IMG/VR virus record: IMGVR_UViG_3300025154_000187 | Coordinates: 1 to 42,895 of that record | Length of the DNA: 42,895 nucleotides | Direction: 5' to 3' (one strand) | Origin: a virus | The notes under the pieces: generated by a model | Database searches by the model: none | What the model saw: only the letters and a program-made list of their open reading frames with translations | What the model was told of the DNA's origin: nothing | Part shown: positions 1-42,895 of the stretch, in pieces | Numbering within the stretch: the stretch's first letter is position 1 | Layout: each line of letters opens with the position of its first letter | Program-made: the position numbers and the translations under genes

Positions 1-122
1 TAACACCTACCTACTGCGACCTTGAGATGTTTTGTAAAAACAAGGATAAAAGATATATTAAAATACAATCAATTTGCCCTCCTGACTTTTTAAATTCAAT
101 AATAAATGAAAGAACAAATTAA
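1..122 (+). CDS. C-terminal part of a small Cys-rich protein (partial)
   Basis: An open frame read from base 3 runs to a TAA at 120-122 and has no start inside the window. It encodes 39 residues with Cys residues in the pattern YCDLEMFC...SICPPDF. The last bases of the window (TAAC) equal the first four. Merging that overlap puts this frame exactly in phase with the gene starting at 42717, giving a protein of about 98 aa with a CxxC...C N-terminus and Cys-containing C-terminus, like small Cys-rich proteins common in Bacteroidetes phages. That joining is inference. A direct join without the overlap would stop after eight codons. Function unknown; metal binding is possible. Confidence 0.6.
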   Translation, partial: TPTYCDLEMFCKNKDKRYIKIQSICPPDFLNSIINERTN

Positions 123-282
123 GCATAATCTAATTAAAACAATATTCTTATTTTTATACATAGGAATATTAACAATTATTAGTTATTATTTATGTACTTA
201 CTTGGATATTCCAAAATATATGACTTACTTTGTATTTTGTTTTAGTATTTATAGCGGTGTAATGTTTTTTAAAAATGAATAA
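106..282 (+). CDS. Small membrane protein, 58 aa
   Basis: ATG at 106 opens a 58-residue frame that overlaps the end of the preceding Cys-rich gene by 17 bases and the start of the HNH-like gene by 8 bases, typical phage packing. Residues about 11-32 (TIFLFLYIGILTIISYYL...) and 42-58 are strongly hydrophobic, so two membrane segments with short polar ends are predicted. The family is not recognised. Two short transmembrane helices would fit a holin or inner-membrane accessory protein, but the likely lysis genes are elsewhere (27489-28440), so no function is assigned. Confidence 0.6.
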   Translation: MKEQIKHNLIKTIFLFLYIGILTIISYYLCTYLDIPKYMTYFVFCFSIYSGVMFFKNE

Positions 283-607
283 TATACAGAAGAAATTAGA
301 TACTTCAACATATTTAAAAGTATGGAATAATAAGCCTCATGAATGCGAAGAGTGCGGTAAATGGTTAGAATATGCAGTTCAAGAAAATGTTATAAAAGAT
401 AGGAGTGTATTTAGCCATATATTATCAAAAGGTGCATTTCCAGAGCATAGGAACAATGTAGAAAATTTTAACTTACTTTGTTTTGAACACCATCAACAAT
501 ATGAGTTTGGAAACAGAAAAAGCATGAAGATATTTAAGAATAATGAGTTAATAATAGATAAATTAAAAAGAAAATATAATAATTTAAAAATTAAATTTTA
601 TGAGTGA
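275..607 (+). CDS. HNH-type endonuclease-like protein, 110 aa
   Basis: The protein has a CEECG knuckle at residues 24-28, an SHILSKG motif with His48, an RNN at 60-62, and an LLCFEHH element with Cys69, His72 and His73. That order (CxxC, central His, Asn, CxxHH) matches the zinc-binding beta-beta-alpha fold of HNH nucleases and NinG-like phage proteins. Small HNH proteins often sit in phage accessory or packaging regions and cut or process DNA. It overlaps its neighbours on both sides (275-282 and 600-607), so it is translated within the same small-gene run. Catalytic activity is inferred; the motif is compact but reasonably complete. Confidence 0.65.
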   Translation: MNNIQKKLDTSTYLKVWNNKPHECEECGKWLEYAVQENVIKDRSVFSHILSKGAFPEHRNNVENFNLLCFEHHQQYEFGNRKSMKIFKNNELIIDKLKRKYNNLKIKFYE

Positions 608-785
608 TAAAAATTCAAATGTAAAACAACTGAGACATGGAACTTTAGAATGGTTAAAAGATTCGCAAGATTTCACATGCAATAAAATTAAAAAAACAGA
701 TATAGATTCAAAGGTAAAACAACTCTTAGATGAAGAGTTGATTGAAAAATGTGAACAAAGTAACGGCTGGCGGTATGGCTTGTAA
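600..785 (+). CDS. Hypothetical 61-aa protein, possibly the 5' half of an interrupted gene
   Basis: This frame overlaps the HNH-like gene by 8 bases and ends at 785, inside a strong imperfect hairpin (760-848). The C-terminal half (VKQLLDEELIEKC...GWRYG) reads like the recognition part of a small winged helix. The stop lies at the very edge of a G+C-richer segment, and an open frame without a start resumes at 1262-1380 after it. I suspect that the original gene was longer and was cut by the inserted cassette. No function can be assigned. Confidence 0.55.
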   Translation: MSDKNSNVKQLRHGTLEWLKDSQDFTCNKIKKTDIDSKVKQLLDEELIEKCEQSNGWRYGL

Positions 786-848
786 GCCTTGCACTACCAC
801 TTCAATTCCCCGTAATAGCTTCGGCTTATAAGCTATACCGCTTGTTAC
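760..848 (+). repeat. Long imperfect inverted repeat (hairpin) at the cassette A left edge
   Basis: A 19-base arm at 770-788 (GCGGTATGGCTTGTAAGCC) pairs with 823-841 (GGCTTATAAGCTATACCGC) at 17 of 19 positions, with a 34-base loop. GTAAC at 760-764 and GTTAC at 844-848 extend the symmetry outward. A further pair, CCTGCT 848-853 and AGCAGG 867-872, follows. It could act as a terminator-like structure for the 5' gene or as a recombination site. It lacks the R''/R' consensus of integron attC sites and has no U-tract. Confidence 0.65.
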
Positions 849-1266
849 CTGCTGGGCGGTTTAATTAGCAGGATTTAAAAAAGGAACTAAATGAGTTTAG
901 ACGTTTATTTAAACAGAAAAAGGTATTTAAGCTACAATGAAGGCAAAACATATACCGAAGATGACGAACAAGTTTACTGGGCAAACATTACCCATAACTT
1001 AGGCAAAATGGCAGGTGAAGCAGGAATTTACGAAGCACTTTGGCGACCAGAAGAAATTGGAAAAACAAAGGCAAGTGAAATAATTGAATTACTTGAAAAA
1101 GGATTGGCTGACTTAAAAGCAAGACCTGAACATTTTGAGAAATTCAACTCGCCTAATGGATGGGGAATGTATGAACATTTTGTTCCTTTTGTCGAGAAGT
1201 ATTTAGAAGCCTGCAAAGTATATCCCGATGCCGTTATCGAAGTGTCAAGGTAGCCTTGCAGGTAAC
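785..1266 (+). other. G+C-richer moron cassette A
   Basis: This segment is visibly richer in G and C than its surroundings and holds a single gene (891-1253). The same nonamer AGCCTTGCA occurs at 785-793 and 1252-1260, and GTTACCTGC at 844-852 is inverted as GCAGGTAAC at 1258-1266. It lies between two frames (600-785 and 1262-1380) that look like parts of one disrupted gene. No transposase or integrase is inside it, so the mechanism of insertion is unknown. The label is inference from composition, repeats and broken flanks. Confidence 0.45.
891..1253 (+). CDS. Conserved phage hypothetical protein, 120 aa (moron)
   Basis: The sequence features YWANITHNLGKMAGEAGIYE, LWRPEEIG, GLADLK and NGWGMYEHFVPFVEKYL. 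I recognise this pattern from a conserved hypothetical protein found in phages of several bacterial phyla. No enzymatic motif is visible; it is soluble, with no membrane segment. ATG 891 follows an A-rich AAAAAAGGAACTAA leader containing a weak AAGGA. Codon and base use are richer in G+C than those of neighbouring genes, consistent with recent transfer. Function unknown. Confidence 0.8.
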   Translation: MSLDVYLNRKRYLSYNEGKTYTEDDEQVYWANITHNLGKMAGEAGIYEALWRPEEIGKTKASEIIELLEKGLADLKARPEHFEKFNSPNGWGMYEHFVPFVEKYLEACKVYPDAVIEVSR

Positions 1267-1380
1267 TAATGGATATGTTGAAGAGCTAATAGAAAGGTTT
1301 AAAAATAAATCAATAGTTAATGTTAGGGATTTAAAAACAGAATTAAGTAAAAGAATAATAATTAAAAAAGGAACAGTATA
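1262..1380 (+). pseudogene. Orphan 3' gene fragment without a start
   Basis: A frame beginning V-T-N-G-Y-V-E-E-L-I at 1262 stays open for 39 codons and stops directly before the ATG of the next gene (1381). It has no convincing start; the nearest is a TTG at 1257 inside the AGCCTTGCA repeat. Composition returns to phage-like A+T richness here. It is most simply the 3' remnant of the gene whose 5' part is 600-785, separated by cassette A. Precise excision at the shared GTAAC (760/1262) would not restore the frame, so the history is more complicated or the two frames are unrelated. Confidence 0.35.
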
Positions 1381-1812
1381 ATGAAACTGCCAGAAGCAAT
1401 AAAAATAGTAAAAGAGTATAAAGATTGGAGAGATAATATTATTTTAAATCAAGATGTAATAGGGGAGGTTCCAGTAGGATTAGGTATCGCAATAGATATA
1501 GTAATTAAATATTGTGAGGAGCAAATAAAAGAATCGGCTAAGTTTGAAAAATTAGTTGATGAGTGCGAAAAATTTACAGGAGTTAGTGAAAAAGATATAC
1601 GTCCAAATCTTTATGACTACATCATGCAAAATGGAAGTACTTTATTAAAAAATAGGGTTAAATGCATTGAAAAAGAATGGTTGAGATTACATGGGGAGAT
1701 TAACGGATATTTAAAATATATTCAAAAATCAGGATTAGTAAAAGTTCAAGGTATCGGCAAAGCAACTGCAAATGAGTTCATAAGACTTAGAGATGAATAT
1801 TTAAAATTATAA
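1381..1812 (+). CDS. HhH-motif DNA-binding-like protein, 143 aa
   Basis: Residues about 119-136 (LVKVQGIGKATANEF) form a helix-hairpin-helix with the GIGxxxA hairpin, a sequence-independent DNA-binding motif seen in nucleases, ligases and RecR/UvrC-type proteins. The rest is mainly predicted helical with two Cys-bearing helices (YCEEQ, VDECEKF). No nuclease motif is visible, so the protein may be a DNA-structure-binding accessory factor. The gene follows the putative fragment at 1262-1380 and is followed after 3 bases by a small membrane protein. Confidence 0.65.
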   Translation: MKLPEAIKIVKEYKDWRDNIILNQDVIGEVPVGLGIAIDIVIKYCEEQIKESAKFEKLVDECEKFTGVSEKDIRPNLYDYIMQNGSTLLKNRVKCIEKEWLRLHGEINGYLKYIQKSGLVKVQGIGKATANEFIRLRDEYLKL

Positions 1813-1815
1813 GAT

Positions 1816-2037
1816 ATGAAAAAATTTTTAATAATAATTAGTGTTGCAATATTTATGTTTATAAGATCAAATTTTATGATATATGAACTTTGTACAATAA
1901 ATAATTGCTATAAGAGTATGTGTTATTGGGGTGAAAACTCGCAATTGTTTTTAAATATATTTTTTACAATCACATTAATAATATTATTGACAATAATAGC
2001 AATAAGTTTATTTCTAAATGTAATAGATAAAGATTAA
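1816..2037 (+). CDS. Small membrane protein, 73 aa
   Basis: The N-terminus MKKFLIIISVAIFMFI is a charged start plus hydrophobic run that may be a signal anchor. A second hydrophobic segment spans about residues 45-69 (LFLNIFFTITLIILLTIIAI). The loop between carries three Cys residues (ELC, NNC, SMC). Two transmembrane helices with an external Cys-bearing loop are predicted. It begins 3 bases after the HhH gene and is probably co-transcribed. The family is not recognised. Confidence 0.6.
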   Translation: MKKFLIIISVAIFMFIRSNFMIYELCTINNCYKSMCYWGENSQLFLNIFFTITLIILLTIIAISLFLNVIDKD

Positions 2038-2146
2038 AATTATAGGATTAAGCAAATATGGAAAACGGAATAACTCTTGAATAAATTACTTATAACGATA
2101 GCATGTATGTTTAGTGTGAATTATTAAAAAACAAATTTTATAAATA

Positions 2147-2389
2147 ATGATAACGATTAAGGAATTACAATTAGATGATGCAACAGCATTGAGATTGCTG
2201 GAACTGATAAAAAAAGAAGAACCTGAAATATGGGAAGTTTTTAAACATGTATTAAAGCAAGCATTAAATACACCTGATGTTAGCGATACTGTTTGCTCTT
2301 GCCAAAAAGCACGATGTAATTACAAAACAGTTAGATTTGGAGGATTGCCAAATTTATGTTCAAACCCTAAAAGAGAAACTATACAATGA
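2147..2389 (+). CDS. Hypothetical 80-aa protein with Cys-rich tail
   Basis: The first 45 residues (ATALRLLELIKKEEPEIWEV...) are strongly helical. The C-terminal half has CSCQKARC and a later LC, a possible zinc site. The gene sits after about 110 bases of non-coding A+T-rich DNA in which I see no confident promoter (a TATGTTTA near 2106 is one base off the -7 consensus). It is followed by a clear promoter at 2425. No family recognised. Confidence 0.55.
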   Translation: MITIKELQLDDATALRLLELIKKEEPEIWEVFKHVLKQALNTPDVSDTVCSCQKARCNYKTVRFGGLPNLCSNPKRETIQ

Positions 2390-2424
2390 CAGCCAATATT
2401 TTAGTATTATTAAAATTAAATTAG

Positions 2425-2432
2425 TATCTTTG
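2425..2432 (+). promoter_or_regulatory. Bacteroidetes-type promoter (-7 box TATCTTTG), likely leaderless
   Basis: TATCTTTG matches the -7 consensus TAnnTTTG perfectly. The ATG at 2437 begins only 4 bases after the box, so the transcript should start at or within a base or two of the initiation codon, making a leaderless mRNA. The same TATCTTTG-(N)AAAATG arrangement recurs at 3582-3596. Confidence 0.6.
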
Positions 2433-2436
2433 TAAA

Positions 2437-2547
2437 ATGAAATTATCAGAATCAGATGTAAAGTATATTAGAGCAAGTAAACTAAGTGACAAAACGTTAT
2501 TGCTGTATGAGGCGTTTTGCCTACCGAACAGCACAACACTTGATTAG
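2437..2547 (+). pseudogene. Truncated HTH-type gene remnant, 36 aa
   Basis: The frame starts MKLSESDVKYIRASKLSDKTL, which resembles the start of HTH regulators or homing-endonuclease-associated HTH modules of the form KLTExDVxYIRxSxxSNxxLAxxFxVS. After about 21 residues the similarity stops and the frame runs into the G+C-richer cassette B, ending at 2547. It still has a perfect promoter immediately upstream. I read it as the 5' stump of a small HTH gene cut by the cassette. A genuine 36-aa peptide is possible. Confidence 0.4.
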
Positions 2548-2887
2548 AATTACAAACTTTAAATTAGTATAAACGATGAAAAAAGATAGCAAAATGACTT
2601 ATGACAGCGTGTTATATGCTGTTTGCCCAGAGTGCGGTGGCGATGGGAAAGAAACATGCACAAACCCTGACCACGGGCTAATAAGTGCTTTAAGTTGGCA
2701 CGATATAGGTAGAATTGGCTGTCCATGCTGTGGGCATGACCCAGACCACAAAGTGCCTAACGGTGGTGAATGCGAGGCGTGCGGTGGGACTGGTAAAATG
2801 ACCATGAAAGACGCTGAGGAATATGTAAGCGGATATGATTATGAAATAGGAATACAGCCTTTAGGGGCAAATTGCATATAACACTTG
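2490..2887 (+). other. G+C-richer moron cassette B
   Basis: An inverted repeat CAAAACG (2490-2496) / CGTTTTG (2513-2519) marks the left side. The octamer AACACTTG is repeated directly at 2535-2542 and 2880-2887, bracketing one gene (2576-2881). Base composition is clearly higher in G+C than its surroundings, and the left flank is a truncated HTH-like gene. No recombinase is present. The boundaries are approximate and inferred. Confidence 0.4.
2576..2881 (+). CDS. Zinc-ribbon protein with DnaJ-like CxxCxGxG repeats, 101 aa
   Basis: Three Cys pairs are evident: CPECGGDGK, CPCCGHDPDH and CEACGGTGK. The first and last are of the CxxCxGxG type known from DnaJ central domains. Two zinc sites are therefore likely, and a role in binding nucleic acid or protein is plausible but unproven. 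An internal ATG (MTYDSVLYAVCPEC, six codons in) is an alternative start. The gene is markedly richer in G+C than its neighbours and lies in cassette B, so transfer is likely. Confidence 0.65.
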   Translation: MKKDSKMTYDSVLYAVCPECGGDGKETCTNPDHGLISALSWHDIGRIGCPCCGHDPDHKVPNGGECEACGGTGKMTMKDAEEYVSGYDYEIGIQPLGANCI

Positions 2888-3020
2888 CATTTAAGTATAA
2901 GGTAAGCCGAAGCAATATAAATGAGATAAGAAATTATAAAAAGAGAGTGAAAAATAAATAATATGTTATAAAACATTTATGTAAAATAATCAACCTATAA
3001 ATCAATCACTTACAAAAAAC

Positions 3021-3064
3021 ATGATAAAAGTCATTGTTTTGCCTTTCTTTATGTAGTATTTTTG
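3021..3064 (+). promoter_or_regulatory. Operator-promoter module 1 (palindrome plus -7 box)
   Basis: ATGATAAAAGTCAT at 3021-3034 is followed after exactly 22 bp by the -7 box TATTTTTG at 3057-3064. The palindrome has 5-4-5 half-site geometry, like Crp/Fnr-family operators, and its centre falls near -41.5, the class II activation position. A TTG at 3034-3036 could act as the -33 element. It drives the gene at 3088. Four further copies with identical spacing occur at 31422, 32987, 34829 and 40650. Confidence 0.8.
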
Positions 3065-3087
3065 TTGCATAATTAAAATATAATAAG

Positions 3088-3381
3088 ATGAATATAGTAG
3101 AAATAGGGCAACAAGGAAAATTAGGAAAAGAAATACTAACTGTGGTTTCTTTTAATGAAAAAACATTTACGTGCGAAGGTGGAAGAACTTTTTTATTAAA
3201 TAATGCAAAGTGGATGACTGAAGGCAAAGATGTAAAAGTAAAAGCACCTAAAAAAAATAAATCTTACTTTTTTAATAATGAAAAATGTGAAAAAGATTTA
3301 AATGAAAAATTAAATGTAAATGAATTTGATGTATTTTTGCAAAATTCAGTTAAAAAACAATTACCAAGTTCATTAAGATAA
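3088..3381 (+). CDS. Hypothetical 97-aa protein under operator module 1
   Basis: The protein starts MNIVEIGQQGKLGKEILTVV and is predicted to be mostly beta in its first half (TFTCEGGRTFLLNNAKWM), then Lys- and Asn-rich (VKAPKKNKSYFF). It has no membrane segment or recognised motif. The 5' leader from the promoter at 3057-3064 is about 20 bases and A+T-rich. Being the first gene behind one of five shared operators, it is probably co-regulated with the DNA-metabolism genes of the right arm. Confidence 0.6.
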   Translation: MNIVEIGQQGKLGKEILTVVSFNEKTFTCEGGRTFLLNNAKWMTEGKDVKVKAPKKNKSYFFNNEKCEKDLNEKLNVNEFDVFLQNSVKKQLPSSLR

Positions 3382-3388
3382 AATTATT

Positions 3389-3565
3389 ATGAAGATTATA
3401 ACTAAAAAAGAAGCTGAAGAATTAGGTTGGTTGTTTTTAACTACAGGTAATACAATGACTGCCTCGAAAAAAGGAGAAACGATTCAACCTGTTAAAACAT
3501 TTATAGGATGTTTATTAACTTTAAGAAAAAAAATAACAAAATTTGAAACGCAGATTAGTTGCTAA
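3389..3565 (+). CDS. Hypothetical 58-aa protein
   Basis: ATG 3389 starts MKIITKKEAEELGWLFLTTG and the frame ends with TAA at 3563-3565, 7 bases after the preceding gene. The N-terminus suggests a short helix followed by a strand (amphipathic KEAEELGW). No family recognised. Spacing and orientation suggest it shares the transcript from operator module 1. The 3' end overlaps the possible -33 element of the next promoter. Confidence 0.5.
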   Translation: MKIITKKEAEELGWLFLTTGNTMTASKKGETIQPVKTFIGCLLTLRKKITKFETQISC

Positions 3566-3589
3566 ATTGTATTAATTAATATATCTTTG
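3559..3589 (+). promoter_or_regulatory. Bacteroidetes-type promoter before the terminase region
   Basis: TTG at 3559-3561, 20 bases of spacer, then a perfect -7 box TATCTTTG at 3582-3589, followed by CAAA and the ATG at 3594. The start codon lies 4 bases past the box, so the mRNA is probably leaderless. This is the last clear promoter before the terminase and tail genes and may feed the long virion operon. Confidence 0.65.
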
Positions 3590-3593
3590 CAAA

Positions 3594-3821
3594 ATGAATT
3601 ATATAAAATTTCAATATAAGTATAATTTAAAAATTAGACAAAAAATATTAAATTTAAGACCTGTATTTTATGTTATAATAAGAGGTAATGGATTTACTAT
3701 TCCTGATTTTATGATTGAACTATTTAATACAATTAAATTTACTCACATGTCTGCACATCATGGATTTATGTTGATTTTTGAAATATTTAATAAACAGAAA
3801 ATAGTTGAAATAGGAAACTAA
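3594..3821 (+). CDS. Hypothetical 75-aa protein behind a leaderless promoter
   Basis: Begins MNYIKFQYKYNLKIRQKI and is rich in aromatic and basic residues, with a hydrophobic C-terminal third (FMLIFEIFNKQKIVEI). No domain recognised. Its ATG is 4 bases after a perfect TATCTTTG box, so it is probably translated from a leaderless message. It precedes a short remnant and the terminase small subunit, which may share this transcript. Confidence 0.5.
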   Translation: MNYIKFQYKYNLKIRQKILNLRPVFYVIIRGNGFTIPDFMIELFNTIKFTHMSAHHGFMLIFEIFNKQKIVEIGN

Positions 3822-3828
3822 AATAATC

Positions 3829-3894
3829 ATGGCTAAAAAACAAGAGATTAAACAGGATAAGAACAATTACAGACAACATAATGGCAGCACCTAA
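3829..3894 (+). pseudogene. Possible remnant of a ParB-like gene (21 aa)
   Basis: The frame encodes MAKKQEIKQDKNNYRQHNGST then stops inside the start of the terminase small subunit gene (overlap 3881-3894). The segment resembles the extreme N-terminus of ParB-like phage proteins, which I recall as ...DKNNYRKHNxxN... and which are often encoded next to the small terminase gene. The rest of such a protein is absent, consistent with a deletion that fused its first codons to terS. It could instead be only a leader peptide that couples translation to terS. Confidence 0.35.
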
Positions 3895-4426
3895 AAACAA
3901 TCAATTTTGGAAATTAAGAAGTAAGCACGGAAGAGATAAGTTATTTAAAACTCCCGAGTTACTCTGGGAGGCAGCATGTGAGTATTTTCAATGGTGTGAT
4001 GAAAACCCATTTAAGATAGTAGAGCAAACCAAATCACAATCAAAAGGAGTGATAAACGTAAAAACGGGAGAGGTTACATTTCCAAACGCATTAACTGAAT
4101 TACCTGTTATAAGACCATATACAATTCATGGGTTGTGTTTATATTTAGATTGTAACTGTATGTATTTTAATCACTTTGAAGAAAGTTTGAAAGACAAAAC
4201 AGATAAACAGTCTAAAGATTTTTCTATAATCATTACACGCATACGAGAAACTATTTATAATCAAAAGTTCTCAGGTGCTGCTTCTGGCTTCTTTAATTCA
4301 AGTATTATAGCCCGAGATTTAGGGCTTATTGATAAATCAGAAAATAAAACAGAGGTTGGAATTTCCCAAGAGTTTACTGATGTTATGAAAAAATACAACG
4401 AAATTAACGAAAATAAAAAATCGTAA
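3881..4426 (+). CDS. terS: Terminase small subunit (DNA-packaging protein)
   Basis: The sequence KHGRDKLFKTPELLWEAACE, YFQWCDENP, RPYTIHGLCLYLD, ITRIRETIYNQKF and NSSIIARDLGLIDKS is characteristic of the GP3_package-type small terminase of Bacteroidetes phages and prophages. It recognises the packaging site and recruits the large subunit to load DNA into the procapsid. At 181 aa it is of normal length. The start at 3881 (MAAPKNNQFWKLR) overlaps the 21-aa remnant frame. The large subunit follows after 33 bases, the usual order. Confidence 0.85.
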   Translation: MAAPKNNQFWKLRSKHGRDKLFKTPELLWEAACEYFQWCDENPFKIVEQTKSQSKGVINVKTGEVTFPNALTELPVIRPYTIHGLCLYLDCNCMYFNHFEESLKDKTDKQSKDFSIIITRIRETIYNQKFSGAASGFFNSSIIARDLGLIDKSENKTEVGISQEFTDVMKKYNEINENKKS

Positions 4427-4459
4427 CTATTTGAAGGACATCCGCAGGTATAATTTTAA

Positions 4460-5899
4460 ATGAATACTGAATTAATAGACTTATCAAATAATTTAAAATC
4501 AAATTTCTTTGAATATTTCAAAGCTACATGGTCTATTTATTCAGATGAAAGATTAATTGTTGCAGATTATCACGAATATTTATGTAATCAAGCTCAAGAG
4601 TTAGGAGGGTATATTTTAAGAAGGGAGAGACCTCCGCACAAATGGACTGTTGTAAACATTCCGCCAGGCACAAGTAAAAGTTCTATATGGTCAATTGCAT
4701 TTCCTACGTGGCTACTTGCAAATGACCCTTCAGTATTCACAATTAACAGTTCATACAGTTATGAGTTATCTGCTCAATTTGTAAGGAAATCATTAAAAAT
4801 TATTAAGAGTGATTTTTTTAAATATCTTTTTGGTGAAATTGAATTAACAAAAGAGACAGAGAGCTATTTTGAGACTAATCAAAACGGAGGGAGGTATGCA
4901 ACTTCAACAGGAGGAACAATAACAGGTGTACATGGTAACTTATTTATACATGATGACCCTTTAAGTGTTCAGGATAGTTCAAGTAAAGCAAAACGAGATA
5001 GTGCCAACAGGTTTATTTTTGAGGCAACTGTTGACAGGGTAAGAGATAAAGAAATTACACCTTTTATTTTAGTAATGCAAAGACTACATGAAGAAGACCC
5101 AACTGAAAGTATTTTAACAAAAAATATTAAATTAAATCATATCTGTTTACCTGCCGAATTGTCTAATATGACAACTGAGGGCTTGGAATATCTTTATAAT
5201 GATGGATTGCTTGACCCTGTAAGAATAGGGCAAGTAGTAATTGAGGAAAAAAAAGAGGAGTTGGGGAGTGTAAGTTATGCGGGGCAATATGAACAAAACC
5301 CGATTGTTAAAGGTGGTAATAAGATAAAAGGTGAATGGTTTAATTATACAACATTAAAAGAGCTACCGACAACGTTAAAATGGGATTTATGGCTGGACGG
5401 TGCATATACTAAGCAAACAGCCAACGACCCGACAGGAATAATGATAACTGCTTTTTTAAATAATATTCTTTATATTCGTTATGCTGGTTCTAAACATTTA
5501 GAAATGCCTGAACTATTAAAGTGGCTGCAAGTTTTAGGAGTGGAGCATGAAATAAAAGCAAATAGCAGGGTGTTTATAGAACCAAAGGCAACAGGTTTAA
5601 CATTACAGCAACTATTAAGGCAAAGCCATTTTAATCCTGTTTTAATTGAAAGTAAATTAGTAGGTGAAGGGAAGGAAGCGAGGATACAAACAGCAAGTCC
5701 AAAGGTTGATGCTGGAAAAGTAACACTAATAAAAAACAATTGGAATAGTGAGTTTATTTATCAATTGGAAGGCTTCCCTAACTGTAAAAATGATGAATAT
5801 GTAGATTTAATAGGATATGCTGTTGATTATTATTATAAAATGAATTACTCAGCCCCAAAAACAGGTAATGCGACTTATAATCCAAACGTAAGATTTTAA
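4460..5899 (+). CDS. terL: Terminase large subunit (packaging ATPase-nuclease)
   Basis: The N-terminal ATPase has a Walker A PPGTSKSS at residues 68-75 and a Walker B LFIHDDP at about 161-167. A motif VMQRLHEEDP (about 205-214) follows. The C-terminal RNase H-like nuclease shows acidic residues D313 in WLDGAY, E374 in FIEPKATG, and D449 in EYVDLIGYAVD. At 479 aa it is full length for this family. It powers DNA translocation through the portal and cuts concatemers. Upstream terS supports the call. No Shine-Dalgarno precedes ATG 4460, as is usual for Bacteroidetes. Confidence 0.93.
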   Translation: MNTELIDLSNNLKSNFFEYFKATWSIYSDERLIVADYHEYLCNQAQELGGYILRRERPPHKWTVVNIPPGTSKSSIWSIAFPTWLLANDPSVFTINSSYSYELSAQFVRKSLKIIKSDFFKYLFGEIELTKETESYFETNQNGGRYATSTGGTITGVHGNLFIHDDPLSVQDSSSKAKRDSANRFIFEATVDRVRDKEITPFILVMQRLHEEDPTESILTKNIKLNHICLPAELSNMTTEGLEYLYNDGLLDPVRIGQVVIEEKKEELGSVSYAGQYEQNPIVKGGNKIKGEWFNYTTLKELPTTLKWDLWLDGAYTKQTANDPTGIMITAFLNNILYIRYAGSKHLEMPELLKWLQVLGVEHEIKANSRVFIEPKATGLTLQQLLRQSHFNPVLIESKLVGEGKEARIQTASPKVDAGKVTLIKNNWNSEFIYQLEGFPNCKNDEYVDLIGYAVDYYYKMNYSAPKTGNATYNPNVRF

Positions 5900-5955
5900 T
5901 GTTTTTAATTTTAGGAATAGCATTAATGATATTAATTGAGTTAGATAATGAATAA
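5899..5955 (+). CDS. Possible 18-aa hydrophobic peptide
   Basis: ATG 5899 shares a base with the terL stop (TAATG) and encodes MFLILGIALMILIELDNE, almost one transmembrane helix, ending at 5955 inside the next gene's start (5948). The overlap with both neighbours suggests either a real micropeptide or a re-initiation bridge between terL and the following Cys-rich gene. It is too short for homology arguments. Confidence 0.3.
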   Translation: MFLILGIALMILIELDNE

Positions 5956-6139
5956 ACATGTAACAAAGTGCAAAGATTGCATTAAGGAGATTTCAGAATG
6001 TCCGATTAGAGAAAGTCAAATACAAAGAGGGCTAACTCCTGCGGGTTGTAATTTAATTACAAATAATACAAAAAGCGAAAGGGAGGAGCTAACTGAAGAA
6101 CAATTGCTAAAAAATAATCCATTTCATTTTAGTTGGTAG
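5948..6139 (+). CDS. Small Cys-rich protein, 63 aa
   Basis: The motif CKDCIKEISECPIRESQ followed by PAGC gives four Cys residues in the first half, a probable zinc site. The C-terminus is acidic (SEREELTEEQLL). Small Cys-rich proteins like this are frequent in the non-structural spacers of Bacteroidetes phages and have no known role. It follows terL and precedes an HTH-like gene by 3 bases. Confidence 0.6.
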   Translation: MNKHVTKCKDCIKEISECPIRESQIQRGLTPAGCNLITNNTKSEREELTEEQLLKNNPFHFSW

Positions 6140-6142
6140 ATA

Positions 6143-6367
6143 ATGAATGTTAATAAGACAGTAACAGATTGTTTAAAAGATGCTATAAAAAGAGCAGAGC
6201 GTAAGATGAACGACAATAAAGGCTTTTATATGTCTATAAATGACATTAGTCGTTTTCTTATGGTAGGTAAAAAGAAAATAAGATCTATAATAAAAGACAA
6301 TAAGATTAAGCCAGTTGATGATTACGGTTGGTATTATTATTTAGATGAAATTCAAAAATATTTATGA
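6143..6367 (+). CDS. Small HTH (excisionase/MerR-like) protein, 74 aa
   Basis: Residues 30-74 (MSINDISRFLMVGKKKIRSI then IKDNKIKPVDDYGWYYYLDE) fit the pattern of a winged HTH_17/excisionase-type domain: a helix, a turn, a recognition helix rich in Lys and Arg, then a Tyr-rich wing. A basic N-terminal helix precedes it. It overlaps the next gene by 4 bases (ATGA). It may bind phage DNA as a local regulator. No integrase is visible here, so a true excisionase role is unlikely. Confidence 0.5.
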   Translation: MNVNKTVTDCLKDAIKRAERKMNDNKGFYMSINDISRFLMVGKKKIRSIIKDNKIKPVDDYGWYYYLDEIQKYL

Positions 6368-7050
6368 TTAAAAAAAACGCTACAAATTTAGATAATGACT
6401 TCCCGAACACTTGGGAAGATTTAACGGTAAAACAGGGTATTCATATTAAAAATAAAATGTCTTATGACTATCTATTGTTTGTTTTAACAGGCAAAAGATG
6501 TAAGGTTAACAATATAATTGAATACTTAGAGTTTGACAAAGAAATTGAATTAATTGAAGTTCCGAAGCAAATAACAAAAATACTTTCATACACTCCATTT
6601 AAGCAGATTAAAACAACTATACCTACTAATCCTTACATGGTGGAGTTTGGAATAAAATTGGTATGTCAAAATATCTTAAACAGGCAGCAAACAAAAAAGC
6701 TAAGTGATAACAAAATTTTGATTGAATTTACAAGTAACTGTTTAGATTTTGATGTATCAAATGAAAATTATATACAAATGTTATCAATTTATTTTCATTA
6801 TAAAGAAATGATTTTAAAATTGATTTATAATGATTCTATCTTATCACGTCCTACATCTGAAGAGCAACTAAAAACAGGAGTTGAGTTTTCACCTGCAGAA
6901 AATCAAAATATGTTAATTCAAAGGATTGCTGCTGTTTATGGATGCAATATGGAACAAGTTATGAAATTACCTTATACTGTTGTATTTGAGATATTAAAAA
7001 CAGATATAAAGACTTATGATTTAAATTTAGCAATGAGTAAAGTAAAATGA
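6364..7050 (+). CDS. Hypothetical tail-region protein, 228 aa
   Basis: The N-terminal part (FPNTWEDLTVKQGIHIKNKM) and the C-terminal part (RIAAVYGCNMEQVMKLPYTV) are helical and resemble the way tail-assembly chaperone-type proteins of Bacteroidetes phages begin and end. The similarity is only a general impression, and the usual position of such a gene is just before the tape measure. The gene overlaps both neighbours by 4 bases. Assign as unknown, possibly involved in tail assembly. Confidence 0.45.
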   Translation: MIKKNATNLDNDFPNTWEDLTVKQGIHIKNKMSYDYLLFVLTGKRCKVNNIIEYLEFDKEIELIEVPKQITKILSYTPFKQIKTTIPTNPYMVEFGIKLVCQNILNRQQTKKLSDNKILIEFTSNCLDFDVSNENYIQMLSIYFHYKEMILKLIYNDSILSRPTSEEQLKTGVEFSPAENQNMLIQRIAAVYGCNMEQVMKLPYTVVFEILKTDIKTYDLNLAMSKVK

Positions 7051-7199
7051 ACGAATTAGAAAATAGATTATTAGATATTGAGCTTAAATTTTTAGAATTG
7101 CAAATTCAAGTATTAGAAATGCAATCAAAGGAAGGTATCATAAAAAGATTTTTAAAGAAAACAGGTAAAATATTTGCAAAATTGATTTTCATGTTGTAA
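7047..7199 (+). CDS. Coiled-coil small protein, 50 aa
   Basis: MNELENRLLDIELKFLELQI shows a leucine heptad pattern, followed by a basic stretch IIKRFLKKTGKIF and a hydrophobic end. It overlaps the preceding stop by 4 bases (ATGA), implying coupled translation. It may be an oligomerising accessory protein. No family recognised. Confidence 0.5.
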   Translation: MNELENRLLDIELKFLELQIQVLEMQSKEGIIKRFLKKTGKIFAKLIFML

Positions 7200-7218
7200 T
7201 ATTGCAAAAAATATAAAT

Positions 7219-7455
7219 ATGACTAAAATCATAAAATCAAATGCTTTAAAACATGTTAAATATAAGTATGAGAGGTCTTTTAAACTCACTACGTCAGACC
7301 CAATAAAAATATGTGAATCAATTAACAAAAACGAAATGTTTAAAGATTTATGTTATTTGGGAGATGGAGAATTAAAGTCAAAAAACGAAAACAAAGCATA
7401 TTTTTATTTTGACCCTTTAAGTTGGGTTTTAGTAATTAAATATAATTTATCATGA
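7219..7455 (+). CDS. Hypothetical 78-aa protein
   Basis: Begins MTKIIKSNALKHVKYKYERS and ends SWVLVIKYNLS; probably a small alpha/beta protein with no visible motif. A TAATATTG at 7197-7204, one base off the -7 consensus, lies 15 bases upstream but is not a convincing promoter. It overlaps the next gene by 4 bases, so it belongs to the same operon as the tail-completion-like proteins. Confidence 0.5.
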   Translation: MTKIIKSNALKHVKYKYERSFKLTTSDPIKICESINKNEMFKDLCYLGDGELKSKNENKAYFYFDPLSWVLVIKYNLS

Positions 7456-7895
7456 TTTTATCAATAATAGAAGCAATAACACCAACTCTCACCGATACCT
7501 TTGAGCTTGTTGTAGGGAAACCAGAGGAACAAGTTATAAATGATAAAGCTACTCAGATAATTATATTAGACTTGCCTTTTGGAATTACGCCGATTGAAAG
7601 TAAATCGAATGTAATACCATTAAAATATTTTATTCAATTAAGATTTTTAATAAAATCTGATTTAAAAAACGAAAATACACGAACACAACATACAAAGTAT
7701 TGTATTCCTATGATTAATGCAGCAGTTGAATTTAAGCGTTTAATTGATACATACAAGGATTCAGACGATAATATACCGATACAGTCAGTTACTGATATAA
7801 AGATTAATCCACTATACAACTGGAAGCGGTTAAACAATAACTATTCAGGTTGTGAATTGATTTTTAATGTAGAAATAAATAATAATAATTGTTAA
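7452..7895 (+). CDS. Putative tail terminator / tail-completion protein, 147 aa
   Basis: The pattern of a structured N-terminal region (ITPTLTDTFELVVG), a central helix (CIPMINAAVEFKRLIDTYKD) and a final strand set (ITDIKINPLYNW then LNNNYSGCELIFNVEI) resembles small tail-terminator and completion proteins of siphoviruses, which cap the tail tube where it joins the neck. Position supports it: an HK97 gp10-like gene follows two genes later. The assignment is inference from size, shape and neighbours, not from a catalytic motif. Confidence 0.45.
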   Translation: MILSIIEAITPTLTDTFELVVGKPEEQVINDKATQIIILDLPFGITPIESKSNVIPLKYFIQLRFLIKSDLKNENTRTQHTKYCIPMINAAVEFKRLIDTYKDSDDNIPIQSVTDIKINPLYNWKRLNNNYSGCELIFNVEINNNNC

Positions 7896-7896
7896 T

Positions 7897-8268
7897 ATGC
7901 TTGGAATAATAAAATTAAGAAATAGAGTATCTAAATTAGAGATAAAAAATAACTCATTAGAATTTAGGATATTTCAATTAAGTACTGAGATATCAAAAAC
8001 TAATGAATATTTGCATTATTTAGATTACAAAGACAAAAACCCATTTGTATATGAGATAGGATTTAAATACAAGGGCATAAAAGTAATAAAAAGGGAATAT
8101 TTTAAAAATGTTATAAAATCAGAATATGAAAATGATTATGAGTGGGGGAAAAAATATTCGGTTATAAATATTAATTCACATATAGTATATGACATTAACG
8201 AAAATAAATTAACAGAAATTATAAGTAATGATAATTTTAATGAATTAGCAAAAGAAAGAAATGTTTAA
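7897..8268 (+). CDS. Coiled-coil hypothetical protein, 123 aa
   Basis: Residues 1-45 (LRNRVSKLEIKNNSLEFRIF...) form a predicted coiled coil. The rest (PFVYEIGFKYKGIKVIKREY) looks like a small beta domain. It starts 1 base after the previous stop and overlaps the next gene by 8 bases. No family recognised. It interrupts the tail-completion gene pair and may be a later acquisition. Confidence 0.5.
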   Translation: MLGIIKLRNRVSKLEIKNNSLEFRIFQLSTEISKTNEYLHYLDYKDKNPFVYEIGFKYKGIKVIKREYFKNVIKSEYENDYEWGKKYSVININSHIVYDINENKLTEIISNDNFNELAKERNV

Positions 8269-8734
8269 TCCAAAAGAAGTATTACAGCAACTTTGCGACA
8301 ATCTTATTAGTGATATTGTTGCAACTGGAGTTTTAGGAGACTTGACAAAGTTAATTGATTCCGAAAGTTCAGAGAGTGGATGTAAAATTACCGTTCCTTA
8401 TTGGTTTGCTGTATTTCAAGACGGGAGGAAACCAGGTTCATTTCCTCCACCAAAAGAAATATTAAAGTACGTTCTTTCGCATGATTTGATAAATAAAATA
8501 GAAGGGTTTAAAACACCTGAACAATTAACCAACGCTATATGTTTCACTATGTATTATAAAGGGAATAGACTTTATAGGGCGTTAAACGGAGGTGAACAAA
8601 AAGGCGGATATAATCCAAAGCGAATTGAATTTGATAAAATATTTAGCGAAAATAGGATTAATTCAGCATTGTCATTAATTGCAGACAATTATCAAAGTGA
8701 GGTAACAAGTGATATAATAAACATATTCAAATGA
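8261..8734 (+). CDS. HK97 gp10-like neck/tail-completion protein, 157 aa
   Basis: The central segment VPYWFAVFQDGRKPGSFPPP matches the conserved YxxFVExGRxPG...PPP loop of HK97 gp10-type proteins, which sit at the head-tail joint and attach to the tail terminator. The N-terminal helix (EVLQQLCDNLISDIV) and C-terminal helices fit the fold. Length is normal. It precedes a large structural protein by a 4-base overlap. The call rests on the loop motif and context. Confidence 0.6.
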   Translation: MFNPKEVLQQLCDNLISDIVATGVLGDLTKLIDSESSESGCKITVPYWFAVFQDGRKPGSFPPPKEILKYVLSHDLINKIEGFKTPEQLTNAICFTMYYKGNRLYRALNGGEQKGGYNPKRIEFDKIFSENRINSALSLIADNYQSEVTSDIINIFK

Positions 8735-10098
8735 GTGTAATAATATCTAAGAAACCCGAAAGGAACGCATATTTAGCAAACGGTAATACTGACACCAATA
8801 AAGTCAGTCGCTGGGTTGTAGCGTGTAAAGATATACCTATATACTATGAATTACAACGTAAGGACTACGGAGGTACTATTATCGGAGTTTACTATGCTTA
8901 CAATGGACAATCTTTTTATTATCTTAAATTCACTCCTACATCAAATTTTGATGAAACAGTTACAAAACAAAATCAAACAACTTATAAAGCAGGAGACTTA
9001 GTTTATATAGGTGATGAAAGCACCAATGCAACATATAGTGGGACTTATGAAGTTTTGGATATCGTAAATAAAACAACAAATGTCTCACTTGGAACAGCGA
9101 CAACATTAAACCAAACTAACTATGCCTTAATTTTAAATAAAATAGTTTCAAGTCAAATAAACAATGCCTTAGAATTAGACATCTTAGGTAATCAGGTTAA
9201 TACTTTATCCTCATTTAAAACAGCATTTATAAACCTGCCATCAAGTAGAACCAACCATCATGTTGAAGTTGATATATTAGGAATAAGCATTGATACAAAC
9301 GGCAATAATATATATAATATCTTAGGAACTATTGATTGTTTTTCTGATAAGGAAGGTAAGATATTAGTTCAGATTGAAGATTATATCATAACTCTTTTAA
9401 CTTTTGAAAATAAATATGATTATGAAACATTAAATTGGGCAGATACTTTCAACTCAGGAGCTTTTAATATTGGTTATCGTGAAATTTGGAGCAATAATAA
9501 AACAGATGCAAGTCCAAACTTAGACGATAATAAAAACTTTGATGTAACTACTTTCGCTCCTCAAATGACGTATTATTCAAATGCTGCTAAACAGATAATG
9601 GATTTGTATGGGCAAAATTTAGCAGAGTTTGTTCCTGTACAGAATCAAACATCAGTAAAAGCAAAGGCATTAAATGATGAACGTCCTACATGGTTTCGTG
9701 GTTTTCCTTTCAGTTTTGACTTTATTTATTCTGATAATTTAGTTGTTGCTGGTTCTAATGGAATACGTTTAAAGTGGCAGGAATTTGAAGACAACGGCTA
9801 TTATCAAGGTGGATTAGCAGCGGTTTATCATTATACTGATGTATTAGATAATTCACAAGCTCTTTATGTTAATAGATGCACTTTAATTGAAAATGATGTA
9901 AAATATGAACCAAGTTGCCTTGTTAAGACACTTAGGGTCGTAGTAGTGTATGACCAAGCTACAACATTAACAAATAATTTTACTGATTATTATGATGACG
10001 GTGTCGTAGAACAGGGTATAATGGCAGATATACCAATTATAAAGGTTGTTAATCAACACCCACCAACTAATGTTAACTCTTTAATTGAATTACCATAA
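8731..10098 (+). CDS. Large tail structural protein, 455 aa
   Basis: The N-terminal segment ISKKPERNAYLANGN ... DIPIYYELQRKDY and the internal RPTWFRGFPFSFDFIYS are patterns I associate with large tail or baseplate proteins of Bacteroidetes phages. The protein is Asn/Thr/Tyr-rich and predicted almost wholly beta, with no membrane segment and no enzyme motif. It lies between a gp10-like protein and a smaller tail-associated protein, well upstream of the tape measure. A distal-tail or adsorption role is plausible. The more likely tail tube protein is at 22866. Confidence 0.55.
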   Translation: MSVIISKKPERNAYLANGNTDTNKVSRWVVACKDIPIYYELQRKDYGGTIIGVYYAYNGQSFYYLKFTPTSNFDETVTKQNQTTYKAGDLVYIGDESTNATYSGTYEVLDIVNKTTNVSLGTATTLNQTNYALILNKIVSSQINNALELDILGNQVNTLSSFKTAFINLPSSRTNHHVEVDILGISIDTNGNNIYNILGTIDCFSDKEGKILVQIEDYIITLLTFENKYDYETLNWADTFNSGAFNIGYREIWSNNKTDASPNLDDNKNFDVTTFAPQMTYYSNAAKQIMDLYGQNLAEFVPVQNQTSVKAKALNDERPTWFRGFPFSFDFIYSDNLVVAGSNGIRLKWQEFEDNGYYQGGLAAVYHYTDVLDNSQALYVNRCTLIENDVKYEPSCLVKTLRVVVVYDQATTLTNNFTDYYDDGVVEQGIMADIPIIKVVNQHPPTNVNSLIELP

Positions 10099-10565
10099 TG
10101 CTAATAGAAATAACAGAAGAATTATTTATTGACGTAGTACAGCCACCAAGAAACCCTATATTTGTTGTTTGGTTAAATGCTAATAATGGATTATCTTATT
10201 GGTGTTTTGGAATCAATACGGTTAACGGCAAAAAAGTTGAAAGTTTAGGAACTAAGGAAGATTTTATATTAGACTTGCAAACTACATTAAGGCGAAGTGC
10301 AGATATTGGTAAGAAAACCATTAATCAGATTGTCGCTACTTATGAACATGTGGCAAAGTCAAAAGCAGAATGGATAAGCAAGATTACAGATAGCCCTTCG
10401 GTGTGGCTTTATAAAGGAATTAGGACATTAAATGGAATTGATGAAATATTGTGGCAGCAAATAAAGGTTGGTACTGGGAGTTTTCAGGTTTCCGAAAGTG
10501 ATTTTAACACAAGCAAATTAACTATAACAATTGATTTACCAGAACAATTTAATCAATCTTACTAA
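10098..10565 (+). CDS. Tail-associated protein, 155 aa
   Basis: The sequence PRNPIFVVWLNANNGLSYWC followed by FGINTV is a motif frequent after the large beta-rich tail protein in Bacteroidetes phages. The second half (KAEWISKITDSPSVWLYKG, then DLPEQFNQSY) is beta-rich. It starts on the last base of the preceding gene (TAATG) and ends by abutting the next start, so translation is coupled. It is probably a partner of the 455-aa protein. Function unknown. Confidence 0.5.
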   Translation: MLIEITEELFIDVVQPPRNPIFVVWLNANNGLSYWCFGINTVNGKKVESLGTKEDFILDLQTTLRRSADIGKKTINQIVATYEHVAKSKAEWISKITDSPSVWLYKGIRTLNGIDEILWQQIKVGTGSFQVSESDFNTSKLTITIDLPEQFNQSY

Positions 10566-10780
10566 TGAAATATTTAAAAATATGGGACAGAGTGAAAGCA
10601 TTTAATGATATTGATGGATGGCAAAACGGCACAGTATCAAGTCAATTTAATAATGATAAAAAAGGAGTTGAACAAAAAGTATATTGCGATGTTGAATGGG
10701 ACAATTCTTTTACTAATGCAAAAGTATCAATTTCTTTGGATAGTAGAATTGAAAATAATGATACATTAATAAAAATATGA
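10565..10780 (+). CDS. Hypothetical 71-aa protein
   Basis: MKYLKIWDRVKAFNDIDGWQ followed by GTVSS and CDVEWDNS suggests a small beta-barrel of the KOW/Tudor-like or SH3 type (W-DxV-xxxxDGxxxGxV). The gene shares a base with the upstream stop and overlaps the next by 4 bases. No proven family. Confidence 0.45.
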   Translation: MKYLKIWDRVKAFNDIDGWQNGTVSSQFNNDKKGVEQKVYCDVEWDNSFTNAKVSISLDSRIENNDTLIKI

Positions 10781-11400
10781 GTAACAGAAAAGCAAAAAGA
10801 GAATTAACACGGTCAAATACGTATTTAAGCAACCTTTTAAAAGATTTCTTTAATGATTGTTTGATTTATACTGATGAATATTGTTATAAGAGATTGGCAA
10901 TTAAATATAATGTTAATGTTCCTTATGATATTAGTGTTATTAAATCATTAATCATTGGACATTACGTGGCAAATAACCCAGAAACATCAAATACAAATGA
11001 AAGAATAGATTTTAAAAGTATGCTCAAAAAAGACAAAGATAATTGTTTTAAGTCTTTAATAAATGCCAAGTACTCAAAAGTAGACCACGAATGGAATAAC
11101 TTTTACCACAATAAAAACAAAGATAAAAATTTCAGTATTGCATTAAAATACGGACGTATTGAAACAGCTTTAATTGATTCTTATAACTCAACTAAAGGAA
11201 CTATAAAAGCTAAATTGTTTTTTGTTAAAATAATTAGAGCTTTGAAACTTGAAAACAGATTAAAATTAGAATTAAGAAATATAGGGCTTTGGATTAGTTT
11301 TTATTTTCAAAACATCAAACCAATGAATAAGATATTTATTAATTATTTCAAGGTTAATTTCAATCAGAGTTATAAACAATTTGAACAATTATTTAAATGA
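10777..11400 (+). CDS. Hypothetical 207-aa protein
   Basis: A Lys/Asn/Tyr-rich, predicted mostly helical protein (RKAKRELTRSNTYLSNLLKD; LKLENRLKLELRNIG). It shows no recognised domain, membrane segment or catalytic motif. It overlaps both neighbours by 4 bases within the tail gene block. Very A+T-rich codon use matches the phage. It might be a tail accessory or host-modifying protein. Confidence 0.45.
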   Translation: MSNRKAKRELTRSNTYLSNLLKDFFNDCLIYTDEYCYKRLAIKYNVNVPYDISVIKSLIIGHYVANNPETSNTNERIDFKSMLKKDKDNCFKSLINAKYSKVDHEWNNFYHNKNKDKNFSIALKYGRIETALIDSYNSTKGTIKAKLFFVKIIRALKLENRLKLELRNIGLWISFYFQNIKPMNKIFINYFKVNFNQSYKQFEQLFK

Positions 11401-11606
11401 GATATTTTGACCCTACATTATCATTTTATGATAATTTAAGCAGATTAGAGCAAAAGAAGCCTTGTATTATACAAAAATCTATTAATTTTAAGTCGGAATA
11501 TAAAAATAATATTACACATATTTTTATAACACATAATGATTTATCTCTTTATTACATAAGAGGATTGTTTATTAATTATAATGATTCAACTTTATATATG
11601 AATTAA
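11397..11606 (+). CDS. Hypothetical 69-aa protein
   Basis: MRYFDPTLSFYDNLSRLEQK ... ITHIFITHNDLSLYYIRG is a small, predicted alpha/beta protein. Its last codons, ATGAATTAAATG, join directly to the next start, a junction repeated at 12100-12111. No family recognised. Confidence 0.45.
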   Translation: MRYFDPTLSFYDNLSRLEQKKPCIIQKSINFKSEYKNNITHIFITHNDLSLYYIRGLFINYNDSTLYMN

Positions 11607-11939
11607 ATGAAAAAACTAATTAAAATTTTATTTAATACCCCTATTAATGCGTATATTAGTATTCAATTAATTATATTATTGATTATATTATGTATATTAT
11701 TTTTCAGTTGTAAAAAAGAGAAACAGTACTTATGTACGATGTATATAAATCAAAGTACGATTTATTACACACCCGGTTTTCCTAAAGATTCTACATATAG
11801 TTTTTTAGTAGATAATAAAAAAGACTTTGATAAATGGAACGGTTATACAGCGAAATATGATACTGTTATTTTTTACAGTTATCAAATTTTGCCAACAAAT
11901 ATACAAGTGGTTATAAATAAAAAGTGTAATTGCAAATAA
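11607..11939 (+). CDS. Phage-encoded lipoprotein, 110 aa
   Basis: Residues 18-34 (IQLIILLIILCILFFS) are a hydrophobic signal segment followed by the lipobox FFSC and a charged KKEK, giving lipidation at Cys35. A Ser-Cys-Lys-Lys junction is the typical form of Bacteroidetes lipoproteins. The mature part is about 75 residues with three more Cys (YLC, KCNC). The unusually long positively charged N-region (17 aa) might mean the true start is internal, but no later Met is available before the signal. Located among tail genes, it may be a superinfection-exclusion lipoprotein like T5 Llp; that role is inference. Confidence 0.6.
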   Translation: MKKLIKILFNTPINAYISIQLIILLIILCILFFSCKKEKQYLCTMYINQSTIYYTPGFPKDSTYSFLVDNKKDFDKWNGYTAKYDTVIFYSYQILPTNIQVVINKKCNCK

Positions 11940-11940
11940 T

Positions 11941-12108
11941 ATGAATTATAGAGATATATTTAGTTATAGCGATATACCAAATAAGCCATACCTATTAAAA
12001 AATAGACATTGTTTACATAAAATTTGTAATAAAATAGTAGAAAACTATTCTTTTTTCATAATAGGAACTATTTTAAAAGATGGTGATAATATAATTAATA
12101 TGAATTAA
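11941..12108 (+). CDS. Hypothetical 55-aa protein
   Basis: ATG 11941 starts MNYRDIFSYSDIPNKPYLLK and the frame stops immediately before the ATG of the large tail protein at 12109. Two Cys and two His residues occur in RHCLHKICNK. Whether it is expressed is uncertain, but it neatly fills the gap between the lipoprotein and the tail-tip gene. Confidence 0.45.
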   Translation: MNYRDIFSYSDIPNKPYLLKNRHCLHKICNKIVENYSFFIIGTILKDGDNIINMN

Positions 12109-14418
12109 ATGGACATTCTAAAAGTTGACGATGAAATTATTGAAGTAAAAAACAAGGCGACAGTTACGCTTTGTTGTAATAAGATTGGAGACTTAGAAAA
12201 CCGTTACGGAACTTATTCAAACGAATTTGAACCAGTTGAAACGACAGAAAATCTTGCTAAATTAGATTTAATAAAATCCGTTCAAAACACATCTAAAAAG
12301 CCATATAAAAAGAATAAAGCAAGTTTATCTATTAATGGTACTGAGGTAATGCCTGAAGGTTTCGCAAAGATTGTAAATGGTAAGATTATTCTTTATAGTG
12401 GTATAATTGATTTGACTACACAATTAGAAGGGAAAAAGTTAAGAGATTTGGACTTATCGGCACTTGACCATACGTGGTCATTAGCTAATATTGTTTCTTT
12501 AAACAGCACACAAGGGAATATCATTTATCCATTAATCGACTGGCATAGCGATAGTAATCCAACGAATAATTATATAGACGGAGCATTGCATGGAATAGGT
12601 TCTATTGATGCACGTACATTATTTGCCTGTATATCTATTTTGTATATTATTCAACAAATAATTAAAGATACAACTTATACAATTAGCGGAGATGTTTTAA
12701 GTGAAACAAAATTAACTAATCAGTATTTGCCTTTTTCGTTAGACAAATTAGAGTATGCAGAAGAGTTTATTAAAAATAATGAGGCAACTATGGGTTTTAT
12801 CAGTAGTGATATTGAATTGATTCCAGTTAGTTCATTTATAATAAGGTCTCCATTAGGATATAATCATGCTTTAAATGGTACATTTAATTTGGTTTGCGGA
12901 GGAAACATTGTATTTAGTGGCGTTGGTTACATATTATTGATTTCGTCTTCGGCAACTCCGATAACTGACCCTGCATTTGTTGGTGGCACGTATAATGGAA
13001 TATGGTATTATCCAGGCGGGACATATACTGGCGTTGGTGTTATAACAGGATATGGTATTTGTTTAACTACTCAAAATTTGACTAATTATAATTATGAGTA
13101 TGATGCCTATACTGTCTCAAGTCAATATTTTGTAAATTTTGATAATGGAATTACTTTTAATGTAGCAAAAATATTTAAAAATACAAACAATAATTTCAAC
13201 ATAAATACAGGAGAATATATATGTGCGTTCAAAGGCATATATACATTCGAGTTGTCTTTATATTGGAGTTTAAATATTGATATATTACCAATACTTTCAT
13301 CTACGATTAGCGGTTCTGTTCAATTTGCAATATTAAAAAATGGTACAGCAATAGGAACATCGGCTGCAATACCATTTTCACAAGCTGGTGTAGTTAATAG
13401 TTTTGGGACATCATATCAAACAACATTAATTACAACGACATCTAATTGTAATAAAAATGACCAAATAACCGCAAGGGTAGTTAATATTCAAATTAACGGA
13501 TTGCCAACAAATTCATTAAATTTTGTAAACGTATTATATGCAAATGCTTCATGGTTTGAAATAACAATAGACCCTGCAATACAATGGGGTGGTGATATTT
13601 TCGCAAATCAGATTTTGCCTGACATGTCGCAACTGGATTTTTTAAAAACTGTACTACTTCAGCCTTTCGGACTTATTCCAAAAGTAGATAACGTAAACAA
13701 AGATATTGAATTAGTTTACTTTAAAAAGTATTATGATAATATACCAAAAGCTAAAGATTGGACTGATAAGATGGTTAAAGGTGATTATAAACCAATAACC
13801 GAAGAAAACAACACGGCGAAAAAGAATTGGTTTAAATATAAGCCAGATACTAACTTGCCACGATATAATACAACTGGAATAGGTGATAGTTACTTTAATA
13901 TAGACAATGAAAATTTACCAAAAGAAACAATTGTATTACAAAGCCCTTTTTCTGCCTCAATAGAAGTGAATAGATTTGGATTAGGTGCAAATGCTAAAAG
14001 AACGGTAAGGATTCCTAAATTGACATCTGGTGCAATGGTTAATAAAACGGAATTAAAAATAATTATGTTAGATTATAAGGTCGCACAAGGCACTATTCAA
14101 TATTATGATGGCTCAAACCCTGCCTTAGCTTCGTATTATTCAACAATAATGCCTTTAGCTTATTTTGACGATTCAACAATGCAAGATAATCTTAGTTTTG
14201 CAAATTTGATTAATCAAAACTACTATGAATATGCAAATTTTATATTCAAACAATATAAAAAGTTAAAAATTCCTTTTTGGTTAAATGTGCGAGATATTAA
14301 TAAGTTTGACTTTTTTATTCCTATATATTTAAAACAATTTGCAAGTAATTTTATAGTTGAAGAAATAAGCGAGTTTGAAGAAACATCACCAACAACCGTA
14401 ACCTTAGTAAAAATGTAA
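12109..14418 (+). CDS. Putative tail-tip / baseplate hub protein, 769 aa
   Basis: The N-terminal region contains LENRYGTYSNEFEPVETTEN and PYKKNKASLSINGTEV, which I associate with the tail-tip (Tal/hub-type) proteins of Bacteroidetes phages. The C-terminal region (PFWLNVRDINKFDFFIPIYL, then NFIVEEISEFEETS) resembles the end of hub proteins that contact the tail tube. The centre (about 220-500) is Gly/Thr/Asn-rich and beta, with no enzyme motif. It lies directly before the tape measure. In classic siphoviruses such genes follow the tape measure, so this order is reversed. Confidence 0.55.
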   Translation: MDILKVDDEIIEVKNKATVTLCCNKIGDLENRYGTYSNEFEPVETTENLAKLDLIKSVQNTSKKPYKKNKASLSINGTEVMPEGFAKIVNGKIILYSGIIDLTTQLEGKKLRDLDLSALDHTWSLANIVSLNSTQGNIIYPLIDWHSDSNPTNNYIDGALHGIGSIDARTLFACISILYIIQQIIKDTTYTISGDVLSETKLTNQYLPFSLDKLEYAEEFIKNNEATMGFISSDIELIPVSSFIIRSPLGYNHALNGTFNLVCGGNIVFSGVGYILLISSSATPITDPAFVGGTYNGIWYYPGGTYTGVGVITGYGICLTTQNLTNYNYEYDAYTVSSQYFVNFDNGITFNVAKIFKNTNNNFNINTGEYICAFKGIYTFELSLYWSLNIDILPILSSTISGSVQFAILKNGTAIGTSAAIPFSQAGVVNSFGTSYQTTLITTTSNCNKNDQITARVVNIQINGLPTNSLNFVNVLYANASWFEITIDPAIQWGGDIFANQILPDMSQLDFLKTVLLQPFGLIPKVDNVNKDIELVYFKKYYDNIPKAKDWTDKMVKGDYKPITEENNTAKKNWFKYKPDTNLPRYNTTGIGDSYFNIDNENLPKETIVLQSPFSASIEVNRFGLGANAKRTVRIPKLTSGAMVNKTELKIIMLDYKVAQGTIQYYDGSNPALASYYSTIMPLAYFDDSTMQDNLSFANLINQNYYEYANFIFKQYKKLKIPFWLNVRDINKFDFFIPIYLKQFASNFIVEEISEFEETSPTTVTLVKM

Positions 14419-14420
14419 TT

Positions 14421-17081
14421 ATGGCAACCGAAGCGAAATCAATACTTATAGAGATAAAAATTAACGTTCCTGAATTAGAAGCACAATCAAATAAGGTTGA
14501 AGAAATAATCAGGGGTATAAAAAAAGAGCAAGAACTGTTAAAGAAAACAACAGGAACGAATACTGCTGAATATAAGTTATTAGATGAGGAATTAAGAAGA
14601 AATCAACAAATATTAAGAGATAATGCTAAGGTTTTAGACGTAAATAAACAGCAATTAGACAGAAATAATGCTTCATTAAAACAAGTTGAACAGGCGTTAA
14701 ACGGAAGTAGGGCGGCTTATGCAAACCTAACAAAAGAGCAAAGGAATAATGCAGAAGTGGGAGGTAAGCTATTAACTCAAATAAAAGGCTTAACAAAAGA
14801 GCAACAACATTTAAGGGCTGAGATGGGACAGCATCAAGGTAATGTAGGTAATTATAAAACTGCATTATCTAATTTAGGAGGTTCAATTGTTTCTTTAGCT
14901 GCTGGTTATTTATCATTACAGGGAGCTATGCAATTAGTTCGTTCAATATTTTCTGAAACAAGGGAAATTGATGCATTAGATGCTTCATATAAACTAATGA
15001 TTACCGATACAAACGAACTTGCAAATACAAACAGAGAATTAAAAAGAATTTCTGATGCGTATGGTATTTCTATAAATGAATTAAGAGGCTCATATATTAA
15101 ATTTAATGCTGTTACACGTGGTACGGCATTAGAGGGGCAGAAAGGAATAGATATATTTGAAAAAGTAAGCAAAGTTTTATCATTAACAGGTAAATCGGCA
15201 GAGGAAAGCAACCGTGTATTTATGGCACTTACACAAATGATTGGTAAGGGAGCGGTAATGAGTGAGGAGTTAAAAATTCAATTAGGAGATACGTTACCTA
15301 TTGCATTAAAAGCAATGGAACGTGCGACTGGATTAGTTGGGAATGAACTTTTTGAAATGATGAAAAAAGGGAAAATAATTAGTTCGGAAGTTTTACCTCA
15401 GTTTGCAATTGAACTTGAAAAAGCCATCGGTGCTGAAAGTGTAACCAAAGTTGAAACATTAAATAGTAATATAAAAAGAAGTAAAACTGCTTGGACTGAT
15501 TTTGTTGTAATATTACAAAGCTCTGGGTTTTTCTCTACGATTGTTGAAAGTTATACAAGTGCATTAGAAGGATTAACCTCAATTATTGACAAACTAACAG
15601 GAGGGTTAAAAAAAGCAGAAGCAGACAGAAATAAATTATTATCTGAATCATTAATTACATATAAGCAGTTAAATGAATTAGGTAAAAAAGATATGTTTGC
15701 GGAGCTTATTGAAAAAAGAAAATTTGCAGGTGAACAATTTAAGCAAATAACAGATAAGACTTCTAAGGAAGTTGCAAATGCAATAACTCAGGAATATTTA
15801 TTATATAGTCAACAAATAAATGAAATAAGAGCATTAAATAAAGAAAAATCAAAAATAACAACAGAAACAAATGAAGAAACAACTAATAAGATAGCCGAAG
15901 AAAATGCTAAAAAACTAAAAGCAGATAAAGACTTAGCATTAAAAAAGCTAAAAGAACAATATGAGTATCAAAAATCACTTTATGAATTAGCAAATGAGAG
16001 TGAGATAGAATTAGAGAATTTAAGGTATGAGTATCAGAAAAAGGAGGATATATTAACAGATGCGAGTAATACGCTTAAATTAACACATGAAACCGACCAT
16101 TTAGTAAGAATGCAGCGAATAAACGAAAAGGCTGCAACTGAATTTGAAAAGTGGAAGGAAGCAAAGAATAAAAAACAGATTGCTGATGCTGACAATGCTG
16201 CAAATGAAGCAGAAAAAGCCAAAGATGAATTTGAAAAATGGAAATTAGCTAAAAATAAAAAGCAAATTAGCGATGCAGATATAGCAGAAAAAGAAGCAGA
16301 AGAAAAAAAACAATTAATAGTAAATACATCTTATGAGATTGCAAAGGCAGGTGAAGAAATGCTTTTTGAAATACATAAAAACGGTATTCAAAGAACCTTA
16401 GATGCCGACCAGAAAGCACTCGAAGCTAAAAGAGAATTAGCATTAGCAGAACTTGAAGCACACGGAGCAACTCAGGAGGCTAAGGATAGATTAAACAAAG
16501 AATACGAAGCGAAAAGCAACAAATTAAGATATGATGCTGAAATTAAAGAATGGAATGCACAAAGATTAAAGATTGCTGTTGATGCTGCTTTAGCTATTGC
16601 TCAAATTTGGGCTAAACAATTATCTACAAAATTAGAAGCAGGTATTCCTTTCGCTATTGCTGAAAGTGCTATTGTTGCAGCACAAGCGGTGGCGGCAGAA
16701 GCGGTATTATCTAAAAACAAACCAGTTTTAGCACGTGGAGGATATGCAAAGACAGGAGCTATATTAAATGGTAACTCTCATGCACAGGGAGGTATTGACG
16801 TTAATATGGAGGGAGGAGAAGCTGTAATAAATAAACGTTCAACTGCAATGTTTTTACCAACTTTATCAAAAATAAACCAAGCAGGAGGCGGAGTTCCATT
16901 TATGGAATCTGGCGGAATAATTCCGCAATATCAGCAGGGAGTTGTTTTGAACAATTATTTTGATATGCAAAATATGATTATGGAGGCTATAAAGAGTTTG
17001 CCCCCGCAAGTAGTTTTAGTTAAAGATATGAAAGAGGGTTTAATTAACAATCAAATTAAAGTTGATGGAGCAAGAGTTTAG
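14421..17081 (+). CDS. Tail tape measure protein, 886 aa
   Basis: Residues 10-140 are a Lys/Glu-rich coiled coil, followed by a hydrophobic stretch (LGGSIVSLAAGYLSLQGAMQ, about 148-168). A conserved tape-measure domain comes next: REIDALDASYKL, SDAYGISINELRGSYIKF, GKSAEESNRVF, GDTLPIALKAM. The C-terminal portion has the Gly-rich RGGYAKTGAILNGNSHAQGG and EGGEAVINKRST motifs typical of the ends of tape measures. It sets tail length and is ejected with the DNA. The long length implies a non-contractile or long contractile tail; no sheath gene was found, so a siphovirus morphology is likely. Confidence 0.88.
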   Translation: MATEAKSILIEIKINVPELEAQSNKVEEIIRGIKKEQELLKKTTGTNTAEYKLLDEELRRNQQILRDNAKVLDVNKQQLDRNNASLKQVEQALNGSRAAYANLTKEQRNNAEVGGKLLTQIKGLTKEQQHLRAEMGQHQGNVGNYKTALSNLGGSIVSLAAGYLSLQGAMQLVRSIFSETREIDALDASYKLMITDTNELANTNRELKRISDAYGISINELRGSYIKFNAVTRGTALEGQKGIDIFEKVSKVLSLTGKSAEESNRVFMALTQMIGKGAVMSEELKIQLGDTLPIALKAMERATGLVGNELFEMMKKGKIISSEVLPQFAIELEKAIGAESVTKVETLNSNIKRSKTAWTDFVVILQSSGFFSTIVESYTSALEGLTSIIDKLTGGLKKAEADRNKLLSESLITYKQLNELGKKDMFAELIEKRKFAGEQFKQITDKTSKEVANAITQEYLLYSQQINEIRALNKEKSKITTETNEETTNKIAEENAKKLKADKDLALKKLKEQYEYQKSLYELANESEIELENLRYEYQKKEDILTDASNTLKLTHETDHLVRMQRINEKAATEFEKWKEAKNKKQIADADNAANEAEKAKDEFEKWKLAKNKKQISDADIAEKEAEEKKQLIVNTSYEIAKAGEEMLFEIHKNGIQRTLDADQKALEAKRELALAELEAHGATQEAKDRLNKEYEAKSNKLRYDAEIKEWNAQRLKIAVDAALAIAQIWAKQLSTKLEAGIPFAIAESAIVAAQAVAAEAVLSKNKPVLARGGYAKTGAILNGNSHAQGGIDVNMEGGEAVINKRSTAMFLPTLSKINQAGGGVPFMESGGIIPQYQQGVVLNNYFDMQNMIMEAIKSLPPQVVLVKDMKEGLINNQIKVDGARV
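16140..16313 (+). repeat. Two-copy 87-bp tandem repeat inside the tape measure gene
   Basis: The segment beginning at 16140 (EFEKWKEAKNKKQIADAD) recurs 87 bp later at 16227 (EFEKWKLAKNKKQISDAD). The unit is 29 codons, in frame, and both copies are followed by an Ala/Glu-rich linker. This is a recent tandem duplication in the helical rod. Each copy would add about 29 residues of helix. Confidence 0.75.
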
Positions 17082-17352
17082 TTATGAAATGCCTGTTTAT
17101 GACTTTTTGAAAGTCCTTAATATTGATAAATACATTAAGTATATGAATAGGAAAGGAATTAATCCTAACACTATTTATAAAGATAGAGATATTTATGATT
17201 GTTTCTTAAAAAATAAGGAACGTTGTTTAAAAGCAAGAATTAAAGACGTGATAACACAAGCCGAATCTGATACAGTTGAAGATTTTAGGATTTTAGGATA
17301 TAAATATAGTGTTAAAATGGTAAGGAGAATAAGAGTTAAATTTGCAAAATGA
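17065..17352 (+). CDS. Hypothetical 95-aa protein after the tape measure
   Basis: The start is taken at ATG 17065, which overlaps the tape measure end by 17 bases; a TTG at 17062 or the ATG at 17086 (MPVYDFLKVLNI) are alternatives. The protein is helical and basic (KARIKDVITQAESDTVEDFR, MVRRIRVKF). No family recognised. It overlaps the next gene by 4 bases and bridges the tail block and the glycosyltransferase island. Confidence 0.5.
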   Translation: MEQEFSYEMPVYDFLKVLNIDKYIKYMNRKGINPNTIYKDRDIYDCFLKNKERCLKARIKDVITQAESDTVEDFRILGYKYSVKMVRRIRVKFAK

Positions 17353-18059
17353 TATATCAGATATTTTATAATAATGAATCAAAAAGCAAGCTATTCAAAG
17401 AGCTAAAGCCTTATGATAATACTGGCAAATGTAGTAAATATTTTGAAACAGATGTAATATTAGATATATGGCAAAATAATAAATCAGAGTGGGAAAATAG
17501 TAAGTATGTAGGTGCATTGAGTTGGAGATTTCAGCAAAAAACATATTTAAGTTATAATAAACTAAAACAAGGCATAGACAAATGTAATACACCTGTGGTT
17601 TATTTAACAAGCAGTAATAGCTTAGGTTATGGCAAAGGATTATCAGACCATTCATTTAATCAATGCAGAACAATAGCTGCGGAGATTGACAGACTTAATA
17701 TTTTGGAATTTAAAATATTTTCGCATGACATAGACAAACATTCAAATTTCAGTAATTATTGGTTGTTAACACCTGTTTTATTTGATGAATATTGTAGATT
17801 TATAAATTATATTAAAACATTTATAGATACCACTTCTAATAAAACTATAAGAGAACAATTGCGTATTCCTGTAAAATATAGGGTCGAGAATAAGATAGAA
17901 TATTTTTGTCATCCGTTTTTTATGGAGAGGCTATTTGCTGTTTGGGTTTGCAATAAAGGATATGAATATAGATATATACTTCCTGCTATTCCTGCAAATT
18001 CAGTAAGTAGGATAACTAATTTTTACAAATATAATAAAGATAATATTATTTTAGTATGA
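17349..18059 (+). CDS. Glycosyltransferase-like protein, 236 aa
   Basis: The sequence IFYNNESKSKLFKELKPYDN, YVGALSWRFQQKT and CHPFFMERLFAVWV recalls a family found in Bacteroidetes polysaccharide clusters (PYDN...EN..I...YVGxLSWRFxxKT...HPFxxERLFsxW), probably glycosyltransferases or glycan-modifying enzymes. It is the first gene of a five-gene block, each overlapping the next by 4-25 bases. It may act on virion proteins or on the host surface. The family call rests on my recollection of the motif. Confidence 0.55.
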   Translation: MIYQIFYNNESKSKLFKELKPYDNTGKCSKYFETDVILDIWQNNKSEWENSKYVGALSWRFQQKTYLSYNKLKQGIDKCNTPVVYLTSSNSLGYGKGLSDHSFNQCRTIAAEIDRLNILEFKIFSHDIDKHSNFSNYWLLTPVLFDEYCRFINYIKTFIDTTSNKTIREQLRIPVKYRVENKIEYFCHPFFMERLFAVWVCNKGYEYRYILPAIPANSVSRITNFYKYNKDNIILV

Positions 18060-18613
18060 TTACAATTGTAACAAGGACAATGAAAGGTCGTGAAATACGA
18101 CTTAAACAAATGATTGATTCCTTAAAAAGTCAAACATCAAATAATTACCAGCATTTAATTTTAAATGACAATATAGGGTTAGGTATGTTGGAGGCTAATA
18201 AATCATTTTTCAATAATAAAGAAAAAGTAAAAGGCGACTATATTCACTTATTAGATGATGATGATTTTTATTGTTCAAGTGATTTTATAAAAGACATATC
18301 AGATATAGCATATTATAATGAGCCAGATGTTATTATTTTTAAAATGATTATAAAGATACCAAACGCACCAATAGGATATGATTTTGTATTCCCAAAATGT
18401 TGGAATAAATCGCCTGAAAGAGCTAAAATAGGAGGCAGTTGTTTTGTTGTTTCAAATAGAATTTATCAAAAATATATACATCATTTTGGAGTTTATCCTA
18501 TGGGTGATTTTAACTTTATTAATGAGGTTTGGAAAGAGCCGAATTTAAAAGTAATTTGGCAAGATAAAATATATTGTGAAACCGGAATAGTAAGCAGAGG
18601 GAAAATATTATGA
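18056..18613 (+). CDS. Family 2-type glycosyltransferase (GT-A), 185 aa
   Basis: The N-terminal strand MITIVTRTMKGREIRLKQMI, followed by SLKSQTSNNYQHLILNDN, is the nucleotide-sugar-binding start of the GT-A fold. GDYIHLLDDDDF at residues 60-71 supplies the acidic DxD-type metal-binding cluster (DDDD at 67-70). The length is short for GT2 but includes the catalytic core; the region GGSCFVVSNRIYQKYIHHFG resembles the acceptor-side segment. It probably transfers a sugar to phage or host glycans. Confidence 0.75.
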   Translation: MITIVTRTMKGREIRLKQMIDSLKSQTSNNYQHLILNDNIGLGMLEANKSFFNNKEKVKGDYIHLLDDDDFYCSSDFIKDISDIAYYNEPDVIIFKMIIKIPNAPIGYDFVFPKCWNKSPERAKIGGSCFVVSNRIYQKYIHHFGVYPMGDFNFINEVWKEPNLKVIWQDKIYCETGIVSRGKIL

Positions 18614-19335
18614 TAACACAAAGCAGATTTTCAGAAAGTGTTAAGTTTTTTAAATCAGAGTTTAATAAGCTATGGAATTTAAAAGAATTAACAGACAAAG
18701 CAAGTCCATGCGTATTTTTTGGAGTTTACAGCACAGCAGACGTTGAACTGATAAACAATTATAAAGGATTTAAAGTAATATTCTTTTTAGGTGCAGACTT
18801 GCCAAATTTAAGTAGAATAGGTAAACGTAATACATTATTTTGTTCAGACAAACATAATATATTAGATATTTATAAAAGTCAAAAATTGAATTATTATAAC
18901 GGTATTATTCCAGTCAAAGATTATAATATATTTAAGCAATATCCAAAAGGTGAAAAGATTTATGTTTATAGGAATAATACAAGTGAGGGAACTCATAAGA
19001 AATTTAAATTATGTTTATTAGAACCTGCAATTAAGTATTTTGGCAAAGATAAGTTTTTGTTTGGAATACATGGAAATTCTATTGAAACAATGATAAATGA
19101 CTATTATAAACAATCATTTGTTAATATTCAGCTTAATGAAATGGCGGGTTTTGCTTCAGCTATTGAAATGGCTTGTATGGGTCGTAAGTCAATAAGTAAT
19201 AATAAAGCTCCATTTTGCATTCCTTACACACCGACAAATATTATAGAATTGATAAAAAACGAAATGACAAGTCCGTTAGATAATTCAGTAAAAAATTATA
19301 TTAATTATTCAAATAAATGGTTAAATGAAAGCTAA
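18610..19335 (+). CDS. GT-B-type glycosyltransferase-like protein, 241 aa
   Basis: Residues 170-195 (SFVNIQLNEMAGFASAIEMA followed by CMGRKS) resemble the C-terminal donor-binding segment of GT4-like enzymes, in which a Glu near the end of such a helix binds the sugar nucleotide. The N-terminal half contains FFGVYSTADVELINNYKGFK and an FFLGADLP strand, fitting a truncated Rossmann domain. At 241 aa it is shorter than usual for GT-B enzymes. It overlaps both island neighbours. Confidence 0.55.
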   Translation: MITQSRFSESVKFFKSEFNKLWNLKELTDKASPCVFFGVYSTADVELINNYKGFKVIFFLGADLPNLSRIGKRNTLFCSDKHNILDIYKSQKLNYYNGIIPVKDYNIFKQYPKGEKIYVYRNNTSEGTHKKFKLCLLEPAIKYFGKDKFLFGIHGNSIETMINDYYKQSFVNIQLNEMAGFASAIEMACMGRKSISNNKAPFCIPYTPTNIIELIKNEMTSPLDNSVKNYINYSNKWLNES

Positions 19336-19843
19336 AAGTCAAAGGGCAGATAAAGCTGCAAAAGATGGATTAAATGATTTAATAAAATTATTACCTGATA
19401 ATATTGTAGGAATAGAGTTAGGAAGTTATGCTGGAGAAAGTGCAGAAATATTCTGTCAGTCAGGGAAATTCAAGGAATTGCATTGCTTTGATATATGGAA
19501 CGGTGATTATCACGTAGGAACAGGCGAAGCGGAATTTGATTTTATAAAAAAGAAATATCCTGAGATAGTAAAATATAAAGAATATAGTAATAAAATAGTT
19601 GAGATATTTAAAAATAAACATATTGACTTTATCTATATTGATGCAATGCACACATACGAAGCCGTTAAGGAGGATATAAAAAACTCTTTAATAGTACTTA
19701 ATAATAAAGGTATAATTGCAGGGCATGATTATATTGATACACCACGTAACCCTTTTGGCGGGGTGATAAAAGCCGTAAATGAAAATTTTAAACCAGATTA
19801 TTTATTTCAAGATACCTCATGGATAAAGATATTACAGGAGTAG
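19325..19843 (+). CDS. SAM-dependent methyltransferase (Methyltransf_24-like), 172 aa
   Basis: Motif I is ELGSYAGESAEIF at residues 31-43. LHCFDIWNG (52-60) gives the second strand, and IDFIYIDAMHTYEAVKEDI around D106 matches the post-motif IDxxHxYxxVxxDi signature of Methyltransf_24/FkbM-like glycan methyltransferases. It likely methylates a sugar built by the neighbouring glycosyltransferases. It overlaps the upstream gene by 11 bases and the downstream gene by 25. Confidence 0.75.
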   Translation: MKAKSQRADKAAKDGLNDLIKLLPDNIVGIELGSYAGESAEIFCQSGKFKELHCFDIWNGDYHVGTGEAEFDFIKKKYPEIVKYKEYSNKIVEIFKNKHIDFIYIDAMHTYEAVKEDIKNSLIVLNNKGIIAGHDYIDTPRNPFGGVIKAVNENFKPDYLFQDTSWIKILQE

Positions 19844-20397
19844 TAGTTAATTATTGCACTTATGATTTATTGGCAAATGCAATTAATTCAATAAGAAAAT
19901 ATTATCCTAATTTAAATATAGTGGTTATAGATAATACTCCAAAAGCAAAAGTAAAAAAAATAAAAGATGTTAAAACATTAAATACTTTTGAAAATTTAGG
20001 ACATGGAACCGGTTTAAATATAGGAATATCACTAATTAAATCAAATGAAATACTGATATTTGATAGTGATATAATAATGAAAAAGCCATGTATAGAAGAA
20101 ATGTATTATAACATAGGATGTAATTATGGGATAGGAAATATAATTACAGTAAACAAAAAAGGATTTAATGATTATGTAGGAATAAAATACTTACATCCGC
20201 ATTTTTGTATGATAAATAGAAGCATGTATTACAAGTACCATAGATTTATTCATCATGGGGCACCTTTTATTAAAACTATGATAGAGTTAGATAATAAATA
20301 TTTAGTTAATTTTGATACATCAAAATATATTGCTCACTTAGGAAGAGGCACTGTTAATTTAAAACCTAAAGAATTTATGGAAAATTGGGAAACATAA
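19819..20397 (+). CDS. Family 2-type glycosyltransferase, 192 aa
   Basis: The N-terminus has TGVVVNYCTYDLLANAINSI and NLNIVVIDNT, the standard GT2 Rossmann-like opening. NEILIFDSDIIM at about 76-87 contains the DSD metal-binding motif. The FENLGHGTGLNIGI segment matches the GxGxGxNxGi loop of rhamnosyl-type GT2 enzymes. It closes the glycan island; about 70 non-coding bases follow before the head protease. Confidence 0.75.
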   Translation: MDKDITGVVVNYCTYDLLANAINSIRKYYPNLNIVVIDNTPKAKVKKIKDVKTLNTFENLGHGTGLNIGISLIKSNEILIFDSDIIMKKPCIEEMYYNIGCNYGIGNIITVNKKGFNDYVGIKYLHPHFCMINRSMYYKYHRFIHHGAPFIKTMIELDNKYLVNFDTSKYIAHLGRGTVNLKPKEFMENWET

Positions 20398-20441
20398 AAA
20401 AAATTTGTACAAAGTCGTGTCCAATAAGGCGTAAATAATTG

Positions 20442-20455
20442 CTGTAATTTTACAG
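20442..20455 (+). promoter_or_regulatory. Short palindrome ahead of the head protease gene
   Basis: CTGTAA-TT-TTACAG is a perfect 6-bp inverted repeat, 13 bases before ATG 20468. It overlaps TAATTTTA (20445-20452), one base off the -7 consensus. TTTG at 20404-20407 is too far upstream to be an obvious -33 element. A regulated promoter is possible but weakly supported. Confidence 0.25.
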
Positions 20456-20467
20456 AAAATTATTTTT

Positions 20468-21610
20468 ATGTACAATTGGCTCAAAATAGAAAATAAAGGC
20501 GAAAAGGCTGTAATTAATATTACAGGCGAAATTGGTACAAATAAAGATACTTCGGCAGAGCAATTATACAACGAATTAACATCATTATTAAATAAAGATG
20601 TTAAAGAAATAACTGTAAATATTAAAGATTCAATAGGAGGCTCGGTTATTCATGGGGCTGCAATGTTTGGATTTCTTAAAAACTCAGGGGCAAAAATAAC
20701 TACATTCGCAAAAGGGAAAATAGCAAGTGCTGCGACATATCCATTTATGGCTGGTTCAGTTAGAAATGTATATAAAACAAGTGAGTTTTTACCACATCAA
20801 AGTACTATATCGGTAAGTGGGAATTCTCAAACAATAGTTAAAAATGCAGAACAGGCAGCATTAACGATGTCTGAATTAGATAATAATATAGCGTTACTTT
20901 ATAAAGACAATTCAAATGTAGAATTAGAATCAATTAAAAACATAATGTTTGAAAATAACGGAAACGGTCGTTATATAAAAGCAGATGAACTTATAAAATT
21001 AGGAATAGCAACAAATTTAATTAATATAAATATTAACGAAATGGAAAATTCAGATAAAAAGACTGGACTTTGGAAAAATACAGCTAAGTTTTTAGCTAAA
21101 TTTTTAGGAATAAAATTAGAAGATGCTGAAATTGACAGCATGGAAAACATTGAAGAGTTAGAGAATAAATTAACAGAAAATAATACTTCTTTAATGGATG
21201 TTATAAGTAAACTTCAAAATGAATTAAGCGAAAAGGAAACCGAAATAACAACTATTAAAAATAAAAGTACTAAAACAATTGAAGTTAAATTAACTGAAAT
21301 TACCGAAGTAGCAAACAAACTTAAAGAAGTAGAAAACAGATTAACTGCAAAAGATATTGAAATAACTGATTTAACCAATAAGGTTAAAGAGATTGAAGAT
21401 TTAAAAGTTAAAGAGGTATCAGAAATAACTAATAAGTTAACCAAAGAAACAGAACTAAAAAATAATTATTTCGGTATTCTAAAAGCTCATAAATCAGACA
21501 CTTTGCCTGATGTTATTCTTGAAAATAACTTTTTACAAGTGCAAAAAATAGAAAATAAATCTAAGCAAGAACTTGCAACAGATGAAGTTAAAAAAATGTA
21601 TAATTCTTAA
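20468..21610 (+). CDS. Head maturation protease (ClpP/S14-like) fused to scaffold-like coiled coil
   Basis: Residues 1-200 form a ClpP-like fold with IKDSIGGSVIHGAAMFGFLK, catalytic Ser87 in AKGKIASAAT and His110 in FLPHQS. The remaining part, about 220-370, is a Lys/Glu/Thr-rich coiled coil (repeated EITxxxNK patterns), which fits an internal scaffold. Protease-scaffold fusions are well known in HK97-like phages: the protein guides capsid assembly, then removes itself and capsid N-termini. It precedes the capsid gene by 10 bases. Active-site Asp was not located with confidence. Confidence 0.8.
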   Translation: MYNWLKIENKGEKAVINITGEIGTNKDTSAEQLYNELTSLLNKDVKEITVNIKDSIGGSVIHGAAMFGFLKNSGAKITTFAKGKIASAATYPFMAGSVRNVYKTSEFLPHQSTISVSGNSQTIVKNAEQAALTMSELDNNIALLYKDNSNVELESIKNIMFENNGNGRYIKADELIKLGIATNLINININEMENSDKKTGLWKNTAKFLAKFLGIKLEDAEIDSMENIEELENKLTENNTSLMDVISKLQNELSEKETEITTIKNKSTKTIEVKLTEITEVANKLKEVENRLTAKDIEITDLTNKVKEIEDLKVKEVSEITNKLTKETELKNNYFGILKAHKSDTLPDVILENNFLQVQKIENKSKQELATDEVKKMYNS

Positions 21611-21620
21611 AATATATAAA

Positions 21621-22847
21621 ATGAAAAATATTAATTTTAAAAAAATCGGATTCGTATTTCTGACCATATTGTCAGTTTTATTCTTTTTTGTTGGAGGTGC
21701 GACTAATGTAAATCAAGCAACGGCATTGCCAAGCGGTGCATTAATTGCTAATGATTTTGATTTTACAACAAATGTAACATCGGAATTATCAAAGTTGATT
21801 TATGATGTGATACCTAAGTATTCAATTTTAACTGACGTACATGATGTTATTGAAAATGTAGTAACTGATGACAAAATTGGATTTGTTGGTGAACTTAATG
21901 AGTTAACAGTTGCTGACCCTGGATGTGATAATAGGGTTGCAACAACTCCGCAGCTTCCTAATTCCTATAAAGAATGGAGCATGAAAAAAATGTTGTTTTT
22001 TCCAACTTACTGTTTAGATGACTTAGATAATACGTTATTTGCATATCTAAGAAATACAGGAATAAAAGAAGGTGATTTTACGCAAGGAAGAGCAACTGTT
22101 ATTCAAAAGTGGTTAGTAGATTTTATCTCACGTGCGGTTGTAAAAGATAGACGTAGAATTGTTGAATTTGCTCAAACTGGCATTGCTAAAGTTGGTTACG
22201 GAGGTATATTAACACCTGATAGTGTTGATGCTACTGTTTTAGAATCAAATTATAATATGATGAACGGCATGTGGTATAAGATAATTGCAAATTGCAATCA
22301 ATATCCTGCAAGATATAACGAAATCACAAGAAACTCCGCATTAGATGGCTCTGGTAATCTTACTTATGAAAGTCAGAAATTCACAGATGCGGACGTAACT
22401 GGCTTGGTTATGTATAAGTTAATGATGCAAATGATAAAAGATGCTGATAGTAATTTATTATCTCAACCAGGTGTTGAGTTCAGAGTTTCAAGGACAGTGT
22501 ATTATCAATTACTTTCAGAATTAAGTTTGAATGATAAATTACAGGCTTCTTGGGAAATTATGCAAAATGGAACTAAAGTTTTAAAAGTTTGGGGAATTCC
22601 AGTTATAGAAGATGTATTTATTGACGATGTATTAAGGAGAGCATTTAATACAGGTGTTTATATTGATAAACCTCACCGCATAACATTACAAAGCAAATAC
22701 AACGTTCCAGTTGCAACTGGAAAACTTTCTGATACTACTGATTTCTTAATTTGGTATGAAAAATTATTAGGAAAAGTTTGTATTCAGGGAGCTTACAAAA
22801 TGGATACTTTGATATTGAAAGAACAATTTACACAAGCAGCTTTTTAA
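21621..22847 (+). CDS. Major capsid protein (HK97-like), 408 aa
   Basis: Start ATG 21621 (MKNINFKKIGFVFL) follows an A-rich gap after the protease stop; an in-frame upstream ATG at 21573 overlaps the protease gene and is unlikely. Residues 9-26 are a hydrophobic segment (IGFVFLTILSVLFFFVGG), a feature I recall from capsid proteins of Bacteroidetes phages. The mature part (ELSKLIYDVIPKYSILTDVH, TYCLDDLDNTLFAYLR, RRIVEFAQTGIAKVG) and its place after the protease support the capsid role. The N-terminus may be cut off by the protease. Highly expressed gene expected. Confidence 0.8.
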   Translation: MKNINFKKIGFVFLTILSVLFFFVGGATNVNQATALPSGALIANDFDFTTNVTSELSKLIYDVIPKYSILTDVHDVIENVVTDDKIGFVGELNELTVADPGCDNRVATTPQLPNSYKEWSMKKMLFFPTYCLDDLDNTLFAYLRNTGIKEGDFTQGRATVIQKWLVDFISRAVVKDRRRIVEFAQTGIAKVGYGGILTPDSVDATVLESNYNMMNGMWYKIIANCNQYPARYNEITRNSALDGSGNLTYESQKFTDADVTGLVMYKLMMQMIKDADSNLLSQPGVEFRVSRTVYYQLLSELSLNDKLQASWEIMQNGTKVLKVWGIPVIEDVFIDDVLRRAFNTGVYIDKPHRITLQSKYNVPVATGKLSDTTDFLIWYEKLLGKVCIQGAYKMDTLILKEQFTQAAF

Positions 22848-22865
22848 CCTTTAAATTATAAAGAT

Positions 22866-23450
22866 ATGACAGATTTATGTACAGCTAATTTAAGTGCAAG
22901 TGTTGGTGACAACAAGTGCATGAAAGTAGGTATAAAAGATATTGCTTACTTAGCTAATTATGATGAAATAGACAGTTTCACATATCATGCAACACTGCCT
23001 AATGTCATTACTAACGTAGTGATGAAAAATGACCCTTCAGGTTCACCTTATAAGATGTATGAGTTAAAAGGGATTAACAACACCAATGAAATGGCTACTG
23101 AAACTGTAAAAGGTAAGGTATATAGTTTGTTCGCTCAATCATTCAACTTTGTTTGCAATGACATGACGAGAGAAGGTTTAGAAAGAATGGATGAACTTAA
23201 TAATTTTAAAGGAATTGTTATCTTTGGCAGTACTTTCGGAGGAACTAACGGAGTTGATACCTATAAGATATTAGGAGTTGAAAATGGATTGTTTAATGAC
23301 AAAATAACTGGTAGTTATAAGTCAAAAGATGGAGCTTGGATTATAAACCTTAAATCTATGACAGATTATGAGGAAAGTAAAAACCAATATATTTTTGATG
23401 TTGGTTCAAAAGCTACAACTGAGGCTCGTTTAGCTGTTTTGATTGCTTAA
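22866..23450 (+). CDS. Probable major tail (tube) protein, 194 aa
   Basis: The protein begins MTDLCTANLSASVGDNKCMK followed by VGIKDIAYLANYDEID, a pattern I associate with tail-tube proteins encoded after the capsid gene in Bacteroidetes phages. The middle YSLFAQSFNFVCNDMTREGL and the late GAWIINLKSMTDYEESKNQY fit a beta-rich tube protein with a Gly-rich loop. It is 18 bases after the capsid gene and followed by an intrinsic terminator, as expected for a high-copy virion protein. The assignment is by pattern and context. Confidence 0.6.
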   Translation: MTDLCTANLSASVGDNKCMKVGIKDIAYLANYDEIDSFTYHATLPNVITNVVMKNDPSGSPYKMYELKGINNTNEMATETVKGKVYSLFAQSFNFVCNDMTREGLERMDELNNFKGIVIFGSTFGGTNGVDTYKILGVENGLFNDKITGSYKSKDGAWIINLKSMTDYEESKNQYIFDVGSKATTEARLAVLIA

Positions 23451-23478
23451 AATGTAGAGATTATTATTAATATGTATT

Positions 23479-23515
23479 AAAAAAGGCAATTAGAATTATT
23501 TAGTTGCCTTTTTTT
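23479..23515 (+). terminator. Intrinsic terminator after the capsid/tail tube genes
   Basis: AAAAAGGCAA (23480-23489) pairs with TTGCCTTTTTTT (23503-23514), forming a stem with a 13-base loop and a T7 tract. It separates the high-copy capsid and tube genes from the portal region and probably allows only partial read-through. Confidence 0.85.
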
Positions 23516-23521
23516 ATAAAA

Positions 23522-24259
23522 ATGAAAGAAGAAAGAATAAAATTAATTGAAATTGAATTAAGTAAATTTAGCGATAATACATTATATTTTAGCTTGAATG
23601 ACAAACAATTATTAAGAAAAATATGTATTGAAATATTTGGAGAAAAAAAGACAGAGGCAATATATAAAAGAGGTTGTTCGAGTTGCGATATAAAAGCATA
23701 TAGAGAAATAAATAATTACATTAAAAATAAAATTTATATGAATAATTTTAAATTAAAAACAGATAAAAAAGGCAATAGTGTACTAATAAACTACCCAGGC
23801 GCTGTTTATGATAATAATAATTTAACAGATGATATTGCAATAGCATGTTTGAGATATTCAAAAACAAAAGTTAGCATTTGCACGATTGATTCTTTTGAAA
23901 AATATCCAGCAAATTGGAAAGACTTAGTTGATGGAGTTGCAACTGAAATAAAAAAAGAACCAGAACAAATAAAAATTGATTCCGAACTTTTAACAAAAAG
24001 AACAGAAGAAATTGAACCATTAAAAAAGTATCTTAAATTTAGTGTGCTTCCTTATGATGAATTACCAAAAGATAAATGGGATAATCTAATAAAATCATTA
24101 ACTTTTGAAAGAGATAATGATGCTGAATATTTAAAAGCTAAAAAATTAGCTGAATTAGAAACCAAAACTGTCAAAGAATTAAAAGAGCATCTATCAGTAG
24201 ATGAATTGAAAATATATAAAAAGAAAACAGACATAATTGAATTTCTATTGAATAAATAA
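23522..24259 (+). CDS. Hypothetical 245-aa protein with SAP/HeH-like C-terminus
   Basis: The start is taken at ATG 23522 (MKEERIKLIEIEL); an in-frame TTG at 23504 lies inside the terminator stem. The N-terminal third has GCSSCDIKAYREINNYIKN, a Cys pair within helices. The last 35 residues (TVKELKEHLSVDELKIYKKK then TDIIEFLLNK) look like a SAP/HeH helix-extended-helix DNA-binding motif. It overlaps the portal gene start by 1 base. Such genes between tail tube and portal in Bacteroidetes phages have no assigned role. Confidence 0.55.
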   Translation: MKEERIKLIEIELSKFSDNTLYFSLNDKQLLRKICIEIFGEKKTEAIYKRGCSSCDIKAYREINNYIKNKIYMNNFKLKTDKKGNSVLINYPGAVYDNNNLTDDIAIACLRYSKTKVSICTIDSFEKYPANWKDLVDGVATEIKKEPEQIKIDSELLTKRTEEIEPLKKYLKFSVLPYDELPKDKWDNLIKSLTFERDNDAEYLKAKKLAELETKTVKELKEHLSVDELKIYKKKTDIIEFLLNK

Positions 24260-25539
24260 TGGCTGATAACCCTTCTTTATATACTCGTATAGCTTTACCT
24301 ATTCCAGATAATGATTGGAATAATGAAGAAGTGTATAAATATCACATAGATAATGGCTACGACTGGCGAAACATCAATATTATAGACCATTCAACAACTG
24401 CAACTGGTTGTATAAAGGTATTAAACGATTTTGTTAATGGAAATGGTTTTAAAGACAAAAAACTTTATGGATTAGTCATTAATAAAGACGGGGAAACAGC
24501 AGATAAATTCAGGTCGGATATTGGAAATGCAATAAATAATCAAGAGAGGTTAACTATTCACATACAACCTAACGCATTAGGACAAATAACATCAATTAAA
24601 TTAATTCCATCGTATTTAATAAGAAAAATGAAAATACAAAAAGAGGGAGTTAATAAAAAATTGATGTCTAATATGTTGGTTAAGTCAAAGTATTGGTACT
24701 ATGGATATTTTTTTAGTTTAAAAGAGGACTTAGAATACTACTACCCTTTTACATTAGACCCTAAAGAAATAGCCGAACAAATTAAACACGCTGGAGGCAT
24801 TGAAAAGTATAATGGACAAATTATTGATTTAAATTACTGTGATAATTTCAACATATATCCAAAAGTAACATATCATTCAGCATTAAACTACATGCTTACG
24901 GAGGGTGAAATTTCACTTTTTTATAACAATGCTGTAAACAATAATTTTAATGCTTCTGGTATATTAAAAACTAGTGTTTTTGAAACTGAAACAGAAGGAG
25001 GTAGAGAATTAAAAAAGAGATTTGATAAAAATATAAATAGTCATCAATCTGCTACTAATGCATTAAAAATATTACATGTAGAATTACAGGAAGGGCAAAT
25101 GTTTGACTATGTACCTACACAACCTGTTAATGTTGACAATCAATATAAAAATACAGATATAGTTTCATTTAATAAAATTACAGCAGCGTTTGATGTTGAA
25201 GAGAAACTATTGAAAGAAACCACAGGTAACGGTTTTGATAACAAGATAAAAAAATCATTATATCAAAGTCAAAACGAAAAAACCAAAGGCAAAAGATTAT
25301 TCGCAGAACAAGTAATGAAACTTGTGTTTGATAATTGGCATGAAGGCTCACCGTCAAATGATTATACAATTGACCAATTAAAATTTGAATTAGCATTAGA
25401 AGATATACCAACTGAATTAATAAAGCTTATTTGCGACCCTTCAATTGATAAAAATGCACTTTTAGGTACATTAATAGAAATAGGAGGATATAGTGAAGAA
25501 AGGGCAAAAAATATACTTGGATTAAATAAAAAGCCATGA
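24259..25539 (+). CDS. Portal protein, 426 aa
   Basis: The protein shows an N-terminal clip-like segment (IDHSTTATGCIKVLNDFVNG with GNGF), a wing/beta section (YYPFTLDPKEIAEQIKHAGG), and a helical stem region with ALNYMLTEGEISLFYNNAVN, followed by EEKLLKETTGNGFDNKIKKS and a C-terminal helix. This matches the layout of phage portal proteins, which form the dodecameric DNA channel and dock terminase. At 426 aa it is in the usual size range. A neck adaptor gene follows with a 4-base overlap. It is unusual that it lies after the capsid gene. Confidence 0.65.
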   Translation: MADNPSLYTRIALPIPDNDWNNEEVYKYHIDNGYDWRNINIIDHSTTATGCIKVLNDFVNGNGFKDKKLYGLVINKDGETADKFRSDIGNAINNQERLTIHIQPNALGQITSIKLIPSYLIRKMKIQKEGVNKKLMSNMLVKSKYWYYGYFFSLKEDLEYYYPFTLDPKEIAEQIKHAGGIEKYNGQIIDLNYCDNFNIYPKVTYHSALNYMLTEGEISLFYNNAVNNNFNASGILKTSVFETETEGGRELKKRFDKNINSHQSATNALKILHVELQEGQMFDYVPTQPVNVDNQYKNTDIVSFNKITAAFDVEEKLLKETTGNGFDNKIKKSLYQSQNEKTKGKRLFAEQVMKLVFDNWHEGSPSNDYTIDQLKFELALEDIPTELIKLICDPSIDKNALLGTLIEIGGYSEERAKNILGLNKKP

Positions 25540-26135
25540 ATTTAATTACATACAAAGAAGTTTTATTGATTAATCCTTTATTATCTGATTATAATGAGGA
25601 TAAGATAATGAAATATATTGTTGATAGTCAAAAATTAGACATACGACCACTTTTAGGAACTCAGTTGTATTTAGATTTAATCAATAATATTGACTATAAT
25701 CTTTCAGAGCCATACTCAGATTCAATTGTTTTTACAGATTCAAAGTATAATGATTTAATGAATGGCTGTGAATGGACGTACAACGATAAATTAGACATGC
25801 ACGAAGGATTAAAGACTGTATTAGTTAATTATGCTTATGCACGATATTTACCTAATTCTACATCTGTAAATTCAGAAAGCGGGGAAATGGAATTGATAAG
25901 AGATTTTTCAAGACCGTTAAGCTCTGCGAGAATGTCCGAGATAGTTCAACAGGCTAATAGTGCAGCTTACGTCTTTTGGCAATCAATAGAAAGATTTTTA
26001 AAACAAAACAGAACTATATATACACTATATACATGCACTCCCGATTCTGCTGAAAAATCAGGCATAAGAATAAGTGCAATAGGGGGGCAAGAAAATAAAT
26101 ATCCTTATAATAATTACCCATTTGAATTATGGTAG
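25536..26135 (+). CDS. Head-tail adaptor-like protein (DUF6712-like), 199 aa
   Basis: The pattern of an N-terminal helix set (KYIVDSQKLDIRPLLGTQLY LDL), a central LLNG-type YNDLMNGCEWTY, then MHEGLKTVLVNYAYARYL resembles the DUF6712 family, which lies after the portal in Bacteroidetes phages and is probably a neck connector. It overlaps the portal stop by 4 bases. The call is by pattern and position. Confidence 0.6.
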   Translation: MNLITYKEVLLINPLLSDYNEDKIMKYIVDSQKLDIRPLLGTQLYLDLINNIDYNLSEPYSDSIVFTDSKYNDLMNGCEWTYNDKLDMHEGLKTVLVNYAYARYLPNSTSVNSESGEMELIRDFSRPLSSARMSEIVQQANSAAYVFWQSIERFLKQNRTIYTLYTCTPDSAEKSGIRISAIGGQENKYPYNNYPFELW

Positions 26136-27487
26136 AACTATATTTAACATTAAGAACATTAGTACATAGTTTTTTAACGACTGTTAATAGAAAGATAACA
26201 GCATTAGAGCATGATAGAAATATAGCATATTTATATGACTGGATTCGTTCTTTAATATATAAGACAGAGCCAAGCTGGAAGGTTGACATAACTTATTCAA
26301 CTGGGGATAAAAGATATTATTCTAATTTTCTGTATCAATCAAAAGTTGATAGCAATTTAGGTAATACTCCTGTCGATGGGACTTTTGATGTGTACGGGCA
26401 GCCGATAGTTGATAATTATTGGTTAAGAATACCTCCTGAAATAAGTAATGTAAGGGAGTTAACATTAATAGAATTTAATGAAATATTAACAAACAGCGAA
26501 TTAGAGCCATATATTAATTATGAGATTCAAGATACTGAAGAAACATACATAAAGACTAATGAAAGAATAATATTAAAAGCTATTACAAGTAATAAAATAT
26601 CTCCAAATGGATATTTAAAGGCATTAAACCCAGACTATCAGGGTATAGGTGTTTATTCAGGTTGCGAAGGTTATGATGGATATGGCAACCCTATTAACAA
26701 AGGTAAATGGTATGAAGGCATAGCAGCCGATGATGGATATGGTGTAAGTTTGGTTTTAACTGACCAAATAGTAATATACAATGGTTTGCATTATAGGAAA
26801 AAATCAGATACTATCACAGCATTAGACCCTGCGACTGACACAACGAATTATGAAGTAGTAGCCAAAAGTCTAACTACTGGCTACATATTAGAAATTGATA
26901 GCATTAAGATAGACTGGGACTATTCAGACAATACATTTGTTTGGCTTATAAGAGAGGACAAAAGAGGTAATGTTGTGAGAAGCTACCAGCCTCAACTATT
27001 TTCATGGGGCAATGATAATGTTTTTAAAAACAACAAACCTTTTGGGGCTGAATTAAACAACGTAAACTTCAGAGGAATAATGAGTAGATGTTCATTTATG
27101 ACATGCTCTGGCACTTTTACATTTGATTCGACTGATGTCAATAAGTATGATGAAATCGAATTTAATAATTTTGTTACTGAACAAACTGGAAATTATACAG
27201 TTTTGCAATCAGATATTAATTCAACAATAAAATTAAATAGCACGTCAAATTTTGAGCTAATATTTCAACAAGATTCAGATTGTGCCAACGCTGAAGTTAT
27301 ACCAATGGGAGCAACAGGCAAAGTAATACAGATAGATTCAGGATATTGGACTGTTACGGCTGGTACTGGTGTAACATTAATTTTGGTAGGACTTAATTTA
27401 AAAACTTCACAAGGAGCAATTATATTTTGGGAAAAAGTAGCAGAAAACACATTTGCTGTTAGTCAAACAACATCATTAACGGCATAA
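26129..27487 (+). CDS. Large structural protein, probably tail/baseplate or fibre-base, 452 aa
   Basis: The N-terminal section (SFLTTVNRKITALEHDRNIA) is helical; the remainder is beta-rich with a repeated motif of the form YSTGDKRYYSNFLYQSKVDS and YNGLHYRKKSDTITALDPAT, which looks like carbohydrate- or adhesin-type modules that bind a substrate. The C-terminal part carries a Thr/Val-rich sheet (GYWTVTAGTGVTLILVG). Placed between the neck adaptor and lysis genes, it could be a fibre-anchoring or appendage protein. Confidence 0.45.
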   Translation: MVELYLTLRTLVHSFLTTVNRKITALEHDRNIAYLYDWIRSLIYKTEPSWKVDITYSTGDKRYYSNFLYQSKVDSNLGNTPVDGTFDVYGQPIVDNYWLRIPPEISNVRELTLIEFNEILTNSELEPYINYEIQDTEETYIKTNERIILKAITSNKISPNGYLKALNPDYQGIGVYSGCEGYDGYGNPINKGKWYEGIAADDGYGVSLVLTDQIVIYNGLHYRKKSDTITALDPATDTTNYEVVAKSLTTGYILEIDSIKIDWDYSDNTFVWLIREDKRGNVVRSYQPQLFSWGNDNVFKNNKPFGAELNNVNFRGIMSRCSFMTCSGTFTFDSTDVNKYDEIEFNNFVTEQTGNYTVLQSDINSTIKLNSTSNFELIFQQDSDCANAEVIPMGATGKVIQIDSGYWTVTAGTGVTLILVGLNLKTSQGAIIFWEKVAENTFAVSQTTSLTA

Positions 27488-27488
27488 T

Positions 27489-27809
27489 ATGGATAATTCA
27501 GAATTAGCTTTAATAGTAGGGAAGATGCAGTCAGATGTTGCTGCAGTAAAAGAGATACTGAATAGGTGGATTGAAACCAATGAAAAAAAAATTTTATCTC
27601 ACGAAGAATTAATTAAAAAAGTTGATGCTAAATGCAAAGTATGTCCTGAAAATGAACCTGCAATTATGGTTATATCTCAAAAGACTTATGAGGCATTAAA
27701 TACATCATACAGGAATAGAATTAACTGGATAATAGGTATTTTTACATTTATATTTATAACAGTTGAATTTATGCAGAATTTTGATAAATTTATAAAATAT
27801 CTTTTATGA
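27489..27809 (+). CDS. XhlA-like membrane-associated lysis accessory protein, 106 aa
   Basis: Residues 1-45 are a helical, coiled-coil-like stretch (LALIVGKMQSDVAAVKEILN). A single transmembrane helix lies near the C-terminus, about 79-95 (WIIGIFTFIFITVEFM). A CKVCPENEP segment sits between. Coiled coil plus C-terminal TM is the layout of XhlA-type proteins that assist holins. The next two genes are a spanin and a holin, which supports a lysis role. Confidence 0.5.
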   Translation: MDNSELALIVGKMQSDVAAVKEILNRWIETNEKKILSHEELIKKVDAKCKVCPENEPAIMVISQKTYEALNTSYRNRINWIIGIFTFIFITVEFMQNFDKFIKYLL

Positions 27810-28273
27810 GATGGCTATATTTAATTATATTTATTCTTTTATTGCAATCGTGTTCTATTTCAAAGAAATTAGACAAATATTGTCCATTATGTCCAACCAA
27901 GACGATTATTAAAGACAGCATTTCGGTTGTTTATAAAGACAGTTTAGTTATATTTGATTTGCCTTCTGATACAGTATTTAACATTCAAAAAATACCATGT
28001 GAAAATATAAATATACCTTTAAAAAGAATAGTTAAAGGAATTATAACAGCAGAAAGCTATGTTATTAACTCTAATTTATATATCAATGCTTATCTTAATC
28101 AAAAAATTATCAAAGATTCAATTAAAATTAAATATGTTACTGAAACAAAAATTAAACAGATTGATAGAAATATTGAAGTCGTAAAATATAAAACTCCACT
28201 ATCTAATTATGCTATTTTTGGACTTTTAGGAATGCTTATTATTTTATTAATATATTTAGTATTTAAAAAATGA
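27806..28273 (+). CDS. Putative unimolecular spanin (u-spanin), 155 aa
   Basis: MRWLYLIIFILLLQSC is a lipoprotein signal with lipobox LLQSC (Cys16). The C-terminal 24 residues (LSNYAIFGLLGMLIILLIYL and VFKK) are a transmembrane helix, with a beta/coil periplasmic stretch between. A lipid anchor in the outer membrane joined to an inner-membrane helix in one chain is the definition of a u-spanin (as in T1 gp11), which fuses the two membranes at lysis. Overlaps its neighbours by 4 bases. Function inferred from topology. Confidence 0.65.
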   Translation: MRWLYLIIFILLLQSCSISKKLDKYCPLCPTKTIIKDSISVVYKDSLVIFDLPSDTVFNIQKIPCENINIPLKRIVKGIITAESYVINSNLYINAYLNQKIIKDSIKIKYVTETKIKQIDRNIEVVKYKTPLSNYAIFGLLGMLIILLIYLVFKK

Positions 28274-28440
28274 AATCTTATAAAACAACTATAATCGGCT
28301 TGCTTTTGGCTATTTGCATAGCATTACAGCCATATTTTGAAACAAATGAGATTAATTATAAGTCTTTAGTAATTGCCTTACTTGTGGCTATATTAAGCTA
28401 TTTTGCAAAAGACAAAGACGTAAGTGGGGAAAATAAATGA
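28270..28440 (+). CDS. Small holin-like protein with two TM helices, 56 aa
   Basis: MKSYKTTIIGLLLAICIALQ (first helix) and SLVIALLVAILSYFAKDKDV (second helix, ending in SYFAKDKDVSG) match the layout of phage holins with two transmembrane segments; the FFAKDxxVSG ending is a common form in small phage holins. Overlaps the u-spanin stop (ATGA at 28270) and the fibre gene start. The endolysin (32448) is encoded elsewhere. Confidence 0.65.
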   Translation: MKSYKTTIIGLLLAICIALQPYFETNEINYKSLVIALLVAILSYFAKDKDVSGENK

Positions 28441-30677
28441 ACACTTTCGGAAGGTTAACGGCTGGTAATACTTATACAATTAATATCTCATTAGTAGATG
28501 TTAACGGCTCGGCTGTGGACTTTTCAAATGCTAATGTTTGCCCTATTCAAATTTATGCAAAAAAATACAATGAACTATTGCAAGAGTTTGATAAATCTGA
28601 TTTATCAATACTTGCCGATGTAGGTTCTTTTAACTTCACACCAACGGTAACTGATGAAATATTCATAAAAATAAATAATAGTGCTTTTGAAGTTTCTGAG
28701 GTGCAAGTAGGTTCTGATTTCGATGTAATTACTCAGTTTGTTTATAATGTTATCTCAACACCAGTTGACATATTAGGAACATTATTAGCAGGATTAGGAG
28801 TTGGGACAGATACACCTATATTAGCTGCAAATAGCGTTCTAACTGCATTTGAAAATTTACAGGCACAGATAACAGCAAGAATTAGCGGAAGCGGAACAAC
28901 CAATTATATACCTAAGTTTACTGGGGCAAGTGCAATAGGTAACTCATTATTATTTGACAATGGAACAAATATAGGAATAAACACAATATTGCCTTCAAGT
29001 AAATTGTCAATATGGGACGCTGGGGCAGACGGATTAACCATAAGTTCATTTTCAACTACATATCAGAAAATGGCTACTATTAATTTAAATAGTTCATATA
29101 ATGATACGTTAGGCACATATACAGAGACGGTAACAGGACAGGAATTATCAGCAATAAACACTTACGGTGTTAATACAGCGAGTGCATTAAGTTTGGGTTC
29201 ATCAATAAAAACCGTGCAAATTGGAGCAGCAGGAACATACTTAACCACGAGGCTTTATTTTTTAATGCCTAAGTCAACAACCGTAGCACCAACAAGGGCG
29301 GCAGTTTTGACATACAAAGGACAGCTTTCGTTAGGAAATACGACCTATGAGGCTAATAATAATCCCGCTTATAATCTGACTTTTGAAGGCAGCATGAATG
29401 CTACTTTTGGAATGTCTAGAAACACATTAAATGCAACACAGGGAGCAGATATGTACTTCACGGCTGGTGCCCCTAAGATTGCCCAAACAAATATAAACGG
29501 AGGGAATTTTAGAATATACTCAGGAATATCGACAGGCACAGGAACGTCTAACATTCTTTTCTTTACTGCTTCTGCAGGTGTTTCGGGTACAGCAGACAAC
29601 ACCCCTACTGAAAAAATGAGAATTGACGGAGCAGGAAATGTTGGTATTGGAATAACTGCCCCAACGTGTAAATTACATATAAAAGACGGAACTGGAACTG
29701 GGGTTAATGCTGGGGTGGTTACTTTAGATGCAGGAGTATCAAGCGGACAAATTAATTTAAGTTTTGCAGATAATGGCACAATTAAATGGAGTATATTTAA
29801 GGGAGGGGAAAACGACTTGCATATCTGGGATTCTACATATAGGGTAACATTTAAGCAAGGAGGAAATGTATTAATTGGTACTACCACAGACGGCATGACT
29901 GCTGGTGGCTCTTTGGCAATAGCTAAAGACTTTGCACATAGGGGGACGTATTTCGGTGCATATAATGTAACTCCAATTACCAAGCCCGCAAATACTGTTG
30001 CAATAAATACTTTATTAGTTAATTTGGGTTTCAGGGCTTCGGGTGGATATGCTAATTTTGACACTACGTTAATGCCAAGAGCTGGGACTGCTTCGGCAAA
30101 TACAGCCCCGATAAAGTTTACTTCTGGTCCGTTACTTGCAACTCCTGAAAACGGAACGATAGAATATTATGATGATAGATTTTGGATTACAAATATAGCA
30201 CATCAAAGAGTAATTGACAGAACATCAGACGTTAAAATAACTACTACGACAGTAACTAATACAGTAATAGAAACGTTGGTTTATACAGCACCAATTGATG
30301 CTAACAGTTTGAAAATTAAAAATATTATAAAACTGTATTTATACGGAGTTATTGACGAAGCAGCCGTAGCTGATGCGGTTACAATTAGAGTGTACATGGG
30401 TGGTGTATTAATGGCTTCTATTGTTAGCCCTGCAACTGGAGTTACAGCTAAATGTTGGAAAGTAAAAGGTACGGCAACGGTAAGAACAATAGGAATTACC
30501 GCAAGTATGGCTTGGGACATAGATATGGTAGCAGAATCAGTTACATCAAATTCGTGTGGAGTTTCATCATTTGATAGTACTGTCGCTAATGATATAACCG
30601 TTACTGCTCAATGGAATAATGCTAAGGTAGGGAACATTTTTACTTGTGAACAAGGTTTTGTAAATTATAAACATTAA
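28437..30677 (+). CDS. Tail fibre / receptor-binding protein, 746 aa
   Basis: The protein is Gly/Thr/Ser/Asn-rich and has two NxGIGxxxPxxKLxI-type motifs (TNIGINTILPSSKLSIWDAG at about 181-200 and GNVGIGITAPTCKLHIKDG near 400), a known feature of tail-fibre collagen-like and carbohydrate-binding regions. The N-terminus (MNTFGRLTAGNTYTINISLV) is probably the tail-attachment part. It lies after the lysis genes. Base composition differs from the rest (more G+C), consistent with rapid exchange. Confidence 0.7.
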   Translation: MNTFGRLTAGNTYTINISLVDVNGSAVDFSNANVCPIQIYAKKYNELLQEFDKSDLSILADVGSFNFTPTVTDEIFIKINNSAFEVSEVQVGSDFDVITQFVYNVISTPVDILGTLLAGLGVGTDTPILAANSVLTAFENLQAQITARISGSGTTNYIPKFTGASAIGNSLLFDNGTNIGINTILPSSKLSIWDAGADGLTISSFSTTYQKMATINLNSSYNDTLGTYTETVTGQELSAINTYGVNTASALSLGSSIKTVQIGAAGTYLTTRLYFLMPKSTTVAPTRAAVLTYKGQLSLGNTTYEANNNPAYNLTFEGSMNATFGMSRNTLNATQGADMYFTAGAPKIAQTNINGGNFRIYSGISTGTGTSNILFFTASAGVSGTADNTPTEKMRIDGAGNVGIGITAPTCKLHIKDGTGTGVNAGVVTLDAGVSSGQINLSFADNGTIKWSIFKGGENDLHIWDSTYRVTFKQGGNVLIGTTTDGMTAGGSLAIAKDFAHRGTYFGAYNVTPITKPANTVAINTLLVNLGFRASGGYANFDTTLMPRAGTASANTAPIKFTSGPLLATPENGTIEYYDDRFWITNIAHQRVIDRTSDVKITTTTVTNTVIETLVYTAPIDANSLKIKNIIKLYLYGVIDEAAVADAVTIRVYMGGVLMASIVSPATGVTAKCWKVKGTATVRTIGITASMAWDIDMVAESVTSNSCGVSSFDSTVANDITVTAQWNNAKVGNIFTCEQGFVNYKH

Positions 30678-30680
30678 ATA

Positions 30681-30998
30681 ATGGCACTAATAAACACAAA
30701 CGGACAGTATTTAAGAATTATTAACATTGATACTGATAATATTATTGATGTTGAGATTTTTGAAAACAAAGAACATAAAGATAATATTTCTGAATTTTAT
30801 AAACCTATTATAAAAAAATATTATGTTGCAAATTTGTCTAATATAATTAATCAATCAATACCAAGTGAACTAACGACCGTAGAAAATAATATAAAAACAG
30901 TTGCATATTTGGAGTTGTCAAATATTATAGATAATTTTGCAGCATGGTCTCCTGATATAACATTGGAGCAAATAGAAATTATAAATAAATTTATATGA
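30681..30998 (+). CDS. Hypothetical 105-aa protein after the tail fibre
   Basis: Begins MALINTNGQYLRIINIDTDN and is a small alpha/beta protein with a helical C-terminus (TLEQIEIINKFI). Placement directly after the fibre gene, 3 bases on, suggests a fibre-associated or assembly factor, but no family is recognised. It overlaps the following gene by 4 bases. Confidence 0.5.
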   Translation: MALINTNGQYLRIINIDTDNIIDVEIFENKEHKDNISEFYKPIIKKYYVANLSNIINQSIPSELTTVENNIKTVAYLELSNIIDNFAAWSPDITLEQIEIINKFI

Positions 30999-31342
30999 AG
31001 CTAAAAATTAAAGATTGCATTAAGATAGTAGATAATATTGATGTATTTGCTAAATTTGAATTAAGTAAATTCAAAGAAATATTTAAGAAAATTAAAGTGG
31101 TTAAAGATATTGCCGAGCCTTATATAATAAAAAGAAGCTCTATGCAAAATAATTTAAATATTGAATTTACAGAGGCACAAACTGACAATGATAAGGAACA
31201 AGTTAATCTAAAATATTATAAGGAAGTTGAAAGCTATAAAAAAGATATAGAAAAACTTACCGACATTGAATTTAAAATTAAAGAAAAAGATTTACCAGAT
31301 GTGAGTTCAAAAGATTACTTGTTTTTACAAGACTTTTTTTAA
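30995..31342 (+). CDS. Hypothetical 115-aa protein, last gene of the virion block
   Basis: A Lys/Asp/Glu-rich, predicted helical protein (KLKIKDCIKIVDNIDVFAKF; VESYKKDIEKLTDIEFKIKE) without recognised motif. It is followed by a strong terminator at 31366 and so is probably the last gene of the virion transcript. Might act with the tail fibre. Confidence 0.5.
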   Translation: MKLKIKDCIKIVDNIDVFAKFELSKFKEIFKKIKVVKDIAEPYIIKRSSMQNNLNIEFTEAQTDNDKEQVNLKYYKEVESYKKDIEKLTDIEFKIKEKDLPDVSSKDYLFLQDFF

Positions 31343-31365
31343 TTTTCTTCATATATTCTTTTTCT

Positions 31366-31399
31366 GAGAGGGTAGCTAAACGAGCTGCCCTCTTTTTTT
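31366..31399 (+). terminator. Strong intrinsic terminator at the end of the virion block
   Basis: GAGGGTAGCT (31368-31377) pairs with AGCTGCCCTC (31383-31392) through a 5-base loop, with one G-T wobble and a run of seven T. It ends the virion transcription unit 23 bases before operator module 2, insulating the two regulons. Confidence 0.88.
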
Positions 31400-31421
31400 A
31401 TGCTATCAAACATGTTTTTTT

Positions 31422-31465
31422 ATGATAAATGTCATAGATTTATTTAATTTCATACTGTATCTTTG
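31422..31465 (+). promoter_or_regulatory. Operator-promoter module 2
   Basis: ATGATAAATGTCAT at 31422-31435, 22 bp spacer, then the -7 box TATCTTTG at 31458-31465 and the initial sequence GCAGAGT. Same spacing as modules 1, 3, 4 and 5. Drives the gene at 31502 after a leader of about 35 bases. Confidence 0.82.
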
Positions 31466-31501
31466 CAGAGTTAATTTTTAATAGTAATAAATAATAATAA
31501 A

Positions 31502-31972
31502 ATGAAAGTAAGTAAACCAAATATGTCAGAAGAAAAAAAAAAGGCACTTTTAAAAGATGCTAAAACAGTAAAATTTAAAAATGTTACAGGAATTCGTTAT
31601 AGTCATATAATAGAAGTAACATCAGATAAATTAATATTAAATGAGGAATGGTATTATCTCAAAAACATTACCATTCTCGAAATAGACGGTAAGCCATTAA
31701 ATAATGAACTTGACGAGATTGCTTTAAAATATTTTAATAAAAAGTTTGATAACTTAAATAATGATATGAATGGAAAAGAAGGTATGATTTATCAAAAACA
31801 CTATTGCCTCAAACAACTTGAAAGCCGATTAAACGGTGGAAAGTTAACAGATACGCATTTAAAAGGTTTGTTTGATTTTAATTCTGCTGAATTAAAAGAA
31901 AAATTCATCTCAATCGTAGGAGAGGAAAGACTAATTAATTTTTTAAAAGAATATCAAAATATTGGATATTAA
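31502..31972 (+). CDS. Hypothetical 156-aa protein under operator module 2
   Basis: The N-terminal half has KFKNVTGIRYSHIIEVTSDK and WYYLKNITILEIDGKPL, suggesting a beta-rich domain. The C-terminal half is helical (EGMIYQKHYCLKQLESRLNG, KEKFISIVGEERLINFLKEY). No domain recognised. It is the first gene after the long virion operon and is controlled by the shared operator, suggesting an early function. Confidence 0.55.
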   Translation: MKVSKPNMSEEKKKALLKDAKTVKFKNVTGIRYSHIIEVTSDKLILNEEWYYLKNITILEIDGKPLNNELDEIALKYFNKKFDNLNNDMNGKEGMIYQKHYCLKQLESRLNGGKLTDTHLKGLFDFNSAELKEKFISIVGEERLINFLKEYQNIGY

Positions 31973-32004
31973 TTTGCACAATAAATAAATTATATATATT
32001 TTTG
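31973..32004 (+). promoter_or_regulatory. Bacteroidetes-type promoter upstream of a terminator
   Basis: TTTG at 31973-31976, 20-base spacer, then the -7 box TATTTTTG at 31997-32004, close to the full consensus. Transcription starts around 32010 and meets a terminator at 32037-32068 just before the RusA gene, giving a predicted transcript of about 60 nt unless termination is overcome. Confidence 0.65.
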
Positions 32005-32036
32005 CACACTCGATTAAAAATTTACTTATTATTATT

Positions 32037-32068
32037 AGAGGAGAGTTTCGGCTCTCCTCTTGTTTTTT
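32037..32068 (+). terminator. Intrinsic terminator between promoter and RusA gene
   Basis: AGAGGAGAG (32037-32045) and CTCTCCTCT (32052-32060) make a perfect 9-bp stem with a 6-base loop, followed by TGTTTTTT. It lies between a clear promoter (31997) and the RusA start codon (32071), so it works as a leader attenuator or as the end of a small RNA. It may also end the transcript from module 2. Confidence 0.88.
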
Positions 32069-32070
32069 AA

Positions 32071-32415
32071 ATGAATAGGATAGAATATAAGGCATTATCG
32101 GTAAATCAATGTTGGCAAGGTAAAAGGTTTAAAACACCTATATACAATCAATATGAAATAGATTTATTATCTATATTACCTAAAATCAAGCTACCACCTG
32201 AACCTTTAGAACTTCATTTATTAGTTGGATTTAGTTCCAGTTTAGCAGACTTGGATAATATATTAAAACCTCTTTTGGATATAATGCAAAAGAAATATAG
32301 TTTTAATGACAAAAATATTTATAAGATTATTGTTGAAAAGACAAAAGTAGAAAAAAGAAAAGAGTTTATAGAATTTGAATTTAAAAGTTACATATCAAAT
32401 TTAAACCCAAAATAA
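32071..32415 (+). CDS. rusA: Holliday junction resolvase (RusA family), 114 aa
   Basis: Residues 58-82 (SLADLDNILKPLLDIM ... FNDKNIYKI) hold the RusA active-site pattern DxDNxxKPxxDxxxxxx(N)D, with acidic residues at D60, D62, D70 and D80. Length is typical. It resolves branched DNA, trimming replication/recombination intermediates before packaging. The start codon is only 2 bases past the U-tract of the terminator at 32037-32068, so expression depends on read-through. Confidence 0.82.
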   Translation: MNRIEYKALSVNQCWQGKRFKTPIYNQYEIDLLSILPKIKLPPEPLELHLLVGFSSSLADLDNILKPLLDIMQKKYSFNDKNIYKIIVEKTKVEKRKEFIEFEFKSYISNLNPK

Positions 32416-32447
32416 AGGCAATAGAAGTATTAAAATAAAAAGTAATA

Positions 32448-32903
32448 CTAATTATTAACTGGGAAGTGAATAAACATGTGTACGCTGCTTGTATGTCTAT
32501 GTCTAAGCATTACTTCGCCGCCGTTAGAATCATTGCCTAACGATGTGTTTCCTTCAATTGTATTGAAGTAATTATCTACATTGAAATATTTAAAAATACC
32601 TACATGGTCATAATGTCCGTCTTTATTCCAGTCAAACACTACAATATCACCTTCTTTTGGCTCACTAACTATTAGGTTATGTTTTTTTGCATAATCAATT
32701 AAAGTTTGCACACCTGCGAAACCATTAGTAAAACCAATTGGAGGGAGTTGTTTCCCAGCAAAGGCATAACACCAACTAACAAATATACCACACCATGCAA
32801 CGCCATCCCACCCGAACCACTCGCCATATTTAGTTTTATTACTATTTTTAGGACATTCTTTAGTTCCTATCTCTTTTTCTGCTACTTCAATTATTTTATT
32901 CAT
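32448..32903 (-). CDS. Endolysin with CHAP domain, 151 aa (only reverse-strand gene)
   Basis: DGVAWCGIFVSWCYAF carries the nucleophile Cys38, YDHVGIFKYF the His at 100, and TIEGNTSLGND the acidic/Asn residue about 117-119, the catalytic triad order of CHAP amidase/endopeptidases. PKEGDIVVFDWNKDG is the usual G-D-ixxF strand before it. At 151 aa it is a compact single-domain lysin, with no signal peptide, so the holin at 28270 would release it. It is transcribed against all other genes, behind its own promoter at 32917-32924. Confidence 0.82.
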   Translation of the reverse strand: MNKIIEVAEKEIGTKECPKNSNKTKYGEWFGWDGVAWCGIFVSWCYAFAGKQLPPIGFTNGFAGVQTLIDYAKKHNLIVSEPKEGDIVVFDWNKDGHYDHVGIFKYFNVDNYFNTIEGNTSLGNDSNGGEVMLRHRHTSSVHMFIHFPVNN

Positions 32904-32916
32904 ATTGTTTTTTCGG

Positions 32917-32924
32917 CAAAATTA
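32917..32924 (-). promoter_or_regulatory. Endolysin promoter, reverse strand
   Basis: Reading on the minus strand, TAATTTTG (complement of CAAAATTA at 32917-32924) is a full match to the -7 consensus, 13 bases before the endolysin ATG (32903). A run of T opposite 32945-32950 may act as the -33 element. It diverges from operator module 3, whose palindrome is 63 bases away. Confidence 0.6.
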
Positions 32925-32986
32925 ATAATAATTTTTTAAATATGCTAAAAAACATAATTATCTAACATATAAAAAATATCAAATAC

Positions 32987-33030
32987 ATGACAAATATCAT
33001 AGATTAAAATAGAATCATGTATTACTTTTG
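32987..33030 (+). promoter_or_regulatory. Operator-promoter module 3
   Basis: ATGACAAATATCAT at 32987-33000, 22 bp, then the -7 box TACTTTTG at 33023-33030, followed by TAGCATA (similar to module 1's TTGCATA). Drives the run of small genes starting at 33075. Located in the divergent interval between these genes and the reverse-strand endolysin. Confidence 0.82.
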
Positions 33031-33074
33031 TAGCATATTTTTTTTAACAATTTAATAATTTAATAAGTAGTAAA

Positions 33075-33413
33075 ATGAATACAATTAATACAATAAAAGA
33101 AAATATAATTGATTATTTAAATAATGAATTAATTAATTATAATGAAAAAGATATTGATAAATTAATCAATAATATTAAATTAAGTATTAGAAAGGATTTT
33201 TTTAAAAATATTCATACTTTGAAAATAAAAAGTATTAATATTAATAAGTTTAAAATTTATAATAATATTAAATTAAAAGACGATGTTCTTGTCTATACTA
33301 ATGATGAGGGTATTAAATCATATATATTTATATATGAGCTAAGATTATCTGATATAATAGAGATAAATAATAAACCATTTATTTATAATAAAGATATAAG
33401 TTTAATTCAATAA
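33075..33413 (+). CDS. Hypothetical 112-aa protein under operator module 3
   Basis: An Ile/Asn/Lys-rich protein, predicted helical at the start (TIKENIIDYLNNELINYNEK) and beta at the end (LKDDVLVYTNDEGIKSYIFI). No family recognised. Extreme A+T codon use. It is the first gene of a series of short overlapping genes up to 34816. Confidence 0.5.
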   Translation: MNTINTIKENIIDYLNNELINYNEKDIDKLINNIKLSIRKDFFKNIHTLKIKSININKFKIYNNIKLKDDVLVYTNDEGIKSYIFIYELRLSDIIEINNKPFIYNKDISLIQ

Positions 33414-33422
33414 GTAAAAAAT

Positions 33423-33602
33423 ATGTATAAGTATTTAGAAATCGTAAAAGATGATACAAACGAAGTAGTATCAAGAATGGACGTTACGGACAAATCGGAA
33501 CGTCAAATAGACAAAATATGGGACGGTGCGAGTATCAATCTTAACCATGATGATTATTCATTGCAATTAAATGAATGTGAAACAAAATTTGATAAAATTT
33601 AA
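33423..33602 (+). CDS. Small hypothetical protein, 59 aa
   Basis: MYKYLEIVKDDTNEVVSRMD followed by VTDKSERQIDKIWDGASINL is a small acidic alpha/beta protein; the strand-helix layout and the WDGASINLN segment are seen in short phage proteins of Bacteroidetes, without function. It follows the preceding gene after 9 bases and a clean A-rich leader (AAGTAAAAAAT). Confidence 0.55.
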   Translation: MYKYLEIVKDDTNEVVSRMDVTDKSERQIDKIWDGASINLNHDDYSLQLNECETKFDKI

Positions 33603-33613
33603 TAAGGAAAAAG

Positions 33614-33811
33614 ATGAAAGAACAATTAAAAGAAATAATAGGATTATTTTATGATTTACAACAAACCAAAAATATAGGATTTCAAATATTAGACGAAAAG
33701 ACATTTGATATTGCGTATTTTAGCGGAAACAAATGTACGGAAGTAATCACATTTGATATTAACGAAAAGGGATTAAACGATTGTATATTATATTTAAAAA
33801 GCCAACTATGA
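33614..33811 (+). CDS. Small hypothetical protein, 65 aa
   Basis: MKEQLKEIIGLFYDLQQTKN then IGFQILDEKTFDIAYFSG suggests one helix and a few strands. No motif or membrane segment. AAGGAAAAAG just upstream of the ATG is a possible weak ribosome site. It overlaps the next gene by an ATGA. Confidence 0.5.
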   Translation: MKEQLKEIIGLFYDLQQTKNIGFQILDEKTFDIAYFSGNKCTEVITFDINEKGLNDCILYLKSQL

Positions 33812-34089
33812 TAGATATTACCGATAAGTTAATTGAAGCTCTAAAAAAGAGCAAAGAAATACACGACTTTATCAAAGGAATTATGTATGATAAAACATAT
33901 AAAGCCGTAGAAATATGCGAATATAATCTAACTATTGTATTCACAATTGAATACCATTTAACAGTTAATAAAGATGACAATTTAGAAGTTGATTACTGCG
34001 AAAATCACAAATTAGACGTGTGGAACGAAAGTTCAGATTTGACAAATAATTATATATATAACATTAACAAAATAATAGAATCATTATGA
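33808..34089 (+). CDS. Hypothetical 93-aa protein
   Basis: The start is ATG 33808 (MIDITDKLIEALKKSKEIHD), sharing ATGA with the stop of the preceding gene; an in-frame ATA/TTG-initiated extension to 33781 overlaps it and is unlikely. The middle (KAVEICEYNLTIVFTIEYHL) is beta-rich and the end acidic. No family recognised. It is coupled to a Cys-rich mini-protein downstream. Confidence 0.5.
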   Translation: MIDITDKLIEALKKSKEIHDFIKGIMYDKTYKAVEICEYNLTIVFTIEYHLTVNKDDNLEVDYCENHKLDVWNESSDLTNNYIYNINKIIESL

Positions 34090-34223
34090 AAGAATTAAAA
34101 AATTGTAAACACCCAGAAAACACAATCTGCACATGTTGTAATGATTGTTTAAAAGAAAACATTAAAAAGGCAAAGTTCAGAGTTACTTTGCAAAGTAATA
34201 TTAATAAATTTTTAAATAAATAG
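34086..34223 (+). CDS. Cys-rich mini-protein, 45 aa (probable zinc knuckle)
   Basis: MKELKNCKHPENTICTCCND then CLKENIKKAKFRV contains five Cys residues and a His (CKH...CTCC..C) in the first 21 residues, a likely zinc knuckle with a basic tail. ATGA overlap with the upstream stop. Small Cys-rich phage proteins may bind host RNA polymerase or nucleases; no evidence decides this. Confidence 0.55.
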   Translation: MKELKNCKHPENTICTCCNDCLKENIKKAKFRVTLQSNINKFLNK

Positions 34224-34226
34224 TAT

Positions 34227-34667
34227 ATGATAGAAGTAAAATTTAGAGGAAAAATAAAATATAACGGCAATTATTTGTTTTCTGGCGATTGGGCTTTCGG
34301 TAGTTTGATTTTGAAATCAAAAGGAGCATTTATATATGTCATAGAAAAAGATAATTTTGATAATATTATAAGAGAATATGAGGTTGAAGTTATCCCTGAA
34401 TCAGTCGAACAGTTTACAGGTTTGAAAGATAAAAATGAAGTTGAAATATTTGAAAAGCAAATATTTAAATTTAAGTTTTTAAAAGAACTTCATAATCCAA
34501 TTGAATTAACAGGATATTTTACATTTGGAGAAGATTTATCATTTGAAATTGATGTATTGAAAAATAAAGAGTATATATGTTTGAAATATATTAGTAATGG
34601 TGTATTTTATGATTTTGAATTAACTGGAGAAAATGCTTTTGACAACCCTGAATTACTTAATAAATGA
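34227..34667 (+). CDS. YopX-family phage protein, 146 aa
   Basis: MIEVKFRGKIKYNGNYLFSG, then WAFGSLILKSKGAFIYVIEK and VIPESVEQFTGLKDKNEVEI with FEKQIF, matches the YopX pattern (FRGK, WxxGsL, PeSVxQFTGLkDKnxxeIFexDI). YopX proteins are widespread in Firmicutes and Bacteroidetes phages and prophages, function unknown. It is between two Cys-containing mini-genes and overlaps the second by an ATGA. Confidence 0.75.
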   Translation: MIEVKFRGKIKYNGNYLFSGDWAFGSLILKSKGAFIYVIEKDNFDNIIREYEVEVIPESVEQFTGLKDKNEVEIFEKQIFKFKFLKELHNPIELTGYFTFGEDLSFEIDVLKNKEYICLKYISNGVFYDFELTGENAFDNPELLNK

Positions 34668-34816
34668 AAACACATTTAATAAAAAATAAAAGAATATTAG
34701 ATATGGATGTAACGAAAACCAAATGTGGTTTGCGTGGTGGTGATTTATTAAGAACTGAAAATATTAAAAAAGTAACATGTAAAAATTGTCTAAGGAAAAA
34801 GAATAGGTGTTTTTAA
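34664..34816 (+). CDS. Small protein with TCxxCL knuckle, 50 aa
   Basis: The protein includes KTKCGLRGGDLL and VTCKNCLRKKNRC, so Cys at three regions may bind zinc, and the C-terminus is strongly basic. Short TCxxCL proteins recur in phages. ATGA coupling to YopX-like gene. The last gene before operator module 4. Confidence 0.5.
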   Translation: MKTHLIKNKRILDMDVTKTKCGLRGGDLLRTENIKKVTCKNCLRKKNRCF

Positions 34817-34828
34817 ACATATTTCTAT

Positions 34829-34872
34829 ATGATAAAAATCATGTTTAAATCAAATTTAAAGTAGTTACTTCG
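34829..34872 (+). promoter_or_regulatory. Operator-promoter module 4
   Basis: ATGATAAAAATCAT at 34829-34842, 22 bp, then TTACTTCG at 34865-34872 in the -7 position, a poorer match to TAnnTTTG than the other modules, consistent with dependence on an activator. The initial transcribed region GCAGAGTAAAATTGAGTAA is close to that of module 5. Drives the recombination genes. Confidence 0.8.
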
Positions 34873-34934
34873 CAGAGTAAAATTGAGTAAGCCTAATCTC
34901 ATTAAAATTAGGCGAAATTTAAATATAAGTAAAA

Positions 34935-35072
34935 ATGAAAAAAATTACAGAATTAACAGAGTTAGAAATATTGAATCTAACAGAAGAAGAAATCGCATTA
35001 AATTTCTTAAATAAAGCATACGGGTTAACCGAAGAAGAAAAAACTTTTGTTTTAGAAAATTACAATAAATGA
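34935..35072 (+). CDS. Small acidic hypothetical protein, 45 aa
   Basis: MKKITELTELEILNLTEEEI then ALNFLNKAYGLTEEEKTF is a predicted helical protein without Cys. First gene of the operator 4 transcript, ahead of the annealing protein gene. ATG overlaps a second mini-frame at 35069. Function unknown. Confidence 0.5.
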   Translation: MKKITELTELEILNLTEEEIALNFLNKAYGLTEEEKTFVLENYNK

Positions 35073-35134
35073 TTATCAACAAATTTCAAGAAACCAAAGC
35101 AACAGAGGAAGTAAAACGCCTCTTTGCTTTATAA
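35069..35134 (+). CDS. Possible 21-aa peptide overlapping a hairpin
   Basis: ATG 35069 overlaps the preceding TGA and encodes MIINKFQETKATEEVKRLFAL, ending at 35134. Its codons lie on a strong hairpin (35096-35130), so translation could control the structure, or the frame may be incidental. Confidence 0.3.
   Translation: MIINKFQETKATEEVKRLFAL
35096..35130 (+). repeat. Strong hairpin upstream of the annealing protein gene
   Basis: AAAGCAA-c-AGAGG (35096-35108) pairs with CCTCT-TTGCTTT (35119-35130), 12 base pairs with one bulge and a 10-base loop. No U-tract follows, so it is not a classical terminator. It lies 28 bases before the SSAP start codon and overlaps a mini-ORF, and could be an attenuator, RNA-stability element or RNase site. 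Confidence 0.6.
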
Positions 35135-35158
35135 ATAGTAACAATTAATATTAAATAA

Positions 35159-35836
35159 ATGGAAAATAAAACTTTACTACCAAAATTAGCAAATTTATAT
35201 GAAGACAATATTGAACTTGCGTATAAAAATGATCAGTTCAATGTTTTGATGAATCAAAACCCAAAGCCTGAATGGGTAAAAATAAATGAATATGCAAATA
35301 ATTCAAAGTATATTCCAATAGGAATTATCGAAACATTATTGAGCAAAGTATTTAAATCATGGTATCCTGAAATAATAAGGGAAGGGGTGGCTTTTAATGG
35401 TGTGTATGTTGTAATAAGATTGCATTGTTTAGACTTAATGACAAATGAATGGAAACAATATGATGGGATAGGAGCAGTGGAATTACAGGTTAAAAAAGGC
35501 TCAAGTCCTGCCGAACTTCAGAACTTAAATAAAGGTGCTATTATGATGGCTTTCCCTATGGCAAAAAGCTATGCAATTAAGGATGCAGCTGAACATATCG
35601 GAAAATTATTTGGACGTGATTTAAATAGAAAGGATACTATGTTGTTTGAAGCAGATAAATCAATTATCAATTCAATTGATGGTATAAATGATGCAAAAGA
35701 AAAAAATAGAATTATTGATTTTATAAACAAAGCTACTTCACCTGAGCAGTTACAGCAAATTTCAGAAGATATACTTTTGAAATATAATTTAGTAGATTTA
35801 AAATGTGATAAATTAAGTGAATTAATAACAGAATAA
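35159..35836 (+). CDS. Putative single-strand annealing protein (Rad52/Erf-like), 225 aa
   Basis: The sequence EIIREGVAFNGVYVVIRLHC, KQYDGIGAVELQVKKGSSPA and MAKSYAIKDAAEHIGKLFGR resembles the strand-helix core of phage annealing proteins of the Rad52/Sak and Erf/Red-beta superfamily; the AxxDAxxxxGxxFGxxL helix is the common signature. It anneals complementary ssDNA in recombination-dependent replication. The next gene is an exonuclease of the lambda/YqaJ kind, the partner usually found with such proteins. Family assignment by pattern, not by search. Confidence 0.65.
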   Translation: MENKTLLPKLANLYEDNIELAYKNDQFNVLMNQNPKPEWVKINEYANNSKYIPIGIIETLLSKVFKSWYPEIIREGVAFNGVYVVIRLHCLDLMTNEWKQYDGIGAVELQVKKGSSPAELQNLNKGAIMMAFPMAKSYAIKDAAEHIGKLFGRDLNRKDTMLFEADKSIINSIDGINDAKEKNRIIDFINKATSPEQLQQISEDILLKYNLVDLKCDKLSELITE

Positions 35837-35838
35837 AT

Positions 35839-36531
35839 ATGGATGAAATATTAATTAGAGCAAGTCAGGCTCATAAAATAATGACAGAACCAAAACTAAA
35901 ATCTGACAAAGAGGCGGGTTTGCTTGGTGAAACATCAAAAACTTATATAAAAGAATTATTTTTATATAATGAATTTGGATATAAAGAGCCTTTGTACACA
36001 CCTCAAATTATGAAAGGTCAGTTATGTGAGCAAGACAGCATGGCATTAGTTCAGGAGGTTTTAGGTGGCGAATTTCGTACTAAATGCAACGAAAAAAAGA
36101 GTAACGAATTTATTTGCGGAACTCCCGATGTTGTTTTAAAAGAAAGTGATTACATTGAAGATATCAAAACAAGCTGGGATATTAAAACATTTTTTAATGC
36201 AGAGCTTGAAAAATCTTATTACTGGCAGGGACAATGTTATATGGCTTTATTTGGCAAAACAAAATATCGTTTAATTTATTGTTTGGTGCAAACACCTGAA
36301 GAGTTAGTTCGTGAAGAAATAAAGAAATACTTTTTTAAGTTTGGATGCGATGAAATGAATGAGGATTATATTACTGTTGAAAATCAAATCACTCAAAATT
36401 TTGACATTTCAAAAATAGAACCTAAAAAACGTTTAAGGATATTTGAATTTGATTACAACCAGTCAGATATTGATAAACTTTATTTGCAGGTTAAAAAAGC
36501 ACGTGAGTATTATAAAACTCTTAAACTTTAA
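35839..36531 (+). CDS. YqaJ/lambda-type exonuclease, 230 aa
   Basis: FICGTPDVVL (D97 in the GTPD motif), IEDIKTSWD (D108, K110) and YYWQGQCYMALFG (127-139) form the G-T-P-D, (D/E)-x-K and Q-x-x-x-Y motifs of the YqaJ/lambda Exo nuclease fold. The N-terminal RASQAHKIM and LLGETSKTYIKEL fit the family's start. It resects DNA ends for the annealing protein encoded 2 bases upstream. Confidence 0.82.
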   Translation: MDEILIRASQAHKIMTEPKLKSDKEAGLLGETSKTYIKELFLYNEFGYKEPLYTPQIMKGQLCEQDSMALVQEVLGGEFRTKCNEKKSNEFICGTPDVVLKESDYIEDIKTSWDIKTFFNAELEKSYYWQGQCYMALFGKTKYRLIYCLVQTPEELVREEIKKYFFKFGCDEMNEDYITVENQITQNFDISKIEPKKRLRIFEFDYNQSDIDKLYLQVKKAREYYKTLKL

Positions 36532-36534
36532 TTT

Positions 36535-36690
36535 ATGTTAGAGCTAATAAAACTAAAATATGATATTAATGAGCTTTTGGAATCATTAAAACTCAGAAAT
36601 ACATTTTTAAAATTAAATAATGTTTCAAAGGAGGAAATTGAAGCAAACGAAAAGGTGATAGATAAATTAGAATTAATAATAAAATTTTAA
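36535..36690 (+). CDS. Small coiled-coil protein, 51 aa
   Basis: MLELIKLKYDINELLESLKL ... SKEEIEANEKVIDKLEL is a long amphipathic helix or coiled coil. No motif. It follows the exonuclease by 3 bases and precedes a zinc-finger gene. Function unknown; may be a regulator of its neighbours. Confidence 0.5.
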   Translation: MLELIKLKYDINELLESLKLRNTFLKLNNVSKEEIEANEKVIDKLELIIKF

Positions 36691-36694
36691 TATT

Positions 36695-37240
36695 ATGGAA
36701 ATAAAAATATGCAAGTGCTGTAAAAAAGAGTTACAGGCAACTAAAGATAATTTTTATGTTCAGAAAAGAGGTAAATATGGAGTAAAGGCAATTTGTAAAA
36801 TATGCGAAAATATAAGACAAAAACAATATAGATTAAAACCAGAATACAGAGAAAAGCATAGAATTCAAGCTAAAAATTGGAGGAAAAATAATCCAGAAAA
36901 GGCATTAGAAATAAACAGAAAATCATTTAATAAAAGAAGACATATATATAATGAAAAAAGAAAACATAGATACCATAATGATATGGAATACAAGTTAAAT
37001 AAAGATATTAAAAATAAAATTTATAGACAATCAGAGAAAGGTCAATTAATGCTACATAAAGATAAAAATATTACAAATTCAATAGAAAGGAGCAAAAACA
37101 ATAGGGCAAATTTATCAAAATGTTATATAGCTCAATTGAATAAAATTAGAGTAAAAGACATGAATAATGATGAATATGAAATAAAAAAAACAATCATAGA
37201 ATTAAAAAGAGAATTAAATATTAAAAATAATAAATTTTAA
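36695..37240 (+). CDS. Zinc-finger protein of HNH-like family, 181 aa
   Basis: CKCCKKELQATKDNFYVQKR and AICKICENIRQKQYR make a zinc-ribbon (CxCC...CxxC) followed by a Lys/Arg/Asn-rich helical repeat (NNPEKALEINRKSFNKRR). This layout is frequent in phage HNH-type or zinc-ribbon proteins of the KxCxxCxxxLP...FY...Y...CKxC kind, but no HNH catalytic residues are visible. Nucleic-acid binding is likely. Confidence 0.6.
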   Translation: MEIKICKCCKKELQATKDNFYVQKRGKYGVKAICKICENIRQKQYRLKPEYREKHRIQAKNWRKNNPEKALEINRKSFNKRRHIYNEKRKHRYHNDMEYKLNKDIKNKIYRQSEKGQLMLHKDKNITNSIERSKNNRANLSKCYIAQLNKIRVKDMNNDEYEIKKTIIELKRELNIKNNKF

Positions 37241-37243
37241 AAG

Positions 37244-37459
37244 ATGGAAAGAGATTTAAATTTTGAAGTAAAAACCAGCATCGATTTAAATAAAATGCTT
37301 ACAGGTTTATTAATGGACGTAAGAAGAGGCGAAGTAGATTACGAAAAAGCAAAGGCAATAACTTTAGTTGCAGATAAAATAAATAAAAATAATGTTAATG
37401 CTTTAGAATATAAAAGAATAACTAAGCATAATAATAATTTATCATTTTTTGAAGAATAA
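37244..37459 (+). CDS. Small conserved phage protein, 71 aa
   Basis: MERDLNFEVKTSIDLNKMLT followed by LMDVRRGEVDYEKAKAITLV and ADKINK is a helical protein. I recall a short helical protein of this pattern (LLxxMxdvrxGxidxxxAkxivxladkI) in many phage replication regions, with no known role. It follows the zinc-finger gene by 3 bases. Confidence 0.55.
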   Translation: MERDLNFEVKTSIDLNKMLTGLLMDVRRGEVDYEKAKAITLVADKINKNNVNALEYKRITKHNNNLSFFEE

Positions 37460-37483
37460 AATTTTAAAATAAACCTCAAAATA

Positions 37484-37515
37484 TTTTTTTAATTAAAAAA
37501 TAGATATTATCTTTG
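37484..37515 (+). promoter_or_regulatory. Bacteroidetes-type promoter upstream of a leader terminator
   Basis: A perfect -7 box TATCTTTG at 37508-37515, with a T-rich -33 region (TTTT at 37485-37488) 19-20 bases upstream. Transcription begins about 37521 and meets a terminator at 37588-37637 ahead of the replication genes, giving a transcript of about 110-120 nt if terminated. Confidence 0.6.
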
Positions 37516-37538
37516 TGCCGAAATAAAAAATATATTGT

Positions 37539-37664
37539 ATGCAAACAATCTTAGATTTCACTTTATTAAAATATACCAATATTAATTGGGGAGTTTTTGG
37601 CAGCCTGCATACCTGCATATTTCACTCCCCTTTTTTTATTGGATTTTTATTATATTATGAATAA
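37539..37664 (+). CDS. Possible leader ORF, 41 aa, spanning the terminator
   Basis: ATG 37539 opens MQTILDFTLLKYTNINWGVF and the frame crosses the whole terminator stem-loop, ending at 37664 just inside the next gene's start (37657). A ribosome translating it would block the stem. This is the geometry of a leader-peptide attenuator, but the peptide has no run of any one amino acid that would give a sensing role, so it may be fortuitous. Confidence 0.3.
   Translation: MQTILDFTLLKYTNINWGVFGSLHTCIFHSPFFIGFLLYYE
37588..37637 (+). terminator. Intrinsic terminator / attenuator before the replication genes
   Basis: GGGGAGT (37588-37594) pairs with ACTCCCC (37624-37630), followed by seven T. The 29-base loop contains a smaller nested hairpin (TGCA-TACC-TGCA). 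It lies between the promoter at 37508 and the genes at 37657-40055, so read-through must be possible for them to be expressed from here. Confidence 0.78.
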
Positions 37665-37821
37665 AAACAAAGAAATTAAACACAAATTTTGCGACTTTTT
37701 CACAAGTAAAATAATCAGAAAAATAGATAAGCAAAACAATACTGATGTTATTAATATGCCACTTCCACAGATAAAAGGGTACTTAAAGTGTGCTAAAGTT
37801 TCACAATATAAAGATAAATAA
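37657..37821 (+). CDS. Small hypothetical protein, 54 aa
   Basis: The start is ATG 37657 (MNKNKEIKHKFCDFFTSKII). A longer in-frame version to 37597 would begin inside the terminator and is unlikely. The rest reads DVINMPLPQIKGYLKCAKVS. It resembles short HTH-like or replication-associated helical peptides, but no family is assigned. It abuts the next gene. Confidence 0.5.
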   Translation: MNKNKEIKHKFCDFFTSKIIRKIDKQNNTDVINMPLPQIKGYLKCAKVSQYKDK

Positions 37822-38370
37822 ATGAGAGATTCAACAATTATTTATCGTAGTTTTTATGAAGCAATAAAAGAATTGCCTAAAAAAAATCAAGCTGACCTAT
37901 GGGAAGCTATATTTGAATACTCATTAAATTTTAATGAAATTAAATTAATTGGTATTTCTGAAACAGTTTTTAAATTAATAAAACCGCAACTTGATTCTAA
38001 CATAAAAAAATATAAAGATGGTTGCAAAGGCAAAGAGTATGGTATTCAGGGAGGTAGACCAAAAAAAAATAACCCCACAAGAACCCCACAGAAACCCCAC
38101 AAGAACCCCACAGAAACCCCTAATGATAATGATAATGATAATGTAAATTATAATGTAAATGAAAATGTAAATGTAAATATTAATGACGTTATAAAATATT
38201 TTTCTTTAAAAGGATATACAAAAGAATCTGCAATAAAATTTTATAATTATTATGAAGCTGCAAACTGGATTAATAAAGATGGCAAAGAAGTTAAAAACTG
38301 GAAATTAACAGCAGTTCAAGTTTGGTTTAAGCCAGAAAATGAAAAACCTAAAAGTAAATTTCAACCATAA
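37822..38370 (+). CDS. Replication-initiator-like protein (DUF6291-type), 182 aa
   Basis: The N-terminal MRDSTIIYRSFYEAIKELPK then NQADLWEAIFEYSLNF is the DUF6291-like domain of Bacteroidetes phages. A Gly/Lys/Pro/Asn-rich linker (GGRPKKNNPTRTP, NPTETPNDNDND) follows, then a C-terminal helix-rich domain (IKYFSLKGYTKESAIKFYNY) as in DnaD-like or helicase-loading proteins. It lies directly before the primase-helicase. The linker DNA holds iteron-like repeats (38071-38120). The replication role is inferred. Confidence 0.6.
   Translation: MRDSTIIYRSFYEAIKELPKKNQADLWEAIFEYSLNFNEIKLIGISETVFKLIKPQLDSNIKKYKDGCKGKEYGIQGGRPKKNNPTRTPQKPHKNPTETPNDNDNDNVNYNVNENVNVNINDVIKYFSLKGYTKESAIKFYNYYEAANWINKDGKEVKNWKLTAVQVWFKPENEKPKSKFQP
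38071..38185 (+). other. Candidate replication origin: tandem 11-bp iterons and A+T-rich tract
   Basis: Four and a half tandem copies of an 11-bp unit AACCCCACARR run from 38071 to 38120 (units at 38071, 38082, 38093, 38104 and a partial at 38115), roughly one helical turn apart. They are immediately followed by an A+T-rich repeat tract (TAATGATAATGATAATG... to about 38185). Iterons plus an unwinding element inside an initiator-like gene is the layout of the lambda O/ori region. Because 11 is not a multiple of 3, protein selection does not explain the DNA periodicity. Confidence 0.6.
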
Positions 38371-40055
38371 TGGAAAATATCACAGATTATAATTATTTAG
38401 GATTTAATCTTAAAGGCAAAACATCTGGGCAAATAAGAACTACTTGCATACATTGTTCACATTTAAGGAAAAAGAAAACAGACCCTTGTTGTAGTGTTAA
38501 TTTAGACGATGGGACTTATTATTGTCATAACTGCGAAAAGTCAGGAAGTTTACATAAATTTAAAAGGAATAAAGTTGAGGCAATAAAGTATATTATTCCG
38601 TTATGGAAAAATAAAACTGAAATACCTGATAAAGTTGTTAAATGGTTTGAAACTCGCAAAATAAGTCAAAAAACATTGATGGAAATGAAAATAACATACG
38701 GCAATGATTATTTTCCTCAAATAGAAAAAGAACAAAGTTGTATTGAATTTAATTATTTCAAAGACAATGAACTTATAAATGTAAAGTATAGAACTGGAGA
38801 TAAATTATTCAAACTTCATAAAGGTAGTGAATTAATATTTTATAATTATGATTCTATTTTAAAAAATAAAGAAATAGTAATCGTAGAAGGCGAAATTGAT
38901 TGTTTGAGTTATATTGAAGCTGGCATTAGAAATGTAATTTCAGTTCCTAATGGTGCTAATTTGAATAAAAACAACCTTCAATACTTAGATAGTTGTATTG
39001 ATATATTTGATAATATAGATAAGGTCTATTTAGCTACTGACAATGATATTGCAGGTATTAATTTAAGGAATGAATTAATAAGAAGGTTGGGAAGTGATAA
39101 ATGCTTTATTGTTGATTTTAATGATTGCAAAGATGCTAATGAATATTTAATTAAATATGGATTATTTGAACTTAAAAAAACTATTGAATTAGCCACAGAA
39201 ATTCAAATTGAAGGTATTTTTAAAGTAGAAAATTTTGAGGAAGAGTTAGATGTGCTTTATTCAAAAGGATTGCAACCTGGACTAAAGATAGGATTTAATA
39301 AGTTAGATAATTTAATTACTTGGGAAAAATCAAAGCTTGCAATAGTAACGGGCATACCTTCACATGGTAAATCTGAGTTTATAGACCAGATAATTGAAAG
39401 ATTAAATGCATTACATAAATGGAAATTTGGTATATTTTCGCCAGAATGTTTTCCTATTCAAATTCATGCTGCAAATTTAATAAGTAAAATAACAGGAAAA
39501 GTGTTTAATGAAAATAGGTTAAGCATAGATGAATATTTTGAAGCAAAAAAATATTTAAATGATAATTTTTATTTTATAAAGCCAGAAGACAGCGGGTATT
39601 ATTTAGATAATATCTTAACAAAAGCTAAGGTTCTAATTAAAAAGTATGGTATTGATGGATTAATTATAGACCCGTATAATAGACTTGAACATGCCTTACC
39701 TTCTGGCATGCCTGAAACTAATTATATTAGTCAATTACTTGATAAATTAACTAATTTTTCACAGGCTAATAACATATTAATATTTTTAGTTGCACACCCT
39801 CGCAAGATGTTAAAACAAAAGGGTAATAATTATTATGAAGTTCCAAACTTATATGATATAAATGGTAGTGCTAATTTTTACAATAAAGCAGACTATGGAT
39901 TAACTGTTTATAGAAATTATAATTTAGGTGGTATATGCGAGGTACATGTGCAAAAAGTAAAAAGAAAAAATTTAGGAACTACTGGACTTGTAACATTTAA
40001 TTATGATATGGATTCAGGAAGGTTTATTGAGCAAGAATTAAATAATGTTTTTTAA
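38370..40055 (+). CDS. Bifunctional primase-helicase (T7 gp4-like), 561 aa
   Basis: Zinc finger: Cys26, Cys29, Cys52 and Cys55 (CIHC...YCHNC). Toprim primase: IVEGEIDCLS (E173) and YLATDNDIAG (D224, D226). Helicase: Walker A GIPSHGKSE at 328-336, Walker B LIIDP at 431-435 and FLVAHPRKM at 472-480. This is the domain order of T7 gp4-type enzymes: template-dependent primer synthesis coupled to DnaB-like strand unwinding. It overlaps the initiator-like gene by one base. The phage lacks its own polymerase in this window, so it would use the host's. Confidence 0.9.
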   Translation: MENITDYNYLGFNLKGKTSGQIRTTCIHCSHLRKKKTDPCCSVNLDDGTYYCHNCEKSGSLHKFKRNKVEAIKYIIPLWKNKTEIPDKVVKWFETRKISQKTLMEMKITYGNDYFPQIEKEQSCIEFNYFKDNELINVKYRTGDKLFKLHKGSELIFYNYDSILKNKEIVIVEGEIDCLSYIEAGIRNVISVPNGANLNKNNLQYLDSCIDIFDNIDKVYLATDNDIAGINLRNELIRRLGSDKCFIVDFNDCKDANEYLIKYGLFELKKTIELATEIQIEGIFKVENFEEELDVLYSKGLQPGLKIGFNKLDNLITWEKSKLAIVTGIPSHGKSEFIDQIIERLNALHKWKFGIFSPECFPIQIHAANLISKITGKVFNENRLSIDEYFEAKKYLNDNFYFIKPEDSGYYLDNILTKAKVLIKKYGIDGLIIDPYNRLEHALPSGMPETNYISQLLDKLTNFSQANNILIFLVAHPRKMLKQKGNNYYEVPNLYDINGSANFYNKADYGLTVYRNYNLGGICEVHVQKVKRKNLGTTGLVTFNYDMDSGRFIEQELNNVF

Positions 40056-40062
40056 AAATAAA

Positions 40063-40329
40063 ATGATAAAATCAAAACTTTTTACTCAAGAGCAAAAGGA
40101 AATGATTTATCCTTGCTATTTGCAACATATAAGTTATAACATGCAAGTAAAATTAATAGACCAGCAACGTAGTATTGCAGTAAGGCAAACTCCTTCAGGA
40201 GCAGGGTTTAATATAAATTATGAATATTATGGTGGAGGTAATTTATATTTGTATGATAGTAATTATAAGCCAAGTAATGCAGTTAATTTTAAAGAGTTGT
40301 TAAAAATAGGAAATGAGTTTTATAAATAA
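40063..40329 (+). CDS. Hypothetical 88-aa protein
   Basis: ATG 40063 (MIKSKLFTQEQKEMIYPCYL) is chosen because it follows an A-rich leader; ATG 40045 (MFFKNKM...) overlaps the primase end and is an alternative. The rest contains GAGFNINYEYYGGGNLYLYD, a Gly/Tyr-rich beta stretch. Probably co-transcribed with the primase. No family recognised. Confidence 0.5.
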   Translation: MIKSKLFTQEQKEMIYPCYLQHISYNMQVKLIDQQRSIAVRQTPSGAGFNINYEYYGGGNLYLYDSNYKPSNAVNFKELLKIGNEFYK

Positions 40330-40627
40330 TTATAAATGTTAGCAAATGAAAAATAAAGAATTTAGGTTAGCTGCAAAACTTTTAGAAATGGCAGATGAGG
40401 AATTCGGAAATCACGTATGCAATGATGTCTATGAATCATTTTGGGATGGATGGGAAAAAGAAGAAAGACAAGAATTTGTAAAACAATATCACGAATGGAA
40501 CGGCGACCCAGAAGAATTTGACCCAAACTTTTTACTATTGCCAGACTATGCAATAATGGGCTTTTTGGCTCACAAACTGCGTGTGTTGGCGGATTAAAAA
40601 TTTGCGTATAGCAACTGTTATAAATAA
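40320..40627 (+). other. Moron cassette C (G+C-richer gene between TTATAAATAA repeats)
   Basis: The gene at 40346-40597 is clearly richer in G+C than its neighbours. TTATAAATAA occurs directly at 40320-40329 and 40618-40627, flanking it. This parallels cassettes A and B, but the repeat is A+T-rich and could be coincidental. The end of the segment has the GCGTATAGCAACTGTTAT type of non-coding DNA also seen by cassette B's right side. Confidence 0.3.
40346..40597 (+). CDS. Conserved phage hypothetical protein, 83 aa (moron)
   Basis: AAKLLEMADEEFGNHVCNDV, DGWEKEERQEFVKQYHEWNG and DPNFLLLPDYAIMGFLAHKL give an acidic helical protein that I recognise as a widely shared hypothetical phage protein. 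No catalytic motif. Base composition contrasts with the A+T-rich flanks, so horizontal origin is likely. Operator module 5 lies 52 bases past its stop. Confidence 0.7.
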   Translation: MKNKEFRLAAKLLEMADEEFGNHVCNDVYESFWDGWEKEERQEFVKQYHEWNGDPEEFDPNFLLLPDYAIMGFLAHKLRVLAD

Positions 40628-40649
40628 GTGTTAAACAACATATTTTATT

Positions 40650-40693
40650 ATGACAAAAATCATTTTATGTTAAAATAACAATTTGTAATTTCG
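40650..40693 (+). promoter_or_regulatory. Operator-promoter module 5
   Basis: ATGACAAAAATCAT at 40650-40663, 22 bp, then TAATTTCG at 40686-40693 (one base off the -7 consensus), followed by GCAGAGTAAAAATAAGTAA, like module 4. The transcript has a leader of about 70 bases before the ATG at 40768. Confidence 0.82.
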
Positions 40694-40767
40694 CAGAGTA
40701 AAAATAAGTAATAAAGGAGTAACCTGAAAATCCATAAAGAGTAGGGAAAATTAAAAAAAAATAAAAA

Positions 40768-41202
40768 ATGGAAGTAGAAAAATTAATTTTTCAGGAAGAA
40801 AAAAACCCTGAAAAAAAAGCACAATTAATTAAAGATAATTGTGATGAAGTATTAGAGAATTATTCATACACTAAAAAGTTTACCCCTGATGAATTAGATG
40901 AATTCAAAGATGAATTATCAGAAGTATCAATTGAAGAAGACAACTTACAGGAGGAGTTAAAAGAGTTGTCTAAGGGGTTAAAAGAAAAGATTAAACCAAA
41001 AAAAGAACAGAAAAAAATCTTATTAAAAAGATTAAGAGAAAAATCAGAAATGATAAAAGATTCTGTTTATGTCCTTAAAGATGAAGAAAATTATTGTGTT
41101 TATAATTCAGAAGGAGAATTAATTACAAGTAGGAAATTAAAACAAAGTGAAAAACAAAAAACAATTTTTCAAACAATTAGAAAAACAGGTACAAACAACT
41201 AA
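40768..41202 (+). CDS. Conserved phage protein with coiled coil, 144 aa
   Basis: The sequence YSYTKKFTPDELDEFKDELS, then a Lys/Glu-rich coil (about 50-90), then SVYVLKDEENYCVYNSEGEL, resembles a conserved family in Bacteroidetes phages usually encoded next to a 236-aa partner. The end KTIFQTIRKTGTNN is typical. No function known; possibly involved in replication or host takeover. It is the first gene of the operator 5 unit. Confidence 0.6.
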   Translation: MEVEKLIFQEEKNPEKKAQLIKDNCDEVLENYSYTKKFTPDELDEFKDELSEVSIEEDNLQEELKELSKGLKEKIKPKKEQKKILLKRLREKSEMIKDSVYVLKDEENYCVYNSEGELITSRKLKQSEKQKTIFQTIRKTGTNN

Positions 41203-41213
41203 AAATCAAACAA

Positions 41214-41924
41214 ATGACAAAAGAAGAAATTAAAATCAATGTTACAAAAGATTGTAACGAGTTAGTAATCAGAGAAGGCAAAGCGTTAGAATTAAAAGAG
41301 CCAACGCAAGTATCAATTAGTGGAATTATCACAACTATTTTTATATGGCTGTCGATAAGGATAACTGAAATAAAGCAAAAATCATGCTATATATTGGTTG
41401 ACAAAGCAAATTTAACAATGAAATTAATAGTTGGTGAGTTGAATTTTTACAAAACAACTATTATTTCATCTTTGGAATTATCAAAAGAGTTTATAAAATT
41501 TGGTATTAATTCTGAAAAAACATGGGACTGCTTCAAATTGTCTGATTTTATTAAAATGAATCGTAGCTACTTTGTTGATAAAGCAAAAGCTATGATTTTA
41601 GTTACAGAACTAAGGAATTTCAAAGCTAAAGTTAATAATGAATTGGATAAATTTAAGGACGACAGGGCAAATTATGAACTAAGAAAAAAGCAAACAGTTG
41701 AAAGTAATTTGCCAGATATGTTTCAGGTTTGTATTCCAATATTTAAAGGTGAAGAAAAAATAATTTTAAATGTAGAAATAAGTATTGACCCAAATACTTT
41801 AGAATGTCAGTTTATTTGTCCCGAAGCAACGGACTTTATAAATGAACAAACTGATTTAATTTTTGATGAACAAATTAAAAAGATTAGTGAAATTACTCCT
41901 GATATAGCAATATTATATCAATAA
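41214..41924 (+). CDS. Conserved phage hypothetical protein, 236 aa
   Basis: Contains ALELKEPTQVSISGIITTIF, a middle LTMKLIVGELNFYKTTIISS, and the later MNRSYFVDKAKAMILVTELR and FKAKVNNELDKFKDDRANYE. I recognise this as a conserved protein of Bacteroidetes phages, found beside the gene at 40768. A membrane role is not suggested. It is followed by a terminator, so the two-gene unit 40768-41924 is the operator 5 operon. Confidence 0.6.
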   Translation: MTKEEIKINVTKDCNELVIREGKALELKEPTQVSISGIITTIFIWLSIRITEIKQKSCYILVDKANLTMKLIVGELNFYKTTIISSLELSKEFIKFGINSEKTWDCFKLSDFIKMNRSYFVDKAKAMILVTELRNFKAKVNNELDKFKDDRANYELRKKQTVESNLPDMFQVCIPIFKGEEKIILNVEISIDPNTLECQFICPEATDFINEQTDLIFDEQIKKISEITPDIAILYQ

Positions 41925-41935
41925 AATAATATAAA

Positions 41936-41962
41936 CAGGGTGGTTAATTCTACCCTGCTTTT
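41936..41962 (+). terminator. Intrinsic terminator after the operator 5 operon
   Basis: CAGGGT (41936-41941) pairs with ACCCTG (41952-41957) around a 10-base loop, followed by CTTTT. It ends the two-gene unit started by module 5. Confidence 0.72.
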
Positions 41963-41985
41963 AAATAAGTAAATATAATTAAGAA

Positions 41986-42189
41986 ATGGAATATAATCAC
42001 AAAAATATGACTAAAAAAGATTTTGAAAACTTGAAAAAAGATACTATATGTATCCACAGAGGCGTAGAATATTACTGTACAGGGGTTAATTATGCTTCAA
42101 ACATGGTTCATTTATCTTTTGCAAATAGTAGATTTAGCAACGGATGTGATATATTTGTATATTTTCGTAATGTTAAAATAAAGAAATGA
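41986..42189 (+). CDS. Hypothetical 67-aa protein, paralogous N-terminus with the next gene
   Basis: MEYNHKNMTKKDFENLKKDT shares its opening with the next protein. The rest (CIHRGVEYYCTGVNYASNMV, NGCDIFVYFRNVKI) is a Cys-containing beta protein. No family recognised. It overlaps the next gene by 4 bases. Confidence 0.55.
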   Translation: MEYNHKNMTKKDFENLKKDTICIHRGVEYYCTGVNYASNMVHLSFANSRFSNGCDIFVYFRNVKIKK

Positions 42190-42548
42190 AAGAATATAAT
42201 CACGAAAATATCACCGAAAAAAGATTTAGGGAATTTTTTGAAGAGCTTGGAAATGCTGCGGAAAGATATGAAAATGGCAAAAAAGTAATTGTTTATACGC
42301 TTCACAGAAAAATAGATAACAATTTCAATCTTTCTTATCATTTAGAATTTCCGCAAAAAAATGTAAAATTCAATTTTTGGTTTGAAAAAATAAATTATCT
42401 AAATTCAAGAGAAAGTGTAACAATTTCATTTCATAATCCAAATGAACATGGAGTAAACAGGTTAAAAAGCATATTAAGCACTGATTGCATTAATGAGTTA
42501 AAGGCAAAAGTAGATGAAATATTCATTAAATATAGTTTAAAAAGTTGA
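42186..42548 (+). CDS. Hypothetical 120-aa protein
   Basis: MKEYNHENITEKRFREFFEE repeats the opening motif of the previous protein. It then has IVYTLHRKIDNNFNLSYHLE and FWFEKINYLNSRESVTISFH, a beta-rich domain, and a helical end. ATGA overlap with the upstream gene suggests coupled translation. Function unknown. Confidence 0.55.
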   Translation: MKEYNHENITEKRFREFFEELGNAAERYENGKKVIVYTLHRKIDNNFNLSYHLEFPQKNVKFNFWFEKINYLNSRESVTISFHNPNEHGVNRLKSILSTDCINELKAKVDEIFIKYSLKS

Positions 42549-42585
42549 ATAGCAAACATTAAATTTTTAAAAAATTAGAATATTT

Positions 42586-42732
42586 ATGAGTGATATAATA
42601 ATATTTATAACAAGTTTAAGCGGATTAGTAATTTCTGTTTATTGCTTACGCCGTATGAAAAAAATAAGTGATGAAAATAAAAACATATATAAAAAAGTAA
42701 ATAATAAATATGAATCATGGGAAAAATGGTAG
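42586..42732 (+). CDS. Small membrane protein, 48 aa
   Basis: ATG 42586 encodes MSDIIIFITSLSGLVISVYC followed by LRRMKKISDENKNIYKKVNN. One N-terminal transmembrane helix with a Lys/Asn-rich cytoplasmic tail. It overlaps the start of the partial gene at 42717. No family recognised. Confidence 0.55.
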   Translation: MSDIIIFITSLSGLVISVYCLRRMKKISDENKNIYKKVNNKYESWEKW

Positions 42733-42895
42733 CACCATTTAGTAATGCAACAGAAGCTGAAATGTGGTTGAATCGAAACTGCTATTCGTGTACAACTTCA
42801 AAAAATTGTACAGCCTTTAAACATTTAGAAGAAGGTTTTATTTTTGGCGGAATATCTGAAAGGACAGCACGTTATATTGGTACAGTAAATATAAC
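42717..42895 (+). CDS. N-terminal part of a small Cys-rich protein (partial)
   Basis: ATG 42717 (MGKMVAPFSNATEAEMWLNR) runs off the window end after 59 codons. It has NCYSCTTSKNC, a CxxC-type knuckle, and ISERTARYIGTVNI. The last four bases (TAAC) equal the first four of the window; merging them continues the frame into 3-122, giving a protein of about 98 aa with three clusters of Cys. This supports a circular map. Direct joining would stop after eight codons. Confidence 0.6.
   Translation, partial: MGKMVAPFSNATEAEMWLNRNCYSCTTSKNCTAFKHLEEGFIFGGISERTARYIGTVNI

Follow-up and report, generated by a model that had tools for sequence, protein, structure and literature searches.

Five promoter modules of a phage genome that may answer to an FNR-type regulator of the host

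The class II promoters of FNR in Escherichia coli carry the palindrome TTGAT-N4-ATCAA, centered at -41.5. Among phages, the middle promoters of T4 have a repeated upstream box beside the -10/-7 element, but there the regulator, MotA, is encoded by the phage itself and its box is centered near -30. Control of a phage by a host protein of the Crp/Fnr family is already known: host cAMP-CRP controls the phage T1 prophage, where several phage promoters are under the regulator, CRP represses, the state sensed is that of sugar, and a phage regulator, Pir, stands between the two (PMC6737242).

Here we describe five modules in a viral sequence of 42,895 nt (IMG/VR record IMGVR_UViG_3300025154_000187, positions 1 to 42,895); this whole stretch is called the window below. 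The modules resemble FNR/Anr class II promoters in their 5-4-5 palindrome, in a center inferred to lie at -41.5, and in the respiration and heme genes that the host counterparts precede. They differ from them in half-sites that start with A rather than T, in a -7 box of the Bacteroidota type (exact in three of the five), and in being present as five copies in a phage genome, and they differ from the T1 case in that FNR-type activation is inferred, from the -41.5 sites. The literature searched, which did not cover subscription papers, yielded no description of phage promoters activated by FNR, nor of the flavobacterial module motif.

The five modules and their geometry

Exact 14-mers of the form ATGAYAAAWRTCAT occur at 3021, 31422, 32987, 34829, and 40650, all five on the + strand, and each is followed after exactly 22 nt by a box similar to the -7 element (at 3057, 31458, 33023, 34865, and 40686). 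None of the five 44-nt modules shares a base with a listed gene, the non-genic share of the window being 9.8%. Coordinates and the gene-overlap check thus agree with an earlier note on this DNA, which had described the 14-mers as intergenic, in a single orientation, and at a fixed 22-nt spacing. That note had also given the box as TAnnTTTG throughout, which is exact in three modules (TATTTTTG, TATCTTTG, and TACTTTTG) but not in the other two, where the boxes at 40686 (TAATTTCG) and 34865 (TTACTTCG) carry one and two mismatches, respectively. The features are as follows.

3021..3064, + strand: module 1; operator ATGATAAAAGTCAT, 22 nt, box TATTTTTG; then an ORF at 3088-3381 (97 aa, unknown)
31422..31465, + strand: module 2; operator ATGATAAATGTCAT, 22 nt, box TATCTTTG, without TTG; then an ORF at 31502-31972 (unknown)
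32987..33030, + strand: module 3; operator ATGACAAATATCAT, 22 nt, box TACTTTTG, without TTG; then an ORF at 33075-33413 (unknown)
34829..34872, + strand: module 4; operator ATGATAAAAATCAT, 22 nt, variant box TTACTTCG; the next ORF is at 35159-35836
35159..40055, + strand: putative unit after module 4, by PHROGs and Pfam matches, its transcript extent inferred; genes at 35159-35836 (unknown), 35839-36531 (exonuclease), 36695-37240 (endonuclease VII-like), 37822-38370 (DUF6291), and 38370-40055 (primase/helicase)
40650..40693, + strand: module 5; operator ATGACAAAAATCAT, 22 nt, variant box TAATTTCG; then ORFs at 40768-41202 and 41214-41924
40768..41924, + strand: the two genes after module 5, phrog_12688 and phrog_11501, function unknown

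The suggestion that the modules head units of DNA metabolism survives only in part: recognizable genes of this kind are found in the unit after module 4 alone, no function is known for those after 40650, and most proteins encoded after the window modules have no assigned function. In module 4, 294 nt separate the box from the next listed ORF. An additional box is present at 37508, inside the putative module 4 unit.

Chance occurrence, which had been named as a possible refutation, does not account for the modules. The exact 14-mer is found five times in the window, whereas 300 dinucleotide shuffles gave 0.027 on average, and the 14-mer followed by N22 and the box, likewise found five times, never occurred in the same number of shuffles. 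The box pattern in this test, T[AT]nnTT[CT]G, was written after the five sites were known and was widened to fit them. When up to two mismatches are allowed in the 14-mer, there is no enrichment in the window (15 versus 12.3 expected), indicating that the signal sits in a few strong exact sites. A sixth, relaxed palindrome at 7219 lies in coding DNA and has no box at 22 nt.

In Flavobacterium psychrophilum, the sigmaA box TAnnTTTG is placed at -12 to -5 (PMC9723704). Counting back from this published position over the 22-nt spacer and the 14-nt palindrome would put the palindrome center between -42 and -41, i.e., at -41.5, so that, without a mapped transcription start, the predicted geometry is the class II Crp/Fnr position that the earlier note had inferred. 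A TTG 18–22 nt before the box is missing from four of the five modules, but it is also missing from seven of ten other intergenic boxes in the window (the remaining three, at 225, 3582, and 31997, have it at 20 nt), and its absence is therefore only weak support for activator dependence. In module 1, a canonical TTG stands 20 nt ahead of the box besides the palindrome; with both present, this promoter may be partly constitutive and perhaps does not need the activator.

The same module in Bacteroidota chromosomes

Comparison with a host Crp/Fnr regulon, which the earlier note had proposed as a check, proved informative, as the same sites and spacing stand before respiration genes in Bacteroidota. 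A scan of one genome per species (84,980 species) found the module at no fewer than 80 loci; among those listed, 78 are from Bacteroidota, one from Ignavibacteriae, and one from Chlorobiota, by the titles of their records. When 61 Flavobacterium-group genomes were searched with the spacer left free between 8 and 36, 58 of 80 matches had a spacer of 22 (relatedness uncorrected), ten had 21 or 23, and 12 fell elsewhere, while a reversed control gave three matches. A relaxed pattern gave 234 matches over 41 genomes versus nine in the reversed control. Counted with the genome-scan pattern, which the module 4 box does not fit, the window has four modules, or 93 per Mb; this is ~350-fold the density seen in Flavobacterium-group genomes (0.27 per Mb).

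We classed by sequence motif the first frame of at least 60 aa within 400 nt downstream of each of the 83 sites in the 80 listed loci, and named one example per class through NCBIfam or Pfam. CcoS was the most frequent assignment (22 sites), followed by HemN and Usp (six each), CcoN and thioredoxin-type proteins (four each), Pta (three), and 2-oxoacid oxidoreductase (two); 34 sites had other ORFs and two had none. Among the loci listed, then, bacterial modules precede ccoS, ccoN, hemN, pta, and usp. Oxygen limitation has been reported to up-regulate the cbb3 oxidase strongly, and heme enzymes as well, in F. psychrophilum (PMC9723704). A host regulon with the same palindrome and the same spacer before cbb3 and heme genes exists, as judged from sequence, and the module is part of the host's own equipment.

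A candidate regulator and its rivals

Orthologues of a 226-aa FNR-like protein (L277), with identities of at least 54%, occur in 55 of the 61 Flavobacterium-group genomes. Spacer-22 modules are present in 41 genomes, 25 of which have one within 6 kb of the FNR-like gene. In G001, the only genome in which both were read, this is the ccoS module. The palindrome ATGAYN4RTCAT is found 49–59 nt before the start of the FNR-like gene itself in 26 of 27 loci, a position that suggests putative autoregulation; the 27 are those of the 30 best-scoring orthologues that yielded an ORF by motif (L309, L323, and L331 gave none). Relaxed sites number 1.80 per Mb in the 35 genomes with an orthologue versus 0.75 per Mb in the six without (p = 0.002, phylogeny uncontrolled).

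The FNR-like protein is homologous over its whole length to an FNR type regulator in the PDB (E = 3e-19, residues 3–224), and among PDB chains it comes closest to a different Crp/Fnr protein, 2gau (E = 3.7e-31). Fnr is its best match in NCBIfam, yet at 86 bits it does not meet the cut-off of 228, and for this reason we call the protein FNR-like and not Fnr. In E. coli FNR, the cysteine ligands of the Fe-S cluster are C20, C23, C29, and C122. C4, C7, and C106 of the FNR-like protein align with three of the four and Ser13 aligns with the fourth. All of C4, C7, C29, and C106 are present in 27/27 ORFs, C4 and C7 having belonged to the motif by which the ORFs were selected. The recognition helix, GTATESCIRL in 27/27 ORFs, aligns with that of FNR and retains its Glu and Arg; the GTA-E part of the helix served in the selection, and the Arg did not. 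Ser212 is a residue of the FNR recognition helix, and the Ile found at its position here may perhaps go with the A that replaces T as the first base of the half-site, which is an inference. Taken together, the FNR-like gene near modules, its own palindrome, and the cbb3 and heme targets narrow the regulator to the FNR-like protein.

We therefore regard it as likely that a host FNR-type regulator activates the five phage units, probably at low oxygen. The five modules would be class II activator-dependent sigmaA promoters, at which a host-encoded dimer of the FNR type within the Crp/Fnr family would bind the 5-4-5 palindrome at -41.5 and contact RNA polymerase, and through this contact five phage transcription units would be switched on. 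Phage expression would be predicted to increase as oxygen runs short in the host, since the same promoter type precedes genes of the high-affinity cbb3 oxidase and heme genes, both known to be raised in low oxygen; in the host it also precedes fermentation genes. This goes beyond what we observe directly, namely the sites, their geometry, the host regulon as far as it can be read from DNA, its link to the FNR-like gene, and the lack of a recognizable phage Crp-type helix-turn-helix (HTH). The binding and activation steps, the gating by oxygen, the timing (early expression included), and the identity of the host are all inferences, and there are no binding or expression data. The idea of a host-encoded activator put forward in the earlier note is thus upheld and sharpened to an FNR-like protein, although it rests on sequence and activation remains an inference.

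Host genomes also hold other proteins that might bind these palindromes. In eight module-bearing host genomes there are 3 to 10 HTH_Crp_2 matches each, and a Flavobacteriales Crp/Fnr homologue has been placed near MalR (PMC8510549). Were the binding protein such a paralogue, for instance a MalR-like or a nitrogen-oxide regulator, the phage would read carbon or NO state. Five of the six genomes without an FNR-like orthologue still retain one to five relaxed sites (five in G026), as this explanation would allow. It leaves aside the FNR-like gene found near modules in 25 of 41 genomes, the palindrome before that gene in 26 of 27 loci, and the cbb3 and heme targets, and we consider it unlikely.

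A phage-encoded protein of unrecognized type, either a middle or late activator or a repressor, might bind the palindromes instead. The phage consensus is slightly unlike that of the host, most post-module proteins are without known function, and the completeness of the record is not given, all of which leave some room for such a protein; but the same palindrome and spacer stand before respiration genes in bacterial chromosomes. Nor is an obvious candidate encoded in the window, which has no Crp-type HTH above the cut-off, in agreement with the earlier note that it contains no Crp-like gene; a Pfam scan of 20 window proteins gave a single HTH, in an HTH_17 protein at 6143-6367, directly after the terminase gene. 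The 30 other module-bearing virus records likewise have no Crp-type HTH above the cut-off, making 31 records with the window, and one weak match scores 14.9 bits; many are fragments, so this absence counts for little. A binding protein of phage origin seems to us to have only a slim chance. We hold it very improbable that host FNR acts at these operators as a repressor of phage genes, or that the sites are decoys titrating the host protein. A role in repression may be inferred for the palindrome in front of the FNR-like gene, but the spacing in the phage is fixed at 22 as in host respiration promoters, and the cbb3 and heme genes rise, rather than fall, in low oxygen.

If activation by a host FNR-type regulator is indeed what these modules serve, a host regulator would couple phage expression to the cell's oxygen state, in a phylum often found in sediments, biofilms, and waters where oxygen gradients are steep. 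For the oxygen response of Flavobacteriaceae, the modules also supply a binding motif that can be computed and point to a candidate regulator, and environmental oxygen control of infection becomes a directly testable question.

Relatives of the window phage and other viruses with the module

The earlier note had held that a lack of conservation in related phages would count against its reading, and such conservation is not found: of the protein-level relatives examined, all but one are without the module. Of 12 loci related through the primase, only one (L004, at 48% identity) has it. No exact palindrome and no spacer-22 site is present in a further 84 loci totaling 1.0 Mb (four related through the exonuclease and, through the terminase, the best 80 of at least 600), and no related loci were found for the protein encoded at 41214. 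In 22 further records (11 obtained by primase, six by exonuclease or terminase, and five cultured phages), the relaxed pattern occurs in two only, with the box TTCTTTTG and an unlike palindrome; whole-record searches of the cultured phages PJN03, JQ, P2559S, P2559Y, and MaF61 found no module. At the DNA level, megablast of window positions 1-25000 against cultured phages gave no match, and positions 24000-42895 gave only short matches, and no close relative, against 397 genomes of the family. BLAST searches using three short stretches of the modules returned partial matches only, and the one examined, in MaF61, is inside an annotated gene. The module is a patchy trait among viruses. Because it is missing from nearly all relatives examined, conservation at orthologous positions cannot be used as support, and what carries the case is the host regulon, together with the recurrence of the module in other phages. 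Terminase and primase relatives of the window phage occur in flavobacterial phages, and from these relatives and the promoter type only, we infer that the host is probably a member of the Bacteroidota, most likely of the Flavobacteriaceae.

The exact module was found in 39 stretches of viral contigs. These were reduced to 30 records by dropping L022, L026, L030, and L044, whose similar sequences lie on the strand opposite a long ORF, along with the second locus of each of five contigs (L023, L039, L040, L042, and L047); L021, L032, L036, L041, L045, and one L017/L038 site were kept despite overlap with an open frame of more than 120 codons. The 30 records, each selected for at least one exact module, contain 52 relaxed modules versus none in the reversed control, and 14 of them have two to four. 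DNA similarity of the loci places the records in 26 groups, or about 24, since G076/G078 and G079/G091 share sites. The spacing control on viral sequences gave at least 80 loci, and among the matches listed spacer 22 is not the most frequent in raw numbers (nine matches, versus 16 at spacer 34 and eight at spacer 25). The matches at spacers 34 and 25 appear, by eye only, to be mostly homologous runs.

That diverse Bacteroidota phages, in ~24 sequence groups, have independently come under host FNR, and so are gated by low oxygen with no sensor encoded by the phage, is a proposition to which we would give about even weight. The proteins encoded after the viral modules, judged by eye, resemble small phage genes and not respiration genes.

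Palindromes in the host group and in phage

The palindrome lies ~55 nt 5' of the start of the FNR-like gene, the Flavobacterium-group Crp/Fnr-family regulator proposed as activator of the modules, in 26 of the 27 loci read (from among L308-L337). This placement before its own start makes autoregulation of the gene probable. The preferred sequence is ACATGAYAAAAGTCAT in the modules of viral contigs (L016-L053) versus TATGATAAATATCATATTTT in those of bacterial chromosomes (L155-L234), a difference that may stem from other hosts within the Bacteroidota or from another binding protein.

Promoter elements in the window

Three intergenic -7 boxes (225, 3582 and 31997) lack the palindrome but are preceded at 20 nt by a canonical TTG; they form a second promoter class, probably constitutive, of the same phage. 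A relaxed palindrome at 7219-7232 overlaps an ORF start codon and has no -7 box 22 nt past it; it is probably due to chance.

Immediately 3' of the -7 box, modules 2, 4 and 5 have CAGAGTWAA in common (31466-31474, 34873-34881 and 40694-40702); the corresponding stretch in modules 1 and 3 is T[TA]GCATA. Promoter duplication and a conserved initial transcribed sequence are both possible explanations.

Neighboring genes

32448-32903, minus strand, endolysin-like gene flanked by a RusA-like gene and by module 3
34227-34667, phage protein of the YopX family (Pfam PF09643)

The endolysin-like gene is the sole minus-strand gene in our own gene list for the window.

Follow-up and report, generated by a model that had tools for sequence, protein, structure and literature searches.

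A Putative Lambda-Type Replication Origin within a Phage Gene for a DUF6291 Protein

The Locus and Its Genes

The stretch of DNA analysed here, referred to as the window, is a single viral record of 42,895 bp in which a short gene with an internal tandem repeat lies directly before a gene for a primase-helicase. The features on which the argument turns are as follows:

37822–38370, + strand: putative initiator gene, encoding a 182-aa DUF6291 protein (Pfam PF19808, E 2.4e-19)
37831–38064, + strand: DUF6291 domain, residues 4–81, predicted to form three helices (9–16, 20–36 and 44–68/72)
38020–38067, + strand: basic, Gly-rich tail of the domain, here in its “long form” GCKGKEYGIQGGRPKK; among relatives the form of the tail predicts the repeat core
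38071, 38082, 38093, 38104 and 38115, + strand: AACCCC cores of the iteron array, at exact 11-bp spacing
38121–38186, + strand: A+T-rich element (AATGAT/AATGTA)n, a putative DNA-unwinding element, TAATGATAATGATAATG..., encoding NDNDNDNVNYN...
38179–38367, + strand: C-terminal module YF..GYT.ESA..YNYYE..W..K.G..VKNWK....VWFKPENE, putatively the part that recruits helicase or primase
38370–40055, + strand: primase-helicase gene (Toprim plus DnaB_C, 561 aa; PHROG 239), its start sharing one base with the initiator stop

The encoded protein is laid out as a putative DNA-binding domain, an iteron-encoded linker, an Asn-rich linker and the C-terminal module. It matches DUF6291 with 69.7 bits against a gathering score of 27.2, covering positions 1–79 of the 79-position profile, and this is the only Pfam family to pass its cutoff in the 182-aa protein; Phage_rep_O, the lambda O family, gave no match there. 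AlphaFold models the domain as three helices, with pLDDT above 95 over most of residues 10–60, and the linker at low confidence. A fold comparison of DUF6291 models with solved structures returned no significant match, so the domain is not an evident winged helix, and a sequence search of the PDB gave no convincing relative (best E 0.03); the DNA-binding role of the domain is best called putative. Structural matches in BFVD are mainly other DUF6291 proteins, and some of the viral structural relatives carry the names “replisome organizer” or “replication initiator”. A profile-profile comparison with DUF1376/YdaU-like N-terminal domains gave no clear support for homology, the hhalign probability being 2.8% (E 0.016) over 34 columns of small alignments. 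The Pfam entry of DUF6291 gives its function as unknown, and a literature search returned no mention of the family.

Upstream in the window lie exonuclease-like and endonuclease VII-like genes, and the best relatives of the primase-helicase among annotated phages include Tenacibaculum and Flavobacterium phages. A search with window positions 20001–42895 found no near-identical phage record. Several other elements of the region can be recorded in passing. A terminator-like hairpin, GGGGAGT...ACTCCCCTTTTTTT, lies upstream of the initiator gene at about 37589–37637, with a loop longer than the terminator scan allows. A repeat of about 89 nt occurs in three copies (31395–31483, 34802–34890 and 40623–40711), in or beside intergenic gaps; the copies carry the palindrome ATGATAAAAATCAT or one similar to it, together with a TAnnTTyGCAGAGT element that looks like the -7 promoter box of Bacteroidetes, and the repeat is possibly a shared early promoter or operator. 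Directly after its third copy, on the + strand at 40714–40747, is a 37-bit match to Rfam RF02914 (DUF805b RNA, cis-regulatory).

The Repeat Array and the Adjoining A+T-Rich Element

A preliminary description of this DNA had placed 4.5 copies of an 11-bp unit, AACCCCACARR, within the reading frame of 37822–38370, and both TRF and a count of cores bear this out: positions 38071–38120 have a period of 11 in 4.5 copies and a period of 22 at 100% match, the units running AACCCCACAAG, AACCCCACAGA, AACCCCACAAG, AACCCCACAGA and a closing AACCCC. On the + strand of the 42,895-bp record AACCCC occurs five times, every copy in the array and 11 bp from the next, and its complement GGGGTT occurs three times in the window, none of them inside the array. 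The array is also the window's best stretch at lag 11 (28/33, against a maximum of 24/33 in 30 first-order Markov simulations) and at lag 22 (28/28, against 20/28 in 30 such simulations). When one mismatch to the 11-bp pattern is allowed, single sites are not rare in the window; the non-random feature is the tandem arrangement and not the single site.

The array had also been described as G+C-rich in A+T-rich surroundings and as directly followed by an A+T-rich repeat. Both points hold, the G+C fraction falling from 0.40–0.53 within the array to 0.13 over the next 90 bp, and the A+T-rich repeat, which extends to about 38186, reads TAATGATAATGATAATGATAATGTAAATT... from 38121 onwards. The last iteron is fused to the TAATG of this element. 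An interpretation of the AATGAT tract as a DnaA-trio element was dropped on inspection by eye, there being no TAG/TAA trios in register. Cumulative GC skew across the window is near-monotonic and uninformative, with no turn at the array.

An 11-bp Period Held at the DNA Level

Relatives of the gene were taken from viral contigs and bacterial genomes and reduced to 110 distinct ORFs, and the period was examined in the 91 non-redundant DUF6291 genes with a recognisable tract, as the DNA self-identity of the whole linker at each lag from 4 to 45. Self-identity stands at 0.535 for lag 11, 0.520 for lag 22, 0.532 for lag 33 and 0.475 for lag 44, and falls between 0.26 and 0.40 at every other lag. 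The preliminary description had named a period varying freely among relatives as grounds for giving up its reading; across these 91 relatives, 11 bp and its multiples are the only periods to emerge. A repeat in the protein alone would produce a signal at lag 33 and none at lag 11. Permuting codons lowers the expected lag-11 value to 0.338 (z 41.7), and even shuffling among synonymous codons, with the protein sequence left unchanged, gives 0.492 against the 0.535 observed (z 15.2), although these z-scores pool related sequences and overstate independence, in a non-redundant set drawn from Bacteroidota, Clostridia and other groups. Lags 22, 33 and 44 behave like lag 11, with z at most 4.7 against synonymous shuffles at other lags. 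The power of these statistics comes from pooling relatives, since the same synonymous test on the window gene alone is weak (p = 0.03).

The arrangement of the cores is similarly regular. Successive cores in the 91 genes lie exactly 11 bp apart in 287 intervals, against 28 intervals for the next commonest spacing, and in 71 of the 91 they occupy all three reading frames. The relatives share a register of AA[C/G]C, usually followed by AA and after that by a free spacer; some arrays reach 9–13 units, that of Riemerella phage GRAP2 has about eight, and by a simple pattern the last unit runs directly into TAATG in 74 of the 91 genes. The core can also be inverted: AACC-N3-GGTT was observed 23 times in genes with the short form of the tail against 0.19 expected, and AACCCC...GGGG pairs occur in some relatives (e.g., L023, L147 and L162). 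Relatives with inverted cores encode quite different peptides, such as KTTGFENKK as against NPTRTPQKP.

Codon choice changes abruptly where the array ends. Asn is encoded by AAT in 688 of 723 cases (95%) in the A+T-rich element, in 87 of 263 (33%, the remaining 67% being AAC) in the iteron linker, and in 720 of 1242 (58%) in the remainder of these genes. In 88 of 89 genes the G+C content of the tract is lower than that of either the domain or the C-terminal part, even where the gene reaches about 60% G+C. As judged from these comparisons of sequences, constraint at the DNA level is demonstrated for both the array and the A+T-rich element, and the proposal that codons do not set the 11-bp period has stood up.

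Tail Form and Repeat Core

The tail of the domain takes three forms among relatives, namely the long GxxxGxxGGRP found in the window, a short GGRP, and one with no GG. AACCCC is present at least twice in all 15 long-form genes and in none of the 76 other genes with a tract; AACC with A, G or T as the next base is present at least twice in 44 of the 47 short-form genes; and AAGC is present at least three times in all 29 genes of the no-GG form and in 6 of the 47 short-form genes. In the no-GG class the array starts at the position where the tail would be.

An independent scan that began from the DNA motif searched 2.9 million viral contigs with three patterns in which cores at 11-bp spacing run into TAATG. 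It returned 118 stretches, 113 of which fall within ORFs for DUF6291 proteins and in the frame expected; the other five comprise two ORFs cut by contig ends, a DUF6291 gene broken by stops (L289), a protein with another N-terminus and a similar plan (L307), and one unexplained case (L303). In L289 several stops interrupt the DUF6291 frame and the AACC array is intact, as might arise from decay or a reassigned stop codon. The tail was of the form predicted from the core in 98 of the 99 distinct genes found in this way, a match that may partly reflect joint inheritance because tail and array are adjacent on the DNA, and for which an independent-pairs comparison on the DUF6291 domain tree, with only three starred branches, leaves one usable pair.

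We judge it reasonably likely, from these sequence correlations, that the form of the tail sets a recognition code in which long, short and no-GG tails would correspond to AACCCC, AACC and AAGC, respectively, in self-encoded 11-bp half-sites that stand head to tail or as inverted pairs. With the same degree of assurance, DUF6291 would be a widespread phage family of origin-binding domains without a recognisable solved fold, whose initiator and origin specificities evolve as one cassette.

Neighbouring Genes and the C-Terminal Module

The next sizeable gene encodes a DnaB-type helicase or a Toprim-type primase-helicase at 14 of the 18 DUF6291 loci tested, two chromosomal controls being counted apart. 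These natural controls (L131 and L148) carry DUF6291 without array or tract and have no helicase or primase match next door. Several Bacteroidales contigs (L131 and several of L148–L170) have DUF6291 joined to a different C-terminal part, with neither repeats nor Asn tract, and perhaps represent a paralogous group with another role.

The C-terminal module is also found behind other N-termini, including HTH_36 with weak DnaD_N and Phage_rep_O in L009, a weak DUF1376 in L014, and other types, and many of these proteins have linker repeats of their own, with periods of 11, 12, 15, 21–24 or 23/35 bp. The module can thus be viewed as a putative common recruiting part mounted on interchangeable DNA-binding parts, each with sites of its own, which is the plan of lambda O. 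The linker repeats of L178, L200, L201, L219, L231 and others include 15-bp palindromic, 12/23/35-bp, 12-bp and 21/24-bp types, and module-sharing proteins with repeats of another period probably represent further types of intragenic origin.

Interpretation and Alternatives

Repeats inside the reading frame of the protein that would bind them, in the window and in relatives, a constrained A+T-rich region adjoining them, and an adjacent helicase or primase gene, in the window and at most of the loci tested, are the hallmarks of a known kind of origin. On this basis the stretch is very probably a lambda-type theta origin lying within its initiator gene, and DUF6291 would be a new origin-binding domain. 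The preliminary description had also proposed a lambda-type origin, and the order of repeats, A+T-rich element and replication gene is indeed conserved; what did not stand is kinship with lambda O, to whose family the protein does not belong. Binding, melting, helicase recruitment and the start of replication at the array are what we infer from this arrangement. DUF6291 molecules would sit side by side on the 11-bp units, which come once per helical turn and so would place all of them on one face of the DNA, each reading an AACCCC core through its domain and basic tail; the bound complex would strain and then melt the adjoining (AATGAT/AATGTA)n element, and the C-terminal module would place the Toprim/DnaB-type primase-helicase encoded by the next gene on the opened strand.

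The same half-sites could instead be operators through which the protein regulates its own operon of initiator and primase, the A+T-rich tract being incidental. Repeated half-sites with an inverted variant are typical of operators too, and the one-base overlap between the initiator gene and the next would suit an operon. The array, however, lies mid-gene and away from a promoter, a scan of the region for sigma-70 promoters and terminators found nothing above chance or shuffles, and neither a strongly conserved A+T-rich element fused to the array nor arrays as long as those of some relatives would be expected of operators, which leaves this reading unlikely. It is harder still to accept that DUF6291 serves some other DNA transaction here, as at a recombination hot spot or a packaging or partition site: the recombination genes upstream in the window would fit such a role, but what mostly lies next door in relatives is a gene for a replicative helicase or primase-helicase, and replication-initiator-like proteins share the C-terminal module.

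A purely protein-level explanation would make the stretch a flexible, low-complexity linker rich in Pro, Lys and Asn whose repeats arose by replication slippage, and the disorder implied by the low-confidence model and the simple sequence of the tract are what one would expect of such a linker. It is hardly credible because the period in most relatives is no multiple of 3 and is reinforced by the choice among synonymous codons, because the DNA core is kept when inverted even as the peptide changes wholly, and because Asn codons switch so sharply between array and tract.

An origin within a DUF6291 initiator gene would give a Pfam family of unknown function a testable role in hundreds of phage contigs; one viral scan, which used a single peptide pattern, confirmed 403 relatives, and the family occurs among bacteria too, in genomes from Bacteroidota, Clostridia and other groups. 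The DNA pattern finds such putative origins straight from sequence, the matched classes of tail and core offer a natural experiment in which joint changes of initiator and origin specificity can be followed, and so short a cassette of origin and initiator could be useful in making replicons for Bacteroidota that are hard to work with. A 51-kb circular “plasmid” of Bacteroides finegoldii (NZ_OY725926.1) carries an integrase, a DUF6291 gene with AACCCC iterons, and DnaB, and is probably a phage-plasmid or an excised prophage.

Comparison with Known Origins

The origin of lambda is placed midway along gene O, where its iterons adjoin an A+T-rich region; there are four of them in lambda and six in Stx phages, and each lambda iteron is itself an inverted repeat (PMC7466680). 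Direct repeats within the initiator gene and an adjoining A+T-rich region are common to those phages and to the window, where the repeats differ in being 11-bp half-sites set head to tail and the initiator in being a DUF6291 protein rather than one of the O family. The next gene here encodes a fused primase-helicase and not a P-type loader such as lambda P.

The Bacillus phage SPP1 offers a second parallel, as its oriL consists of direct repeats and an A+T-rich DUE within gene 38, which encodes the origin-binding protein gp38 (PMC6316719). Unlike the window, in which the AACCCC array occurs once only, SPP1 carries another origin, oriR, at a different place, and it encodes a separate loader, gp39, and helicase, gp40. 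In the origins of PICIs, too, iterons adjoin an A+T-rich melting site, and the genes for primase and initiator are close neighbours (PMC6092414); these origins lie directly 3′ of the initiator gene, with two sets of iterons flanking the A+T-rich region, in contrast to the single set within the gene found here. The type of origin is therefore already known, and what is new is the initiator family, the arrays of 11-bp half-sites and the correspondence between core and tail; the assignment of DUF6291 as an origin initiator itself appears to be new, despite database names such as “replisome organizer”.
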